A stretch of 64,000 nucleotides of DNA. Origin: Psychromonas sp. psych-6C06. GTDB taxonomy: Bacteria; Pseudomonadota; Gammaproteobacteria; Enterobacterales; Psychromonadaceae. Made by a program: the position numbers and the translations under genes. A model generated the notes under the pieces. The model was not told the DNA's origin, did not search any database, and saw only the letters and a list, made by a program, of their open reading frames with translations. The stretch covers positions 1 through 64,000 of the forward strand of contig NZ_PIZM01000002.1 of NCBI RefSeq assembly GCF_002835465.1, written 5' to 3'. Positions within the stretch are counted from its first letter, which is position 1. The number at the start of each line of letters is the position of its first letter. Shown piece by piece: positions 1-64,000 of this stretch.

Positions 1-3000
1 GGAAACTGGAGTTACTCTGCCGATAACTCTCAAACAGCGATTCAATCTTTGGGCGAAGGAGAGCAGTTAACAGACACAATTAAAGTGACTTCCAAAGACG
101 GTACAACGCATGATGTCGTGGTAACCATCAATGGTAGTAACGACAGGCCTTATTGCTCTTCAGAAGTACAGCTCAACGCAGGAACTGAAGATACGAGACA
201 AACCATTACAGCGGTACAACTTTTACAAAATTCAATAGATGTCGATAAAAATGACTCTGGACTGCTTACAGTAGCAAACCTTCATCCAGATCATGGCTCG
301 ATTTTAGATAACCAAGATGGTACATACACTTTCACGCCAGAAAAAGACTATAACGGCCAAGTTCACTTCACTTATGATGTGCAAGATGCTCACGGCGGGA
401 TTACGCATACTGGCGCAAGCACCTCACTGAGTGCAGTGCGTGATGCAGCCATTATTACAGAAGTAACCAGCGAAAATATCACAGAAGATGGTTCACACAG
501 CAGCCACAATGCAGGGGTTACAACTGAGCTCGCGAATGGAAGACTACAAGTTGTGGACCCAGATAGCGGGGAGAATAAATTCCAATACAGCCAGTTTGGT
601 GAATCAGCAGTTCACGATCCGTTTGGTGGCATGTTACGTATTGATAGCATGGGCAATTGGGGGTACAGCGTTAATAATGCCAATTTGCAACACCTTGCTC
701 AAGGGCAAACTGAAACCGTTATCTACCGTGTTCATAGTTATGATGGAACGGCATACGAGTTGCACATAGACGTTGTAGGCACCAATGATGCGCCAACCGT
801 TACCCAAGTTGCGCTAAGTAACGGCACTGAAGACACGCACTACCAAATGCAAGCTAGTCAGTTTGGTTTTACTGATGTTGATAGTGGCGACACATTACAT
901 GCCATCAAAATCACAGATATCCCAGCAGTATCCCAAGGTAAGTTTGTGCTTGATGGACAAGAGGTAAGTGCGGGTCAAAGTATATCAACTGCCGATATCA
1001 GCAAACTACAATTTGTACCGGCTAAAGACTTCAATGGTGATGTACAATTTAAATATACCGTTAGCGATGGTCGTACTGATTCAGTAGAAGCAACGAATAC
1101 TTTGCACATAGCCAATACAGATGATGCTTCTGTTATTTCTGGTGATAGACAAGCTGTTGTTAATGAAGGCGATATTGGCGATACCGTTACTGCTACAGGG
1201 CAGTTATCAATTACAGATGTTGATACTGGTGATAATCCAAGCTTTATAGATGTAGCATCAACGGCGACAACATACGGCCATATTCAAATGCGCAATGGCC
1301 AATGGACCTATACCCTAGACGAGAGCAAAGTTCAGCATCTAGATCCCGATCAACCTGCGGTACAGGATCACTACACATTTAAAGCCAGTGATGGCTCGAC
1401 GCAAATTGTAGATATCACCATTCAAGGCACCAACGATAAACCTATCATCGAGTCAGCACACGCAGCACCGGTAGGCACATCAAGCACCTTAAAATTACAA
1501 GATGTTGACGTAATCTCAAACCCAACAGGCGCCAACATTGATGTTGCGCCAAGTAATGCAGAAAATATGGCGCGTTGGGGGACTGATCAGGTCGGTGTCG
1601 GATCAGGGGTAAAATTAGTCGGACTATATAAACCTGGATCAGATCATAACTGGATAACAAACCCTGCAACAACAACAACAGCACATAGTGGCGCAGGTGG
1701 CTTCAGCCGAATTGATAACCATGATTGGTGGCATACAAATGGAGTTCCAGATACGGTAAACACAGGCTCTGGCGGAGCAACGGGCCATGGCAATGCATGG
1801 ACAGGCGGGATAGCTGTATTTGAAGATAACACAGGCCATCAGACAATTGCGATTGTAAATCGTGTTTGTACAGGCGGTGGCAGTGAAGTAGATTACCTCT
1901 ACTATCACTCATATCAACACCTACAAGTAGGTAATACTGTTTATAGTGGCACTGCAACTGCAGGTGAAACAATCAATGTGATGGAGGGTAATCATCAAAT
2001 AGCCTCTGTTATTGCCGATACTAATGGCCATTGGGAAATTTCTGCAAGCAATTTAACTGATGGTAAACATACTATACATGTCGAAAATAGCGCAGGTGAA
2101 CATTCTGCTGAAACTATTTTACAAGTCAGTGGCCATACGGTTCAAAATATTACGCCTGCAGCACTTAATGCAGAAATAAAAGAAGATGCAGCTCAAACAA
2201 CAATCAATGGTGAATTAAGAACATCAGATGTTGATACAGGCGATACTGCAAGTTTCACGGTACAAGCTGATCACGCAACTAAATATGGCCATTTCTCCAT
2301 AGATAGTAATGGCCATTATCATTTCACCATTGATAATAATAATGCTGACGTTGATCACCTTGGTGTACATCAGACATTAACTGAAGTCATTCCAGTGACC
2401 TCAACTTCAACAGATGGTACTTCAGTTACCACAAATGTCACAATCACTATTCAAGGCTCACTAGATAAACCAATTCTAAATGCGACAGCACCAGATGCAC
2501 AGCAAGGCACCACTATTGCGTTAAATTTAAATGTGGCTACAACAGATACGGGTGGTGATACTGAAGATCTGTTAATAAAAATTAGCGGCTTACCTGATGC
2601 AGCTACACTAAATCATGGTACACACGATGCGGTTGCAAAAATGTGGGTTCTTCATAAATCAGACCTTAATGGTTTAGAACTTAACCTTCATAACGCTAAC
2701 TTCCATGGGGATTTGCATTTTAATGCAACAGCAACAGCTTCAGCGGGAAGTGAATCTCAATCAGCAACGCAAGCTATTTCATTATTTGTAAATGCCCCTC
2801 CTTCAGTTACTTCCGGAGTAACTGGCAGCAAAGCTGAAGACTCAGGAATGGGTGCAATAGATCTTCTTTCTGGTGCTACTGATGCTGATACAGGCGATAC
2901 ATTATCTGTTGGCCATATCGAATATCAAATAGGGGCCAATACAAAAACGGCTACTATGCCGTCTTTTTTAACATTGGCTAAAGATGGTCACACGTTAATT

Positions 3001-6000
3001 ATTGATTCAAATATACAAGTATTTCAACATTTAGCTGCCGGAGAAACTGAAACAGTAACACTGTCATATAATATTAGTGATAGTCATGGCGGAGCTGTAA
3101 AGCAGACAGCGACTTTGATAATTACGGGTACGAATGACAAACCAGTGATTAGTGGTTCAACCACTGCAAGTGAACTAACAGAAGATAACAACGTATTTGC
3201 CTATAATCATCGAATCAGTTCAAACCAGCACAATATAAATATTGTGGACCCAGATAACCAAGAAAGCCTTATGGTACCCACTGGGCATTTAAATGGAACT
3301 GGGAGTGCTGCAACAGGTAGCTGGATATCAGGCGATAAAAGTGTCGGCGAATTTATAGTACATGCAGATGGGCGTTGGTTATATCATGTCGATAACCAAA
3401 ATACGGCTATTCAGGGTCTAAAAGAAGGGGAAACCTTCACCGAGACAATCACGGTTCATACCAAAGATGGCACTGATGTCACATTAACTGCCACAGTTAA
3501 CGGCACGGACGATAAACCTGTCGTCAGCGGAGCCGTTGACTTGGGTAGCACGGCAGAAGACACCACCAAACATTTTAGCGCGGCTGACTTATTGGCGAAC
3601 ACCACAGACGCAGATGGTGATGCCCTTTCCATCGTCGATGGTTCTGTAACCGCTGAGCATGGCACCCTATCGGGCGATGCTGTGCATGGCTTTGTCTTCA
3701 CCCCCGACGCTAACTATCATGGCACAGACATCGCTATTACGTTTACAGCCACTGACGGGCACTCAATAGTTGCTGGCACGGCGACACTTGATGTAACAGC
3801 AACCAACGATGCAACAAAGGTCGTAGCGACGAGCGCTAGCACCACAGAAGACACCGATATCGTCCTGACTAAATCGCAGCTTTTGGCTGGCGCGACCGAC
3901 GTAGATGGCGACACGCTGGATATCAACAGCGTAACTGTTAATGGTGGCCACGGCACAGTAACTGATAATCACGATGGTACTTGGACGCTGCACCCTGAAG
4001 AAAATTACAAGGGTGACATCACTTTAGGCTACAAGGTCAACGATGGCACCGCGGATGTCGATAATCACATGACCGTGGCGGTGACATCGGTTACCGACGC
4101 TGCGGAGATAAACCTTTCTGTTGCACCGCAAAAAGGCTTTCAGACGGATTCTGCCCATCATCTTTCAATCGATGCGATACTTAATCCTGATGGCGGTGGT
4201 GACCACACAGCTAAAGACTACGGAGATACGCTGACCTTTGAGATGGGGATCACGCTTGATAAGAGCGAGAGTTACCACAATGGTGATGTGATCGCCCAGT
4301 ACGGAGGGCATATTAGTAGTCCAGGTAAATTGGATTATGCTCAAATGCATTATTATTCGGATGGTTCGAAATTCGGGAACGGCGGAGTAACCCTTACAAA
4401 CCCCCACAGTGTTACCGTTTGGATTTCGGGCATGGATCCTATTGAAACCCACATTGATATTACCGATGGCAAACACCACCGATTAACGGTGGTTGTAGAT
4501 GATGGGCAAGGCATTAAAGCGCCCACCATGTCGATATTCGATAATGGTAAGCCTGTTGATTACCCTGATGGTTCAAACTCTGAAAGTATGCCAACGCATT
4601 ATCTAGGCGACAGCGGTTCGAGTGAGCATTATTTAACAGCACCGAAAGCTGGCATGACACTAACGGAAGATGGCTTTGTTGACGCGTCAACTATCTCGAT
4701 CCCTTACGGCGGTGGCCACGCGAATGTGCCCAAGTCTATTGTCGAGCGAGCAGGCTCGACCGAGCTACTAATCGGAACGGGTCGAAGCCCTATATCACTT
4801 GGAGATGGGCGTTATGCTACTGGATATGAGCATGGCCATATTGTCTGGAGTCACGGTTCGAATCACGGTGGCGGAAACGTACCTCCCATTACACCCATCG
4901 TCGCAACGATCGAACACGTAACGGTAGTAAAAGAAGCAGTTGCAGCGGCTCAGGTAGCTCAAGGGCCACTCGGTGAGCAGGGTCTAGATCCAAAACATGT
5001 GTTGATCGATCTAGGGGTGAACGGGGCAGGTATTGTTGACCATACCGGGCTCCACAGCACCGTAGTTCCTTCTGGGTCAGACCATTCGCACGTGATAAAC
5101 ACGGCAGGAATCAATGTTACCAATGACCCACACCACTTAGTCATCAATGCCGATGTGACGCCACACGATAAAGACGACGCGCTCCAAGCTGTTCATCTAC
5201 ACGGTCTACCCATTGGCTCAGTTGTCACTGATGGCACACATACGCACACCATCGATGCGACGGACCAAAAAGATGGCTTAGATATTTTGGGTTGGACACG
5301 TGGTTCACTCGAAGTTAACATTCCATCTGGTGTTTCGTACAATGCGATTATTACCGTGGAAGCAACCACTCAAAATCAGGATGGTACCAGTGCGCATAGC
5401 GCATCATCGGCACCGGTAATACTAGACCCAGCACATGCGGGTGATGTCATTGTATCTGCTCCACCAATTAGTGGTGTTGAAGACAAGGGGCCCTACGACC
5501 TTACCTTAACCGCTATCGACCCAACAGACGCTCATGCAGCAGTCACTTTTGCGGTATCAGGTTTGCCTGCAGGGGCAACGTTAAGCGCTGGTAGCTACGA
5601 TGCGAATACCAAAACGTGGACAATTACACCAAGTGAGGCGAACGGTCTGCAGATAACGCTGCCGAAGGACTTCTCAGGCAGTGTGACCCCCCACATTACA
5701 GCAACATCAAGTGCCGGCCATAGTCATAGTATTGATATGAGCGGAAGTATCACCGATACACAAGATGTAGCGGTGATTTCAGGCACCGATAGCGCGAGTA
5801 TCACAGAAGATATTCACGTACAGTCGTCGGGGATAATTGAAACCAACCAGAATCAGCTCAATGTACAGGATCCAGACGCAGGTGAAGCCCTGTTTACGCC
5901 TACGGGCACTCCATCGGGGTCGGGTAGCACAGCAACGGGTAGCTGGGTTGCAGGTGATAAGGGGATAGGGCAGTTCATTCTGCATGCTGACGGCCGTTGG

Positions 6001-9000
6001 CTCTACAAAGTTGACAACGATAACCCCCATATTAACAGTCTCGGCGATGGTGATACCTTTACCGAAACCCTAACCGTTCATTCTAAGGATGGTACAACAC
6101 ACCAATTAACGTCGACGATTCATGGTACTAACGACAAACCTGTCATTGATGCTACTTCAGCCGTTACTGCTATTGAAGGTGGCCATACTGCGCATAAAGG
6201 GCAAATCACAACAACAGATGTTGATACTGGTGATAGCGCTACATACACGGCAATTACGCCAACGACGGGTCAGCATGTTCCAGGCTTTACACTTAATGCA
6301 GATGGTAGTTATGAGTTTGATGCCACCGATGCGGGTTACGATCATTTAGCATTAGGTAAAACTGAACAAGTAAGCGTTTCTGTAACGGTAACTGATGGCG
6401 CAGGCGCTACGGATCAAAAAGACTTAATCATTACAATCACTGGCACCAACGACAGACCAACAGTTGTTTCGTCACTTGCTCAGCATATTCACTCGATTGA
6501 TGAAGATACAACACAACACTTTAGCGCTAAAGATTTTGGTTTTATCGATAAAGATCACGGCGACCAGCTTGACCATATAACGATTACCGCACTGCCAGAT
6601 GCTTTTAAAGGGCAATTTGAGTATGACGGCCACCCTATCACTATTCCTTTGGATGTGTTGACGGCTGATATCAGTAAATTAACCTTTGTACCTGCTCAAG
6701 ATTATAACGGCGGCGTGCAATTTGGCTTTACCGTAAATGATGGACATACCGATTCCTTTCCTAAAATAGGTAATTTCGAAATCATACCGGTCGATGATAT
6801 TTCTACGGTTAGTGGTACTGATACATTGTCAATGACGGAAGGGAGTGCCGCCAATACCCATGCAGACTTAACCGTCGCCAAAGGAGCATGGCTAGCGAAT
6901 GTTGATGGCCATTTTGACTTCCCTGAGGTCGTAGCTAATGACCCTAATGCAGGGCGTTGGTATGCAATAGTGGGGGCAGGTGTAGCGGGAGGCGCAGCCC
7001 ATGGTATGAAAATCGAAACAACACAATGGGTCATGAACATGGGAGACCCCAATTACGGTCATAATGGCTATATGACATTTACCCGTAATACCAATAGTGC
7101 CACTGCTTCCTATAATGCAGTAGACCGTGTCGAGGGAGATTTACTCATTAATGACCCAGACACAGTACCAGCAACCTTTATTGATGTAACCGATAGTTTG
7201 GGTGATAACGGTTATGGCAATTTTTCAATGCATAATGGGCACTGGTCGTTTGTTGGTGGTGACAAAACCACTGCGCTAGCGGATGGCGAAAAAGCGACCG
7301 AGACCTTTACATTTAATACCTCCGATGGTGTGACACATCAGGTGACCGTTAACCTTACAGGTAGCGATACCAAGGCTGAGTTTAAAGGTGATATTTCTGC
7401 CAACCTCAAAGAGGGAGATATCGGTGATACTGTATCTGCACATGGCACCCTTAATATTGTGGATGTTGATACAGGGCAAAATCCGATAATTGCAGATTTT
7501 CATGATAAAAGTGGAGTCAATGGTTACGGACATTTTTCAATGGTCAATAATCAATGGACTTATGAGATTGATCAAACGAAAGTTCAAAAACTTAATGCGA
7601 GTGAATCAGTTCAGGATAAAATAACGGTGACCGCCAGTGATGGCACCACACAAGATATTGTCATTAGTATAAGAGGTACAAACGATGCTCCTGAAGTGAC
7701 GGGCGCAGTGGCGAATACCGACGATAGCGAAGGTCATGCAATCGACATGACACTCCCATCAAATTTATTTACCGATGCAGAGGGAGATAGCTTTACGTTA
7801 AGTTTAGCTGTTTCGCAACATACTGAGGAAGCAGTCAACCCTGATAGCGTCAACCCAGGTTGGCAAGGTAAAGATACAGCTTTAGGTATGCCAAGTTGGC
7901 TTCATTTTGATGAGAAAACTGGGCGCATCTGGGGGACTCCACCACATAGCGCAGACGGTGACTTAGATATCACGGTCACGGCAACAGATGCTAAGGGTGC
8001 AACAGGTACTTATGACTTTCATATCGCGGTTACTGATGTTGATGCAAGTGGCATTGCACACGCCAATGTGAATGAAGATGATAGAGCAACGGGTCAACAT
8101 TCAGCGAATGGACAGTTAGATGCGTATCATAATGGTCAACATATTATCTGGCATGAACAAGCTACAGGGCAAGATAGCACCCCTAATATGATTCAGGGTA
8201 CATATGGTCACTTGCAAATATCAACAGGTGGCACATGGATTTATTACCTTGATCATGATGGCGCTAGAAGTTATTCCAATAAAGATCTTAATGCTCTAAA
8301 AGCAGGTCAGGTAGAGCAGGAGCATTTCACCATTCATGGTTTACAAAATGGTAAAGAGGTCGCTACCGAGCAAGTTATTATTGCGGTTACGGGTAAAAAT
8401 GATGGTGCGACTATTAATGGTACCATGACAAGTAAAAGCGTAAGTGCAATTACAGAAGATGCTACAAAGGATACATTAGCTGGTCACTTGAATTTAAAAG
8501 ATGCCGATCATGGTGAAGATCTGTTCACACCAGATCCACACATTGCAGGAACTTATGGACATCTAGAATTAGCAGCCAATGGAGACTGGGTATATCATCT
8601 TGATAATAGTTTGGCGACTACAAATTCATTAAGCTCTGCGCATGGTGGAACAGAAACCTTTACAATACACTCACCAGATAATACTGCTTCTCATACAATA
8701 ACAATTAATGTGAATGGGGTTGATGATCCATTAACTGCTGTTACGTCACCAGCCCCACCTCCGCCAGTACTACATGATGAACCTGACTTTAGTGCTGATA
8801 CGAGTGAAGCTCCCTCTGTCACCCTTGATGATGTTGGTCTCGTTGTCCCCGATAGCCAACATCTAGCAGTAAATGATCACCCTGTTACTGGCGCAGCTGC
8901 TTATCTTGATGCATTGGGGATTACACCTGCAGCGCCTGTAGCAGATGCACCTGAACATCAACTACCTGCTGATATGGATATTGTGATGGCGGAAGCGGAT

Positions 9001-9153
9001 CATATTGTATTAGGACATGATGATGTGGCGCATCTAGATTTATCGGGTGCGCTTGAACACCAAGGGCATGAACATGATACTAACCAACAGGATCACGATG
9101 ATACGCAACATCATCAAGAGGATGATTTACCAGACATTGATCCCAATAGTTAA
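1..9153 (+). CDS. Giant VCBS-repeat biofilm adhesin, 5'-truncated by window edge
   Basis: The frame is open from base 1, so the true start lies upstream; about 3,050 residues are visible. The protein is a chain of roughly 100-residue beta-sandwich repeats ending in GTNDxP-like motifs (VCBS/cadherin-like), at least a dozen of them. The chain is broken by a LamG/concanavalin-like segment (about nt 4110-4710), a bacterial Ig-like unit (about nt 1930-2130) and a dystroglycan-type cadherin unit (about nt 7690-8040). The family forms very large surface or secreted adhesins (BapA/LapA type) used in attachment and normally exported by type I secretion, which fits the convergent operon next door. Two points are unusual. 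No nonapeptide RTX repeats precede the stop, and the protein ends in a proline-rich linker and a His/Asp/Glu-rich tail (about nt 8740-9150). Adhesin identity is secure; the binding target is unknown. Confidence 0.9.
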   Translation, partial: GNWSYSADNSQTAIQSLGEGEQLTDTIKVTSKDGTTHDVVVTINGSNDRPYCSSEVQLNAGTEDTRQTITAVQLLQNSIDVDKNDSGLLTVANLHPDHGSILDNQDGTYTFTPEKDYNGQVHFTYDVQDAHGGITHTGASTSLSAVRDAAIITEVTSENITEDGSHSSHNAGVTTELANGRLQVVDPDSGENKFQYSQFGESAVHDPFGGMLRIDSMGNWGYSVNNANLQHLAQGQTETVIYRVHSYDGTAYELHIDVVGTNDAPTVTQVALSNGTEDTHYQMQASQFGFTDVDSGDTLHAIKITDIPAVSQGKFVLDGQEVSAGQSISTADISKLQFVPAKDFNGDVQFKYTVSDGRTDSVEATNTLHIANTDDASVISGDRQAVVNEGDIGDTVTATGQLSITDVDTGDNPSFIDVASTATTYGHIQMRNGQWTYTLDESKVQHLDPDQPAVQDHYTFKASDGSTQIVDITIQGTNDKPIIESAHAAPVGTSSTLKLQDVDVISNPTGANIDVAPSNAENMARWGTDQVGVGSGVKLVGLYKPGSDHNWITNPATTTTAHSGAGGFSRIDNHDWWHTNGVPDTVNTGSGGATGHGNAWTGGIAVFEDNTGHQTIAIVNRVCTGGGSEVDYLYYHSYQHLQVGNTVYSGTATAGETINVMEGNHQIASVIADTNGHWEISASNLTDGKHTIHVENSAGEHSAETILQVSGHTVQNITPAALNAEIKEDAAQTTINGELRTSDVDTGDTASFTVQADHATKYGHFSIDSNGHYHFTIDNNNADVDHLGVHQTLTEVIPVTSTSTDGTSVTTNVTITIQGSLDKPILNATAPDAQQGTTIALNLNVATTDTGGDTEDLLIKISGLPDAATLNHGTHDAVAKMWVLHKSDLNGLELNLHNANFHGDLHFNATATASAGSESQSATQAISLFVNAPPSVTSGVTGSKAEDSGMGAIDLLSGATDADTGDTLSVGHIEYQIGANTKTATMPSFLTLAKDGHTLIIDSNIQVFQHLAAGETETVTLSYNISDSHGGAVKQTATLIITGTNDKPVISGSTTASELTEDNNVFAYNHRISSNQHNINIVDPDNQESLMVPTGHLNGTGSAATGSWISGDKSVGEFIVHADGRWLYHVDNQNTAIQGLKEGETFTETITVHTKDGTDVTLTATVNGTDDKPVVSGAVDLGSTAEDTTKHFSAADLLANTTDADGDALSIVDGSVTAEHGTLSGDAVHGFVFTPDANYHGTDIAITFTATDGHSIVAGTATLDVTATNDATKVVATSASTTEDTDIVLTKSQLLAGATDVDGDTLDINSVTVNGGHGTVTDNHDGTWTLHPEENYKGDITLGYKVNDGTADVDNHMTVAVTSVTDAAEINLSVAPQKGFQTDSAHHLSIDAILNPDGGGDHTAKDYGDTLTFEMGITLDKSESYHNGDVIAQYGGHISSPGKLDYAQMHYYSDGSKFGNGGVTLTNPHSVTVWISGMDPIETHIDITDGKHHRLTVVVDDGQGIKAPTMSIFDNGKPVDYPDGSNSESMPTHYLGDSGSSEHYLTAPKAGMTLTEDGFVDASTISIPYGGGHANVPKSIVERAGSTELLIGTGRSPISLGDGRYATGYEHGHIVWSHGSNHGGGNVPPITPIVATIEHVTVVKEAVAAAQVAQGPLGEQGLDPKHVLIDLGVNGAGIVDHTGLHSTVVPSGSDHSHVINTAGINVTNDPHHLVINADVTPHDKDDALQAVHLHGLPIGSVVTDGTHTHTIDATDQKDGLDILGWTRGSLEVNIPSGVSYNAIITVEATTQNQDGTSAHSASSAPVILDPAHAGDVIVSAPPISGVEDKGPYDLTLTAIDPTDAHAAVTFAVSGLPAGATLSAGSYDANTKTWTITPSEANGLQITLPKDFSGSVTPHITATSSAGHSHSIDMSGSITDTQDVAVISGTDSASITEDIHVQSSGIIETNQNQLNVQDPDAGEALFTPTGTPSGSGSTATGSWVAGDKGIGQFILHADGRWLYKVDNDNPHINSLGDGDTFTETLTVHSKDGTTHQLTSTIHGTNDKPVIDATSAVTAIEGGHTAHKGQITTTDVDTGDSATYTAITPTTGQHVPGFTLNADGSYEFDATDAGYDHLALGKTEQVSVSVTVTDGAGATDQKDLIITITGTNDRPTVVSSLAQHIHSIDEDTTQHFSAKDFGFIDKDHGDQLDHITITALPDAFKGQFEYDGHPITIPLDVLTADISKLTFVPAQDYNGGVQFGFTVNDGHTDSFPKIGNFEIIPVDDISTVSGTDTLSMTEGSAANTHADLTVAKGAWLANVDGHFDFPEVVANDPNAGRWYAIVGAGVAGGAAHGMKIETTQWVMNMGDPNYGHNGYMTFTRNTNSATASYNAVDRVEGDLLINDPDTVPATFIDVTDSLGDNGYGNFSMHNGHWSFVGGDKTTALADGEKATETFTFNTSDGVTHQVTVNLTGSDTKAEFKGDISANLKEGDIGDTVSAHGTLNIVDVDTGQNPIIADFHDKSGVNGYGHFSMVNNQWTYEIDQTKVQKLNASESVQDKITVTASDGTTQDIVISIRGTNDAPEVTGAVANTDDSEGHAIDMTLPSNLFTDAEGDSFTLSLAVSQHTEEAVNPDSVNPGWQGKDTALGMPSWLHFDEKTGRIWGTPPHSADGDLDITVTATDAKGATGTYDFHIAVTDVDASGIAHANVNEDDRATGQHSANGQLDAYHNGQHIIWHEQATGQDSTPNMIQGTYGHLQISTGGTWIYYLDHDGARSYSNKDLNALKAGQVEQEHFTIHGLQNGKEVATEQVIIAVTGKNDGATINGTMTSKSVSAITEDATKDTLAGHLNLKDADHGEDLFTPDPHIAGTYGHLELAANGDWVYHLDNSLATTNSLSSAHGGTETFTIHSPDNTASHTITINVNGVDDPLTAVTSPAPPPPVLHDEPDFSADTSEAPSVTLDDVGLVVPDSQHLAVNDHPVTGAAAYLDALGITPAAPVADAPEHQLPADMDIVMAEADHIVLGHDDVAHLDLSGALEHQGHEHDTNQQDHDDTQHHQEDDLPDIDPNS

Positions 9154-9180
9154 CGCATAAAATGCCAATCACTAAAACCA

Positions 9181-9210
9181 AAAAAGGAACACTATTTAGT
9201 GTTCCTTTTT
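9181..9210. terminator. Bidirectional intrinsic terminator between adhesin and T1SS operon
   Basis: A perfect 13-bp inverted repeat (9181-9193 with 9198-9210) has a 4-base loop. Its outer bases are A5 on the left and T5 on the right, so it gives a U-tract on either strand. It lies 28 bp after the adhesin stop and about 50 bp after the stop of the convergent HlyD-like gene. Confidence 0.9.
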
Positions 9211-9260
9211 ATTTCTATTCTCTTTTAAATTTCAGTTATAACTTTTAACTATAAAACAAA

Positions 9261-10577
9261 CTAACGCTCCCCAAACGCGACACTCACGTTGGTATAAATC
9301 GGTTTCCATAAATACTGAAATACTGACTTTTCACCCGTAGTAATATCAACTTCGCCGGTCATACCCGGTAAAATAGAGAATTTCTCAGGGTTATCATGAA
9401 AGTAAGATTTCTCAACTGAAATGACTACATCATAAAAAATGTTACCTTTTTGGTCTTGCGATGTCGTTGGTGAAATACTTTTAACGGTGCCTTTTAACGC
9501 GCCAAAACGACTGTAATCAAAGGCATCAACTTTTACGCGTGCCGATTGCCCCACACTCACAAAACCAATGTCACGTGGTGATAACTGTGCTTTAAAGTCA
9601 GCTTTACCGCCGATAGGCACAATTTCAGCGACGGTGCCACCCGGAGGAATAACAGCCCCAATTCGGGTACTAGGTAGGCTTTGTACCAACCCTTGTACAG
9701 GTGAAACCAATACTGTATTACTCAATTTAGCTTTACCAGAACTTACTCGTGATCTTAATGCAGAAAGGTCAGATACAGCTTCAGAGCGCTGATCACTGAC
9801 TTCCACTTTTGCTTCTGCTAATAACTGTTCAATTTTTTGTTCATTACTCTCTGCCTGCTTTAACAATACCGCTTTTTTTCCTAGCGTTTCCTGATACTGC
9901 TGTTCGATAGAAGCTAACTTCTGCTGCATTTCAAGGACTCTCAGCTTCGAAGTATTCCCGGCTTTTAGACCTTTTTGTAAAATTTTCAGCTCTTGTTGTG
10001 TCGCTGATAATTGTCTTTTATTGGCAGGTAATGATTTTTCGATACTGTTTAGTTGTTCAGCTATTTCTGCACTATTTTTTTCTAATACAATGCGCCTTTG
10101 AAAATACAGCGCTTTTTGCGCATTTAACTGTGCTAATTGTTGGCGGGCTATTTCTGGATACTTCGTTTCAAATTCTGAAAAGTTGGGTTCTCTTCCTTCA
10201 ATTAATGCATTCATTCTTTCAATACTTGCGACCAAGGTAATGCGTTGAGAGTCTAATTCTTCTAATGCTGCTTGCTGAAAGGTGGCATCAAACTCAACTA
10301 ATGGCTGATTTAATTCGACTAACTGCCCTTCTTTCACTAGTATTGATTTTAATTTCCCACCGATATCACTCTGAATAACTTGTCTTTCTCCCTCGGGGAT
10401 CACCGCGCCTTTGGATTTAGCTATTTCATCCACTTGGGTAAACACAGACCAAATTGCAAAAGCAAATACACAACACCCCACCGCCCATGTCGCTAATGAT
10501 AACGTACGACGGGTTACTTCAGATTCAACAATATCTGCATATATTTTAGATTCATGTTGTGACGCTAATTTATCCAT
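9261..10577 (-). CDS. HlyD/LapC-family type I secretion membrane-fusion (adaptor) protein
   Basis: This 438-residue protein would bridge an inner-membrane ABC exporter and a TolC-type outer-membrane channel. It has a short cytoplasmic N-terminus, one membrane segment (about residues 28-47), and a lipoyl-like half-motif just after it (VIQSDIGGKLKSI...EGQLV). A long alpha-helical coiled-coil hairpin follows (about 110-270), then the second lipoyl half (LVSPVQGLVQSL) and a beta-barrel region with the family's C-terminal PGMTGEVDITTGEKS stretch. The length is usual for HlyD/LapC. Its start overlaps the end of the upstream ABC gene by 8 bp, so the two are translationally coupled. No TolC-like gene is present in the window. 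Confidence 0.92.
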   Translation of the reverse strand: MDKLASQHESKIYADIVESEVTRRTLSLATWAVGCCVFAFAIWSVFTQVDEIAKSKGAVIPEGERQVIQSDIGGKLKSILVKEGQLVELNQPLVEFDATFQQAALEELDSQRITLVASIERMNALIEGREPNFSEFETKYPEIARQQLAQLNAQKALYFQRRIVLEKNSAEIAEQLNSIEKSLPANKRQLSATQQELKILQKGLKAGNTSKLRVLEMQQKLASIEQQYQETLGKKAVLLKQAESNEQKIEQLLAEAKVEVSDQRSEAVSDLSALRSRVSSGKAKLSNTVLVSPVQGLVQSLPSTRIGAVIPPGGTVAEIVPIGGKADFKAQLSPRDIGFVSVGQSARVKVDAFDYSRFGALKGTVKSISPTTSQDQKGNIFYDVVISVEKSYFHDNPEKFSILPGMTGEVDITTGEKSVFQYLWKPIYTNVSVAFGER

Positions 10578-12627
10578 GATTTACCTCGGGTTGTGCTTGT
10601 AAAGTATCTTGATGTGTTTGCTCAGGAGCTTGTTCGTCTGCTTGTTGCAACGGACCTGCATAAACAACACTGCCTGCCTCTAGTACCACAACAGTATCTG
10701 CGAGTTTAATGAGTTCTGGATCATGAGAGCTAAACACAACACTGGCTTTTCCGCGTTTTTGCTCAATAAACTCATTGAAGATCCGTTTATTCGTCGGGTG
10801 ATTATCCGGCACCGGATTATCTAATAAATACAACGGGTAATCATGTACTAAGGATTTGGCATTAACCAGTATTTGTGAACTATTGGATATTTGCCATTGT
10901 TGAATGCCATTAGCTTGAGCTGCTGCGATTTCGGTGTCTAATCCATGATCTAAGCTATTCAGCCATCTTTCACCATCAACCTGACGTATCGCTTCTCGCA
11001 TTTTTGCATCCGAAATATCTCGACCATCACTTAACCAGTCTCGAATCGATAACACCATTAATTCTGGCAATGCGGCGCGCATAAAACACCAATGTCGATA
11101 AAGTTGCGGATCATATTGCGACAAATTCACACCATTAACTTGTACCAGTCCATTTTGGGGCATTACTAATCCAGCCATCAACTCCATTAGCGTTGTTTTG
11201 CCGCAACCTGAAGGACCTACGATAGCCACTACCTGTCCGGGTTCAACAGAGAAACTAACACCGCTTAAAGCAGGTTTAGGTTGTTTTGCATAGCGCAGAG
11301 TAACTTGATCTAACGTCATGCTAGGCGCTACATCTGTTAAAGGGTGATGTTGATAAGTAAAATCACGCTCTGCAGGTTGCTGCATAATGCGATTTAATTG
11401 TGCTGATGATTGTTTAAATGACTGTAAGCGCATTGCACTATTCGCCAACATTTGAGCAGGACCTGTTACCTTAGATATCAGCATCATGGCAGCAATCAAA
11501 CCACCAGCGGTTAATACATTCTCAAAGATAAGATCGATTCCTAAGCCCATCACAGCAAGAGTTGCACCAATATTTATCAAATAATAGAGGGAGGTGTAAC
11601 GGCTTTGAATGGTGGTTTGTGAAAAACTCGATTTAGCGGCAAGGTGATTAGCTTTCTCAAAACGGATTAACCAAGCGGTTAACATGCCGGATTGACGAAT
11701 AAAGCCCAGCTTACTGGTTAATTCGTTCAACATGTTTTGACGATTACTGCCTGCAATGGTTGACTGCAGTGCCCGTTTTGAGCTTACTTTCAAATAACGC
11801 ATGACAAAAAACGCGTATAAGGCTAACGCCAGTATTGGCACGATCACCAGATAACCACCTAACACTGCAATGGCGATAATAAAAATCAGCACAAAGGGAA
11901 TATCAAAAAGCGCATTACCAAGCGGACCTGATAACACCGCAGCGATCCTCTCACCCAATTGTGTTTGTGATAACTGACTCGTGGTGCTGCTTTGTTGATT
12001 AACGGCGTAACTGTTATTTAAAATTTTGTGCACAACCGCTTGCGATATTTCTCGGCTGAGTCGATTTGAAATCATGGTAAATGCTTTACTACGCAACATC
12101 CGTAATAACCCCATCATCACAAATAATAACAAGGCACCAATAGCAATACCTTGCAACTCATGTCCTGCATCGCCACCAATCACATGGTCATAAATAGACA
12201 TGGTAATAAATGGAATACACAGCGCAAACAAGTTACTGATAAAACTGACCAGTAACAATTTCGGTAGCATCGGTCTAAATGCGTGTAGACGCTCTCCTAC
12301 CCAATCTGTGCTGGCTTTTTCTTTCGGCGCGTTTTCAATTAATACATAAAACATGACAGCCGTGTCTGCTTTCACATGCCGGCTTTCTAGTAATTGTATG
12401 TTTGTTTCTGACTGAACGGAAAAAGCCCAATGATAGCGATTCATGTCTTGATGCTTAACATTTGGTACTAAAACATAATCAAGTTGAAGCCTGTCAAACA
12501 GCGCAAATAAGTCGTCTAAATTCGACAGTCCATTCTCTTCACTCCATTGCTCTGCAAAATACTGAATATTCGCATTCAGCTCTAATTGCTGCAGTGCCTC
12601 TAAGGTGACTTGTTTAACATTACTCAT
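10570..12627 (-). CDS. Type I secretion ABC half-transporter with partly degenerate ATPase (Walker A kept)
   Basis: This 685-residue exporter-type ABC protein has an N-terminal C39-peptidase-like domain without obvious catalytic residues (about 1-130), a six-helix membrane domain (about 150-430) and a nucleotide-binding domain (about 445-660). Walker A is intact (GPSGCGKTT, residues 471-479, nt 11191-11217). The position of LSGGQ reads QISNS, the Q-loop glutamine is not recognisable, and the catalytic glutamate after the Walker B aspartate (D603) is Asn604. The H-loop histidine (SSHD) remains. The gene overlaps its neighbours by 8 bp on both sides, in one operon with a second ABC half-transporter and the HlyD-like adaptor. 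By analogy with RtxB/RtxE-type systems the two ABC proteins probably form a heterodimer. Whether this subunit hydrolyses ATP cannot be told from sequence. Confidence 0.88.
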   Translation of the reverse strand: MSNVKQVTLEALQQLELNANIQYFAEQWSEENGLSNLDDLFALFDRLQLDYVLVPNVKHQDMNRYHWAFSVQSETNIQLLESRHVKADTAVMFYVLIENAPKEKASTDWVGERLHAFRPMLPKLLLVSFISNLFALCIPFITMSIYDHVIGGDAGHELQGIAIGALLLFVMMGLLRMLRSKAFTMISNRLSREISQAVVHKILNNSYAVNQQSSTTSQLSQTQLGERIAAVLSGPLGNALFDIPFVLIFIIAIAVLGGYLVIVPILALALYAFFVMRYLKVSSKRALQSTIAGSNRQNMLNELTSKLGFIRQSGMLTAWLIRFEKANHLAAKSSFSQTTIQSRYTSLYYLINIGATLAVMGLGIDLIFENVLTAGGLIAAMMLISKVTGPAQMLANSAMRLQSFKQSSAQLNRIMQQPAERDFTYQHHPLTDVAPSMTLDQVTLRYAKQPKPALSGVSFSVEPGQVVAIVGPSGCGKTTLMELMAGLVMPQNGLVQVNGVNLSQYDPQLYRHWCFMRAALPELMVLSIRDWLSDGRDISDAKMREAIRQVDGERWLNSLDHGLDTEIAAAQANGIQQWQISNSSQILVNAKSLVHDYPLYLLDNPVPDNHPTNKRIFNEFIEQKRGKASVVFSSHDPELIKLADTVVVLEAGSVVYAGPLQQADEQAPEQTHQDTLQAQPEVNHG

Positions 12628-14233
12628 TCACTTCCCCCTTATTTGACTGCTTAATTCGAAGTTTTTTTGTCGCTAACGCAATAAGCTGTGGATGGTAAGT
12701 AACCATTACAATGATTCTGCCTTGCTTAGCCTCTTCACTTAATGTGTCAGCTAGTTGATTGACACTTTCAATATCTAAAGCAACATCAGGACGTTCTAAC
12801 AAAACAAGTGGTAATGGCCTTGCTAACTGTGCGACTAAAGCAACGCGCTTAATACTGCCCATGCTAAAGGGAACTGAATGGCTATGTCCTATTTTAGTTT
12901 CAAGGCCTTCAGATAATTGGGTGATTATATTATGAAGCCCTAACCGCTTACTGAAATCGATTGCTGCATTGGTATTATTAACATCAAAACCACATAAGTT
13001 ATCCAGAATTGACCCCGAAATTAATTGCGCGTTTGCAGGGCAAAAAGCACTACTGGCAAATAATGTTTTCAGGCTATCAGGATTATCATCAATGCAGATT
13101 GATCCACTTAAGCTATCCCCAGCTCCAGCTAAACTTGCTAAAAAGTGGCTTTCTAAATCAGAATATTGACTTTCTAATAAGACAATATCTCCCGGATTTA
13201 GCCACATCTGCTCTAAACTGAATTGCTCCGTACCATTGGCTAATGAAATCTCTTTTAATTGAATTTGGCTATTCGGTGCGATGACATTGTTTATTTTCGC
13301 CTGCGTTGGTAATGAATGAAGTGCTTCAATAGCTTGTTTCGCACTATGCATACTATTTAACCTGATGCGGATCCCCATCAGTGCACTTAAAGGCGCAACA
13401 GCACGTCCAGATAAAATTGAACAAGCCGCTAGGCCACCACTGGTCAGGTCACCGCTTAAGACCCACAAGCTACCGACTATCACTAAGATAACCGAGGTCG
13501 CTAGTGCCGCAAGTTGGATGCACTCCTGCGCCAATGCATTTTTACGCTCTTCTGCAATTTTACTGGTAAATCGTTGTTCATTTCTGGATTTGAACTGTTG
13601 AAAAATGCGCGATTCAATCGCTTGACGTTTGATGCCTTGCAATGTATTTAATGCAACGTTCAGAAAAGTACGGCTCTGTAATTCATTAGCCGCGCTTTGT
13701 TCACTGAGTTGCTTAGCTTGCATCGACGCAATGTATACAATCAACAAGGTAATTAACCAGACAGTGATCGGGACAAGCACCAACACGCCACCAATATAAT
13801 AAACTAAGCCTAAAAAGATAATCGCAAAGGGGAGATCGATAAGCCCGACCAACACCCCACCTGAATACCACTCTTTGACTCTGGCGACAGCGTTAAAACT
13901 TTTAGACACCCCATCTCGACCTAAATTGTTCAGTTGATCATTAGCGGTAAGGTTAATTTTTTGTAATAGGGAAGAGTAAGTTATTTTCTCTGTATTGCTC
14001 GCAGCAGCCGCTAATAACCAAGCGCGCACAAAGCGTAAAAACGCTTCCATTAACAAGGCGATAAAAGCACCCGCAATCAATAAGCTAGCCGTACCATAAC
14101 TTTGATTAGGTAAGATACGATCATAGATTTGTAAAACCGTTAACGGTACAGCTAGAGAGAGAAGATTGATCAGTAAAGAAGGCATCAATACTTTCATAAA
14201 TAACGATGACTTTTTGAGTTCTAATGCTTGCAT
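12620..14233 (-). CDS. Second T1SS ABC half-transporter with strongly degenerate ATPase domain
   Basis: First gene of the operon, 537 residues. An exporter membrane domain (about 10-290; VLQIYDRILPNQSYGTL-type opening as in LapB/HlyB) is followed by a short ATP-binding-cassette fold (about 310-530). Walker A is destroyed: the lysine position is Glu361 (nt 13151-13153) and no glycines of the P-loop remain. The signature reads FSMGS, retaining one serine and one glycine. Walker B ends LLERP, so the Asp-Glu pair is Glu480-Arg481. The D-loop (VALD) and the H-loop histidine (TYHP) persist. It lacks the N-terminal C39-like domain of its partner. It cannot be a canonical ATPase alone, so a structural or regulatory partner of the 685-residue protein is the likely role. 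The reading frame is clean over its whole length, which argues against a pseudogene. Confidence 0.86.
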   Translation of the reverse strand: MQALELKKSSLFMKVLMPSLLINLLSLAVPLTVLQIYDRILPNQSYGTASLLIAGAFIALLMEAFLRFVRAWLLAAAASNTEKITYSSLLQKINLTANDQLNNLGRDGVSKSFNAVARVKEWYSGGVLVGLIDLPFAIIFLGLVYYIGGVLVLVPITVWLITLLIVYIASMQAKQLSEQSAANELQSRTFLNVALNTLQGIKRQAIESRIFQQFKSRNEQRFTSKIAEERKNALAQECIQLAALATSVILVIVGSLWVLSGDLTSGGLAACSILSGRAVAPLSALMGIRIRLNSMHSAKQAIEALHSLPTQAKINNVIAPNSQIQLKEISLANGTEQFSLEQMWLNPGDIVLLESQYSDLESHFLASLAGAGDSLSGSICIDDNPDSLKTLFASSAFCPANAQLISGSILDNLCGFDVNNTNAAIDFSKRLGLHNIITQLSEGLETKIGHSHSVPFSMGSIKRVALVAQLARPLPLVLLERPDVALDIESVNQLADTLSEEAKQGRIIVMVTYHPQLIALATKKLRIKQSNKGEVNE

Positions 14234-14908
14234 ACAAAATCCTTTGTCGTTGAACTAAATAGATTGGTATACATGAGCGGAATATGCAACTAGTTGATTG
14301 TATTTATTTTAATGTTACAAAGCTCATCACTGCAAAAAGATATTATGAGCAGTAATCAAAATAATTAACTTCCTTAATAATGAATTCAAGGAGTTAATAT
14401 ATGGATTAAATAGATGAAGAAACGCGACACACTATCGCCATTTAATAAAGTAAAAGGACAGTAAATAGACAAGAGAAGCGCATAAAATTAGTTTGTTGGT
14501 ATCTTGGCTATATTGACGGTTCTTGCACAGTTTTACATAACCTTGCTCTTACTTACCTGCGTAAATGCACAGGGAGTGCACAGAGAAGACAGGATATGAA
14601 CCATAAGTTCATAATCAAACGTAAATTAAGCAGTTAAAAACAAGTCATAACATTAAGCTAAGCAGAAAAAAAAAGGAACCTAACCTACTGATAATTAAAG
14701 CATAAACAACAAGGCACTGGAAAACCTTCCCTTTACTGTTTTCTTTTATTGCACAGTTGATGATTTAGCGCATGCTCTTGCACCAAACGGACTTTTTATC
14801 CTGAACAAAAATCAGGTAAGATACAACGCAATGACCCCTGCCTGCGCGGTAGCGGTAAAAAATTTAAAAAATGTTGCGCTAATCATTAGCAAGAAAACCG
14901 AGATAAAC
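14234..14908. other. 675-bp intergenic region, divergent promoters expected
   Basis: This region separates the minus-strand secretion operon from plus-strand purU and must hold promoters for both. No gene or known riboswitch was recognised. A perfect 6-bp inverted repeat with a 1-base spacer (GCTAAT-C-ATTAGC, 14878-14890) sits 18 bp before the purU start and could be an operator. A short CCTGA/TCAGG hairpin lies at 14800-14816. Confidence 0.4.
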
Positions 14909-15745
14909 ATGGAAAAGAAAATACTATTGACCGATTGCCCAGATAGCAAAGGTCTGATTGCACAAATTACTAATATTTGTCAAAAGCATCAGTTAAACAT
15001 CGTCAAGAATAACGAGTTCGTAGATCATCAATATGGTCGTTTTTTTATGCGCACAGAAGTAGAGGGTTATTTTAATGATGAAACCTTACTTGCTGACTTA
15101 GATTACAGCTTACCTAAGGGCTCACATCGTTCACTTATTTCAGCAAGAAAAAAACGAATTGTAATCTTAGTAACAAAAGAAGCACACTGTATTGGTGATA
15201 TTTTAATGAAGAGTACCTATGGTGGTATCGATGTTGAAATTGCAGCAGTTATTGGTAACCATAGCGTACTAGAAGATTTGGTGAGCAAGTTTAATATCCC
15301 TTATCATACAGTGAGCCATGAAGGTTTAACACGCGAAGAACACGAACAAAAAATGTTAGATACTATTGCTCCTTACACGCCTGATTATGTTATTTTAGCT
15401 AAGTATATTCGTATATTGACGCCTAATTTTGTAGAGCAATACGAAAACAAAATTATTAACATTCATCACTCATTTTTACCTGCTTTTATCGGTGCTAAGC
15501 CTTATCAGCAAGCATTCGATCGCGGTGTAAAAATCATTGGTGCGACTGCGCATTTTGTTAATAACGCACTCGATGAAGGACCTATTATCACTCAAGATGT
15601 CGCACATATTGACCATGCTTACAGCGCGGCTGACTTAGCAAAAGCAGGTCGTGATGTTGAGCGCTCAGTCTTAAGCCGAGCACTACAACAAGTACTTGAT
15701 GATAAAGTTTTTGTTTATGCAAACCGTACCGTTGTATTCAAGTAA
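14909..15745 (+). CDS. purU: Formyltetrahydrofolate deformylase PurU
   Basis: Hydrolyses 10-formyl-tetrahydrofolate to formate and tetrahydrofolate in the cytoplasm, balancing one-carbon pools and supplying formate for purine synthesis. The N-terminal ACT domain (about 1-80, opening with LLTDCPDSKGLIAQI) is followed by a formyl-transferase fold. The catalytic Asn-His region (INIHHSFLPAF) and the downstream aspartate motif (TAHFVNNALDEGPII) are both present. I chose ATG 14909, giving 278 residues, because this matches the family length and N-terminus. An in-frame ATG at 14831 would add 26 residues unlike the family. The ribosome-binding site is weak. The nearby formaldehyde pathway genes also end in formate, but they are 13 kb away. 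Confidence 0.95.
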   Translation: MEKKILLTDCPDSKGLIAQITNICQKHQLNIVKNNEFVDHQYGRFFMRTEVEGYFNDETLLADLDYSLPKGSHRSLISARKKRIVILVTKEAHCIGDILMKSTYGGIDVEIAAVIGNHSVLEDLVSKFNIPYHTVSHEGLTREEHEQKMLDTIAPYTPDYVILAKYIRILTPNFVEQYENKIINIHHSFLPAFIGAKPYQQAFDRGVKIIGATAHFVNNALDEGPIITQDVAHIDHAYSAADLAKAGRDVERSVLSRALQQVLDDKVFVYANRTVVFK

Positions 15746-15884
15746 TACGGTAATTTTTCAGTTTATTTTGTATAAAAATAAGGGAAATGTAGCGTATTAC
15801 CTTACACTTGCTTTGCAATCAATACCGGATAGCGCTAGTATTGCCTGAAATAACTTGTTATTCATCACAAAATGGGAATTAAAA

Positions 15885-16433
15885 ATGAAAAAATTACTTA
15901 TAGCTTCAACTCTATTAGCTTCAACAGCAGCTTTTGCAGAAGAAGCACCGGTTATGTTTTCTACAATCGATTTTAATGCACCAGCTGCAGAATCAGTTAA
16001 AGGCGCTCGCTTAACGGTATTACACGGCAAGGTTGATGAGCTAACAGGCGTAGATTTTGCTCTCTTGGGAATGTCAGAAACAAACAAGACAACAGGTGTT
16101 AACTTAGGTATTTGGGGTGCTGCAAAAGTAAACCAAGATATGACAGGTGCATCATTAGGTCTGTTCAACTGGATACCAGGACAAACTACAGGTTTAAACC
16201 TGGGTACAGTTAATATCACTGGCGATGTTAAAGGCGCAAACCTTGGTTTTGTAAACTATTCAGAAGGTAACACCGTTTTTGACTGGGCTGCGGTTAGTGT
16301 TTCAGATTCATCAACGGTTCAACTAGGTTTTGTTAACGTTACTAAAGAGATACGTGGCGTTCAGATCGGTATTTTAAACTGTGCAGACAATGGTTTCTTT
16401 AAATGTTTCCCAATTGTTAACTTTGCAAAGTAA
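15885..16433 (+). CDS. Secreted protein with GxNLG-type surface repeats
   Basis: A 182-residue product beginning with a clear signal peptide (MKKLLIASTLLASTAAFA, cleavage before EEA). The mature part carries repeated short blocks of the type TGVNLGIWG, TGASLGLFN, TGLNLGTVN, KGANLGFVN and RGVQIGILN, about one per 20-24 residues. This is the pattern of LA_2272-like surface-repeat proteins and suggests a beta-structured periplasmic or outer-membrane protein; the function is unknown. ATG 15885 was chosen because the signal peptide begins there; an upstream in-frame start at 15855 would bury it. Two cysteines occur near the C-terminus (LNCADNGFFKCFP). The gene is monocistronic and followed by a strong terminator. 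Confidence 0.8.
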   Translation: MKKLLIASTLLASTAAFAEEAPVMFSTIDFNAPAAESVKGARLTVLHGKVDELTGVDFALLGMSETNKTTGVNLGIWGAAKVNQDMTGASLGLFNWIPGQTTGLNLGTVNITGDVKGANLGFVNYSEGNTVFDWAAVSVSDSSTVQLGFVNVTKEIRGVQIGILNCADNGFFKCFPIVNFAK

Positions 16434-16471
16434 TTTCAATAAAAGAGAAATATACTGATAGTTGCACTTGA

Positions 16472-16506
16472 AAAAAGCCCCATTAATTTGATTAATGGGG
16501 CTTTTT
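16472..16506. terminator. Strong intrinsic terminator, bidirectional
   Basis: A perfect 16-bp inverted repeat (16472-16487 with 16491-16506) with loop TTG has a GGGGC core flanked by A5 and T5. It ends the surface-repeat gene on the plus strand and can also end the EAL gene whose stop is at 16530 on the minus strand. Confidence 0.93.
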
Positions 16507-16529
16507 ATTTTAACAATTTAATTACCATC

Positions 16530-17294
16530 TTAAACATTAAAATTTACTGCCGGTAAGCATTCAAAACCAGGTTTGGCAAAGTAATATCCTTGCATTAATT
16601 CAACGCCCGCTTTTTTTAACCATAAATACTCTTCATGGGTTTCTATCCCCTCAGCTAACGCCGTTATGTCTAAATCGTCGAAAATCCTCAAAGAGTGACC
16701 AATAATTGATTGCCTTGTAATATCTGCATCAATATTACGAATTAATGCCATATCAAGCTTTACAATATCTGTTTGAAAATCAGCTAATAAATTAAGCCCA
16801 GAATAACCAGAGCCAAAATCATCTATGGCCGTTTTAAATCCCATCGATTGGTAACACGCGACAATATTCTTTACATGCTCACAGTCTTCAATTTTTTCAA
16901 CCTCAGTAAATTCAAACATAATCCTTGATGCTGGGAATTGATGTTTTTTAGCGGCATCAAGTGTTGTTCTGATACAACGCTCAGGTTTATAAATTGCATT
17001 GGGTAAGAAGTTGATACTTAACATTGCATTAATTTCTAGCTTTGCAGCTAAAGCAATCGCTTTGACACGACAGAGTTGATCAAAAAGATAACGATTTTCA
17101 TCATTTACTTGTGAAATAATTGAATATGCTGATTCATTATTTAGGCCTCTGACTAAGGCTTCATAACCAAAAATATTGTTACTTTTACAGTTAACAATTG
17201 GCTGAAATGCCATTGTGAAATCAAAGTCTAGCGTTTGAGTATCCTTGCAGTTGTCACAAAATTTTCTACTACAGTCGAACTCACTCTGTTCCAT
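16530..17294 (-). CDS. Stand-alone EAL-domain cyclic-di-GMP phosphodiesterase
   Basis: A 254-residue protein made almost wholly of one EAL domain, which hydrolyses c-di-GMP to pGpG. The expected motifs appear in order: EALVRG, the NFLPNAI region, the metal-binding glutamate in FEFTEVE, AIDDFGSGYSG, VKLD, ALAEGIET and MQGYYFAKP. It is therefore predicted active. The short N-terminus contains a cysteine-rich CxxxxCxxC patch (residues 9-18) of unknown use, perhaps metal- or redox-sensing. No membrane segment or signal peptide is seen. It faces the upstream surface-repeat gene across a shared terminator. A role in local adhesin or polysaccharide control is plausible but inferred only from position. 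Confidence 0.92.
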   Translation of the reverse strand: MEQSEFDCSRKFCDNCKDTQTLDFDFTMAFQPIVNCKSNNIFGYEALVRGLNNESAYSIISQVNDENRYLFDQLCRVKAIALAAKLEINAMLSINFLPNAIYKPERCIRTTLDAAKKHQFPASRIMFEFTEVEKIEDCEHVKNIVACYQSMGFKTAIDDFGSGYSGLNLLADFQTDIVKLDMALIRNIDADITRQSIIGHSLRIFDDLDITALAEGIETHEEYLWLKKAGVELMQGYYFAKPGFECLPAVNFNV

Positions 17295-17424
17295 TATTAT
17301 CAGGCCTAAGGTTTGTATTAGTAAAATAAGGTTAGTTAGTCCCGTAAATTAACGCAACCAACAAGTAAGGGCTACACGACATATTTTGAAAACTATCGAA
17401 AAACGCGACGCATTGATAAATTTA

Positions 17425-19284
17425 CTAACGAGGAATAAAGTGAATATTTTCCCCTTCTGCAGTTAAAATAGAAACCTGCTCAGGTTTACCGTCACTATCA
17501 AGGCGTAACTCTCCTATCGCACTTTTATTGACCAATTTATTGTGATTAACACCATTATGATCTCGTTTAGAAATTAATAAATTTTTTCGCTTAGTTAACC
17601 AGTTTAATGGTGAATGAGGGCTGTAAAGGATCCTATCCAAAAAGTCACACACTCGCAGTAATGCATTCGGAAATTCATTTTTGAATCCACTACAGGTAAT
17701 TTGATAGATATCGGGACTAGATTTACTGTGGCGTAATTTAATGTCATAAGCAAAGGAGTAATGCACGTCACCTGATAAAATAACAAAATTTTGCGGTGTT
17801 TTAGGATGGGTGAGAATATTTAATAGCGTATTTGCTGAGCCTGCATGCGCCATCCAGTTTTCAGCATCTATAACTAAAGGTTGGCCAAGTACCGTCATTG
17901 CCTTTTGTAAAGCTTCTATAAACTTAACACCAAAAACAGGAGCAGCAGAAACAATGATAATCGCCTCTTGCTCAATTAATTCATGTTGTAAATCCAATAG
18001 CGCTTCCCAATCCATCAGCCCTGAAGGTTTATTGGTATTTGACTCAGATCTCCAACGACGAGTTCGTGTATCTAAGACAACCACTTTGGGTGTTGTAGCA
18101 ATACTATAATGCCATTGTTCAAAGCGTTGTAGTTGCCACATCAAGTCGCAATGCTGTTGATGCTGATAGTCACTATATAGTTCACGGAAATGACCTATAA
18201 ACTCATCATCAAACTGTTCGGGGTTATTTCCCCAACCTTGACACAAAAAGTAACTCATTAATCCATTACCAATAACCTGGGAAGCTAATGGGTGACCATT
18301 CACAGCATTTTCCCAGCCTATGGTTAAATTCCAATCATCGGTGATATCATGATCATCAAAAATCATATAGGTAGGAAGGTGTGCAAATAATTGTTGCACT
18401 TCTACTAACCCTTCAACAAATTGTTCAATAATCGGCTTCTCTTTTTGCCATCGCTGTTGCCATTTGCTATTCAGATCAGGCACTGTCTCTGGGAGTGTCA
18501 CACACTCCCAAAGCGTTGGCGACCAAACCAACAGATACATAACAAAAAACTCAGCAAAGGTGATAAGGTGATTTTGGTGTTCGCTCGCGCTAAAAATAGG
18601 GCGTGAACGATACAGGTTAACCCGTGACAAGAAATTAGTCGTATCAGTGTAATGAGGTAAAATTTTATCGCGATGATACAAGTTGTAGGCATCGTTATAA
18701 AGTGCCGAACAATGACTGAGTTTATCATCAGGCAAATGTTCCTCAAATAAGCCTAACTGTTTAATAATCTGCTGAATTGCCACCAGCATTGGCCCAGCAA
18801 CATCATCTGCGTATATCTGATCACCGCTCATCATCAACATGCTTGGACGATCTATAATCTCACTTTTTTTCAATTTTTGATTGGCGACCACTAAACTATC
18901 TTTACTAGGATAGTGCGGGTTTCGACAAGAGCCATGCAATATATAGTCAGCCTGATCTTTAATAATCAAAGAAAACTGGTCATTTCCTGGGTAAAGAAGC
19001 TCAGGTAATAAACGCGATAATGTGCCATGTTGCGTCGAGATATCGTAATAAATAACACTATTGAGTGGAAACGTTTGTTCGCATTGTAATAAATAAACCC
19101 ATGCATGTTTACCTAACTGAATGCCCTGATTATCATTGATTTCAAAGTCATATTTATCCTGACCACAATTAAAAGTCGTATATCCTTCAAGGCGCTCTGA
19201 AGTGGTGAGCCATATACTAATCTGGCTAGCACTGACTTTTCTTATTATTGGTCCAGCTAGAATTAAAGGTAAGCTCTGTTTCAT
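17425..19284 (-). CDS. PhoD-like metallophosphatase family protein
   Basis: A 619-residue protein of the alkaline phosphatase D-like metallophosphoesterase superfamily. Landmark segments are LHGSCRNPHYPS, MMSGDQIYADDV, YMIFDDHDITDDWN, VVVLDTRTRRW and VILSGDVHYSFAYDI, which supply the Asp/His/Asn metal ligands. No signal peptide is visible, so unlike exported PhoD it is probably cytoplasmic. The length and the insert-rich middle resemble the uncharacterised alkaline-phosphatase-D-related family of marine gammaproteobacteria. The substrate is unknown; phosphodiester or phosphomonoester hydrolysis is the family activity. An AGGAG ribosome-binding site lies about 10 bp before the ATG. Monocistronic. 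Confidence 0.82.
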   Translation of the reverse strand: MKQSLPLILAGPIIRKVSASQISIWLTTSERLEGYTTFNCGQDKYDFEINDNQGIQLGKHAWVYLLQCEQTFPLNSVIYYDISTQHGTLSRLLPELLYPGNDQFSLIIKDQADYILHGSCRNPHYPSKDSLVVANQKLKKSEIIDRPSMLMMSGDQIYADDVAGPMLVAIQQIIKQLGLFEEHLPDDKLSHCSALYNDAYNLYHRDKILPHYTDTTNFLSRVNLYRSRPIFSASEHQNHLITFAEFFVMYLLVWSPTLWECVTLPETVPDLNSKWQQRWQKEKPIIEQFVEGLVEVQQLFAHLPTYMIFDDHDITDDWNLTIGWENAVNGHPLASQVIGNGLMSYFLCQGWGNNPEQFDDEFIGHFRELYSDYQHQQHCDLMWQLQRFEQWHYSIATTPKVVVLDTRTRRWRSESNTNKPSGLMDWEALLDLQHELIEQEAIIIVSAAPVFGVKFIEALQKAMTVLGQPLVIDAENWMAHAGSANTLLNILTHPKTPQNFVILSGDVHYSFAYDIKLRHSKSSPDIYQITCSGFKNEFPNALLRVCDFLDRILYSPHSPLNWLTKRKNLLISKRDHNGVNHNKLVNKSAIGELRLDSDGKPEQVSILTAEGENIHFIPR

Positions 19285-19609
19285 TAATGCAAAAAACTCC
19301 TAACGGTAATAACGGGTTAAAATGGCTTATCTGTTCGTTGAAGCTTTAAAAAAGGAATCACCATTTACGTCTGCCTTTCTCTGAATTGACTCATTTTTCT
19401 GGGCAAAGTTTAGAGCTCAGACTTAATTCAATTGGTAAAAAGCGGGATAAAACATCGACAATGACATAATATACCCTATCATTTTGGCATAGAATGTCTC
19501 AAAAAATTAGTTAAAACTAAGCACTAGGTCGTTAACTTAGGGGTTAAAAAGTTATTCGCTATGGTGTGTATGTTATTAGCAGTCACCCTACTTGATACTA
19601 TCAAATCGC
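19285..19609. other. 325-bp intergenic region, nothing recognised
   Basis: This stretch lies between two minus-strand genes, upstream of the PhoD-like gene, and should contain its promoter. No ORF, repeat, hairpin terminator or known RNA was recognised in it. Confidence 0.35.
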
Positions 19610-22051
19610 TTAATGGTCTGCTTTTTCACTTTCTGATAGTTGATACGTTAGTAAAGCTTGTGCTGTTGTAATGCCTAAGCAGGTATTGTTGTAGTTATTA
19701 ATAATGATCACATCTGAGGGGTGCTGCGCAAAAAAATGTAGCGCTTTTTCGATGGGGGCATCAATGTGTAAACAGAAAAAATCTTTTCGCATAATTTGAT
19801 GCGCACGCTTACTTAAGGTAAGCAAATCTCTTTTTTGTTCTCCTTTAGTGCCAATATAAGGACTGACAGCCGCATGATAATCCTCACGGCATAATACTCC
19901 CGCACACTGTTTATTATCGAGAATAATAAAATGTTGATCCTCACAATTTTCAAAACGCTTTTTAATGCTTGAAAGGCGCTCATCAAACTCAACGACCGTA
20001 AACTCTTTACAACAAATATCACGCAGTGTCGGTTGATAGATCTCATAAACACTCGTTGCAAGCGTTTCAGAATAGGGTGTGATTGGCGACGCTAATAACG
20101 TCTCTAAGCTCATAGGACGACTAAATAGGTATCCCTGTAATAAATCGACCTTTGCTCGAGACAGTAACCTAAAGTCGTCAACTGTTTCAACGCCCTCTGC
20201 AATTACTTTTGCCCCCATTTTATGGGCAAGTTTGCAGAGCATTTCAATCATTGTATATTCATTACTCTCTAAGGTTAAACCAGTAACAAATGAGCGATCA
20301 ATCTTGATATAATCTACCGATAAATTGTGCAGGTAAGCAAAGGAAGAGTAACCAGTACCAAAGTCATCAATAGCAACCTTAGCCCCCTGTTTTTGAAGTG
20401 CTTCAACCCATTGCTTTTGTTGATCAAAATTATCAAAAACAGCTGACTCAGTTAACTCTATCGTTACTTTGCTAAGATCTGCCTTAGAATCAAGTAAAAT
20501 AGCAATCGTGTCCTGTAAGCAACAATGAGTGACTCTGTCGTTAGCTAACGAACGATTAATCGCCATAGCAATGTTATCATTCTGATAATGTTGTTGAATT
20601 TTAGGCAAAGAGGCCAAAGCTACTTTAGTCACCATGGCATCAATTTCATCAATCCAATTATAGGTTTCAGCAATGCCAATAAGCTCTTGCGTATCGTAAT
20701 CTAAATCAGTATCTAAATTGATTCGAAATAGAGCTTCAAATTCTTCAATTTGCAACGATGGGATCGCAACAATAGGCTGATAGTAAACCTCTACTTTCTT
20801 TTCTTTTAGCGCATTTTTTAATAAGCTAGCCAGTACTTGGTTGCGATCAAAACGTTTAGATAATCGAGGGTCAAAATAATATACTGATGAGTAATCCTTA
20901 GCAGGGTTTGCAATTAATGTTTGCATACTATGCGCGATCAACTGTGCAGGCTTTTTAGCATCAACAGAGAGAATGGAAACACCAATATTCACACTCGAAA
21001 AAAGATCAAAGCCACTTTCATCAAAACCATCACTAAATATTTTTAATAAATTTCGTAATAAGCCGTCTATTTTATCGGGGTTTTTATCTTCAGCCCAGAA
21101 AATAGAATATATCCCTTTGCTAATTTCCCCCAATGTACCTTGTTGTTTTGAAAGTTGAAACCGCTGCAATATCAACCAACTTTCCGTAAACTCACTTATT
21201 TTTTGTAACCATTTAATTTTAAAAGTGGCAACCACAATAGTCTGGTCGCTACTCAGCGTTTTAAAAGCTTTTTGTAATGCTTGTACATAACTATCTTTAT
21301 CAGGCACATTTGAAGGGTGATCTCCGGGTGCTTGGAGATCTAACTGTGATGAAGGGATGTCTAGTTTGACGCTACTAGCAAAGTAAAAATGACAACCATC
21401 TTCCATATCAAAACGCTGTAAGCGCATATCGCGCGCATATACTTCCCCTTGCTTATTTTTTGCTAGTAGCTCCCCGCGCCAATGCTTAGTGGTATCAACG
21501 GTCTCCCATAGTTTTGCATAAAATTCTGGCTCATATTGACCAGATTTGATGATTCGAGTGCTTTGGCCTACCAACTCATGCTCTTTATAACCCGTTTCAG
21601 CACAGAAAGTTTTATTAGCCATAACTACACGGTGATCACTGGTTGCTAACATACGTGCATTATCTGCTTGTAAAAAAACCTCTTTTAAAAACTTACTTTC
21701 CAAATCAATACTTGGGAAAGGTTGCACATAACAAAGTGATCCTTCAACAATATGAGGATTAGATTCATTTAAGAAAATTGAAAAATCTACAATATAACGA
21801 TGCTCAGCGCTATTAATTAATGTTTGAGTATCAAAGCGTGTTTGAGAAGCAATAACCTCTTTAAAGGCTTGACTGATAACGCTTGCTTGATGCGATTCAA
21901 AGCGACTAAAAAATTGCCCTAATGATATTTTTTTAGTCGCTTCAAAACCTAAAAAGGGAGGTAGCAAAGGATCACAATTAAATATCTTGTTCGATAAATT
22001 GAACTGCCAAGTAAACTGTTGGCCTGATTTAAATGTACTAGCTAATTGCAT
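19610..22051 (-). CDS. PAS / degenerate GGDEF / EAL / CBS-like signalling protein
   Basis: An 813-residue cytoplasmic multidomain protein. An N-terminal sensory region is followed by a PAS domain (about 145-225; NKTFCAETGYKEHELVGQS). Next is a GGDEF-fold region (about 250-390) in which the GGDEF signature is lost (SKGIY at that place), so no cyclase activity is expected. The EAL domain (about 400-650) keeps EALFRI, ELTESAVFD, AIDDFGTGYSS, YIKIDRSFV, VIAEGVET and LQGYLFSRP, consistent with an active c-di-GMP phosphodiesterase. The last 150 residues form a CBS-pair-like module (ending ITTAQALLTYQL), the arrangement known from YkuI-type EAL-CBS proteins. The degenerate GGDEF may serve as a GTP-binding regulatory domain. 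Single gene. Confidence 0.88.
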   Translation of the reverse strand: MQLASTFKSGQQFTWQFNLSNKIFNCDPLLPPFLGFEATKKISLGQFFSRFESHQASVISQAFKEVIASQTRFDTQTLINSAEHRYIVDFSIFLNESNPHIVEGSLCYVQPFPSIDLESKFLKEVFLQADNARMLATSDHRVVMANKTFCAETGYKEHELVGQSTRIIKSGQYEPEFYAKLWETVDTTKHWRGELLAKNKQGEVYARDMRLQRFDMEDGCHFYFASSVKLDIPSSQLDLQAPGDHPSNVPDKDSYVQALQKAFKTLSSDQTIVVATFKIKWLQKISEFTESWLILQRFQLSKQQGTLGEISKGIYSIFWAEDKNPDKIDGLLRNLLKIFSDGFDESGFDLFSSVNIGVSILSVDAKKPAQLIAHSMQTLIANPAKDYSSVYYFDPRLSKRFDRNQVLASLLKNALKEKKVEVYYQPIVAIPSLQIEEFEALFRINLDTDLDYDTQELIGIAETYNWIDEIDAMVTKVALASLPKIQQHYQNDNIAMAINRSLANDRVTHCCLQDTIAILLDSKADLSKVTIELTESAVFDNFDQQKQWVEALQKQGAKVAIDDFGTGYSSFAYLHNLSVDYIKIDRSFVTGLTLESNEYTMIEMLCKLAHKMGAKVIAEGVETVDDFRLLSRAKVDLLQGYLFSRPMSLETLLASPITPYSETLATSVYEIYQPTLRDICCKEFTVVEFDERLSSIKKRFENCEDQHFIILDNKQCAGVLCREDYHAAVSPYIGTKGEQKRDLLTLSKRAHQIMRKDFFCLHIDAPIEKALHFFAQHPSDVIIINNYNNTCLGITTAQALLTYQLSESEKADH

Positions 22052-22524
22052 AAAGAGAAGATTCCCATTTTAGTTATCGTATTTTCTTTTAAGGGTAATA
22101 CATCTATCCTATCTAGCTCTGCAATTATCATTTTACTCGCTTAACTTTCTAGCTAGATCACCTTCTTATCACATAAAAATATAGCACGGGTTCATATTGT
22201 CAAACTCTTCCATAAAAGATTTATTAAAATAGTAATATAAACCCGTAATTTAATATTCAGAACGATTACTAATCCGCATAAGCATTTGATCTAAATTGAT
22301 TGTTAAAACAATAGATAATGACGTTGCCTTCCATCGTATTAGCGAGCAATTACGCAATCATGCGCTCCTCTCTGCATTATTTTTCATCAACAAGATCTGC
22401 TCACAATAAGATGTGTAATGGTATAAGTACAATGGGGGGGAATAGGTGAGCTATAGGAAAAGGTAAAAGGGGAAATCCCCCGTATATCATACCTCTACGC
22501 GTTTGATATTTTTAAATTCGCTTA
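22052..22524. other. 473-bp intergenic region
   Basis: Holds the promoter side of the PAS-EAL gene and the 3' end of the udk transcript. A possible udk terminator is listed separately. A stretch at 22267-22305 weakly resembles the start of the dispersed intergenic repeat found near 33.2, 34.6, 42.5 and 43.2 kb. There is a run of seven G at 22434-22440. No gene was recognised. Confidence 0.35.
22465..22481 (-). terminator. Possible short intrinsic terminator of udk
   Basis: On the minus strand, downstream of udk, a 5-bp G/C-rich hairpin (GGGGA-TT-TCCCC) runs straight into TTTT. The stem is short, so it is weak evidence. Confidence 0.4.
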
Positions 22525-23160
22525 TCACCCCAATAAACAGCGAATGCGCGATTTAAGTAAATCGGCAGCAATACGGTTTTTGCCACCACGCGGAACGATC
22601 AGATCAGCATGTTGCTTGGAAGGCTCAATAAACTGCAGGAACATTGGGCGCACCGTCGCGGTGTATTGTTCAATAACCGATTCCATACTTCGACCACGCT
22701 CTTCAATATCACGTTTTAGGCGACGCATTAAACAGATATCAAGTGGTGTATCTATAAAAATACTTGCATCTAGCTGCTCACGAACACTGGCATCAGTTAG
22801 AAGCAATATTCCTTCTAAAATAATAATTTTCTTTGGAGATAACTTTATTGTTTCATTTAAACGGGTATGTTCAGTGTAACTATAAACAGGAATATCTACC
22901 GACTGCTTATTTTTAAGTGCTTTTAAATGATCGCAAAGCAGATCATGATCAAACGCTTTAGGGTGATCATAATTCGTTAAAACACGTTGCTCCATTGAAA
23001 GGTGCGATTGATTTTTGTAATAGGCATCTTCGGAGACAATACCTATCTGCTCAGTGCCAAGCTCTGCACACAACTCATTGTAAATAGTATTTGCAATCAG
23101 ACTTTTACCAGATGCAGATGCTCCTGCAATCGCAATAATCACACAATCTTTAGTATTCAA
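22525..23160 (-). CDS. udk: Uridine kinase
   Basis: Phosphorylates uridine and cytidine with ATP or GTP in pyrimidine salvage. The 211-residue length is standard. The P-loop GASASGKS lies at residues 13-20, followed by the substrate-binding [24 protein letters not shown]-like, ILEGILLL and [12 protein letters not shown] segments. The start codon is TTG at 23160, preceded by AAGGTAG at a good distance; no in-frame ATG fits the family N-terminus. Monocistronic, with possible terminator at 22465-22481. Confidence 0.95.
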
Positions 23161-23400
23161 TTTACATCTACCTTATTTTATTCGTTGTTCAGATCTGGCT
23201 AAAGCCCGCATTGTACATGATTAACAATAAAGTGTAGTCGTGCAGTAAAAATTTGACGAAAAACTTATCTTTATCATAGAGGTGCGCAAATCAATAAGGG
23301 CACTCCGCTTCCTGCTGTTTGAACATTGTTGTTGCTTGAACTCTCATTGCTATCACTTATAATCGCGCTTTACCTATTTGATAAGCAAAAGAGAACACTT

Positions 23401-24501
23401 GTGGAACTACTAAAAATTGACTGCCTAGGAAAAATGCTTCGCCTTGAGGGCTCTATGGCCGGTTGGCAACAGCTCTATTGGGGTGACACCGTTGTTGCAG
23501 TGAAACATGCTAGTGCAGATAATGAAGGCCCTTATCGTCATGAGTTTGAATTAGTCAGTCAAATCCCACAAAGTACAGAAACTAAGACAACCACTATTCG
23601 TCTTGAAATTGACCTGCAATGGCAACCTTTTAACTTAAAATACCAACTATTTAATGGGCAAGAGTTGCTTACAGAAGGTAGCCGAAATACTAAAGATATA
23701 GAACAACAAGTTCCAGTTACTCCCGTTGAAGTTCAACGTAAAATTAGTTTAGTCGGCATTGCCTCACTGGGCTTTAAACTACTCAAAAGCGCAAAAGTGA
23801 TTAAAGTGGTGCTCGCAGGAGCGAGTGTGGCTGCATATTCATGGCTATTTTCTTTACAATTTGCACTCGCCCTAATCGCTTGTTTGGTGTTTCACGAGTA
23901 TGGCCATATTAAAGCGATGAAACATTTTGGAATGAAAACCAAGGGTATTTATCTGATCCCATTTATGGGTGGATTGGCAATGAGTGATGAAAAAATCAAT
24001 ACTCGTTGGCAAGATGTTGTTATCTCTATCATGGGCCCCTGTTTTGGATTGTTCATGTCGGTTGCATCGCTGATTGCCTATTGGCTGACTGGTGAGTCAT
24101 TTTTTGCTGGTCTAGCGGCTTTCAATGCACTACTTAACCTATTTAACTTATTACCAATTTTACCTCTTGATGGTGGCCATATTCTTAAAAGTATCAGCTT
24201 TTCTATGAATAGCACAACTGGGCTTTTCGCGTGTATTGCAGGGGCAGGAATTGGGGTGTATTTAAGCTATAGTTTAGGCTTAGCCTTACTAGGTTTTCTG
24301 TTATTAATCGGTAGCCTTGAGATAGTCTTTGAATGGAAAACACGACATCAAAGCCATTTATTACCGCTAGACAGATACGGACAAATTTTTTCCGCGCTAT
24401 GGTATTTTTTGACTGTCGGTGCCTTAATTGCAATTATCTGGTACTTCGCAAGTAGTGGTGATGAGATATTGGCTTTACCGCTTAAAATCCTGCAAAGTTA
24501 G
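23401..24501 (+). CDS. Membrane M50-family site-2-type metalloprotease
   Basis: A 366-residue intramembrane-protease-like protein. The zinc motif HEYGH is at residues 165-169, and the third ligand lies in LPILPLDGGH (Asp about 257), the paired signatures of the M50/SpoIVFB-like family. About six hydrophobic segments cluster in residues 115-365. The first 110 residues form a soluble beta-rich domain (WQQLYWGDTVVAVKHAS...) that is not a standard M50 part and may bind substrate or regulate it. I prefer GTG 23401, which has AAGAGA upstream. An in-frame TTG at 23326 would add 25 hydrophobic residues, so an extra N-terminal membrane segment remains possible. The substrate is unknown, and no sigma/anti-sigma pair is adjacent. 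Confidence 0.85.
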   Translation: MELLKIDCLGKMLRLEGSMAGWQQLYWGDTVVAVKHASADNEGPYRHEFELVSQIPQSTETKTTTIRLEIDLQWQPFNLKYQLFNGQELLTEGSRNTKDIEQQVPVTPVEVQRKISLVGIASLGFKLLKSAKVIKVVLAGASVAAYSWLFSLQFALALIACLVFHEYGHIKAMKHFGMKTKGIYLIPFMGGLAMSDEKINTRWQDVVISIMGPCFGLFMSVASLIAYWLTGESFFAGLAAFNALLNLFNLLPILPLDGGHILKSISFSMNSTTGLFACIAGAGIGVYLSYSLGLALLGFLLLIGSLEIVFEWKTRHQSHLLPLDRYGQIFSALWYFLTVGALIAIIWYFASSGDEILALPLKILQS

Positions 24502-24635
24502 TGACGATGACAGTGTTGAGTTTATTGTTACAAAATTAAATAGAAAAAATACAGCTAAAATTATGAGCATTGTTATGTAGGCTCAATAGCCTCTAAGAAT
24601 TGTATCGTTACTTGCTTTACAGATAGGAATCTTTT

Positions 24636-26969
24636 ATGAATTATCGCCTACTTCTTCTCTCATTTTTCGCAATGTTATTGTTTGCATGCTCAGATAAAAA
24701 TCAACAAGCGACGATTGAACATGGCTCTCTACAAGTACGCGATAGAATCGTCGATCATGCAGACCCTCTTGCCAAGCAGTACCATGAAGAGGTGAAACCA
24801 GTGCTTGAAAACCGCTGTGTGGTTTGCCACGCCTGCTATGATGCACCTTGCCAATTAAAACTTTCATCGCCAGAAGGAATAGACAGAGGTTTTTCTCCTG
24901 AGCTTGTGTATGGCACGCGTTTTAAAGAAACCGACCCGATGCGTTTATTTATCGATGCACAAACAACACAACAGTGGCGAGAAAAAGGTTATAAGGGTGT
25001 ATTAAACGAGCGCGATCAATCTCCACAAGCCAATCTTGAGCAAAGTGTTCTTTATCATCTGCTTGAACTAAAAAAGAATAACCCACTTCCTCAAACAGAA
25101 ACGCTCTCAGGGAAAGACTTTGATTTTGCGCTTAATCGCGAGCAAACCTGCCCAGATATGAGCAATATTGATGATTATAAGCAACAACAGCCTTTAGCTG
25201 GTATGCCTTACGGTTTACCAGGGCTTGATAATAATGAGTTCAACACATTAAAGTCTTGGCTTGAAAAGGGCTCTCCAATGGCACAACCTCTCCCACTTAG
25301 TGCCAGCGTAGAACAACGCATCATAGAGTGGGAAAACATCTTTAATCAGCAAGATAAAAAATCTAAACTTATCAATCGTTACCTTTATGAACACCTTTTC
25401 CTCGGACACCTGTATTTCTCGGAGGAGCCTTTTTCAGATTCACAAGGGCCAGTCTTTTTCAATTTAGTGCGTTCATCGACTCCACCCGGTGAAGCAATAC
25501 AAGTGATCCCTTCAAGACGCCCCTATGATGATCCAGAAGTGCAAACATTCTATTATCGACTAAGGCAATACACTGGCACTATTGTTAATAAAACCCATAT
25601 GCCCTATGCCTTAAATGCACAAAGGTTACAACGCTGGAATGAACTCTTTTATGACGCGCCTTTTAGCGTTGATACCCTACCAGGGTATCAAAATGGTAGT
25701 AATCCATTTAAGAACTTTGTGTCACTTCCTACAGCTTCGCGCCATCAATTTCTATTAGATGAAGCACAGTACACCATCATGGGCTTTATCAAAGGCCCTG
25801 TCTGTCGAGGACAAACCGCATTAGATGTTATTCAAGATAAATTTTGGGTGTTTTTTACTTCACCTGAAACACTGCATTCAAAAAAATACAGCCAGTTTAT
25901 TTTCGAACAAGCTGATAACTTAGAGCTCCCCTCAGATTACAGTGCAACGAACTTTGCCATCACCTCTTGGTACAAATATGCCAAAAGAGAGAAAGCCTTT
26001 ATTAATGCGGAAAAACAAGTTCTTGGGCAGGTAAAGGGTAAAAACTTACAACAGTATATTGGCATCGATAAATTATGGTCAGGGAGTGATAACGCTAGTT
26101 TAACGATATTTCGACATTTCGATAGCGCAGAAGTCGTGAAAGGACTACAAGGGGAAGCGCCCAAAAATGCATGGGTCATTAACTACCCTTCTTTAGAGCG
26201 TATTCACTACTTATTGGTTGCTGGCTACGATGTGTTTGGCTCTATCAAGCATCAATTGATCACCCGCTTATACATGGACTTTCTGAGAATTGAGAGTGAA
26301 ATGGCATTTCTTATCCTATTACCAGCAGAAGATCGTAAAGCTGAGCTCGATTATTGGTATACCGATGCAACCTCAGATTTAAAAACATTTATCCATGATA
26401 ACGACATCATTTTTTCTCAGAAAAATAATATCGTCTATCAAAGCAAAGATGCGAAAAAAGCGCTTTTTTCGATGCTAAAGGAGCAGTATAAAACCGCTAA
26501 ACAGTACAACTTAGATGTGTATGATGAGCCATTAGCCTCCTTAAACAGATTGCCAAGCCCTGCTATTCAACAACTCCCACAGGTGAGTATGATCATGGTT
26601 CAGAATCAGCAAGGTGAACATTCAGTTTATAGTTTGCTACGTCATAATGAACGAACCAATGTCTCTACTTTATTAAAAGAACATAAAACACGCTTACCAG
26701 AGCAAGACAAAGCAGAAATTTTTAAAGGGGTATTAAGCAGTTATCCGCAGGTTATTTTCAGTATAGAGGAGACACAGTTAGACACCTTTATTAGCCAATT
26801 ACAACAGGTAGAAAATAATTCCCAATATCAGCAATTCCTAACGGGCTTTGCAATTAGACGTACCGATCCTGATTTTTGGAAAGTCAGCGATCAATTACAT
26901 CAAACCTTTCAACAGAAAAATCCTATCGAATATGGCCTATTCGATTATAACCGCCTCGAGAACCGATAA
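24636..26969 (+). CDS. cti: Periplasmic fatty-acid cis/trans isomerase (haem-containing)
   Basis: Converts cis-unsaturated phospholipid acyl chains to trans, a fast membrane-rigidifying response to solvent, heat or salt stress. The 777-residue protein begins with a lipoprotein signal peptide (lipobox ending at Cys18) and has the c-type haem motif CVVCH at residues 61-65, as in Cti enzymes. Family landmarks later in the protein include the VIPSRRPYDDP and TRLYMDFLRIESE stretches. An ATG with a good upstream AGGAATC was chosen. It is followed after 5 bp by a DUF3299 gene, presumably co-transcribed. Family length is about 760-780 residues, so the gene is complete. Confidence 0.93.
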   Translation: MNYRLLLLSFFAMLLFACSDKNQQATIEHGSLQVRDRIVDHADPLAKQYHEEVKPVLENRCVVCHACYDAPCQLKLSSPEGIDRGFSPELVYGTRFKETDPMRLFIDAQTTQQWREKGYKGVLNERDQSPQANLEQSVLYHLLELKKNNPLPQTETLSGKDFDFALNREQTCPDMSNIDDYKQQQPLAGMPYGLPGLDNNEFNTLKSWLEKGSPMAQPLPLSASVEQRIIEWENIFNQQDKKSKLINRYLYEHLFLGHLYFSEEPFSDSQGPVFFNLVRSSTPPGEAIQVIPSRRPYDDPEVQTFYYRLRQYTGTIVNKTHMPYALNAQRLQRWNELFYDAPFSVDTLPGYQNGSNPFKNFVSLPTASRHQFLLDEAQYTIMGFIKGPVCRGQTALDVIQDKFWVFFTSPETLHSKKYSQFIFEQADNLELPSDYSATNFAITSWYKYAKREKAFINAEKQVLGQVKGKNLQQYIGIDKLWSGSDNASLTIFRHFDSAEVVKGLQGEAPKNAWVINYPSLERIHYLLVAGYDVFGSIKHQLITRLYMDFLRIESEMAFLILLPAEDRKAELDYWYTDATSDLKTFIHDNDIIFSQKNNIVYQSKDAKKALFSMLKEQYKTAKQYNLDVYDEPLASLNRLPSPAIQQLPQVSMIMVQNQQGEHSVYSLLRHNERTNVSTLLKEHKTRLPEQDKAEIFKGVLSSYPQVIFSIEETQLDTFISQLQQVENNSQYQQFLTGFAIRRTDPDFWKVSDQLHQTFQQKNPIEYGLFDYNRLENR

Positions 26970-26974
26970 CTTAT

Positions 26975-27646
26975 ATGGCTAAGAACATACAGAGCAACAA
27001 TAAAAAACTATCTATAAAAGGGATCACCTGCTTCCTTTTCATCTATTTGTTAAGCGCACAAAGCGTTGCAACAACACAATGGAAATGGAGCGATTTGATT
27101 CCTGATAATACGCAACAAGCGAGTAACCCCTTTGCCAACTTTACCTCTATCCAACGCTACGATCTTTTGATTATCAGTAATCTACAACGTTCTCCACACA
27201 ATGAGAAATTACAGAAAGAATCACAGATTTCATTACAACGGTTTAAAGATGCGGGTATCGATATTTTACCGCTAATCAAAAAACAACAAAAAACGGCAAA
27301 AGCACGACAAACAGCGGCAAAAATGGTCAATAAAGCACGCTTAGGTGAACAGGGTAAATTAGCCGGTTACCTTGTTCCTTTACAATTGTCGGGGGAAAAA
27401 ATCACTCAATTTTTATTGGTTCCTACCGCAGGAGCCTGCATACATAGCCCTCCACCACCAGCGAATCAAATAATTTTGGTTGATTTTCCTAGCGGTTTTG
27501 AAATGGTTGGTTTATATACTCCCATTTGGGTTGAAGGAACGCTACACGCCGAAAGTAACCTTCCTAACGTACAGCTTTCCGATGGCGAGTTAGCAGTGAA
27601 TACGGCTTATATGATGCAAGCTAAAAAGGTTCGTTTATACAATTAG
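26975..27646 (+). CDS. DUF3299 secreted protein, partner of cti
   Basis: A 223-residue protein with an N-terminal membrane or signal segment (about residues 16-32, ITCFLFIYLLSAQSVAT). The mature part has the DUF3299 pattern: KLAGYLVPLQ, ITQFLLVPTAGACIHSPPPPANQIILVDF and PIWVEGTL. The CIHSPPPPANQ stretch with one cysteine is the most conserved element of this family, often encoded next to transporters or membrane-lipid genes. It lies 5 bp after cti, so an envelope function alongside Cti is likely. The biochemical role is unknown. Confidence 0.82.
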   Translation: MAKNIQSNNKKLSIKGITCFLFIYLLSAQSVATTQWKWSDLIPDNTQQASNPFANFTSIQRYDLLIISNLQRSPHNEKLQKESQISLQRFKDAGIDILPLIKKQQKTAKARQTAAKMVNKARLGEQGKLAGYLVPLQLSGEKITQFLLVPTAGACIHSPPPPANQIILVDFPSGFEMVGLYTPIWVEGTLHAESNLPNVQLSDGELAVNTAYMMQAKKVRLYN

Positions 27647-27649
27647 ACC

Positions 27650-28495
27650 TTAAGCCCCTTTTAAATGCCCAGCATGAAAAATTAAGTGCTCATCGATAAA
27701 GCTACTGATAAAAAAGTAACTATGATCGTATCCAGACTGCATCCTTAGTAGTAAGTCAGCATTATTTTCCTTAGCGGCTTTCACTAATAATTCAGGGTGA
27801 AGCTGGGTCGATAAAAACGAATCATCTTCACCTTGGTCAACCAAAATAGGCAAGCTAGCACCCGTTTTGATTAACGTTACAGCATCGTAAGCAAGCCAAT
27901 CCTGCTGATCATCACCAAGGTAATGCGTAAATGCTTTTATTCCCCATGGGCAACCTATTGGATGACATATAGGACTAAAAGCAGAAATTGAACGATAACT
28001 TTGTTGGTTTTTTAAACCTAATGTTAAAGCGCCATGTCCGCCCATGCTATGCCCAGCGATCGATTTTTGTGCACTAACTGGAAAATGTTTCTCAATTAAT
28101 TGTGGTAACTCTTGGCTAATATAATCCGCCATTTGATAATGCTTACTCCAAGGTAATTGGGTGGCATTAACATAAAAACCAGCCCCTAAGCCAAGATCAT
28201 AATCACCATTCTTATCATCAGGAACGCCATCACCACGCGGGCTAGTATCTGGGCAAACAATCGCAATGCCCAGCTCGGCTGCTTTTTTAAACGCTCCCGC
28301 TTTTTGCATGAAGTTTTGGTCATCACAGGTCAATCCCGATAACCAATACAATACCGGCACAGGGTTCTCTTCGCTGGCATTCGGCGGTAAAAAAAGAGCA
28401 AATTGCATTCGACAATTTACCGTTTGAGCATCATGTTGATACTGCTGATGCAACCCCTCTGCAACTTTATTCTGGCTAATACGTTGTAAGTTCAT
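27650..28495 (-). CDS. fghA: S-formylglutathione hydrolase
   Basis: Second enzyme of glutathione-dependent formaldehyde oxidation: S-formylglutathione plus water gives formate and glutathione. The 281-residue alpha/beta hydrolase (esterase D family) has nucleophile elbow GHSMGG, acid residue in LVDQGEDDSFL and catalytic histidine in GYDHSYFFISSF. It lies downstream of frmA on the same strand with a 117-bp gap that contains a strong hairpin just before its ribosome-binding site (AGGA). Confidence 0.95.
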   Translation of the reverse strand: MNLQRISQNKVAEGLHQQYQHDAQTVNCRMQFALFLPPNASEENPVPVLYWLSGLTCDDQNFMQKAGAFKKAAELGIAIVCPDTSPRGDGVPDDKNGDYDLGLGAGFYVNATQLPWSKHYQMADYISQELPQLIEKHFPVSAQKSIAGHSMGGHGALTLGLKNQQSYRSISAFSPICHPIGCPWGIKAFTHYLGDDQQDWLAYDAVTLIKTGASLPILVDQGEDDSFLSTQLHPELLVKAAKENNADLLLRMQSGYDHSYFFISSFIDEHLIFHAGHLKGA

Positions 28496-28507
28496 AAAAA
28501 TTCCTAT

Positions 28508-28532
28508 GCCCCTTAACTGAAAGTTAAAGGGC
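28508..28532 (-). promoter_or_regulatory. Hairpin between frmA and fghA, next to the fghA ribosome-binding site
   Basis: An 11-bp inverted repeat with one mismatch (28508-28518 with 28522-28532) and a 3-base loop. On the transcribed strand it ends 12 bases before the fghA start and is followed by ATAGGAATTTTT. It could be a partial terminator/attenuator, an mRNA-stability element or a translational control element. Confidence 0.5.
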
Positions 28533-28612
28533 TAATAAACCGCTATTTATGCGAATTTCTGCGTTATTCTGCGTTAAATTGATAATGGCGTTCCCATTAA
28601 CCAGCATTAAGG

Positions 28613-29788
<1,176 letters not shown>

Positions 29789-29891
29789 TCAAAGCGATAT
29801 AACACCGCTATTTTCGAAAACTTAGACGTTAAATATCCTACAACTAAACCGTTTTGTGAAAATAATTGGCATAGAATTACGCAAACTGACA

Positions 29892-30170
29892 CTACGGTGT
29901 AGAAAATTTAACTGTTTGATTTAAATAAATAATATCGCTGACATCAATCTGAATTGAGGTTAAATAATGGGTAGCGACGCTCTTCGCGTAAATTCCGTCG
30001 CTAAATGTAACATCTAAATTTAATTTCTCTGCTACATAATAAGCGCGACGCTTAAGCCCACTAACTATAGGCAAAAACTTGAAACTAAACACGCGCTTTA
30101 TTATACGAGGGTCAGTAAAAAACAGTTCAGTGCTTTTGGGGATAAAAAGTGACTCGCAAAAATAACTCAC
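29892..30170 (-). CDS. Possible small hypothetical protein
   Basis: A 92-residue open frame starting at GTG with no convincing ribosome-binding site, filling the gap between frmA and a lipoprotein gene. It shows no signal peptide, membrane segment or recognisable domain. The C-terminal part alternates hydrophobic residues (TSIQIDVSDIIYLNQTV) in a beta-rich way. It may be a real orphan, a gene remnant or chance. Confidence 0.3.
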   Translation of the reverse strand: MSYFCESLFIPKSTELFFTDPRIIKRVFSFKFLPIVSGLKRRAYYVAEKLNLDVTFSDGIYAKSVATHYLTSIQIDVSDIIYLNQTVKFSTP

Positions 30171-30207
30171 ATTATAAGAAGGTTTTTATATGACCGACGA
30201 CATGTGG

Positions 30208-30744
30208 CTACCACTGCAACCGATTAGCAACAATGGTTTGCTCTTTTTGCAAGGGTAAATCCCCGTTGTAAAACCATACTTCAATCAGATACTGAGATTG
30301 ATCATTTAATGCCATAAAAGATTGCTGAAACTGACCATTATTCAACTCACCCGCTAAAATTCGACTTGAAGCCTTTGCATAAAACTGTCCGCTATCAAGC
30401 TCTGTATAATCGCTATACACCGATAAATAGGCACGTGAAGCACTTCGTTGCTGAGATGCCAATAACGATTGTAGATCAACACTTACCTGTACCTGTTGTT
30501 TACTACTAAAACTAAAGCTGTCATCCGCCTGTAAATCATTCATTTTCATCACAGCAGGCTCTAGAGTTGGCGTTATTTGTAATAAGGTTTGCCCAACAAC
30601 CAGTGGCTTTGAATCACTACTTGTCACTAGCGTAGCAGGCTCGGTAATATTCTGCACCGCGCTACCTGATCCACCTGAACCACCACAAGCGGCTAAAGTT
30701 GTGACAATAGCGAAAGCGAAAATTTTATCTATTTTACTATTCAT
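30208..30744 (-). CDS. Small lipoprotein downstream of LruC protein
   Basis: A 178-residue predicted lipoprotein: signal peptide with lipobox LAAC (Cys20) followed by a Gly/Ser linker. The rest is a soluble beta-rich domain (QVQVSVDLQSL, SRAYLSVYSDY, SQYLIEVWFYNGDLPL) without a recognised family name. Its start is 14 bp from the stop of the larger LruC/GEVED gene on the same strand, so the two are almost certainly co-transcribed and may act as a cell-envelope pair. Confidence 0.75.
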   Translation of the reverse strand: MNSKIDKIFAFAIVTTLAACGGSGGSGSAVQNITEPATLVTSSDSKPLVVGQTLLQITPTLEPAVMKMNDLQADDSFSFSSKQQVQVSVDLQSLLASQQRSASRAYLSVYSDYTELDSGQFYAKASSRILAGELNNGQFQQSFMALNDQSQYLIEVWFYNGDLPLQKEQTIVANRLQW

Positions 30745-30758
30745 AAGTCCTCCTAAAA

Positions 30759-32990
30759 TTAAAATAAGTGTGAAGCGTTAGCTAGCGTGGATTTGAACCA
30801 GGTACTATTTTGAACGCCGTTACTCTCAACAAAAAATTGAAACGCAGGATAAGCAAGCAGCAGCGGAGTGCGTTCCATTGGCCACTGCCATGGCTCTGTG
30901 ATCTCTAATGCCCAAGGTAAGTTATTGCGGTTTCGAAAATAACGCCCGATTAATGGATCACTGCTATCATCAGCTAAACCATAAAAGTCAGTATTAAATT
31001 TGTCTGTTGGCGCGCGATCAACTAAATGAATCTCAAGCCCTCTTCCTGGGTGGCTAGTAAATATATCACCATGATATAAGCCCTCTGTGGCGAAAATAAA
31101 TGGATCATAGGGCGCGTTAAGTATGTCTAAATCAATGGCATTTATAAGAGGAATACTTAATTCAAAATCGAATTGTTGCGCTTGTTTACAACCTTGCTCA
31201 GTGCGGTGATATTGGCAAACTGTATCTACTTGCTTCCAGAGATCTTGGCTAATCATTAATACTGCATTACGGTTACCTGACTCTAAAATAGGGTAAGTGG
31301 TTGCACCATTAGTCCCGCTATATTGCTGTTGCACATTATTATGTAACAAGCGCAAACTCTGCTGATTAATATTATCGCTAGCAACATCAGGTAGTTGCAC
31401 AGCAAAGCCATTGTGGTAATCCCCCCCTAACGCCTGTAGTTCACCAATAATGTCGATACGAACAATTTGGCCATCACGTATCACTTCTACCGTGCGATAA
31501 TGCATAACTACATCATTCATATCGTAATCATCACTTGCGGGCCACTGATCTTCGTAGGCCAAAGTCACCCAGCTATTGGCACTTGGGTAATAACGGTAAC
31601 TGATACCAGATTCACTTATCGTCACAGGATGATCTTCTACTTCACCAGAATTACTACCACCAAAATAATTCAAACCCGCTTGCTCGCTAAAACGAAAGCG
31701 GCTCCAAGTGTTGCCCGCGACCGCATCATCAGGAACACGAAGCGAAATAATATTTACCCCCTCCTGCAACGCCATATCAATTAAAGTATGTTCATTTGAG
31801 TCTGCAAAGTCGCCATCACCATTCCAGTCAAACCATGCACTTAAAATACCTTCACGTGATGCATAAACGGTGATCACTGAATCTAAGCCTACCTCTAAGG
31901 CTGTCACAAAATTAACACCGTCTTCATCATCAAGGCTCAATACATTAACGATGCTACTATCATCCGAGTCTGCGCCTGTATAACCATCGTAATCACCATC
32001 AGGAGCACTCAGTCCTAAATAGGTTTGATTGTCTAGCAGGTGGCGAGGGCCATTATCAGCCAGGAGTGTCGCATAGCTTGCTGGCGCATCACCAAAATCA
32101 ATCGTAGAGGGGGTATCTTCATCTATCAGTGGTGCAGAAGCACAACGTGCACCATCATTTTGACTTGAACTTGGACCATCAGCAAAATGAATAGCAGTTA
32201 CATCTAGCTCACTGATTTGCGAATGCTCTGTTTCACTATTAAGCATCGACAAATCAATTCGATATATTTTCCCATCCTGATTACGTGATAAATAAAAATA
32301 ACCATTTACATCAAAGTACATCGCACCAAAAGTCCCCTTTTCACCACTGTCTCCAAGTAAGCTAAAGGCACCTGTTTCAGGGTTAATTTGATATAAATCA
32401 CCGCTGCCATTATCAACACCATAAAGCATCATATCGTTAGGATGAAAAGCAATGTCTGTGAGATTAACCGATGCGTTTGCAGTAATTAACTGCGCAGTTA
32501 AAGAAGCATTAATATCATTATCTAAAGGGGTTAAATCGATACGGTATAAACCGACATTTTTACGGTATAAATAGTAATAATGGTTAGCAATATCACCAAC
32601 AAAAAAAGAGGTAGAAGCAGGTAAGCCTGTCACATTAAGCGCTGTTGCTTGATAATCACCATCTAATCTCACCACAGTTAAATCACTGGTATTAAAACCG
32701 TATAAATATCTATCCTGTTCATCAAAACCAAGGCCATTAATATTAGCATCTACACCTGAATCATCTTCAATTAACGCAAAACTCCCCGTCACTAAATTAA
32801 CACCATAGGTGGATACAGGGTTTCCTTGAAAAAGGAATGCTTTACTTGGACAAGTGCTAAATGGCGAGGCATAAACAGACTGAATACTCAGCAGTAACGG
32901 TAGTAACGCTGCCGTGCCCAGCCTGTGTAGTGAACAACACATCAAACGGTGAATAAATGATGGTGCTTGATATTGCTGATTTAAGTCCAT
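30759..32990 (-). CDS. Secreted LruC-domain protein with GEVED domain
   Basis: A 743-residue exported protein. An extended N-region plus hydrophobic core ends near Ala42 (SVYA-SPF). Next is a propeller-like segment (about 45-290), then a DFGDAPASYATLL-type linker domain (about 295-360). A GEVED domain follows, ending in GEVEDHPVTI (about residue 450), then a C-terminal LruC domain (about 460-735; EDQWPASDDYDMNDVVMHY, aspartate-rich and probably calcium binding). LruC proteins are surface proteins found in Bacteroidetes and marine gammaproteobacteria; the role is unknown. A clear AAGGAG precedes the ATG. Confidence 0.85.
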   Translation of the reverse strand: MDLNQQYQAPSFIHRLMCCSLHRLGTAALLPLLLSIQSVYASPFSTCPSKAFLFQGNPVSTYGVNLVTGSFALIEDDSGVDANINGLGFDEQDRYLYGFNTSDLTVVRLDGDYQATALNVTGLPASTSFFVGDIANHYYYLYRKNVGLYRIDLTPLDNDINASLTAQLITANASVNLTDIAFHPNDMMLYGVDNGSGDLYQINPETGAFSLLGDSGEKGTFGAMYFDVNGYFYLSRNQDGKIYRIDLSMLNSETEHSQISELDVTAIHFADGPSSSQNDGARCASAPLIDEDTPSTIDFGDAPASYATLLADNGPRHLLDNQTYLGLSAPDGDYDGYTGADSDDSSIVNVLSLDDEDGVNFVTALEVGLDSVITVYASREGILSAWFDWNGDGDFADSNEHTLIDMALQEGVNIISLRVPDDAVAGNTWSRFRFSEQAGLNYFGGSNSGEVEDHPVTISESGISYRYYPSANSWVTLAYEDQWPASDDYDMNDVVMHYRTVEVIRDGQIVRIDIIGELQALGGDYHNGFAVQLPDVASDNINQQSLRLLHNNVQQQYSGTNGATTYPILESGNRNAVLMISQDLWKQVDTVCQYHRTEQGCKQAQQFDFELSIPLINAIDLDILNAPYDPFIFATEGLYHGDIFTSHPGRGLEIHLVDRAPTDKFNTDFYGLADDSSDPLIGRYFRNRNNLPWALEITEPWQWPMERTPLLLAYPAFQFFVESNGVQNSTWFKSTLANASHLF

Positions 32991-33183
32991 AGTGACTCTC
33001 CTTGATTAAATAAATGCAATCTTATTTTCTGCGTAATCAGTAGAAGAGAGTCAATTGTTGTGCCAAGCACAATTTTTTTTAAAAACAATACTAGTGAGCC
33101 CTTAGTTCACAAGGAGTGCAACATAAAAATCAGTATTAACAATTCAATATTTTCACGAATTAAAGTGATATAACGGCGCCCTT

Positions 33184-33200
33184 ATTTGCATTTTGCAACG
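33184..33200 (+). promoter_or_regulatory. Candidate activator palindrome far upstream of sypH
   Basis: ATTTGCA-TTT-TGCAACG: a 5-bp inverted repeat (TTGCA/TGCAA) with a 3-base spacer. It has the same architecture as the palindromes upstream of sypI, sypM and sypA but lies about 250 bp from the proposed sigma-54 promoter. A nearer, poorer candidate of the CTCA-N3-nGC type lies at 33343-33352. Confidence 0.35.
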
Positions 33201-33245
33201 CGAACTGCGTAATGTTTCGCATTTTATCTACAGATGCAGTTATGT

Positions 33246-33405
33246 AATACCAATGCAATTTATAAAGTGATCTCGTATTGCGGAGGAAAAATTTAAACTA
33301 CCAGGGAGTGAGTTGTAGAAATTAGTTGTTCTCTCTTCAGGGCTCACAACGCAGGTAGCGTAAATTTTAACAAGTAAGACAGATCACCTTTAACTCTTTT
33401 GCTAT
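33246..33405 (+). repeat. Dispersed intergenic repeat, copy A (partial/diverged)
   Basis: Begins with TACCAAT at 33248, then AAAGTGATCT, then a GCGGAGGAAAAA block. It ends near GACAGATCACCTTTAAC, which mirrors the internal AAAGTGATCT as an imperfect terminal inverted repeat. It shares this order of motifs with copies at 34641, 42541 and 43162. No coding capacity. Confidence 0.5.
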
Positions 33406-33431
33406 AAGCCCTCATTCAAAGCCTTTCCTGT

Positions 33432-33447
33432 CGGCATCAAACTTGCA
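33432..33447 (+). promoter_or_regulatory. Sigma-54 promoter upstream of sypH
   Basis: CGGCATCAAACTTGCA: GG (33433-33434) and GC (33445-33446) are exactly 10 bases apart, with the favoured TTGCA at -12. It lies 60 bp before the chosen sypH start. Confidence 0.6.
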
Positions 33448-33506
33448 GTGTTTCATGACAACACCGATACGAGATAACAGCATTGATAATAGTGCGGGAG
33501 GGAATG

Positions 33507-34523
33507 ATGGAAAACAATATAATCTGGTTACTGCTCGATAGCAGTAAAGGCGGGGGGATTGAGTCACATGTGATGCAACTTGCTGAAGGTTTACAACAGC
33601 ATGGAGAGCAGGTTGAAGTGGTTTTTTTGAGCAACTACGGTAAGCACCCGATGCATGATGCATTGCTAAAACAAGGTATTAATAGCCGTACCTTAGATGG
33701 ATCATTTAGCATGTTAACGCGCACCTTAAAAAACACGCGTCCTCGTGTTGTCCATACTCATGGTTATAAAGCAGGTATTTTAGGTCGGCTCGCTGCATGG
33801 ATGAACTCTATTGCTTGTATTAGTACCTTCCACGCGGGGGAAATAGCGACTGGTAAACTGGCCCTTTATGATTGGCTAGATAGAATCAGCGCCGGCTTAG
33901 CAGATCATCGGTTTGCGGTCAGTCCGCAAATAGCCTCTCGCTTACCCGCTAAAACCTCCCTGTTTAAGAACTTTGTAAATAACCATAACCTTACGACTTC
34001 CCAAGGAAATCAAATTGCTTTTGTCGGTCGGGTCAGTGCAGAAAAAGGACCCGATCATTTTGCGGCACTCGCAACGACCTTTGCCAACACACGCTTACAT
34101 TTGTACGGTGATGGCCCAGAGTTAGCTTCACTACAAGCGCACTGCCCAAGTAACTTGATACTTCATGGACAACAAGATGATATGTCTAAAGTATGGCCTA
34201 AAATCGGATTACTAGTGATGCCATCTCGCTACGAAGGATTACCAATGGCGGCGCTTGAAGCGATGGCAAGAGGTATTCCTGTGGTTGCTTTTAATGTTGG
34301 CGCATTTGATACTTTGATTGAACATCAGTGCAATGGCTGGTTAGTGGAACCGGGTAATTTAAGCGAGTTAGCAAAGTATATTCATCAATGGCAACAAGCT
34401 AGTCCGCAGCATAAACACTTTGTACAGCTAGCATGCCAGCAAACTATTGCATCACAATATTGTAGCGATGTCGCCATTCCAGATCTGATCGAAAATTATC
34501 ACATGGTAGCCACAGCAAATTAA
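33507..34523 (+). CDS. sypH: GT-B glycosyltransferase, SypH-like
   Basis: A 338-residue family-4-type glycosyltransferase that would add a sugar to the lipid-linked exopolysaccharide unit at the cytoplasmic membrane face. The N-terminal half has the SSKGGGIESHV glycine loop. The C-terminal half has the nucleotide-sugar motif MPSRYEGLPMAALEAMARG followed by IPVVAFNVGAFDTLIE. ATG 33507 was preferred because GGAGG lies 5 bp before it; an ATG directly upstream is too close, and a TTG at 33483 is unlikely. Its own sigma-54 promoter precedes it, and a 495-bp gap with a repeat separates it from sypI. The assignment rests on order relative to sypIJKL. Confidence 0.7.
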   Translation: MENNIIWLLLDSSKGGGIESHVMQLAEGLQQHGEQVEVVFLSNYGKHPMHDALLKQGINSRTLDGSFSMLTRTLKNTRPRVVHTHGYKAGILGRLAAWMNSIACISTFHAGEIATGKLALYDWLDRISAGLADHRFAVSPQIASRLPAKTSLFKNFVNNHNLTTSQGNQIAFVGRVSAEKGPDHFAALATTFANTRLHLYGDGPELASLQAHCPSNLILHGQQDDMSKVWPKIGLLVMPSRYEGLPMAALEAMARGIPVVAFNVGAFDTLIEHQCNGWLVEPGNLSELAKYIHQWQQASPQHKHFVQLACQQTIASQYCSDVAIPDLIENYHMVATAN

Positions 34524-34640
34524 CACTAACTATAAGCTACAACAATACAATGATAAACGATAAGCCCAAACACAGTGGTGCAATGGTTGGGTATAATAAA
34601 AACGCTTCAATCGCACCACGCAGCTCGTGCAAACGACTAA

Positions 34641-34808
34641 TAATACCAATTCCGCTAATATAGTGATCAAATATTACGCAGGAAAAAGGAGTTAGTGCAA
34701 GGCGAAATTTGATGCAAATGGTTGTTCCCTTTATGAAATTTTTAACGCTGAAATAGCTTCTTTTAACCAGTTAGATTGATCCACTATTTAGTGGATTTGG
34801 TATAATAA
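34641..34808 (+). repeat. Dispersed intergenic repeat, copy B (most complete, MITE-like)
   Basis: About 168 bp bounded by imperfect inverted ends: TAATACCAATTCCGCTAATA... at the left, and the complement TTATACCAAATCCACTAAATA read from the right. Inside are GTGATCAAATATTACGCAGG and GCAAGGCGAAATTTGATGC blocks, shared in diverged form with the copy at 43162 along its whole length. No ORF. It resembles a small non-autonomous mobile element or a REP-like family. Confidence 0.65.
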
Positions 34809-34850
34809 TCACATCTATATCTGTCCTATTTATTTCGGTGACTACTCTCC

Positions 34851-34867
34851 CATTGCAAAGTGCAATG
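34851..34867 (+). promoter_or_regulatory. Candidate SypG-type enhancer upstream of sypI
   Basis: CATTGCA-AAG-TGCAATG, a perfect 7-bp inverted repeat with a 3-base spacer. Its centre (34859) is 106 bp upstream of the GC of the sigma-54 promoter, the same distance as in the sypM region. It resembles the V. fischeri enhancer form TTCTCA-N3-TGC as I remember it. Confidence 0.6.
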
Positions 34868-34951
34868 CAAGATAATAATCGTATCCATTAAAACCTGATT
34901 CACCACCAACAAAAAACAAAACAACTTAATAGTATCAGCAACTTAAAAAAA

Positions 34952-34967
34952 TGGCTTAACCTTTGCA
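34952..34967 (+). promoter_or_regulatory. Sigma-54 promoter upstream of sypI
   Basis: TGGCTTAACCTTTGCA: GG at 34953-34954 and GC at 34965-34966, 10 bases between, with TTTGCA at -12. It lies 52 bp before the sypI ATG. Confidence 0.75.
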
Positions 34968-35018
34968 GTATTCCTAACTACAACCCCAAACGCGAAATTA
35001 ATAGCGAGGAATATCACC

Positions 35019-36359
35019 ATGAAAACAGTTAATCACGAGACGCAAGTGCAAACTATTCTCTTCACTCATTATGGTGATAATTGGATCCGTGGTAGTGAAC
35101 GATGTTTACTTGACCTGTTAAAGCACCTTGATAAAACCTGCTTTAAACCGTTGTTGTGGTGCAATCAGCCAATAATGGAAAGCGAAGCAAAAGCACTTGG
35201 AATAGAAGTCGTTTGCACCCCTTTTCCACTTTTATTTGGCTGGCAAGCACCTCGCTTTGATCTACAAAGCTTTTACAATCTAATTAAACAAGCAGAGCAA
35301 TTAATCAAACAACACGACATTAAGTTAATTCATGCAAACAGTGCAGCACCTTGCCAATGGTTAAATTTTGTGGCCAAAAAATGTGCCGTTCCTCTACTTT
35401 GCCAACTGCACACGCTCTATCAACTCCGTGACCGACTCACCCTTGGTTTATATCAAACCGACATGGTAGTGGGAGTAAGCCAGTATGTTGTTGCGCCTTT
35501 ATACAAAGATAAAAAGCCTCATCAGCAGCTGAAAGTAATTGCAAATGGTATTGATACACAAAGGTTACTTTCACAGCCAGAAGTAAACCTTCGTGCTACT
35601 GGTAATGTACGTATCGGTGATTTTGTGATCGCCACGGTTGGTTCATTAATCAAACGTAAAGGTGTCGATAGACTTATTAATAGTATTGCCATATTAATTA
35701 AGAAACAGATCCCCGTTCATTTAGTTGTAATCGGTAATGGCCCTGAACTTGAAAATTTAAATAGGCAGATCAAGGCACTTAATTTACAGCGACACATCAC
35801 CCTGCTTGGCGAATGTGAAAATGCCCACGGTATTTTACGAGGTAGTGCCGACCTGTTTGTTTCAGGTGCGCGTGAAGAGGCCTTTGGCTTAGTCTTTGCT
35901 GAAGCGAGCCTTGCAGGACTTGCAATTGTTGCCCCTAATATCGGGGGGATTAGTGAAGTTGTACAGCAGCAAAAAAATGGTATTTTAATTACCGATTCAA
36001 CCGATAAACATTTTATATGCACTCTGGCAGAAACAGTTGAATTACTTTATTTTTCACCTATTCGCTGCAATGCTATTGGTAAAAATGGTCAACAACATAT
36101 TCTAAAAAACTTTACCATCGAGCAAAATTGCAAAAAATTCAGCGACCTATACCAACAATTATTAACGAATAAAACAGTACAAGTATCCAGATCTGAGCAA
36201 CTACTCGGTGCAGGAATGCAAATAAGGAGCATTGGCATCGCTTTGCTCAATGCCTATCGCCGAGCCCATCAAGCAGTAAACGATAACCCTTTCAGTAGTG
36301 ATGCACCTAATAACAAGACAATATCGAACACTGGCGGAGGATTACTCCATGAAAAATAA
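35019..36359 (+). CDS. sypI: GT-B glycosyltransferase, SypI-like
   Basis: A 446-residue cytoplasmic family-4 glycosyltransferase. The acceptor domain contains a WIRGSERCLLDLL loop, and the donor domain has ATVGSLIKRKGVDRLINS and the EX7E-type block REEAFGLVFAEASLAGLAIVA (two glutamates seven residues apart). The last 60 residues are an extra tail. The start is the ATG after GAGGA, downstream of a sigma-54 promoter. Its 3' end overlaps the next glycosyltransferase by 11 bp, so sypI-J-K-L form one translationally coupled operon. Confidence 0.8.
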   Translation: MKTVNHETQVQTILFTHYGDNWIRGSERCLLDLLKHLDKTCFKPLLWCNQPIMESEAKALGIEVVCTPFPLLFGWQAPRFDLQSFYNLIKQAEQLIKQHDIKLIHANSAAPCQWLNFVAKKCAVPLLCQLHTLYQLRDRLTLGLYQTDMVVGVSQYVVAPLYKDKKPHQQLKVIANGIDTQRLLSQPEVNLRATGNVRIGDFVIATVGSLIKRKGVDRLINSIAILIKKQIPVHLVVIGNGPELENLNRQIKALNLQRHITLLGECENAHGILRGSADLFVSGAREEAFGLVFAEASLAGLAIVAPNIGGISEVVQQQKNGILITDSTDKHFICTLAETVELLYFSPIRCNAIGKNGQQHILKNFTIEQNCKKFSDLYQQLLTNKTVQVSRSEQLLGAGMQIRSIGIALLNAYRRAHQAVNDNPFSSDAPNNKTISNTGGGLLHEK

Positions 36360-37485
36360 ACATCACCTTATTATTATTGACCCAACGGCTTTTGCGGGTG
36401 GCTCAAAAGTAGCCACCGAAAATATTTTAGCTTTGCTCAATAAAGACAACATTCGCATTACAGTCTTAACTGCAGATAACAGCTCGTGGCAACACGCAAA
36501 CATTCGACGTGTCTCGCTAAATGAGCCCTCTTGGTTAGCTCAACAAGAGCAAGGTATTGCTTATTTTTTTCGCCATGCTTTTATTGCTTTAATGCTACTG
36601 ATAACACGTATACGGTTTGGACATATAGATATCGCACTCGGCGCGTCAGGGCCCGGTGTGGATTTAGCACTTTACCTGTTAAGACCAGTGCTAAAATTTC
36701 CCATTATTCAATTGATCCATGGCCCTGTTGCGCCCTCACGAACAATCGCACGCTGTTTAAAAGTGGCACATCAAGTTCATTACCTGCAAACATCAGCGCC
36801 CTCTTTGCTACTTGCCCTAAATACACTTAATAACGCACAAGAAACACTACCGAGCCACTTTCAACTTTTACAAAATGGCTTGTCAACACAACATTGGCCA
36901 ACAGCTTGTCAGCAGCATTCAGCCTCTATTTTTTGGGCAGCATCATTATTAAAGTGGAAAGGTTTGGAGCAGTTGCTCGGCGCATTACAGTTAATGCCAG
37001 AGGAAAGGCGCCCGACAACACACATTTGTTACATAAAGCCACAGGGATTACAGCTACCGATCAGCGAGGCACCTATAAAAATACCTAAGATTAACTGGTA
37101 TGAAAATCCACGCAAATTAGACAGCATTCGCGCTAGCGCTAATATTTTTGTGTCCACCAGCATCAACGAACCCTTCGGTTTATCTATTTTAGAAGCCTTA
37201 GCGGCCGGGCAAGCGGTCGTTATTCCAAAAGATGGTGCGTACTGGGACCAACAGCTACAACACAACGTAAACTGTATTAAATACCAAACGAATGATGAAC
37301 ATGATCTTAAAGAGGCATTACAAAAGCTCAGTAGCGATCTTCATTTAATACGCCGATTAGGTGCGCAAGCGAAACACGTCGCACTGCAATATCGTGCAGA
37401 ACAACAATATCGCCCCGTCATTAACGGCATTGAAAACGCTCTTTTAAAGTACCCGGCAAGTAACAGATTAACAGGGAGCGTATAA
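36349..37485 (+). CDS. sypJ: GT-B glycosyltransferase, SypJ-like
   Basis: A 378-residue glycosyltransferase. FAGGSKVATENIL is the N-terminal acceptor loop and STSINEPFGLSILEALAAGQ the nucleotide-sugar-binding block. ATG 36349 was chosen because GGCGGAGG lies at good spacing before it and the family N-terminus HHLIIIDPTAFAGG follows directly. It starts inside the end of sypI and its stop overlaps the start of the flippase gene (TAATG). Confidence 0.8.
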   Translation: MKNKHHLIIIDPTAFAGGSKVATENILALLNKDNIRITVLTADNSSWQHANIRRVSLNEPSWLAQQEQGIAYFFRHAFIALMLLITRIRFGHIDIALGASGPGVDLALYLLRPVLKFPIIQLIHGPVAPSRTIARCLKVAHQVHYLQTSAPSLLLALNTLNNAQETLPSHFQLLQNGLSTQHWPTACQQHSASIFWAASLLKWKGLEQLLGALQLMPEERRPTTHICYIKPQGLQLPISEAPIKIPKINWYENPRKLDSIRASANIFVSTSINEPFGLSILEALAAGQAVVIPKDGAYWDQQLQHNVNCIKYQTNDEHDLKEALQKLSSDLHLIRRLGAQAKHVALQYRAEQQYRPVINGIENALLKYPASNRLTGSV

Positions 37486-38930
37486 TGAAGATTTTGACTC
37501 ATAAACTTTCGCCTGCCATGCAACAGGGTATGCTTTACGGCGCCAGCATCGCGTTAATGAAAGGCACATCATTATTAATGCTTCCTTTTATTGCCAATCA
37601 TATTACAGCAGACCAATTTGGTCGCTTAGAGGTGATCAGCACCTTAGCAGTTATCGGCAGTATTTTAGTTGGTATGGGTCTTGAAGATACACTATTTCGC
37701 TTTGCTGGAACGGAAAAATGCACTCATAAACGCGCCAAAATAAGTGCAGAAATATTTACGTTAACGCTTTTAATTGGTTTATTAACGCTACTAGTTAGTT
37801 GGTTTGTTGCCCCTCTATTAAGCCCTGTTTTTCCAGGAGGAGCGACAGTTTATGAATTACGTTTAGTCCTTTCCGTTTTAGCCTTAGAGGGTTGCATTGC
37901 TATACCACTAGGTTGGTTGCGTATGAACAATCATGCCTTCTCTTTCTTTTTTGCCAGCACTGCTCGAGCCTTACTACAAGCCTTTTTAGTTGTTGTTTTC
38001 CTATATTTTGAGCGTGGTGTAAGTGGTATTTTAGAGGCAAGTTTGATTGCAACCGTGGCGCAAATGTTATTCTTAACAGTATTGCAACTACGTGATACAG
38101 GAATAAGATTTAATATTGCCACTTGTAAACGGGCATTTATCTATAGCTTACCTATTGTAGCGAGTGGGCTGGTCGCCTTTGCGCTTAACGGAATGGATCG
38201 ATGGGTACTGGCAGAGCAAACCAGTTTAGCCGACGTCGCACAATTTGCGATTGCAGCTAAGTTTGCTTTAGCAATGGTACTGTTAATGCAGCCCTTTGGC
38301 ATGTGGTGGTCACCACGTAGATTTAGTGTATTAAATACAGAAAATGGTAAACAAAAAGTATCCCATTATATCGCCATCGGTTGCGTTATCGCACTGCTCA
38401 TCACAGTGAGTGTCGCTATTATTTCACCGCCACTAATTACGACTCTCTTACCTGCAAGCTATCAACAAGCGACGTATTATGTGGTGGCAATTACCATAAT
38501 CATGTTATTAAAGGAACTTGTAGAGCTGTTTAATATTGGTTGCTTTAATGGTGAGACTACATCCAGCCAATTAATCATTAACCTTATCGGGGCAATCGTA
38601 GGCATGACAAGCATGCTTTATTTAGCGCCGATTTATCAAGTATGGGGGGTGATATTGGCACTATTGTTAGCACAATCATTACGTTTACTCATGTTTTATT
38701 ACGTTAGCCAGTATTTTTTAACCCTCAACTATCCAATCCGCGCTCTATTGTCATTAAGTATTGCGAGTGCGTTATGGTTAATCGTGGCATCACAGATACA
38801 AAACCTAGCACAGGGTTTAGGGCAATCAATCATACTGTTAATTGTAGCAACCAGCAGTTTGCTATGGTTTGCACAACGCTTAGGTCTAATTAACTTAAAC
38901 CACACTATGCTCACTCGAGTGACTCAATAA
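37485..38930 (+). CDS. sypK: Polysaccharide repeat-unit flippase (Wzx-like), SypK-like
   Basis: A 481-residue protein with about 12-14 hydrophobic helices throughout, opening QQGMLYGASIALMKGTSLLMLPFIA, the oligosaccharide-flippase (MATE/MOP superfamily) pattern. It would carry the undecaprenyl-linked sugar unit across the inner membrane. It overlaps both neighbours by one base (TAATG junctions). Its position between the glycosyltransferases and the ligase matches SypK. Confidence 0.85.
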   Translation: MKILTHKLSPAMQQGMLYGASIALMKGTSLLMLPFIANHITADQFGRLEVISTLAVIGSILVGMGLEDTLFRFAGTEKCTHKRAKISAEIFTLTLLIGLLTLLVSWFVAPLLSPVFPGGATVYELRLVLSVLALEGCIAIPLGWLRMNNHAFSFFFASTARALLQAFLVVVFLYFERGVSGILEASLIATVAQMLFLTVLQLRDTGIRFNIATCKRAFIYSLPIVASGLVAFALNGMDRWVLAEQTSLADVAQFAIAAKFALAMVLLMQPFGMWWSPRRFSVLNTENGKQKVSHYIAIGCVIALLITVSVAIISPPLITTLLPASYQQATYYVVAITIIMLLKELVELFNIGCFNGETTSSQLIINLIGAIVGMTSMLYLAPIYQVWGVILALLLAQSLRLLMFYYVSQYFLTLNYPIRALLSLSIASALWLIVASQIQNLAQGLGQSIILLIVATSSLLWFAQRLGLINLNHTMLTRVTQ

Positions 38931-40354
38931 TGTATTGCCTAGGCAGAAAGTTTCAACAAAATATGTTGTTACCATTACTTTTGTGTGGCGTCGTTGCGCC
39001 ATTGTTACTTTTGCTATGGCTTTTCGTTCCTCACCCTATTATTTTTATTGCCATTGGTTTACTACCAATTGCTATCTTAGTGGTGCTTCACCAACCCTTT
39101 CTCTTTGTATTACTGTTTGTTATCTTCTCTTTTTTTCGAATTCATGAAGTGTTTCCGCAACTCTATAATTTTAAAATTCCATTACTTTTATCACTCGCCT
39201 CGCTCGGCGCATTAACTTGGCATGTAGCAATAAGTAGAAAGTTACGTGTTTACTGGAGCGCTGAATTTACCACTATCAGCATATTCTTTATATTAGTTAT
39301 CGCAGGCGTGTTATTGGCGAGTAACCGCCCGATTGCAATTGAATACTTCAAGGGAATATATTGGAAGATTATCCTCATGACTTTTGCAATTGCTTGGTTA
39401 TCGCGCACTGAAAAAGACTTTGCACTCGCATCACGTTTAATTACCTTTTTTGGCTTGCTTGTTGGTGCTGTTGCACTAGCAAATCAGGTGAATGGAGTGG
39501 GTTTAGTTGAAGGTACACGGGTCACAATCGGACGAGATATCGGCTCAGTTTTAGGGGATCCGAACGATTTAGCCTTGGTATTAATGTTTCCAGTCGCTTT
39601 TGCCTGTAGTTTGATAATAACGCCAAACATTGGTACTTACAGTAAATGTTTAGGCTGGCTAAGTGCCATTATTCTTTTTTTAGCTATCATTGCGACACAA
39701 AGCCGGGGTGGATTACTGGGTATGATGGCAATTTTTGCGGTGTTTGGTTATCGCCGTATTCAATCAAAAACATTATTTATATGTCTTGGTATCATCGTCG
39801 CCATCGCCCTCTTTGTGTTTGCGGGTATCTCTGATCGTGCTTCTGGGGGAGCCGCAGAAGCAGGTATTGATGCTTCTGCAATGGGGCGCTTATATGCGTG
39901 GGAGGCGGCCTTTGGCATGGCAGTGCATAACCCATTAAGCGGGGTTGGAATTAATAATTTTTATTCAAATTATTACTATTACAGCCCGCATTGGGATGGC
40001 CTTAATCATGCAGTGCATAGCACTTGGTTTGGCGTACTTGCTGAAACAGGCTTTTTAGGCTTAATTGTTTTTGTCCTCTGTATCTATTCATTAGTGCGAA
40101 CATCAATGCGTAGCCTGAACGATATTGAAGCACAAATTAAACATAGCACTAATAAAGAGGGAGCAGTAAAGCGCGTAGCAGCAGATATTCACGCCAGTGC
40201 ACAGGCCGTATTTGCTGGATTGATAGGCACTATCGTATCAGCAACATTTCTCACTCAAGGATTTACTTGGCCAATCTATATTTTAGCGGCTTTCGTTATC
40301 GCAATCGCACAATACAATGCACAACATTTAACGATGACAAAAAGAACTAATTGA
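38930..40354 (+). CDS. sypL: O-antigen ligase/polymerase (Wzy_C family), SypL-like
   Basis: A 474-residue membrane protein with about 11-12 helices and a large periplasmic loop holding the family signature GRLYAWEAAFGMAVHNPLSG followed by VGINNFYSNY. It polymerises or ligates undecaprenyl-linked oligosaccharide in the periplasm. Last gene of the sypIJKL unit; no clear terminator was recognised in the 87 bp before the convergent methyltransferase gene. Confidence 0.85.
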   Translation: MYCLGRKFQQNMLLPLLLCGVVAPLLLLLWLFVPHPIIFIAIGLLPIAILVVLHQPFLFVLLFVIFSFFRIHEVFPQLYNFKIPLLLSLASLGALTWHVAISRKLRVYWSAEFTTISIFFILVIAGVLLASNRPIAIEYFKGIYWKIILMTFAIAWLSRTEKDFALASRLITFFGLLVGAVALANQVNGVGLVEGTRVTIGRDIGSVLGDPNDLALVLMFPVAFACSLIITPNIGTYSKCLGWLSAIILFLAIIATQSRGGLLGMMAIFAVFGYRRIQSKTLFICLGIIVAIALFVFAGISDRASGGAAEAGIDASAMGRLYAWEAAFGMAVHNPLSGVGINNFYSNYYYYSPHWDGLNHAVHSTWFGVLAETGFLGLIVFVLCIYSLVRTSMRSLNDIEAQIKHSTNKEGAVKRVAADIHASAQAVFAGLIGTIVSATFLTQGFTWPIYILAAFVIAIAQYNAQHLTMTKRTN

Positions 40355-40441
40355 AAGCAAGGCAGAGGGAATGTGGCTGGTTATAATTAGCTTCCTTTCG
40401 CTTGCAGTAACAATTTTCAGTTTAATGTTCTGCTTATCTGC

Positions 40442-41029
40442 TTACTTTAAAGAGCCAATAGCTTGAATTACAGCCCCTAAGCCATTGTGATTGATGCCTT
40501 CATTTACAACACGATCAACATCTTCTAAATGGCTAAATGCAAACTTGGGAAGTTCATTTACTAGGGTTTCTTTTGAAGCCATCATCGAGGCAACGGGAGG
40601 ACCACCTGTTTTATTGTCTAACTGTTCAGGTCGGTAACCTTCTAAAAAGAAAACGCCAGAGGGTTTAATTGCCTGTTCAATTTTTTTATATAAAGCCTGC
40701 CTAATTGTGGGTGGCAAATGGCAATAAATAGAAACAATGCCATCCCATTTTTTATCACCAAGATCAAACTCGGCCAGATCAGCACAAATGGTTTCAATTT
40801 TGACGTTATTTTCGCTAGCAAGCTTTTCTGCTTTTTTCAAACCTACACAGGAGAGATCAACAGCTGTCACTGAGTAACCTAATTTAGCAAGAAAAACTGC
40901 ATTTCGTCCTTCCCCTTCCGCAAGCATTAATACTTTTCCCTTTGGAATCGCTTGATAATGACTTTTAAGGAAATCATTTGGCAATTTTCCGTACACATAT
41001 TCTTCTCTATCGTATTCTTTATCCCACAT
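40442..41029 (-). CDS. Class I SAM-dependent methyltransferase (TehB-like)
   Basis: A 195-residue cytoplasmic methyltransferase. The opening MWDKEYDREEYVYGKLPNDF is typical of small TehB/thiopurine-like methyltransferases. Motif I is VLMLAEGEGRNAVFLAKLG, then VTAVDLS for the adenosine ribose acidic residue and DGIVSIYCHLP as motif IV. The substrate is unknown; relatives act on tellurite, thiols or small metabolites. It is transcribed against the syp genes and is probably unrelated to them. Confidence 0.85.
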   Translation of the reverse strand: MWDKEYDREEYVYGKLPNDFLKSHYQAIPKGKVLMLAEGEGRNAVFLAKLGYSVTAVDLSCVGLKKAEKLASENNVKIETICADLAEFDLGDKKWDGIVSIYCHLPPTIRQALYKKIEQAIKPSGVFFLEGYRPEQLDNKTGGPPVASMMASKETLVNELPKFAFSHLEDVDRVVNEGINHNGLGAVIQAIGSLK

Positions 41030-41396
41030 AAAACACTCTCAGGTAAGTTTTATTGTTTATTAACATCGCTTTAAAAAACCAATCGTTCGCCATGGTAAAT
41101 GACGCATAGCGATTCAAACAACTTGTTAGTTTTGTTTAATGCTGTGCTGCCACAACAGAGCAAGATTTGTTGCCCACCTCAATTTTGTTCACAAAACCCA
41201 TTTTTCCTATCGAAGTGGAATAAACGCATGGCATTGATTAAACCTTGTATTGATAGCCAACAAATTGTCGCAAAAATGAATTTGGAAAATCAACAGCGCT
41301 AGAAACAGCTGATAAAAATGTTCAATATAAATATTGCTATTTTAATTTAGAAAAAACTGTTCTCCTAAATCAAAAATACTGTCGTGGTGGTTCGCT
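41030..41396. other. 367-bp intergenic region, nothing firm
   Basis: Lies upstream of the methyltransferase gene. It contains one 67-codon open frame (41099-41302, plus) without a ribosome-binding site or recognisable protein features, which I do not call. No terminator or repeat recognised. Confidence 0.35.
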
Positions 41397-41648
41397 TCAA
41401 TCAACTAACGTGTATTTACTTGATAAATGATGGCAAAGCCATTTATACAAATTGAACGCGATCATACTCTTTGCAGTAGGTAAACCATTCCCATCTAAAA
41501 AGGATTCACCTTTAAAGGTGATCACACCATGTTGCTCAGCAACACTCTCGACCTTAACACCTTCAATAAAGTCTTCATGCTCTGGTAGCTGTGCATTGGC
41601 TACCACTATCAAGTCAGCACTTGTTATAGTTTGTTTTTCATTAGTCAT
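41397..41648 (-). CDS. yciN: YciN-like DUF2498 protein
   Basis: An 83-residue cytoplasmic protein matching Escherichia coli YciN along its length as remembered: a central EHED motif, GVITFKGESFLDGNGLPTAK and the C-terminal LSSKYTLVD. The function in E. coli is not established. Single gene within the block that separates the two syp parts. Confidence 0.85.
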   Translation of the reverse strand: MTNEKQTITSADLIVVANAQLPEHEDFIEGVKVESVAEQHGVITFKGESFLDGNGLPTAKSMIAFNLYKWLCHHLSSKYTLVD

Positions 41649-41722
41649 CTATTTATTCCTTTCACTATATTTAGTATAAACGAGGTTAGCCAAGTTCAAT
41701 TGTTAAACCTCATGCACCTTAC

Positions 41723-42229
41723 TTAAATTTTACAGCTGGCTAAATCGCTTGCAAAGTCGCCGCTATATTGGCGCCCCAAGTTTTTAAGGGTTGCTTCGTT
41801 CATAATGATCGAGTTAGGCGCTATGCATCTATCGTTGTTATTTAGGTCAGCGTTATTTTGATGCGAGCTCGATACAGCTTGGATGTTTTGTTGAACCTTA
41901 CAAAATTGTCCCTGAGAAAAGTTGACCGCTTTTAAATACTCACGAAAAGCGCTCACGCTGTTATTGGTATAACAGTTAATAATTTTTTCTACTTCCGGGT
42001 TATCTATATTATCGTCAATAACATTGATCGCTTTTACAAGTGTTCCCTCGCGATCTGAATAACCACCTAACTCACCAATAGATTGATAAATGATATGTTG
42101 CACAGTCATCTCTTCAGCCTCACTAGTGTCGTCAGATAAAAAATAGATACTCAAAACAAGCGTCACTATAAAACAAGCAAAAATGAGTAATGCACTAACC
42201 AACGCTCTCATGGTTTTAATATTGTTCAA
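41723..42229 (-). CDS. Hypothetical membrane-anchored protein
   Basis: A 168-residue protein with one N-terminal membrane segment (about 9-32, ALLIFACFIVTLVLSIYFL) and a soluble, presumably periplasmic domain. Outside the membrane segment it has four cysteines (one in IINCYTN, one in QFCKVQQ, one in DRCIAPN, one at the penultimate CKI), which could form disulphides if exported. No domain family recognised. Confidence 0.65.
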   Translation of the reverse strand: MNNIKTMRALVSALLIFACFIVTLVLSIYFLSDDTSEAEEMTVQHIIYQSIGELGGYSDREGTLVKAINVIDDNIDNPEVEKIINCYTNNSVSAFREYLKAVNFSQGQFCKVQQNIQAVSSSHQNNADLNNNDRCIAPNSIIMNEATLKNLGRQYSGDFASDLASCKI

Positions 42230-42540
42230 GCTATGTTCCCCTCGCTAATATTCAATCGATTGCAGTTTCTTTAATTTCCTCTATTTTACTTATTTATTCA
42301 AGCCTCTTTATCCATAAAAGCAGCACTAGGAGAGGTTGCTCTTGCGAGTATGTTTTCACAACAATTTGTTAACTATTTTTGCAAGACAGAGTTTCATTTC
42401 GCCTCCTCCTAAAGTACACCGAACTTAAAAAATTTAAACAACAAAAATCAGCAGGCCGAGTAAAATAAAATATCTGATTATTCAGCTATCACCTTCAAGT
42501 TCGCCCCTATACTTCACTCAAGGGTAAAATATTATAATTA

Positions 42541-42667
42541 TACTAATCACTTTAAAGGTGTCGCTAACTTTTGCGAAGGAAAAATGTTTTCAACCAATCA
42601 AAAAACACATAAAACCATGATTTAAAACAAAAAATTAACAATGAGACAAATCACCTTAACCGGTAGA
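42541..42667 (+). repeat. Dispersed intergenic repeat, copy D
   Basis: Starts TACTAATCACTTTAAAGG, continues GCTAACTTTTGCGAAGG, and ends GACAAATCACCTTAACCGG. The first 46 bases align closely with copy C at 43162 and the end matches copy A. It sits upstream of the small unknown gene at 42846, which therefore lies between two copies. Confidence 0.5.
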
Positions 42668-42845
42668 ATAGAGCTGTAATTCATTTCATTTGCTATTATC
42701 TGTGTTGCATAAACAATTTTAAAAAAGCAAACCTAAATTCATATTTCTTTAACTAAACTGTCATTTATCGGTGTTAAGTTTTGGAGCGATGGAAAAATCG
42801 AAATTAGTTCGATATTTAAAGCGCCCTCAAAAAGGAATATTTATT

Positions 42846-43103
42846 ATGATTACATTAACAAACGTTGAATTGAACGTGAACTTATATAGTCCAGTTATAT
42901 TTTTTGATTTAGAAGGTAAAAAATACGCAATCTTCACTGATGATCCTGATAAGGTACTCACTGGAGAAATGGATGGAGTTTGTGATGTCCTTTCATCACA
43001 ACTGCAAATGAATAATAATTCAGAGGATGAAAGCACCACTTTCAAGTTCAATGATTTCCATATTATTGCTAGCGGTGGTGTTGCAACAGGCGCTTTAAAT
43101 TAA
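42846..43103 (+). CDS. Small protein of unknown function
   Basis: An 85-residue acidic, soluble, probably beta-rich protein (NVELNVNLYSPVIFFDLEGK, KYAIFTDDPDKVLTGEMDG) with no signal peptide or membrane segment. ATG 42846 was chosen because AAAAAGGAAT lies 8 bp before it; an upstream in-frame start would give 110 residues with a basic N-terminus. A hairpin follows about 20 bp after the stop, and copies of the dispersed repeat lie on both sides. No family recognised. Confidence 0.65.
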   Translation: MITLTNVELNVNLYSPVIFFDLEGKKYAIFTDDPDKVLTGEMDGVCDVLSSQLQMNNNSEDESTTFKFNDFHIIASGGVATGALN

Positions 43104-43122
43104 CTCACTAGCCCAATATTAA

Positions 43123-43147
43123 GGAGAAAGTTTATACTTTCTCCCCT
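43123..43147 (+). terminator. Hairpin terminator of the small unknown gene
   Basis: A perfect 9-bp inverted repeat GGAGAAAGT/ACTTTCTCC (43123-43131 with 43136-43144), loop TTAT, followed by CCTTTC. The T-tract is poor, so termination may be weak. Confidence 0.55.
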
Positions 43148-43161
43148 TTCTAGATCCATTT

Positions 43162-43327
43162 TTTACCAATCGAATTAAATATGTGATCTAAATTTTGCGC
43201 AGGAAGAGTGACTTAACTTCGAGGTGAAATTTAACGTAAACGATCCTTCTCTTTGCGAAAACTTCAATTAAGAGATAAGTTATTCAAACCAGTAAAATAG
43301 ACCAGCTATTCACTATGTTTACTGTAA
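43162..43327 (+). repeat. Dispersed intergenic repeat, copy C (full length, diverged)
   Basis: Starts TTACCAATCGAATTAAATA, then GTGATCTAAATTTTGCGCAGG and CGAGGTGAAATTTAACG. It can be aligned with copy B over about 165 bp. It occupies much of the 486-bp gap before the Mrp operon and may carry or displace its promoter. Confidence 0.55.
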
Positions 43328-43589
43328 TCTAGCGATTTTATTTTCAGGGCCGATTCTGAAATGCTTACGCTAAAAAACAACCCCATACTCCTCAGCTTAA
43401 AATTGAATTTTAAGTAAAGATTTACAGTGATGATTGCGATCTCACTATAAAAATTGCTAAGCTCAGTTAAAATAATCGTACAAATAAATTTTTAAATGTG
43501 ATGAACTTAACAAGACATTGATTTTTATCTAATTAATTACTATTGTTGTTCACAAATACCAACTCATTAGCTAATGGAGCTTTGCTGAA

Positions 43590-46385
43590 ATGTATTATTT
43601 TTGGGTACCCTTTTTACCCATGCTGGGGATCATCATTCCCCTCTTGACCAATAAAGTTAGTCGCAGTGCCTGTGCACTGGCCACTGCAATACTTCCGGCT
43701 TTAGCCTTAATTTTAATTTTACTGGATTTACCAGCAGTATTTGCAGGGCACGCTTTTCACCAAAGTATTGAGTGGATCCCACAGTTAGGCTTGGCATTGT
43801 CATTTCGACTCGATGGCTTATCTGCACTATTTAGCCTGCTAATTTTAGGTATTGGTTTACTAGTCATTTTGTATGCTCGCTACTACTTATCTGAAAAAGA
43901 TAATATGGGCCGCTTTTACTGCTACTTAATCATGTTTATGACGGCAATGCTCGGCATTGTAATGTCAAACAATATGTTACAGCTTTGGTTTTATTGGGAA
44001 TTAACCAGTATTAGTTCGTTCTTACTCATTGGCTTTTGGTCGCATAGTAGTGACGCACGTAAGGGTGCAAGAATGGCGCTTACTATTACCGGTGCCGGTG
44101 GTTTAGCACTATTAGCAGGCATAATCTTACTGGGACAAGTAGTCGGTAGTTATGAGCTAGATGTAGTATTAAATAGTGGCGAGTTAATCAAGCAGCATCC
44201 TTATTATTTAGCTATTTTAGGGCTATTTTTGATTGGTGCTTTTACTAAATCAGCACAATTTCCATTTCACTTTTGGCTTCCACACGCAATGGCGGCTCCA
44301 ACACCAGTAAGTGCTTACCTACACTCTGCCACCATGGTTAAAGCAGGTATCTTTTTACTGGCACGTTTTTATCCAGTATTAGCTGGCACAGAAACATGGT
44401 TCGTCGTAGTATCATTAACAGGCTTATTCACCCTATTATTGGGCGCATATACAGCACTATTTAAACATGATTTAAAAGGCCTCCTGGCTTATTCAACTAT
44501 TAGTCACCTTGGCTTAATTGTCTTGTTACTCGGTTTAAATACCGAATTAGCCGCTATTGCAGCCATCTTCCACATCATGAATCATGCTATTTTTAAAGCT
44601 TCTTTATTTATGGCAGCAGGTATCATTGACCATGAATCTGGGTCGCGTGATATGCGCCAACTAAATGGTTTGTGGAAATACATGCCGATCACAGCAACTT
44701 TAGCGATGGTTGCCTCTGCATCGATGGCAGGTGTGCCATTACTCAATGGCTTTTTATCCAAAGAGATGTTCTTTGCAGAGACTCTAAACCAAAGTATTTT
44801 AGGGTCAATATCATGGTTAATCCCGGTGTTAGCTACAATTGCCGGCGCTTTCGCGGTTGCCTATTCACTGCGCTTTATCCACGATGTGTTTTTCAACGGC
44901 GAACCTAAAGGGCTTACTAAAACACCGCATGAACCCCCACGTTATATGCGCGTTCCAGTGGAAATTTTAGTGGCTCTTTGTCTCGTAGTTGGCATATTAC
45001 CCCACGATACCATTGGACCAATGTTACAAAGTGCCTCTCTAGCAGTGCTCAACCATCCAGTTCCTAACTACAGTTTGTCTTTATGGCATGGGTTTAATAT
45101 TCCATTGATGATGAGTGGTTTTGCCATAGCGGGTGGATTAGCCATTTACTTGAACCGTCAGTATCTATTTAAGTTTGCAGGAAAGTTCCCAATCATTGAT
45201 GCAAAAGCAGAGTTTGAAGGTTTTATACAAATCTGCGTTAAATGGGCACAACAAATAACAGAGAAATTAGAAACGGGCTCGTTACAACGCTACGCATTTT
45301 GTTTGTGTTTTTTCGCTTTATTATTAATAGCTCCACCTTTATTAGAGCTCGATTCAACACGAGGTAGCTTGGCAGGTTCACCAATTAATGGTGCGGTTAT
45401 TGTGGCGGCTGTTTTAATCATCGCGGGCTCAATGGCAACGGTTATTTGGAGTCATTATCGTTTAATCGCGTTGTTAATGCTGTCGTTGGTCGGATTAGTC
45501 GTGTCGATTACTTTCGCCTACTTCTCTGCGCCTGATTTAGCGCTAACTCAGCTTTCGGTAGAAATTGTAACGGTAATTTTACTGTTGCTCGCGCTGTATT
45601 TCTTCCCACAACATACCCCAACCAGTAAAAGCCGTCCGAGTCATTTCGTCCGTGATATGGCAGTAGCAGCCTTAATTGGTTGTATTATCGGGAGCATCTG
45701 TTTTGCTTTAATGACCCATCCTTTAGATAGTATTTCTGATTTTTTCTTAGCAAATGCAAAAACTGGCGGTGGCGGTACGAACGTAGTTAACGTTATTTTA
45801 GTTGATTTCCGTGGCTTTGATACCTTTGGTGAAATTACCGTATTAGGTATTGCAGCATTAGGTATTCACAAACTGATCGCCGGTATGCGTTTATCAATGC
45901 GTACTAAAGATCACGATGGACGCCTCTGGGCTAGCGATAAATACCCGATGTTACTTTCTGTTGTCTCGCAAAGCTTATTACCACTATTCTTGCTTATTTC
46001 TGCTTATATCTTTATGCGCGGACATAATCTTCCAGGTGGTGGCTTTATTGCTGGGTTAATCACCTCTATTGCGCTAATTCAACAATACCTTGCACATGGT
46101 GTTGGATGGATGACTAAACGAGTAAGTATTAGCTATCACTATATGACAGCAATTGGTTTAGTAACCGCAGGCTTAACTGGCTTAGGCAGTTGGATGTTTG
46201 GCAGACCATTCTTAACCTCTTGGTTTGAATATGTGTCTTTGCCTTGGATAGGGAAATTTGAACTTACCAGCGCATTAGTTTTTGATCTGGGTGTTTACTT
46301 TACCGTTATCGGTGCCACCCTACTTATCTTAGCGAGCCTCGGTAAGCTAACTACTAAAGAACGTGTTAAAGAAGGAGAAAGGTAA
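43590..46385 (+). CDS. mrpA: Mrp Na+/H+ antiporter subunit A fused to subunit B (group 2)
   Basis: A 931-residue membrane protein with about 20 helices. The N-terminal antiporter core is homologous to complex I NuoL (WELTSISSFLLIGFWSHSS, FPFHFWLPHAMAAPTPVSA, LKGLLAYSTISHLGLI). The middle carries the MrpA-specific C-terminal helices (DLALTQLSVEIVTVILLLLAL) and the last 150 residues an MnhB domain (RGHNLPGGGFIAGLI). This is the fused MrpA' form of group-2 operons, which have no separate mrpB. It exports Na+ (or other monovalent cations) in exchange for H+ as part of a hetero-oligomer. The next gene starts in the overlapping TAATG. Confidence 0.95.
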   Translation: MYYFWVPFLPMLGIIIPLLTNKVSRSACALATAILPALALILILLDLPAVFAGHAFHQSIEWIPQLGLALSFRLDGLSALFSLLILGIGLLVILYARYYLSEKDNMGRFYCYLIMFMTAMLGIVMSNNMLQLWFYWELTSISSFLLIGFWSHSSDARKGARMALTITGAGGLALLAGIILLGQVVGSYELDVVLNSGELIKQHPYYLAILGLFLIGAFTKSAQFPFHFWLPHAMAAPTPVSAYLHSATMVKAGIFLLARFYPVLAGTETWFVVVSLTGLFTLLLGAYTALFKHDLKGLLAYSTISHLGLIVLLLGLNTELAAIAAIFHIMNHAIFKASLFMAAGIIDHESGSRDMRQLNGLWKYMPITATLAMVASASMAGVPLLNGFLSKEMFFAETLNQSILGSISWLIPVLATIAGAFAVAYSLRFIHDVFFNGEPKGLTKTPHEPPRYMRVPVEILVALCLVVGILPHDTIGPMLQSASLAVLNHPVPNYSLSLWHGFNIPLMMSGFAIAGGLAIYLNRQYLFKFAGKFPIIDAKAEFEGFIQICVKWAQQITEKLETGSLQRYAFCLCFFALLLIAPPLLELDSTRGSLAGSPINGAVIVAAVLIIAGSMATVIWSHYRLIALLMLSLVGLVVSITFAYFSAPDLALTQLSVEIVTVILLLLALYFFPQHTPTSKSRPSHFVRDMAVAALIGCIIGSICFALMTHPLDSISDFFLANAKTGGGGTNVVNVILVDFRGFDTFGEITVLGIAALGIHKLIAGMRLSMRTKDHDGRLWASDKYPMLLSVVSQSLLPLFLLISAYIFMRGHNLPGGGFIAGLITSIALIQQYLAHGVGWMTKRVSISYHYMTAIGLVTAGLTGLGSWMFGRPFLTSWFEYVSLPWIGKFELTSALVFDLGVYFTVIGATLLILASLGKLTTKERVKEGER

Positions 46386-46738
46386 TGGAATTAGTCTACG
46401 CCGTGTGTGTCGGCTTCATGAGTGCCTGTGGCATCTTTTTAATGTTGCGTGGCCATACATTTACCTTAGTGATTGGCCTTACAATGTTATCGTACGCCGT
46501 TAACCTATTTTTATTTGCCAGTGGTGGTTTAACCATCGGCGCGCCTGCCGTTTTAAACGGCAGTGAAAATTATGCAGACCCACTACCGCAAGCTCTAGTA
46601 TTGACTGCGATTGTAATTGGCTTTGCGATGACCGCTTTTGCCGTTATTTTAGCAATGCGTGGTCGCTCAGAACTCGGTAATGACCATGTGGATGGAACTG
46701 AGCCCTTTGATCGCTTAGCTGCAGAGGACAAATCCTAA
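46385..46738 (+). CDS. mrpC: Mrp antiporter subunit C
   Basis: A 117-residue, three-helix NuoK-like subunit: GIFLMLRGHTFTLVIGLTML and DPLPQALVLTAIVIGFAMTAF are the family landmarks. It begins in an overlap with mrpA and ends overlapping the mrpD start (TAATG). Part of the cation/proton antiporter membrane complex. Confidence 0.95.
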   Translation: MELVYAVCVGFMSACGIFLMLRGHTFTLVIGLTMLSYAVNLFLFASGGLTIGAPAVLNGSENYADPLPQALVLTAIVIGFAMTAFAVILAMRGRSELGNDHVDGTEPFDRLAAEDKS

Positions 46739-48249
46739 TGAGCTTGTTTGACCATTTAGTTATTTTTCCCGTATTAGTCCCTTTTTTCATCGCAGTTGCG
46801 TTGCTTCTGCCAAGTTTAACTAATTCCTTAGCACGACAACGAGTGATAACCATCACTGCCAATATATTAATGGTTGTTATCGCATTTACTTTACTTTTCA
46901 CAGTGAAAGAACAAGGGATCCAAGTTTATGCTCTTGGAGATTGGAGTGCGCCTTTTGGTATTGTTTTAGTCGCAGATACTTTTTCAGTACTACTCGTTTG
47001 TTTAAGTGCAATTTTAGGCTTAGCAGTGACGTTATATGCGAGTGCAGGCGAAGATAAAAACGGTGACTTTTTCCACCCACTGATTATGTTTCAATTGATG
47101 GGAATTAACGGCGCCTTTTTAACTGGTGATGCCTTTAATCTATTCGTATTTTTCGAAGTACTGCTCATCGCTTCTTACGCTTTATTAATGCATGGTGGCG
47201 GAAAACAACGCATACAGGCGAATATCCATTACGTATTTCTTAATCTAATTGGCTCGTCTCTGTTTTTGTTTGCTCTTGGTACGTTATACGGCACCTTAGG
47301 TACACTTAACTTCGCAGATATGGCCGATAGAATTCCGTTACTCTCACACAACGAATTATTGATCACGAAATCAGGCGCTTTATTGCTATTGGCCGTATTC
47401 GGTTTGAAAGCAGCAATGCTACCTTTGCATTTCTGGTTACCCAAAGCTTATGCAAGTACAAGTGCACCTGTCGCCGCGTTATTTGCAATCATGACTAAAG
47501 TGGGTATCTATAGTATTTGGCGCATACACGGTGCAATGTTTGCTGATCAAGCGGGTGAACTAGCTAACATCGCCTTGCCCTGGTTATGGCCTATTGCATT
47601 ATTAACCATTGCTATTGGCGCAATTGCAGTATTGGCAAGTCAAAGCTTACGAGTACTTTGTAGTAACTTAGTAGTGGTATCTGTAGGTACGCTTTTGGTC
47701 ACTATCTGCCTAAATACTGTACAAGCAACAGCAGCAGGTATTTACTACCTGTTACATAGTACCATTGCCTGTGCAGCCATGTTTTTACTGGCGGGATTAA
47801 TTCAGCAGCAACGCGGTAAAGCGGAAGATCGCTTCGTTGCCAGCCGGGCAATGCCACAAGCAGGTATTTTAGGGTTTGTTTTTGCCTTATTAGCGATAGC
47901 GTTAATTGGCATGCCGCCGTTATCTGGGTTTGTGGGTAAAGCATTAATTTTACAATCAGTCACAAATGCTAACCAAGCAATGTGGGTTTGGCCATTAGTA
48001 CTTGTTGCTGGACTTATCGCTTTAATCGCCTTGTCACGTGCAGGTACTTCACTATTTTGGCGAACCAGTGGCGAGAGTACAAATGAATTAAAGGGGCAAC
48101 CTATTCAATATGTTGCCATCGGTTTATTGGTTGCGATATTACCGCTGATGGTCATTTTTGGTGGTGCAGTCAGTGACTTTTCTCAACTAGCAGCAGAGCA
48201 ACTCAAAACGGGTTTAACCCTGCAACAACTTAATGAGGTAGCCCAATAA
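46738..48249 (+). CDS. mrpD: Mrp antiporter subunit D
   Basis: A 503-residue, roughly 14-helix NuoN/M-like antiporter subunit. FFEVLLIASYALLMHGGG carries the conserved helix-5 glutamate, AAMLPLHFWLPKAYASTSAPVAA-like residues form the half-channel, and the C-terminal IGMPPLSGFVGKALIL block is present. One of the two proton-translocating-type subunits with MrpA. One-base TAATG overlaps join it to mrpC and mrpE. Confidence 0.95.
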   Translation: MSLFDHLVIFPVLVPFFIAVALLLPSLTNSLARQRVITITANILMVVIAFTLLFTVKEQGIQVYALGDWSAPFGIVLVADTFSVLLVCLSAILGLAVTLYASAGEDKNGDFFHPLIMFQLMGINGAFLTGDAFNLFVFFEVLLIASYALLMHGGGKQRIQANIHYVFLNLIGSSLFLFALGTLYGTLGTLNFADMADRIPLLSHNELLITKSGALLLLAVFGLKAAMLPLHFWLPKAYASTSAPVAALFAIMTKVGIYSIWRIHGAMFADQAGELANIALPWLWPIALLTIAIGAIAVLASQSLRVLCSNLVVVSVGTLLVTICLNTVQATAAGIYYLLHSTIACAAMFLLAGLIQQQRGKAEDRFVASRAMPQAGILGFVFALLAIALIGMPPLSGFVGKALILQSVTNANQAMWVWPLVLVAGLIALIALSRAGTSLFWRTSGESTNELKGQPIQYVAIGLLVAILPLMVIFGGAVSDFSQLAAEQLKTGLTLQQLNEVAQ

Positions 48250-48749
48250 TGGATAAGGTACGTAAGTTTATTTGGTTCCCTACTCCCTACCACAGCATAC
48301 TACTGTGGTTAGTGTGGCAAATACTGCATGATTTTAGTCGCGGTCACATGATATTAGGGGCGGTTTTTGCCATTGTTATTCCTTGGATTGTTGCCCCCCT
48401 AAGTGAAAAAGAATCGGTGGCTAAAAAGCCACTAAAATTATTGACTTATACTTTGCGGTTACTGTTTGACATCATTGTTTCCAACTATGATGTTGCAAAG
48501 CGTGTACTGCAAAGTAATCGCAGCTTACAGCCTGCTTTTATCGCTGTGCCATTAGACATTAGTGAGCCGTTACCATTAACTCTATTCACTAGTAGCGTTT
48601 CATTAACACCGGGAACCGTGAGTGTCGAATTGTCTGATAATAGACAGTGGCTATATGTTCATGTGCTTCACCTTGAAGATGAACAACAATTAATTAACCT
48701 TATTAAAAAACGATATGAAATGCCTTTAAAGGAGATTTTCGGATGTTAA
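48249..48749 (+). CDS. mrpE: Mrp antiporter subunit E
   Basis: A 166-residue subunit with N-terminal hydrophobic segments (SILLWLVWQILHDF) and the family stretch ITLTPGTVSVE in variant form (VSLTPGTVSVELSDNRQWLYVHVL). It is required for a stable Mrp complex in other bacteria. Its end overlaps mrpF by 7 bp. Confidence 0.93.
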   Translation: MDKVRKFIWFPTPYHSILLWLVWQILHDFSRGHMILGAVFAIVIPWIVAPLSEKESVAKKPLKLLTYTLRLLFDIIVSNYDVAKRVLQSNRSLQPAFIAVPLDISEPLPLTLFTSSVSLTPGTVSVELSDNRQWLYVHVLHLEDEQQLINLIKKRYEMPLKEIFGC

Positions 48750-49012
48750 GTTACGCTATTCTCATCGCTTGTGGCCTAATCTGTAGTGCATTGGCCTTAA
48801 ATGCTTGGCGTTTGATCATTGGTCCAACAACACCAGATAGAATTATTGCCGTTGATACCATGTACATTAATAGTATTGCATTGATTATATTGTTAGGCCT
48901 TTACCAAGGTTCAGCAAGTTACTATGAAGGGGCATTATTAATTGCACTGCTTGGGTTTGTAAGTACTTCTGCATTTTGTAAGTACTTATTACGTGGCGAT
49001 ATAATCGAGTAA
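48743..49012 (+). CDS. mrpF: Mrp antiporter subunit F
   Basis: An 89-residue three-helix subunit. The conserved GPTTPDRIIAVDTMYIN loop and the ALLIALLGFVSTSAFCKYLLRG end identify MrpF. It overlaps mrpE and is followed after 9 bp by mrpG. Confidence 0.93.
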   Translation: MLSYAILIACGLICSALALNAWRLIIGPTTPDRIIAVDTMYINSIALIILLGLYQGSASYYEGALLIALLGFVSTSAFCKYLLRGDIIE

Positions 49013-49021
49013 GGAACTCAG

Positions 49022-49387
49022 ATGACTGTATTTTTAGAAGTAATAGTAAGTGTACTAGTAGTGCTCGGTGCGATTGTGATGCTAATAGGCTCTATTGGTT
49101 TAGCAAAGTTTCCTGATTATTTCACTCGTTTACATGCACCAACCAAGGCGAGCACTCTCGGAGTTGCCTGTATTCTCATCGCATCAATGATATTTTTCAG
49201 TGTAAAAATCGGACATGTGGACTTTAAAGAGTTATTAATCAGCATGTTTTTGTTGATCACGGCACCAGTGGCGGCACATATGCTCGCAAAAGCAGGCCTG
49301 CACTATAAAGTTAAGATGAAAGATAGTACTCAAAATCAACATTTGGCTAAAAAGGCTTATTTACATCAAAATCCAAATGAAAAATAA
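49022..49387 (+). CDS. mrpG: Mrp antiporter subunit G
   Basis: A 121-residue subunit with three helices; GSIGLAKFPDYFTRLHAPTK followed by STLGV is the MrpG signature. Last gene of the six-gene operon mrpA'CDEFG. The 88 bp that follow contain only a short CCTG/CAGG hairpin. Confidence 0.93.
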   Translation: MTVFLEVIVSVLVVLGAIVMLIGSIGLAKFPDYFTRLHAPTKASTLGVACILIASMIFFSVKIGHVDFKELLISMFLLITAPVAAHMLAKAGLHYKVKMKDSTQNQHLAKKAYLHQNPNEK

Positions 49388-49474
49388 ACACCCTGTTAAG
49401 CAGGACTTATTATTGCTAAACCGATTACATTATTAACCTTATTAATATGCCTCACACAAAACAGATGCGGTAAA

Positions 49475-50617
49475 TTAACGATAGGGGGTAAGTCTTAGTA
49501 GCTTCGCCCCCTGTTTGTCCTCAAGAATCCATATTGCCCCATTATCATCTTGATCCACCTCTCGAATCCTACTATTTAAGAGAAAACGCTCTGCCTCAAA
49601 AGCTTTATCACCTTTAATAACAACTCGTATTAATGATTGAGACCTTAGTCCACCAATCAACGCATTACCTTTCCACTTTGTAAACATAGTGCCTGAATAG
49701 ATGATAAGTCCGGATGGTGCAATGGTCGGTATCCAATAAACCTCAGGGGCATTAAACTCTGGCCGAGTATCATGATCTGCAATGGCAATGCCTGAATATT
49801 GATCTCCCCATGACACAAGTGGCCAGCCATAATTACCTCCTGCTAGGGTAAGGTTAAGTTCATCACCATCTTTAGGGCCCATTTCATGGGTCCATAGCCT
49901 CCCCTGTTGATCAAAGGCAATACCTAATACATTACGGTGACCCAGTGACCAAAAGGTTTTAGCAAGCTCGCCTTTGTTTTGAAAAGGGTTATCCAATGGT
50001 AACGAGCCGTCATCATTTAACCTAATCACCTTACCAAGGTTTTGTGTCCACTCTTGGGCCGGGGCCTGTTTTTGACGATCACCAGATGTAATAAACAGCT
50101 TGTCATCAGGGCTAAATGCTAATCTATAGGAGTAATGCCCACTTCCAGAAACTTTAGGTTCTTGCTTCCAGATAACCTGTTTTTCTTTCAGTTTCAGAGG
50201 TTTTACTTGAGTATTTAACCGCGCTCGAAGCACCACTGCACCTCTATTTCCTGCTTTATCTTGCTCAACGTAGGATAGATATATCCAATTGTTTTTATGG
50301 TATTGAGGGTGAATAATGACATCCCCCAATCCACCCTGCCCTGCTAATGATACTTCAGGTACGCCCATCACAGAGGCTTTGGCTCGAGAATCAGGAGAAA
50401 ATAAAAATAATGCTCCGTTTTTCTCTGTGATCAAAAGATCGCCGTCCGGTAGGAAGCTCATCGCCCAAGGGTTATGAAATATTGCAAAGGCCTCTGAGAT
50501 AATCTGCGAACCAGCACTCCCCTGTATTTTTTTAGTCGTAGCTTGTACCAAGCTATTTCCACAAAAAAGTATTAGCAGTATAGGTGGTAGGTAGGTTGTA
50601 AAACAGAATCTGACCAT
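49475..50617 (-). CDS. PQQ-type soluble aldose sugar dehydrogenase (YliI/GdhB-like)
   Basis: A 380-residue exported protein with an N-terminal signal peptide (to about residue 27, SLVQA). It has a six-bladed propeller pattern: [41 protein letters not shown], the catalytic-type [18 protein letters not shown] and [20 protein letters not shown] blocks, and [12 protein letters not shown]. Family members oxidise aldoses in the periplasm using PQQ. No PQQ synthesis genes are nearby, so the cofactor must come from elsewhere. Transcribed toward the Mrp operon, back to back with the sypM unit. Confidence 0.88.
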
Positions 50618-50791
50618 TGCATTATCTCTAATTTAGTTAAAACAATTCGTATCGAAATGCATAAAAAATCAACATTTACACTTTGTACCGCTCGAGTATA
50701 GAAACAATAAAAACACAGTCAATATTGGCTTTTGAAATAGCATCCATAAAAACCGACTATAAAAGTAGATAAACCTTCTCCCCCTTAAGCT

Positions 50792-50808
50792 ATTCGCAAA
50801 ATGCGAAT
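50792..50808 (+). promoter_or_regulatory. Candidate SypG-type enhancer upstream of sypM
   Basis: ATTCGCA-AAA-TGCGAAT, a perfect 7-bp inverted repeat with a 3-base spacer. The centre (50800) is 106 bp before the -12 GC of the sigma-54 promoter, identical to the sypI arrangement. A further TTTGCAAA half-site is at 50813-50820. Confidence 0.65.
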
Positions 50809-50891
50809 GCACTTTGCAAATAAATACAATTCATCTCATTTAAAAAAGAGAAGAAAAACACTAACACACTGATTTTAAATAAAATAAAAAA

Positions 50892-50908
50892 CTGGCGCAC
50901 TCTGTGCA
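50892..50908 (+). promoter_or_regulatory. Sigma-54 promoter upstream of sypM
   Basis: CTGGCGCACTCTGTGCA: GG at 50894-50895, GC at 50906-50907, 10 bases between. It lies 45 bp before the sypM ATG, in an otherwise AT-rich 335-bp intergenic region. Confidence 0.75.
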
Positions 50909-50952
50909 ATATCCCTCTTACTAATCGAAAAGTATCAGATGGGAGCACGATC

Positions 50953-51690
50953 ATGAAAGCATTAACTTTAAACCAAACCAAGCAGTGGCTTAAAACTAGC
51001 CAACACCCAATGGCCAAAATGATCTTTTCTCAGCTAAAGAAATTATTTCGTTTTGAACTACCCGCACCTAAATTCATTTTGCGTCCAATGTATTTTATTT
51101 ACCAGTTCAGTACCCAACTATTTCTCACTTTTACCCGCGTTATTATTTGGACCCCATTACTAAAGGGTCGTCTCCATCGATTTGGTGAGAACCTTAACCT
51201 CTATGGAGGCTTGCCTTACATAAGTGGGCCACTACAAATCTCTCTCGGAGACAATTGCCGTATATCAGGCCAATCGACGTTGACGGGCAGAAGTTGTGCA
51301 CCACAAACACCACAATTAATACTGGGCGATAACATTGATATTGGCTGGATGACCACCATTGCAGTCGCTACGCGTGTTCAACTTGGCAATAATGTACGTA
51401 TTGCTGGTCGCGCTCTATTAGCCGGTTACCCTGGGCACCCTATTGATGCTGAAGCGCGTGCAATAGGTTTACCTGAAACAGATGATCAAGTTGGTGACAT
51501 TGTCTTGGAAGACGATGTTTGGTTAGCCACTGGTGTATCAGTCATGGCAGGAGTAACAATTGGACAAGGAACCATTGTCGCGGCAGGTAGTGTGGTCACT
51601 CATGATCTTCCAGCAATGGTATTAGCAGCAGGCATTCCAGCTAAAGTTATTCGCTCTCTTGCCCACAATAATTCAGCCCAGGAGCTATAA
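50953..51690 (+). CDS. sypM: Left-handed beta-helix acyltransferase, SypM-like
   Basis: A 245-residue hexapeptide-repeat acetyltransferase. The C-terminal half shows the repeating isoleucine/valine hexads (DDVWLATGVSVMAGVTIGQG, TIVAAGSVVTHDLPAMVLAAG, IPAKVIR). It would O- or N-acetylate a sugar of the exopolysaccharide using acetyl-CoA. It starts 45 bp after a sigma-54 promoter with GGGAG before the ATG. First gene of the M-N-O-P-Q-R unit; the next start is 1 bp after its stop. Confidence 0.85.
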   Translation: MKALTLNQTKQWLKTSQHPMAKMIFSQLKKLFRFELPAPKFILRPMYFIYQFSTQLFLTFTRVIIWTPLLKGRLHRFGENLNLYGGLPYISGPLQISLGDNCRISGQSTLTGRSCAPQTPQLILGDNIDIGWMTTIAVATRVQLGNNVRIAGRALLAGYPGHPIDAEARAIGLPETDDQVGDIVLEDDVWLATGVSVMAGVTIGQGTIVAAGSVVTHDLPAMVLAAGIPAKVIRSLAHNNSAQEL

Positions 51691-51691
51691 C

Positions 51692-52831
51692 ATGCATCAT
51701 GATCTGATTGTATTTGCCGAGGATTGGGGTGGACTACCAAGTAGCACACAACACCTGATCAAACAGCTTGCTAAAACACGAAAAGTAATTTGGATAAACT
51801 CTATCGGCTTACGTCAACCTACTTTTACTCTTCGTGACATTAAACGTGCTTTTAATAAGTTAATAGCGACAAAAGTGGATAGCGAAACGCCACAAACTAG
51901 CGTGCCTGTTAATCCTCATTTTCAGATTATTAATCCACGCACGTTACCTGCGCCACGTAGCCATTTTGCTCGTTTTATAGCCAAAAAACTCTTGTTGTTA
52001 CAGTTAAAACCAATTATTAAACAAGCGCAGTTACAAGATCCTATTCTGTGGACATCCCTTCCTACTGCTGTTGATGTGGCTGGTTACCTCAATGAGAGCG
52101 CATTAGTATATTACTGTGGTGATGATTTTTCTGGCCTTGCAGGGGTTGATCATGCCACCGTTGCACAGCGCGAATATGAACTGAGCTTAAAAGCAGATTT
52201 GATCATGGTATCAAGTGACAAACTTCTACAGCAATTTCCCTCATCTCGGACACAACTGCTCACTCATGGGGTGGATTTTACGCTATTCGCAACACCCGTG
52301 GCTCGCGCAAATGACTTACCAGATAACGGCCGTCCTATTGCTGGTTTCTATGGCAGTATTTCAGCGTGGCTTGATATTGATCTATTAGCAGCCATCATAA
52401 AGAAAATGCCACATTGGCAGTTTGTATTTATTGGCGCTACGGTTGTAGATACTTGTAAAATAAGCATCTTTGAAAACGTAACATTCTTAGGCCCACGGGA
52501 TCATAGTCAGCTACCTTCATACTGCCAACACTGGACGGTTTCATTATTACCTTTTGTTGATAATGCACAAATTCAAGCTTGTAACCCCCTTAAATTAAAA
52601 GAATACCTAGCGGCGGGACGCCCTATTATTAGTACCGATTTTGCGGCCATCACCCCCTATAAAGGGTTAGTGCAAATTGCCAATAACGTCGATGCGATGG
52701 TAGAAGCCCTAAATGCGAGTGAGCAGTTACAAACACTGCCACATTTTAGTGATGCGTTACAAAGTAAAGTAATCAACAAAAGCTGGGAGTCACGCGCGAC
52801 AGAGGTTAATCATTGGCTGGAGTGTTTATGA
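51692..52831 (+). CDS. sypN: Glycosyltransferase, SypN-like
   Basis: A 379-residue GT-B-type glycosyltransferase (FAEDWGGLPSSTQHLIKQLA; YCGDDFSGLAGVDH; IAGFYGSISAWLDIDLLA; NPLKLKEYLAAGRPIISTDF, the typical donor-binding helix). ATG 51692 with AGGAG 8 bp upstream is preferred to an earlier in-frame start inside sypM. Its stop overlaps the sypO ATG (ATGA). Confidence 0.82.
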   Translation: MHHDLIVFAEDWGGLPSSTQHLIKQLAKTRKVIWINSIGLRQPTFTLRDIKRAFNKLIATKVDSETPQTSVPVNPHFQIINPRTLPAPRSHFARFIAKKLLLLQLKPIIKQAQLQDPILWTSLPTAVDVAGYLNESALVYYCGDDFSGLAGVDHATVAQREYELSLKADLIMVSSDKLLQQFPSSRTQLLTHGVDFTLFATPVARANDLPDNGRPIAGFYGSISAWLDIDLLAAIIKKMPHWQFVFIGATVVDTCKISIFENVTFLGPRDHSQLPSYCQHWTVSLLPFVDNAQIQACNPLKLKEYLAAGRPIISTDFAAITPYKGLVQIANNVDAMVEALNASEQLQTLPHFSDALQSKVINKSWESRATEVNHWLECL

Positions 52832-54360
52832 ATAGCTTAAATTACCGTTTTTATTTTATTTTAGCGGGCGCTTGGCGTCGTCGCTACAGCATTCTGATAC
52901 CAATGATCATTTTGCCATTGCTTGCCAGTTTATTAAGCTTTATTAGCCCTAAAAACTATGCATCGCACACCAGTATGTTAATTCAGGAAACATCAAAACT
53001 TAACCCTTTCTTGGAAGATTTAGCGGTGTCATCAATGCTAAAAGAGCGCATCAACTCATTGAAAATACTACTCCACAGTCGCCATATTTTAGGCGCTGTA
53101 GCGTCTGAACAGGGACTGGTTGATGAGCATACAACCGCGGCGCAGCACGATCACGTTATCGCTCAATTATCAAATGCGTTAAGTATTGAAATGTTGGGCA
53201 AAGATCTTATTCGTATCGATTACCAATCAAACTCACCGCTGGGTATGAAGGAGATGTTGGAATCAGTGAGCACGCAATTTATCGAGCAAGTACTCGCGCC
53301 TGAGCGATCTTCTATGAATGATTCAAGTCGCTTTTTAGCTGAGCACCTTAATAAGCGTCAAATTGAGCTTGATAAAGCAGAACTGGCAATGGCGCAATAC
53401 AAAGATGCCAACGCAAATGAGTTACCAGAGCTTTACCTTACCAACATTTCTCGCCTTGCTCAGATGAAACAACGCCTTGCTGAACGTCAAGCAACACTTG
53501 ATGGTGCAAGCCGAAGCTTAGGTGGCATCAATCAACAACTGTCTAAAACAAATCCTGTGCTTGGGCTTATTGAGCAGAAAATTATCGTATTACAAAGCGA
53601 ATTAGCTTTATTACAAGGTCGCTATACAAATCAGCATAGCAAAGTGGTCACTGCGGTGAAAAACTTAAATCTTCTGCAAGAAGAGCGTCAAAAACTACTT
53701 AATGCTATCGAAACAAACCAAGATGAAAACTTAAGTATCGAGAAACTCTGGGCGATTGGTAATAATTACCAGATTAATAATTCACAACTACAAAACGCCA
53801 CCAGCAAACAACCCCTTCTTATTTCGCAGTTAGAAAATATGCAACTGACCAGTGGCAAGGTACAGGGGTTAATTGAAGAGGTAAAAAGCTTAAAAAGCAT
53901 GATTGCTGAAATTGAACAACAAATTGCCAGTTATGGTGCTAATGCCAGTCTGCTTTCAAAGTTAGAGCGAGAAGTTGCCGTTAAACGCGATCTTTACGAT
54001 GACATGTTAGTACGTTTTGAAAAAGCAGGAATTACCTCTTCACTGGGGGTTTTTGAACAAGATAAACGCGTGAAGGTGATTGACCGCCCTTTCACTCCAA
54101 CACGCTCTACGAATAAACCTTTAATCCTATTTATCATCAGTGGTCTCATCGGTGGCATTTTACTCGGCTGTGGATTGGCCATTATTCAAGAGTTAAGTGA
54201 TAGCACACTGCGCACTCGTGAACATCTACACCGCTTAACCGGAGCACCGGTATTTAGTCGCATACCACGTATCCATAACTCACTAAACAATGAACGCATG
54301 GTTAACCCCGTTAGCAACAACCACCTTTCCAATAATTCTGCTCAAGGAGAATTCGCATGA
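52828..54360 (+). CDS. sypO: Polysaccharide co-polymerase / chain-length regulator (Wzz-like), SypO-like
   Basis: A 510-residue inner-membrane protein. Transmembrane segment one is at about 22-42 (ILIPMIILPLLASLLSFI). A long periplasmic coiled-coil region follows (about 160-390; many heptads such as IEQKIIVLQSELALLQGRY), then segment two near 430-450 (PLILFIISGLIGGILLGCG) and a short cytoplasmic tail. It lacks a fused kinase domain; the ATPase partner is the separate SypD-like protein. ATG 52828 with GGAG was chosen over an earlier in-frame start. It overlaps neighbours by 4 bp on both sides. Confidence 0.87.
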   Translation: MNSLNYRFYFILAGAWRRRYSILIPMIILPLLASLLSFISPKNYASHTSMLIQETSKLNPFLEDLAVSSMLKERINSLKILLHSRHILGAVASEQGLVDEHTTAAQHDHVIAQLSNALSIEMLGKDLIRIDYQSNSPLGMKEMLESVSTQFIEQVLAPERSSMNDSSRFLAEHLNKRQIELDKAELAMAQYKDANANELPELYLTNISRLAQMKQRLAERQATLDGASRSLGGINQQLSKTNPVLGLIEQKIIVLQSELALLQGRYTNQHSKVVTAVKNLNLLQEERQKLLNAIETNQDENLSIEKLWAIGNNYQINNSQLQNATSKQPLLISQLENMQLTSGKVQGLIEEVKSLKSMIAEIEQQIASYGANASLLSKLEREVAVKRDLYDDMLVRFEKAGITSSLGVFEQDKRVKVIDRPFTPTRSTNKPLILFIISGLIGGILLGCGLAIIQELSDSTLRTREHLHRLTGAPVFSRIPRIHNSLNNERMVNPVSNNHLSNNSAQGEFA

Positions 54361-55457
54361 AAACCGTCCTTCAAGTTGTACAGCACCTACGCCCAGGCGG
54401 TATCGAAACGATCGCGCTGGATCTAATCTCTTTTGCGTCGCAGGATGAACAGCACTTCATTGTTAGTTTAGAGGGGGATTTAGCTTCAGCAATCAAACAA
54501 TGGCCGAAACTTGCATCCTTTGAAAAACAATTAATCTTTTTAAATAAACAGCCTGGCCTAAGCTACTCGTTACTTTTCTCATTATTAAAGTTATTCAAAA
54601 ACATGTCGCCGGTAGCGGTTCATACTCACCATATTGGGCCACTATTATACGCAGGCTTAGCCGCGCGTTTAAGCTCAGTTAAACACCTTATTCATACAGA
54701 GCATGATGCTTGGCACCTAAATGATAAAAAACGTCGTTTATTACAACGTAACGCCATTAAGGTATTACACCCCACCTTAATAGCGGATGCAAAAACCGTT
54801 GCTGAGCAGATGAAAATACGCCTTAAAAGCAAACATAAGATCCGCGTTATACGCAATGGTATTAACTGTGAAACCTTCACCCCGGGCAACAAACCATCAG
54901 CCAGAGCACACTTTGATTTGCCTGAAGATAAAGTGATCATTGGTTGTAGTGGACGAATGGAAAAAGTGAAAGGACAAAGTGTCCTTATTAACGCATTAAG
55001 TATCCTACCGAAGCATGTACACCTTGCCTTTGCAGGGAGTGGTAGTACTGAAGCTGCACTACGTGAATTAGTCGACATGCTTGCGCTTAACGAACGAGTT
55101 CATTTTCTCGGTCATGTTGATCAGATGCCCCGTTTTTATCAATCCTTAGACATTTTTTGCTTACCCTCTTTAAATGAAGGTTTTCCACTTTCACCACTGG
55201 AAGCACAAGCTTGCAATATCACAACATTGGTTACCAATGTCGGTGCCAGTAAAGAAACCGTTTGCCCAGTTACAGGGCGATATGTAGTGCCTAATAACGC
55301 TAGCGCGATGGCAAAAGTACTGAAAGAAATGCTAATGACGGTCAATGAATGCTCGCCACGCACATTTGTTGAGCAACATGGCAACCTGCGTAGCATGATT
55401 AATGCCTACGCTAGCCTTCGTCATTCGCCACAATTCACAGGAGTCTGTTATGAGTAA
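54357..55457 (+). CDS. sypP: GT-B glycosyltransferase, SypP-like
   Basis: A 366-residue family-4 glycosyltransferase: VVQHLRPGGIETIALDLI acceptor loop, HTHHIGPLLYAGLAARLS, IGCSGRMEKVKGQSVLINAL and the donor block LPSLNEGFPLSPLEAQACN. It starts within the ATGA overlap with sypO. In V. fischeri sypP has its own sigma-54 promoter; I found no convincing GG-N10-GC site in the end of sypO here. Confidence 0.82.
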   Translation: MKTVLQVVQHLRPGGIETIALDLISFASQDEQHFIVSLEGDLASAIKQWPKLASFEKQLIFLNKQPGLSYSLLFSLLKLFKNMSPVAVHTHHIGPLLYAGLAARLSSVKHLIHTEHDAWHLNDKKRRLLQRNAIKVLHPTLIADAKTVAEQMKIRLKSKHKIRVIRNGINCETFTPGNKPSARAHFDLPEDKVIIGCSGRMEKVKGQSVLINALSILPKHVHLAFAGSGSTEAALRELVDMLALNERVHFLGHVDQMPRFYQSLDIFCLPSLNEGFPLSPLEAQACNITTLVTNVGASKETVCPVTGRYVVPNNASAMAKVLKEMLMTVNECSPRTFVEQHGNLRSMINAYASLRHSPQFTGVCYE

Positions 55458-56658
55458 TTTACTTTTAATTGTTATTACCTTAGGCAGTGGTTTATTAGTG
55501 ATTTACCATCACATTGGCTACCCATTAATGCTGCGTTTGTTAGCGAAACAGCGTTTACAAACAAAGCACAAAACAGAGCCGATTAAAGGAGATCGCCACT
55601 ACACTGACTCCGACGAAGATGCGCAACTTGCTGATATTGCTATTGTGATGCCCGCTTATAATGAAGCGCAATGGATTGCTGAAAAAATTCGTAACCTGGC
55701 TGCCTTAGATTACCCAGCTAGCCATCTACAAATTATTATTGGTTGTGATGGTTGCAGTGATGATACTTTCGCATTAGCAACATCAACCGCAAAAGAGCCA
55801 GAGTGTGCACACCTCAATATCAACATTATTGAGTTTAAAGAAAACCGAGGAAAGGTTGCCCTACTCAATGACCTACTGAGCAATATCGATTGTGAATTAG
55901 TGGCACTTACCGATACTTCTGCACTGCTCTCCATTGATGCCCTATTAGTTGCAACGCAACGTTTTAACGATCCTAACATTGGCGTATTAAATGGCCATTA
56001 TCGAGTTATTTCACCTGGTTCACAGGGCGAGCAAACCTACTGGGATTACCAAAGCCAAATTAAATTAAGTGAAGCTGCGCTTGGTTCAACGCTTGGAGCA
56101 CACGGGGCTTTTTATATGTTTCGTTATGCACTCTTTGAGCCGCTTGCAAGCGATACTATCAATGATGATTTTATTTTACCCATGAAAATAGTAGCAGCTG
56201 GTTACCGCGCGGATTACGAACAAGCGATCAATGCGTTGGAATTAGAGAGCGCAGATAACCAACAAGATCATCACCGTCGTCGTCGTATTGCAGCCGGAAA
56301 TTTACAACAACTATTGCGTTTAAAAGCACTACTGTTACCACGCTATAAAGGCGTAGCATTCTCATTTATCTCAGGTAAAGCATTACGCGTTTTAATGCCC
56401 TTTTTAATGCTCAGTGCATTATTAGGATCACTAATATTAGCCAGCCAACATGTGCTTTTTTTAGGCTTAGCCATTGCACAATTAACCGCTTATTGCATGG
56501 CAGCATGGCAGCTCATCTTCAAGCCACAACAAAGTAATAAAGCCAGTAAATTACTCGCTTATTTAGTCAGTGGTCATTGCGCAGGGTTAATTGGCAGTGT
56601 GCGATACCTGCTTCGTTTAGACAAAGGCCACTGGCACAAAGTTAACAGTTCAAAGTAA
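55450..56658 (+). CDS. sypQ: Membrane GT-A (family 2) glycosyltransferase, SypQ-like
   Basis: A 402-residue processive-type family-2 glycosyltransferase. An N-terminal membrane helix (about 1-22) is followed by the GT-A domain with VMPAYNEAQWIAEKI, GCDGCSDDTF, the DxD-equivalent LTDTSALLS, NDDFILPMKIVAAGY and RRRRIAAGNLQQL (QxxRW-like region). Two or three C-terminal helices complete it. ATG 55450 has AGGAG before it and overlaps the sypP end by 8 bp. Confidence 0.85.
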   Translation: MSNLLLIVITLGSGLLVIYHHIGYPLMLRLLAKQRLQTKHKTEPIKGDRHYTDSDEDAQLADIAIVMPAYNEAQWIAEKIRNLAALDYPASHLQIIIGCDGCSDDTFALATSTAKEPECAHLNINIIEFKENRGKVALLNDLLSNIDCELVALTDTSALLSIDALLVATQRFNDPNIGVLNGHYRVISPGSQGEQTYWDYQSQIKLSEAALGSTLGAHGAFYMFRYALFEPLASDTINDDFILPMKIVAAGYRADYEQAINALELESADNQQDHHRRRRIAAGNLQQLLRLKALLLPRYKGVAFSFISGKALRVLMPFLMLSALLGSLILASQHVLFLGLAIAQLTAYCMAAWQLIFKPQQSNKASKLLAYLVSGHCAGLIGSVRYLLRLDKGHWHKVNSSK

Positions 56659-56733
56659 CGGTTCAAAGTACCAGAAAGACAAATACAGATTAAAAATATA
56701 AATCATCACTTAAAATAGCTTAAGGAAAACATT

Positions 56734-57408
56734 ATGAATACATTTACCCAACGTTTCGATAACAAGCCCCTTACTTCTGAGACCTATATTCACCCTGTGG
56801 TTGTATATGGAAAACGCCTTTTTGATATCCTTTTCTCAATCTGCGCATTACTCATCTTATTCCCGATTTTACCATTTATCGCGCTAGCAATTAAACTTGA
56901 TAGCACTGGCCCGGTTTTTTATCTGCAACCACGACTAGGGCAATCACAGAAAGGCAACCTTAACGTTTTTAATGTGATTAAATTTAGAACCATGGGCATC
57001 GATGCTGAAAAAGAGGGAAAGGCATTATTAGCAACAAAATCTGATCCGCGTATTACACGTGTGGGTGCTTTTTTACGTAAAACTCGTTTTGATGAAACGC
57101 CACAATTTATCAATATATTACGTGGAGAGATGTCATTAATTGGTCCTCGCCCTGAGCGCCCTGAGCTCACCAGCGCAATCGATAAAAAAATGCCTTTTTT
57201 CAGTGAACGGACCTACCAAGTCCTACCAGGTTTAACTGGATTGGCACAAATAAAACAAAGTTACCTTGGCAGTGTCGATGATATTGACCAAAAACTTGCC
57301 TTTGACCATGCATATTCACTGTCTATCAGCCACCCTCTTAATTGGCTAAAAACAGATATGTTCATTTTGCTACAAACAGTACTAACGGTATTAAAGTGCA
57401 ATGGATAA
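56734..57408 (+). CDS. sypR: Initiating undecaprenyl-phosphate sugar phosphotransferase, SypR-like
   Basis: A 224-residue bacterial sugar transferase (WcaJ/PglC catalytic type) that starts repeat-unit synthesis by moving a sugar-1-phosphate to undecaprenyl phosphate. One re-entrant or membrane helix (RLFDILFSICALLILFPILP) is followed by FYLQPRLGQ, IKFRTMG, RFDETPQFINILRGEMSLIG and the GPRPERPE motif. AGGAAAA lies before the ATG. Its last 8 bp overlap the next gene. Confidence 0.9.
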   Translation: MNTFTQRFDNKPLTSETYIHPVVVYGKRLFDILFSICALLILFPILPFIALAIKLDSTGPVFYLQPRLGQSQKGNLNVFNVIKFRTMGIDAEKEGKALLATKSDPRITRVGAFLRKTRFDETPQFINILRGEMSLIGPRPERPELTSAIDKKMPFFSERTYQVLPGLTGLAQIKQSYLGSVDDIDQKLAFDHAYSLSISHPLNWLKTDMFILLQTVLTVLKCNG

Positions 57409-58399
57409 ATTAATTAAAAAAAGCCAGCTTATGCAACGGATTTTTATAGTCATTTTGGGGCTGTCGGTATTATTGTTACTGCTTCCTGCAATAGCAAATA
57501 ATATCCCTGTCTGGTGGTTAGATAACCTGCTTAATTTGCAGCTACAATGGGCACTACTGAGTGGCTTATTAATCATGCTTAACTGGTTGTATATAAAACA
57601 ATGGCGCATGAGTAGTAGCTTGTTACTCAGCGGGTTAATTTTCTATAATTTAAGTTGGTTGTATTTTCCCGTTATGCAAACATCAGAAAATAAACATCAG
57701 CAAGTGACGCAAACACTGACCGTTGCTCAGTTTAATTTAAATTATAACAACCCTAATTTAAAACAGTTATTACCCAAACTCGGAAACTCAAGCTTTGATC
57801 TATTGGTTATTCAAGAGGCATCTGATAGTGAGCATAAGAACATTAATGCCCTTGCTAAATACTATCCCTATTCATTTGGATTAAGTAAGCTAGAAGCCAC
57901 CCCTTCTGGTATGGCAATATTTTCACGCTGGCCAATTAGCGAACAACAGGTGCACGATCTTGGTTATAAAAGCGGGCATATATTAGAAGTTATTCTGCAA
58001 ATAGGTGATATAAACACACCAGTACAGCTTTTTGCGCTTCACCCAGGCTCCCCGCGAAGCATTGAATTATGGGAGCGACGTAATCAAACATTAGCAACCG
58101 TTGCCAATAAAGTTGCCCACTCGACCTTCATAAATAAAATCGTTATTGGCGATTTTAATAGCTCACCGTGGACCACCTCATTTAAACAGTTTCAACATAC
58201 AAGTGGTTTAAAAAACAGTGCGCAGGGATTTGGTTATCTACCAAGTTGGTCCTATAGCGCCAAACCAGTGCTAGCCATGTTGAGTAGCGTTTATATCGAT
58301 CATCACCTAGTTAGCCCTACTTTTAAAGTCCTTGATAAGCACACACAACGTTTAGCTGGATCAGATCATTTAATGGTGATCACCGAATTAGCAATGTAA
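57401..58399 (+). CDS. Membrane-anchored endonuclease/exonuclease/phosphatase-fold protein, coupled to sypR
   Basis: A 332-residue protein. About three N-terminal helices (residues 10-90) are followed by an EEP-fold hydrolase domain with its catalytic landmarks: VAQFNLN, LLVIQEAS (metal Glu), VIGDFNSSPW (Asp/Asn), VYIDHHLV and AGSDHLMV (terminal Asp-His). EEP proteins cleave phosphodiester or phosphomonoester bonds in nucleic acids, inositides or other substrates. The gene overlaps sypR by 8 bp, so it belongs to the sypMNOPQR transcript. The 18-gene V. fischeri syp locus, as I know it, has no such gene. The substrate could be lipid-linked phosphate, but this is speculation. Confidence 0.82.
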   Translation: MDKLIKKSQLMQRIFIVILGLSVLLLLLPAIANNIPVWWLDNLLNLQLQWALLSGLLIMLNWLYIKQWRMSSSLLLSGLIFYNLSWLYFPVMQTSENKHQQVTQTLTVAQFNLNYNNPNLKQLLPKLGNSSFDLLVIQEASDSEHKNINALAKYYPYSFGLSKLEATPSGMAIFSRWPISEQQVHDLGYKSGHILEVILQIGDINTPVQLFALHPGSPRSIELWERRNQTLATVANKVAHSTFINKIVIGDFNSSPWTTSFKQFQHTSGLKNSAQGFGYLPSWSYSAKPVLAMLSSVYIDHHLVSPTFKVLDKHTQRLAGSDHLMVITELAM

Positions 58400-58426
58400 A
58401 AAATAACAAAATATCATTGCAAAAGG

Positions 58427-58443
58427 ATTTGCAAATTGCGAAA
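58427..58443 (+). promoter_or_regulatory. Candidate SypG-type enhancer upstream of sypA
   Basis: ATTTGCA-AAT-TGCGAAA: an imperfect inverted repeat of the same design as at 34851 and 50792. Its centre (58435) is 94 bp upstream of the -12 GC, 12 bp (about one helical turn) nearer than at the other two. A CATTGCA half-site lies at 58415-58421. Confidence 0.55.
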
Positions 58444-58514
58444 AACTAACCTTAAAAAACCATAAAAAACGCCTAAAAAACCGTAAGCAATTGTTTTTAA
58501 ATAACATAATATTT

Positions 58515-58531
58515 TAGGCACACCCCCTGCA
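58515..58531 (+). promoter_or_regulatory. Sigma-54 promoter upstream of sypA
   Basis: TAGGCACACCCCCTGCA: GG at 58517-58518, GC at 58529-58530, 10 bases between, with GGCAC at -24. It lies 39 bp before the sypA ATG. Confidence 0.75.
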
Positions 58532-58569
58532 ATACCCCATATATCTTCAACAACCTATGGGTGATAACG

Positions 58570-58911
58570 ATGAATATTATACAACTAGACAACAACGATC
58601 GTGCGCTTATGATTCAACTAAGCGGTGAAATGGATGCGCAAGGATGCAGTAAAATCCGTCCCGATTTAGAACAAGTAACTCAGCAACAACAGCCTCACGT
58701 CATAATCGATCTCAATGCAGTCAGCTTTATCGACTCATCTGGTATCGGCGCCATTGTGTTTCTATTTAAACGTTTAAAGGCACAAAATCGTAACTTAGAA
58801 ATTATTGGCGTTCAGGGGCAACCTAAAGAGTTAATGCAGCTACTTCGTATGGACTCTGCAATTCCAATGCAATACCTTACTGAATCACAGGAGGCCCTAT
58901 GCGCGCAATAA
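58570..58911 (+). CDS. sypA: STAS-domain anti-sigma-antagonist-like regulator, SypA-like
   Basis: A 113-residue single STAS domain. The phosphorylation loop reads VSFIDSSGIGAIVF. From ATG 58570, the first serine of DSSG is residue 56, the serine known to be phosphorylated in V. fischeri SypA. That agreement supports this start over the in-frame GTG at 58561. In V. fischeri unphosphorylated SypA promotes biofilm formation, and the SypE kinase/phosphatase sets its state; a SypE-like gene closes this window. It is the first gene of the A-B-C-D-E unit behind a sigma-54 promoter. Confidence 0.88.
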   Translation: MNIIQLDNNDRALMIQLSGEMDAQGCSKIRPDLEQVTQQQQPHVIIDLNAVSFIDSSGIGAIVFLFKRLKAQNRNLEIIGVQGQPKELMQLLRMDSAIPMQYLTESQEALCAQ

Positions 58912-59777
58912 TGCCTCCACTATGTCTTGCTATATTGTTAAGCACGGCAGGCTGTTCAACGACAGCCCCTAAAGGGCAAGGTGGTTTTGCTGAACATGAC
59001 TATAGCCGTGATGCAAGTAGCGACGATGACTATATTAATAACTATAGCGAATCACAAAGCCATCCGATTGGTCTGGAAAATGCCCTTTATTTTGAGCAAC
59101 AGTTATCAAAGCGTCACCTCGACAGCTTAATTATTGCGGGTGCGAATATCTGTTTTCCAGCAACTGTCAAGACAGCAAAGATTCGCCAAGCACGCATTTC
59201 ACGTGAGCTACAAGGTGGTTTAAAAGAAGATGCAGCAAACGATTTAATCATTCAACGAGATCAGTTAAACCGTTTAGAGCGTCGCCTTAATTATGTGCAG
59301 ATGCAAGAGAGTTGTTTACCAAGTTCATCGGCCAATACAGCCACATTGTCAGATGCAAGTAACGCTTCGCAAGCAAACAACTTAACAGCGGAAAAATTAG
59401 CGTATATCAGCACGTTATTAAACAATAATAATCAGTTTGTTGTTAACTCTAGTGAGCTTAACCCGCGTTATATCGGTCAACTTTCTGAAGCGTCACAGTT
59501 ATTACGCGATCATCCTCAATATCATCTTAAGCTGACAGGCCACAGTGATAAAACCGGAAACTCAGAACGTAATTTAAAACTTTCTATCGCTCGAGCAACA
59601 CAGGTAGAGCGTTACCTGCTGATTTTTGGTTTTAACCCCAACAATATTAGCGTTCATGGTAGTGGCGAAAAAGAGCCTTTATTTACCCAAGATAAAGCCC
59701 CTGCACGACTTGTTAACCGTCGCGTCAGCATTGAGTTATTCGAACAGAGTCCTTCATTAGAGGTAATGCCACTATGA
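58899..59777 (+). CDS. sypB: OmpA-domain lipoprotein, SypB-like
   Basis: A 292-residue outer-membrane lipoprotein. The signal peptide ends in a lipobox LSTAGC (Cys19). A variable middle (helical, about 60-160) is followed by a C-terminal OmpA peptidoglycan-binding domain (about 180-285; LTGHSDKTGNSERNLKLSIA, VNRRVSIELF). AGGAGG precedes the ATG, which overlaps the sypA end by 13 bp. It probably anchors the export apparatus to peptidoglycan. Confidence 0.88.
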   Translation: MRAIMPPLCLAILLSTAGCSTTAPKGQGGFAEHDYSRDASSDDDYINNYSESQSHPIGLENALYFEQQLSKRHLDSLIIAGANICFPATVKTAKIRQARISRELQGGLKEDAANDLIIQRDQLNRLERRLNYVQMQESCLPSSSANTATLSDASNASQANNLTAEKLAYISTLLNNNNQFVVNSSELNPRYIGQLSEASQLLRDHPQYHLKLTGHSDKTGNSERNLKLSIARATQVERYLLIFGFNPNNISVHGSGEKEPLFTQDKAPARLVNRRVSIELFEQSPSLEVMPL

Positions 59778-61891
59778 ATATCTTAAACTTGAAACGTTAT
59801 TTCGCGCTGCTAATCCTGTTCACATCATCTATGATAGTGAGCGCCAACTCTATCGAGTATCAGATCCAAAATGGTGATCTTTTACAAATATCACTTCCAG
59901 GAGAGGTAGCACTTGCACAACCTTTTCAAGTAGATAGAGAGGGACGAATTATTTTACCCGAAGTAGGTGCGATGCAGGTTAGTGGCTTAACAATTGCAGC
60001 GATGACGCGTCAAGTTAGCGATAAACTTAAACAAGTTTATCTTGATATCGATAACCTCAATATTTACCTACTTAAGAAGCAGTTAATCATCAACGTTCGT
60101 GGTTATGTAGTTGAGCCAGGTGAGTTTACCCTGCAATCGGACGCTTCAATCCAATTAGCGATCTATGCTGCCGGTGGCCTACGTAAAGGGGCTCAGCTCG
60201 ATAGGTTACAACTTATTCGTAATAAAAAAACCACCGTATTTAACTATAAACAATACCTCGACAGCGGTGATAGTAGCCTGCTACCTACATTACAATCGAT
60301 GGATTCATTGTTCATCCCTGCTTCACCGATGACCGGAAACGTTGAAGTAGAATACAACCCTTCTGAATTAACTAATGCCGGCGACTCAGAAAATAATAGT
60401 AGCGCGATTAAAGTATTTGGCGAAGTGAACCACCCAGGTAGTTTTGCCTACAAAGAGTCGATGGATATTGTTGACCTATTAATGGGCTCAGGTGGCGTGA
60501 CGCGTTACGCAGGCGTTGAAAAAATTCGTGTGATAACCGATGGCAAACCCACGTTATTTAATCTAAAAAAATACCTTGATTCAGGCGATCAACAGCACCT
60601 CCCAGCCATTCAACAAGGTGCAACCATCTTTGTCCCTAAACAGGAAGAGGAGATAAAAAGTGGTGCGAATATGGTTTACGTGATGGGTGAAGTCGCGAAA
60701 CCCGGCGCTTATGAAAGCACCAAAGGCGCCACTTTTATGGATATCCTTGCCAATGCGGGCGGACCAACTCGTTTTGCAGAGTCACGCCAAATTCGAATTA
60801 TTAAAGCAGATAACAGCATCATTGCTTTCGATCTAAGCGCTTATACAGAAGGACGCATTAAAAACATTCCAACCATATCAGCGGGCGACGCAATTTTTGT
60901 TCCCGAAAAAACCGACATGAATGAGAAATCGTGGTTGAAAGTGACCCCCAATCGCGCCGTCAGAGTACTTGGGTCTGTGGTAAAACCGGGCCGAATCGAA
61001 TGGTCTGATGAGATGTCATTATTAGACCTATTAGCACACGTCGGGGGCCCAACACCTGAAGCTGATACCGCTAATATCGAAATAGTGGTACCACAGAGCA
61101 ATGGCAGCACTCAGGTACATAACTTTAACCTAAATGCATTTTTAAAAGAGGGACAGAGCGATAAGCAGTTACCCGTGATTAAAGCAGGAAGTACGATTAT
61201 GCTGCAACAGTTGCCTCAAGATCCAAGCGATAATAAATCTCAGTGGGTACGCCAATCATCGCAAAAATCGATCTATATTTTCGGACAAGTAGGCGCACCA
61301 GGCCGTTACATGTTCACTAATGAGATGAATTTTTTAGATATTTTAGCCGCCGCTGATGGCCCTACTGAACAAGCAGATCTGCGCAATATTCGTATTAATC
61401 ACCGCGATGATATGCGCAAAGGCGTGAGCAAATTAGATCTCGCTTTATATTTTGAAACCGGTGACGACCACTTATTACCGAACGTTAGAACCGGCGATAC
61501 TATCTACATTCCTGAAAAAAACCGTATCTGGTTAGACAAAAGCAAAGAGAGCACGGTACGTGTGCTAGGCGCAGTCAATAAACCCGGCCGTTACCGTTTT
61601 GATGACACCATGACACTGTTAGACCTACTCGCAGAGTCTGGCGGGACGGTAGAAGATGCTTTTATTGAAAATATTACCGTGGTTAATATGTCTTGCTGTC
61701 GCGATCAAGCACGTCGCTTTGATCTAAAAGAATTTACTCACACAGCAGCGTTTTCAGACCTCCCCGTGTTAAGAGCTGGCGATACTATCTATATTCCATA
61801 CCGAAGCGAAAGTGGTTATGAAAAATTTCGTAAAGGTTTGACAGATGTAGTTCAGATTGTCGCGCTAGGCGCATTAATTGGTCTGTTATAA
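59774..61891 (+). CDS. sypC: Polysaccharide export protein with six SLBB domains, SypC-like
   Basis: A 705-residue exported protein with a signal peptide (to about residue 25, SMIVSA-NS) and a Poly_export domain (about 27-105; YQIQNGDLLQISLPGEVALAQ). Six SLBB units follow, beginning near INVRGYVVEPGEF, IKVFGEVNHPGSF, VYVMGEVAKPGAY, VRVLGSVVKPGRI, IYIFGQVGAPGRY and VRVLGAVNKPGRY. A C-terminal hydrophobic helix (VVQIVALGALIGLL) may span the outer membrane. It is nearly twice the size of classical Wza, implying a long periplasmic stalk. It starts in an ATGA overlap with sypB. Confidence 0.9.
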   Translation: MNILNLKRYFALLILFTSSMIVSANSIEYQIQNGDLLQISLPGEVALAQPFQVDREGRIILPEVGAMQVSGLTIAAMTRQVSDKLKQVYLDIDNLNIYLLKKQLIINVRGYVVEPGEFTLQSDASIQLAIYAAGGLRKGAQLDRLQLIRNKKTTVFNYKQYLDSGDSSLLPTLQSMDSLFIPASPMTGNVEVEYNPSELTNAGDSENNSSAIKVFGEVNHPGSFAYKESMDIVDLLMGSGGVTRYAGVEKIRVITDGKPTLFNLKKYLDSGDQQHLPAIQQGATIFVPKQEEEIKSGANMVYVMGEVAKPGAYESTKGATFMDILANAGGPTRFAESRQIRIIKADNSIIAFDLSAYTEGRIKNIPTISAGDAIFVPEKTDMNEKSWLKVTPNRAVRVLGSVVKPGRIEWSDEMSLLDLLAHVGGPTPEADTANIEIVVPQSNGSTQVHNFNLNAFLKEGQSDKQLPVIKAGSTIMLQQLPQDPSDNKSQWVRQSSQKSIYIFGQVGAPGRYMFTNEMNFLDILAAADGPTEQADLRNIRINHRDDMRKGVSKLDLALYFETGDDHLLPNVRTGDTIYIPEKNRIWLDKSKESTVRVLGAVNKPGRYRFDDTMTLLDLLAESGGTVEDAFIENITVVNMSCCRDQARRFDLKEFTHTAAFSDLPVLRAGDTIYIPYRSESGYEKFRKGLTDVVQIVALGALIGLL

Positions 61892-61926
61892 ATATCAATT
61901 TATTAATACAAGTAAGGAGACAAGGT

Positions 61927-62667
61927 ATGAATATTCCCTATCACAATATGGAAATTGAACAGATATACACACAGCTACTCAGCAATCCTCGTGCCTCTAT
62001 CGCTATCTGCGCAGCGGAGCAAGGTGAAGGCGTCACCAGCCTTGCTTTTGCATTAGCGCAACGTAATTTATTAGCAGGTCATTCAACACTGTTGGTCGAC
62101 CTTAACCTTTATCGCCCTTCAATAAAAAGTTTACTTACGTTTCAGGCCGACCCGACAACCTTCGCGGGTCAAACGAATAAACACAGTAAACGATCGTTAT
62201 TAGGTTTACCGCAGTTAGTCTGTAGTGAGCAGAACAGCGCTGTACTCAATGGCGTGATTGCACCAAATAAGCGCCAACATATTATGAAGCTTCGTCAGCC
62301 TGGAGTTTTAGAACAATGTATCGAGGAGTGGCTTGAAGAATACGATACGGTGATCATTGATACTTCGCCACTCAATAGAATTAATGCACAAAATATTCCC
62401 CCAGAGCGAATTGCAGCTGCCTGTGATGGTGCAATATTGTGTGTACTTGCAGGGCGTACTCCTGAAGCGGCTATCGATAATGCCATGGTAAAATTAAACA
62501 GCACCCAAGCTCAATTATTAGGTTGTGTATTTAATGATCGCGACAACCCGACCTTAAAACAAGAGTTATTACGTGAAGTCGACCGTATCAAACCTATGCT
62601 TAACTTTATCAGCAGACCATTAAGAAATATGATCAATAAGAGCCGCTTACTGGCATTGGAAGTGTAA
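61927..62667 (+). CDS. sypD: BY-kinase-like P-loop protein, SypD-like, with altered Walker A
   Basis: A 246-residue cytoplasmic protein of the CpsD/CapB bacterial tyrosine-kinase fold, expected to work with the Wzz-like SypO. Walker A reads EQGEGVTS (31-38) with Val36 where the P-loop lysine normally sits. Walker A' is LLVDLNLYRPS (Asp58) and Walker B is TVIIDTSPL. No tyrosine-rich C-terminal tail is present (it ends NKSRLLALEV). So ATP use may be altered and classic autophosphorylation is unlikely, although the protein is otherwise complete. It has an AAGGAG site, and its stop overlaps the next ATG (TAATG). Confidence 0.83.
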   Translation: MNIPYHNMEIEQIYTQLLSNPRASIAICAAEQGEGVTSLAFALAQRNLLAGHSTLLVDLNLYRPSIKSLLTFQADPTTFAGQTNKHSKRSLLGLPQLVCSEQNSAVLNGVIAPNKRQHIMKLRQPGVLEQCIEEWLEEYDTVIIDTSPLNRINAQNIPPERIAAACDGAILCVLAGRTPEAAIDNAMVKLNSTQAQLLGCVFNDRDNPTLKQELLREVDRIKPMLNFISRPLRNMINKSRLLALEV

Positions 62668-64000
62668 TGATGGAAACGATTATAATAGAAATATTTAAAC
62701 CTGTTTCAGAGAATATTGCCCGTGAATGTCGACATGCGCTACAAGAAAGCTTTGCAGAGCAAATCCCCAACACCATTGCATCGCGTATTTTACTCTGCGT
62801 CTCTGAAGCCGTCACTAACTTAGTTGAACATAACAAGCCAGCCCCTACAGACATAGGAGTTCGTTTTTTACGAATAACAAATGGCTGGCAACTTACCGTA
62901 TTTGATAACGGCCAGACATGGGATCCGACAGCCAATTTAAATGACGACCTACTTACCGAATTTAGTGATATAGAAAGTGGCAGAGGCATCGCCCTATTGC
63001 ATGCCCAAAGTGATGCAATTAAATACCAAGCCAGTAGCAAGTTCCATGCATTTAACCAACTACAGCTATTCTGGTCACAGCCACTGCCTACCCCTAAACA
63101 AACGATTTTACTTGTTGAGGATAACAACAGTCTGCGCTTATTGTACCAAGCGTACTTGGATAAAAAGTATCATATTGTCACGGCAAGTAATGGTTATGAA
63201 GCGCTTGATAAACTCAACCAGCAACATATTGATTTGGTGTTATCAGATATTAAAATGCCTCAAATGAATGGCCTTTCACTGCGTAAAAAAATTAACCAGC
63301 AAACTAAAAAAGCATTGCTCCCCTTTGTTTTTTTAACGGCACAAGATGATGATCTCGTTCAGCAACAGGCCTCACAATTGGGTATCGATGATTACCTTAT
63401 CAAACCCGTTAACAAAGCACGTCTTTTAACCGTCATTGCGCGTGTACTTGGTCGAACACAACAGGTATACCATGGTTTGACAGAGCGCATTGATCAACAA
63501 ATTAGTGACTCATTACAACCGACATTACCAACAACTTGTGATGGCTGGAATATACAAGTAGCGACACGCAATACAGGCTCTGGTGGAGGAGATTTATTAC
63601 TGCATCACCGCCTAGAAAATATGACACAATTATTATTAACTGACATTATGGGCCATGATGATAGTGCTAAGTTTTTCTCGCATGCATATGGTGGTTATCT
63701 TCACGGGTTACTGCAATCGGTGCACAGTACACAACATGCTGGGACTATTTTAGAACAGCTATCTAATTGCGCTGCGCAAGACAAACTACTATCACAGGTA
63801 ACACTCACCTGCTGCTCGGTACAATTATTAAAAGAAGGGATCATTTCTTTTGCCAGTGCAGGACACCCAGCCCCACTACTCATTTCAGAACAGGGCATAA
63901 GTACAGTCGAAGTATCTGGCATGCTACCTGGCTTGATGGAAAACACTCAATACCAAAGTCATCAAATAACCCTGAGAAAAGGACAGCGTATTGCTCTATT
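62667..64000 (+). CDS. sypE: SypE-like response regulator with RsbW-type kinase and PP2C phosphatase domains (3' truncated by window)
   Basis: Open from ATG 62667 to the window end, 444 codons visible. Three domains appear in order. The first is an RsbW-like serine kinase (about 1-135; CVSEAVTNLVEH N-box, VFDNG, GRGIALLHA). The second is a receiver (about 148-265; ILLVEDNN, phospho-acceptor in LVLSDIKMPQMNG, FLTAQ, YLIKPV). The third is a SpoIIE-type PP2C phosphatase (from about 290; TDIMGHDDSAKF, FASAGHPAPLLI) that runs off the edge. This exact domain order is that of V. fischeri SypE, which both phosphorylates and dephosphorylates SypA. The overlap with sypD (TAATG) shows coupling. sypF and sypG may lie just beyond the edge. 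Confidence 0.92.
   Translation, partial: MMETIIIEIFKPVSENIARECRHALQESFAEQIPNTIASRILLCVSEAVTNLVEHNKPAPTDIGVRFLRITNGWQLTVFDNGQTWDPTANLNDDLLTEFSDIESGRGIALLHAQSDAIKYQASSKFHAFNQLQLFWSQPLPTPKQTILLVEDNNSLRLLYQAYLDKKYHIVTASNGYEALDKLNQQHIDLVLSDIKMPQMNGLSLRKKINQQTKKALLPFVFLTAQDDDLVQQQASQLGIDDYLIKPVNKARLLTVIARVLGRTQQVYHGLTERIDQQISDSLQPTLPTTCDGWNIQVATRNTGSGGGDLLLHHRLENMTQLLLTDIMGHDDSAKFFSHAYGGYLHGLLQSVHSTQHAGTILEQLSNCAAQDKLLSQVTLTCCSVQLLKEGIISFASAGHPAPLLISEQGISTVEVSGMLPGLMENTQYQSHQITLRKGQRIAL

Follow-up and report, generated by a model that had tools for sequence, protein, structure and literature searches.

The enhancer recognised by the activator SypG in Vibrio fischeri was reportedly defined by Ray et al. 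in 2013. The syp genes of this species are arranged in four operons with sypA, sypI, sypM and sypP as first genes, each having a sigma-54 promoter and SypG sites, according to the accessible part of PMC10804989. The accessible part of PMC10162802 gives the SypG enhancer as TTCTCANNNTGMDWN and the upstream activating sequence (UAS) of LuxO as TTGCAWWWTGCAA, and reports that SypG works through sites overlapping the LuxO sites upstream of qrr1, that the G-131T change in a qrr1 site harms SypG and spares LuxO, and that PsypA and PsypP are silent despite active LuxO, by a mechanism which that paper calls open. Apart from these, the syp-like polysaccharide locus scv of V. parahaemolyticus is placed under the sigma-54 regulator ScvE and described as two operons in the excerpt available of PMC8941931, which also mentions scv-positive Psychromonas.

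We analysed a stretch of 64,000 nucleotides from Psychromonas sp. psych-6C06 (the window), which encodes the glycosyltransferase gene sypH (33507-34523, + strand), assigned by matches to other syp loci, sypI-sypJ-sypK-sypL (35019-40354, +), for which overlap and shared strand suggest an operon, sypM-N-O-P-Q-R followed by one further gene (50953-58399, +), and sypA-B-C-D with the start of sypE (58561-64000, +). The gene following sypR (57401-58399) is presumably endonuclease/exonuclease/phosphatase-like, a name given by reading of the sequence and not by family search. Beyond the window, sypE ends on the same contig and is followed by genes for a REC protein and a PhnD-like protein and then by sypF and sypG (C2:68573-69970); we take the REC and PhnD-like labels from our reading of the sequences, and the syp names are consistent with the locus matches. 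The syp gene set was present: sypA to sypK match locus L043 of A. fischeri in known order and sypL to sypO match the Aliivibrio locus L039, while P, Q and R were matched in other loci only because the Aliivibrio stretches compared end earlier. The first-pass annotation had spoken of dispersed syp blocks, and they look so largely because of the 10.6 kb that part sypL from sypM; in the six other loci measured, this gap is 136-233 bp. A MITE-like repeat with terminal inverted repeats (34640-34806) lies just upstream of the sypI dyad described below and has at least 40 near-full genomic copies with 91-100% identity (40 of 142 candidates scored).

Direct reading bore out the GG-N10-GC sigma-54 elements that had been annotated before sypH (CGGCATCAAACTTGCA, 33432-33447), sypI (TGGCTTAACCTTTGCA, 34952-34967), sypM (TGGCGCACTCTGTGCA, 50893-50908) and sypA (AGGCACACCCCCTGCA, 58516-58531), all on the + strand; all four were also scored, and all have counterparts in the relatives. 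Each has a candidate UAS upstream in the form of a dyad, namely TTTGCATTTTGCAAC for sypH (33185-33199, SypG/LuxO-type, between sypH and the divergent lruC), ATTGCAAAGTGCAAT for sypI (34852-34866), TTCGCAAAATGCGAA for sypM (50793-50807) and TTTGCAAATTGCGAA for sypA (58428-58442). All four were read directly and have counterparts in relatives; the last three are the annotated inverted repeats with a 3-base spacer. A second, imperfect dyad at sypM, AATGCACTTTGCAAA (50806-50820), stands 13 bp from the first and is identical in sequence and spacing in loci L033 and L034. The form common to the four promoters is TYGCA-N3-TGCRA. From dyad centre to the GC at -12 we computed 253 bp for sypH, 106 bp for sypI, 106 bp for sypM and 94 bp for sypA, and the last three reproduce the annotated spacings exactly. 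The sypH dyad had been called weaker, but its 13-base core, TTGCA-TTT-TGCAA, is a perfect dyad and it merely lies farther off. Nor is the element a more symmetric V. fischeri enhancer, as had been thought: a palindromic version, TTCTCANNNTGAGAA, of the degenerate TTCTCANNNTGMDWN gave 0 matches in the 64 kb with at most 1 mismatch, and the window dyads are of TTGCA/TCGCA type, with sypH agreeing exactly (TTGCATTTTGCAA) with the published LuxO UAS (PMC10162802, accessible part) and sypI, sypA and sypM departing from it at 1, 1 and 2 positions, respectively.

Pairs of a TYGCANNNTGCRA dyad and a sigma-54 element (score at least 9, 60-320 bp downstream of the dyad) were found four times in 80 kb, every one at a syp 5' end, whereas 300 dinucleotide shuffles gave 0.06 on average and never more than 2; this count, like the share of four syp sites among the 12 TYGCANNNTGCRA sites of the genome (reversed-pattern control, 8), is partly circular because the Y/R form was picked after viewing the four sites. 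Six of the other eight genomic sites lie inside ORFs, and a sigma-54 score above 7 was seen near L030 alone (C10:4735, score 9), which was rejected as a fifth target with both dyad and sigma-54 element within an ORF. The genome-wide scan proposed in the first-pass annotation, for TTNGCA-N3-TGCNAA, gave 8 exact matches, the same as its reversed control (8), and up to 2 mismatches the window held 50 matches where 57.2 were expected; owing to this lack of enrichment in the window, the loose motif was dropped for TYGCANNNTGCRA with a sigma-54 element. The raw number of TYGCANNNTGCRA sites likewise showed no consistent excess over its reversed control across five relatives (G047 9 and 8, G049 24 and 8, G051 20 and 14, G052 8 and 17, G056 18 and 17). 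It is the position of the dyads, not their number, that carries the signal.

We looked at 24 Psychromonas genomes, six of which (that of the window and five relatives) have a sypH orthologue. In these six, a dyad with a sigma-54 element of score at least 8 precedes sypH, sypI, sypM and sypA in 24 of 24 cases; the window supplies four of these, and the relatives alone give 20 of 20, which is an independent test of a motif defined post hoc. Dyad and -12 GC are 83-152 bp apart, the exception being sypH of the window, where the distance is 253 bp as against 120-152 bp in the relatives. In G051, one dyad within the syp genes (L233, 11396) has no accompanying sigma-54 element and was set aside. Sigma-54-like matches by themselves are common (26 with a score of at least 9 in 80 kb), and GG-N10-GC sequences could accordingly stand before the syp genes by chance, with the dyads serving as operators of a repressor or other DNA-binding protein. 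We hold this to be very improbable, as the pairing and spacing of dyad and sigma-54 element are maintained in the six genomes, 49 of 50 Vibrio loci have an element of score at least 8 close to sypA, and the sypH core is identical to the LuxO UAS in the available text of PMC10162802.

The genome also encodes rpoN and six full-length enhancer-binding proteins, among which SypG is the sole LuxO/SypG-like member. The other five comprise NtrC, a PEP-CTERM-type regulator, one protein without assignment and two proteins that, by our own reading, resemble flagellar regulators; none contains the recognition helix SPSTIYRKK. Psychromonas SypG scored 53% to A. fischeri SypG, and its best NCBIfam match was LuxO with 657 bits, under the cut-off of 800. 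In a LuxO/SypG tree of 48 rows (18 of 61 Vibrionaceae SypG, 15 of 30 LuxO, all 10 other SypG and 5 outgroup sequences), the branching among LuxO, Vibrionaceae SypG and other SypG had AU p values of 0.618 and 0.19 and best-tree support of 75/66; as this leaves nearness to Vibrionaceae SypG or to LuxO unsettled, SypG orthology rests on synteny. LuxO above the NF041946 cut-off was found in none of the 24 Psychromonas genomes, that of the window included, and a search for Qrr (RF00378) gave no match in the window's genome, the same search being positive in 11 of 11 LuxO-positive genomes.

The sypH, sypI, sypM and sypA elements are thus very probably the sigma-54 promoters of one SypG regulon. Enhancer-binding proteins act by DNA looping and ATP hydrolysis, and phosphorylated SypG, encoded in the cluster, would bind the upstream TYGCA-N3-TGCRA dyads and by these means open E-sigma54 at sypH, sypIJKL, sypMNOPQR and sypABCDE(FG). 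The single regulon proposed in the first-pass annotation is well supported by the position of the sites, their conservation in six of six genomes, the lone SypG-like activator and rpoN, and V. fischeri offers a precedent. The elements, their spacing, the rarity of the pairs, the conservation and the single candidate activator were computed, and from them we infer binding, transcription starts, operon extents and the co-regulation of syp. Alternatively, the reader of the dyads may be a different enhancer-binding protein, either one of the remaining five or a protein with a SypG-like HTH. G056 (locus L035) retains the syp dyads and promoters with glmS after sypF and no SypG found in the genome, and G049 has syp dyads with no SypG found, its syp contig stopping short of the expected sypG place; SypG therefore need not be the reader everywhere. 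Both genomes encode an enhancer-binding protein with the HTH GN[VI]PKAAALLEVSPSTIYRKKMSW, whose gene has a G/G dyad (G before CA in each half-site) upstream. For the genome of the window such a reader appears improbable, given that SypG is encoded within the syp cluster itself and the other five proteins are without the SPSTIYRKK helix.

The SypG regulon may extend to lruC (30759-32990, - strand), which is divergent from sypH and encodes an LruC-domain protein (TIGR04456, 251.9 bits, cut-off 36). It is preceded by a fifth, divergent sigma-54-like element, TGGCACAACAATTGAC (33050-33065, - strand), which the first-pass annotation had overlooked; it has GA and not GC at -12 and lies 140 bp from the sypH dyad, which probably serves lruC as well. 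A TGGCAY-N5-YTG element was present at lruC in five of the six Psychromonas, namely those with lruC beside sypH, and G047 had neither this element nor lruC in the stretch read beside sypH; similar elements occur in all six Aliivibrio loci carrying lruC. We predict a degenerate fifth promoter here and name lruC as a likely additional member of the syp regulon, for which the portions of open-licence literature searched held no earlier report.

To place these dyads we compared 80 syp loci, grouped by record titles into Vibrio, Aliivibrio, Photobacterium and non-Vibrionaceae (the last with several gammaproteobacterial MAGs); L050, without sypA, was left out of the counts. Strict sypA dyads were G/G in 10 of 10 non-Vibrionaceae, T/T in 44 of 44 Vibrio, with the form TTCTCA-N3-TGAGAA, and hybrid in 12 of 12 Aliivibrio. 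A strict dyad was missing at 6 of 16 non-Vibrionaceae sypA promoters, and 12 Vibrio promoters were missed by the strict scan as their ORF starts were placed too far upstream. In a wider scan, which covers these, 48 of 49 Vibrio promoters were nearer TTCTCA (one of 50 was without an element, and in L090, the lone Vibrio nearer the G type, the wrong element was perhaps chosen), and 14 of 16 non-Vibrionaceae promoters were nearer TTTGCA, with 2 ties. The operator thus has two forms, TTGCA in Psychromonas and other LuxO-less bacteria and TTCTCA in Vibrio, with a hybrid at Aliivibrio sypA, and the SypG HTH runs parallel, positions 444, 445 and 448 parting the groups without overlap.

This distribution allows an extension of the SypG regulon explanation, which it does not replace: in Vibrionaceae, which have both LuxO and SypG, a move of the syp dyads from TTGCA to TTCTCA may have put syp beyond activation by LuxO, and Psychromonas, having no LuxO, would have kept TTGCA. 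We advance it as possible, though somewhat more doubtful than not. It agrees with the clean separation of dyad types and of HTH positions, with qrr promoters that stay TTGCA-type (31 G/G, 4 hybrid and 0 T/T among 35 dyads in 11 Vibrionaceae genomes), and with the silence of PsypA and PsypP under active LuxO in the excerpt of PMC10162802. Of 45 genomes searched for LuxO, drawn from 46 of the 80 loci, 30 had it over the cut-off, every one titled as Vibrionaceae or Vibrionales, and Qrr was present in 11 of 11 LuxO-positive and 0 of 16 LuxO-negative genomes (27 searched), a correlation which is not independent evidence because the operator shift is essentially one evolutionary transition. Against it stand the tree, which does not settle how LuxO and the two groups of SypG branch, P. 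galatheae, a member of Vibrionaceae having a G/G dyad yet neither LuxO over the cut-off nor sypG at the locus, and four other Photobacterium sypA promoters at which a strict dyad was not found. Besides, according to the same excerpt, V. fischeri SypG is still active at the G/G sites of qrr1, and G-131T there has the opposite effect to that expected from the simplest form of such shielding (PMC10162802).

Slightly more tentatively, enhancer and SypG HTH would have undergone a single joint change in the lineage of Vibrionaceae, with TTGCA and I-P-[K/R/Q]-A-A giving way to TTCTCA and V-L-N-A-A-V and Aliivibrio sypA staying half-and-half, a change that would shield syp from the paralogue LuxO while SypG still reaches qrr, and Psychromonas would represent the unshielded ancestral state. 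If true, this would show in a concrete example how a regulator and its operator diverge in the presence of a paralogue. The titles and abstract openings of the open-licence literature searched contained no report of the operator switch or of SypG in Psychromonas. These natural sequences offer a concrete test of the LuxO silence at V. fischeri syp promoters left open in the available part of PMC10162802, the variables being the base preceding CA in each half-site (G or T) and the three to five residues of the HTH that distinguish LuxO-free from LuxO-bearing lineages.

The locus shares with V. fischeri syp the syp genes, the sigma-54 promoters before sypA, sypI and sypM, and SypG in the cluster, but its gene order is permuted (H-I-J-K-L, M-R, A-G) and its dyads are TTGCA-type, whereas those of V. 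fischeri are hybrid (sypA) or TTCTCA-type (sypI). As the first-pass annotation had it, the fourth promoter is at sypH, the scan of 80 kb having picked up none before sypP, unlike the A, I, M and P promoters given in the accessible part of PMC10804989. With the LuxO/qrr promoters of Vibrionaceae it has in common a TTGCA-N3-TGCAA dyad upstream of a -24/-12 element, although the predicted targets are syp operons and not Qrr RNAs, and searches of this genome found neither LuxO over the cut-off nor Qrr. Like scv with ScvE, it is a syp-like polysaccharide locus with a sigma-54 regulator, and it differs in having four predicted promoters where two operons are described for V. parahaemolyticus in the available excerpt of PMC8941931.

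The syp genes, the names of which we take to follow V. fischeri usage, are dispersed in the window in the order lruC (minus strand), sypH, sypI-J-K-L, 10.6 kb of other genes, sypM-N-O-P-Q-R with an EEP-like gene, and sypA-B-C-D-E, and genes for a REC protein, a PhnD-like protein, sypF and sypG lie 3' of sypE outside the window. Genes sypA-K have their matches in the A. fischeri locus L043 and sypL-O in the Aliivibrio locus L039. The genome (3.72 Mb, 32 contigs) was closest to Psychromonas marina in a SypC scan of named genomes (88% identity), and the P. marina genome was included in the same-genus comparison group. The sypL-sypM gap (40354-50953) encodes, by reading, methyltransferase-like, Mrp-type antiporter-like and sugar-dehydrogenase-like proteins; as sypL and sypM are 136-233 bp apart in the six other loci measured, where this block is absent, it was probably inserted on this line. 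Compared with V. fischeri, the genes are in a permuted order, and the resulting separation of sypH from the operon of sypA would account for a promoter at sypH.

The four -24/-12 sigma-54 elements with upstream inverted repeats (dyads) that the first-pass annotation placed before sypH, sypI, sypM and sypA were all present as described, and its dyad to -12 GC spacings of 106, 106 and 94 bp were exact. The sypH dyad, which it called weaker, instead has a perfect 13-bp core and lies farther off, at 253 bp from the -12 GC as against 120-152 bp in five other syp-bearing Psychromonas. A MITE-end-like stretch (77% over 47 bp) at 33245-33291, a possible remnant, lies within this longer spacer and may account for it. 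A full copy of the MITE-like repeat (34640-34806) stops 46 bp short of the sypI dyad, and the genome has at least 40 near-full copies (40 of 142 candidates scored).

Sigma-54-like matches alone are common, as are loose palindromes, but pairs of dyad and sigma-54 element are rare: they numbered four in 80 kb, every one at a syp 5' end (mean 0.06 and maximum 2 in 300 dinucleotide shuffles). Genome-wide, four of the 12 TYGCANNNTGCRA sites are those at the syp promoters, and the reversed control has 8 sites. Six of the other eight fall within ORFs and two are intergenic, the latter with no sigma-54 match of score >=7 at 40-320 bp. As the four syp sites themselves were used to shape the motif, conservation in relatives serves as the independent check. 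A sypH orthologue was present in 6/24 Psychromonas genomes, and in five relatives a dyad and a sigma-54 element (score >=8), 83-152 bp apart, preceded sypH, sypI, sypM and sypA in 20/20 cases, or 24/24 with the window included. The longest ORF begins upstream of the element for sypH and sypM in relative G049 and for sypI in relative G047, so the true start must be farther downstream. Dyad counts in the five relatives showed no consistent excess over the reversed control, hence number alone is no evidence. The largest excess among them, in G049 (24 sites vs 8), possibly reflects a wider regulon.

The LruC-domain gene lruC (30759-32990, minus strand), divergent from sypH, is preceded by a degenerate sigma-54-like element (33050-33065, minus strand). 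It is also divergent from sypH in 4/5 relatives (G049, G051, G052 and G056; 68-77% identity), and from sypA in Aliivibrio. TGGCAY-N5-YTG stands before lruC on the minus strand, 126-160 bp from the dyad, in 5/5 Psychromonas with lruC beside sypH; the stretch read from G047 showed neither gene nor element. Across six Psychromonas loci (48 kb of strand) there are 7 matches to this pattern, five of them before lruC. By a looser score, a similar element was found in all six Aliivibrio loci with lruC, 43 bp before the gene in five and within a called ORF in L039. Most of these elements escape a strict GG-N10-GC search, their -12 usually reading TTGA or TTGT. The pattern suggests that lruC may have a promoter of its own, the fifth of the set, served by the sypH dyad.

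The genome encodes rpoN and six full-length enhancer-binding proteins. SypG, in the syp cluster (68573-69970 of the window's contig), has the C-terminal HTH GNIPKAAALLDVSPSTIYRKKQ and scores 657 bits with the LuxO model, below the cut-off of 800; the other five are NtrC, a PEP-CTERM-type regulator, two that by our reading are of flagellar type, and one unassigned. LuxO was above cut-off in none of 24 Psychromonas genomes, and Qrr RNA was found in 11/11 LuxO-positive vs 0/16 LuxO-negative genomes searched. Encoded in the syp cluster and alone among the six in being LuxO/SypG-like, with rpoN present and LuxO and Qrr not found, SypG is the natural predicted reader of the dyad. Against this, SypG was not found in relative G056, where by reading sypF is followed by glmS (L035 18447-18548) and the dyads are kept. 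In both G056 and G049, a different enhancer-binding protein carries a SypG-like HTH, and its gene has a dyad upstream (loci L210 and L211).

The V. fischeri SypG UAS is TTCTCANNNTGMDWN and the LuxO UAS is TTGCAWWWTGCAA (PMC10162802). In Psychromonas, the syp dyads belong to the LuxO type, and a search of the window for TTCTCA-N3-TGAGAA, allowing up to 1 mismatch, gave no match. Dyads in 80 loci with sypA, collected with the neutral pattern TYKCA-N3-TGMRA, were read as G/G (TTGCA-type half-sites), T/T (TTCTCA-type) or hybrid. Before sypA, dyads were 10/10 G/G outside Vibrionaceae (16 promoters, of which 6 had no strict dyad), 44/44 T/T in Vibrio (38 promoters, 4 without a dyad; 12 more without an element in that scan), 12/12 hybrid in Aliivibrio (7 promoters), two T/T and two hybrid in V. 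penaeicida (2 promoters), and one G/G in Photobacterium (5 promoters, 4 without). At sypI, the dyads are 23 T/T and 1 hybrid in Vibrio (36 promoters, of which 12 lack one) and 7 T/T in Aliivibrio (5 promoters); the Aliivibrio hybrid is therefore confined to sypA. At sypM, 6 G/G, 1 T/T and 1 hybrid were found outside Vibrionaceae (9 promoters, 2 without; 2 further loci without an element), and no element in 13/15 Vibrio loci. In a wider sypA scan, 48/49 Vibrio promoters were closer to the TTCTCA form, and 14/16 non-Vibrionaceae promoters to the TTTGCA form, with 2 ties. Of 35 qrr dyads in 11 Vibrionaceae genomes, 31 were G/G, 4 hybrid and none T/T (30 loci, 27 with a dyad). As a sequence pattern the operator switch is solid. 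A third LuxO-like subgroup (HTH IPLAAAHLGVSASTIYRKIK; L206, L207, L208), from three Psychromonas without a sypH orthologue, adjoins a PhnD-like gene; its dyads are G/G in L207 and L208 and hybrid in L206.

Across 71 SypG and 30 LuxO sequences, HTH positions 444, 445 and 448 (window SypG numbering) split LuxO and non-Vibrionaceae SypG from Vibrionaceae SypG with no overlap: P (N in two LuxO) vs L/I, K/R/Q/A vs N/S/T, and A/G/K/T/R vs V, respectively. Position 452 is V vs L, with a single exception. Position 457 of SypG, in the recognition helix, is I outside Vibrionaceae, V in Vibrio, and L in V. penaeicida, Aliivibrio and Photobacterium; in LuxO it is I or L. In a tree of 48 rows with the HTH left out, Vibrionaceae SypG and LuxO each form one group (100/100) and the other SypG do not form a single group, with no settled branching order among the three. 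The G/G form would be the simpler ancestor in two of the three possible orders.

A possible cause of the switch is insulation, in the simplest model of which the syp operator would have diverged so that LuxO no longer acts at syp. In V. fischeri, SypG is reported to activate qrr1 via overlapping sites, whereas active LuxO fails to switch on PsypA or PsypP; the authors leave open how this insulation is achieved (PMC10162802). The G-131T result in V. fischeri opposes the simplest model (PMC10162802), though the half-site made by G-131T would be TTTCA, not TCTCA, a difference that, speculatively, may matter. Against the model also, the operator transition is one event, so that its association with LuxO lacks statistical independence, and Photobacterium galatheae (L046 13431-17871) has a G/G dyad before sypA though sypG is missing between its sypF and sypH and its genome has no LuxO above cut-off. 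The predicted syp regulon in the window's genome, which the first-pass annotation had proposed as joining the dispersed blocks, is very likely real. It would be a new form of the SypG/syp system.
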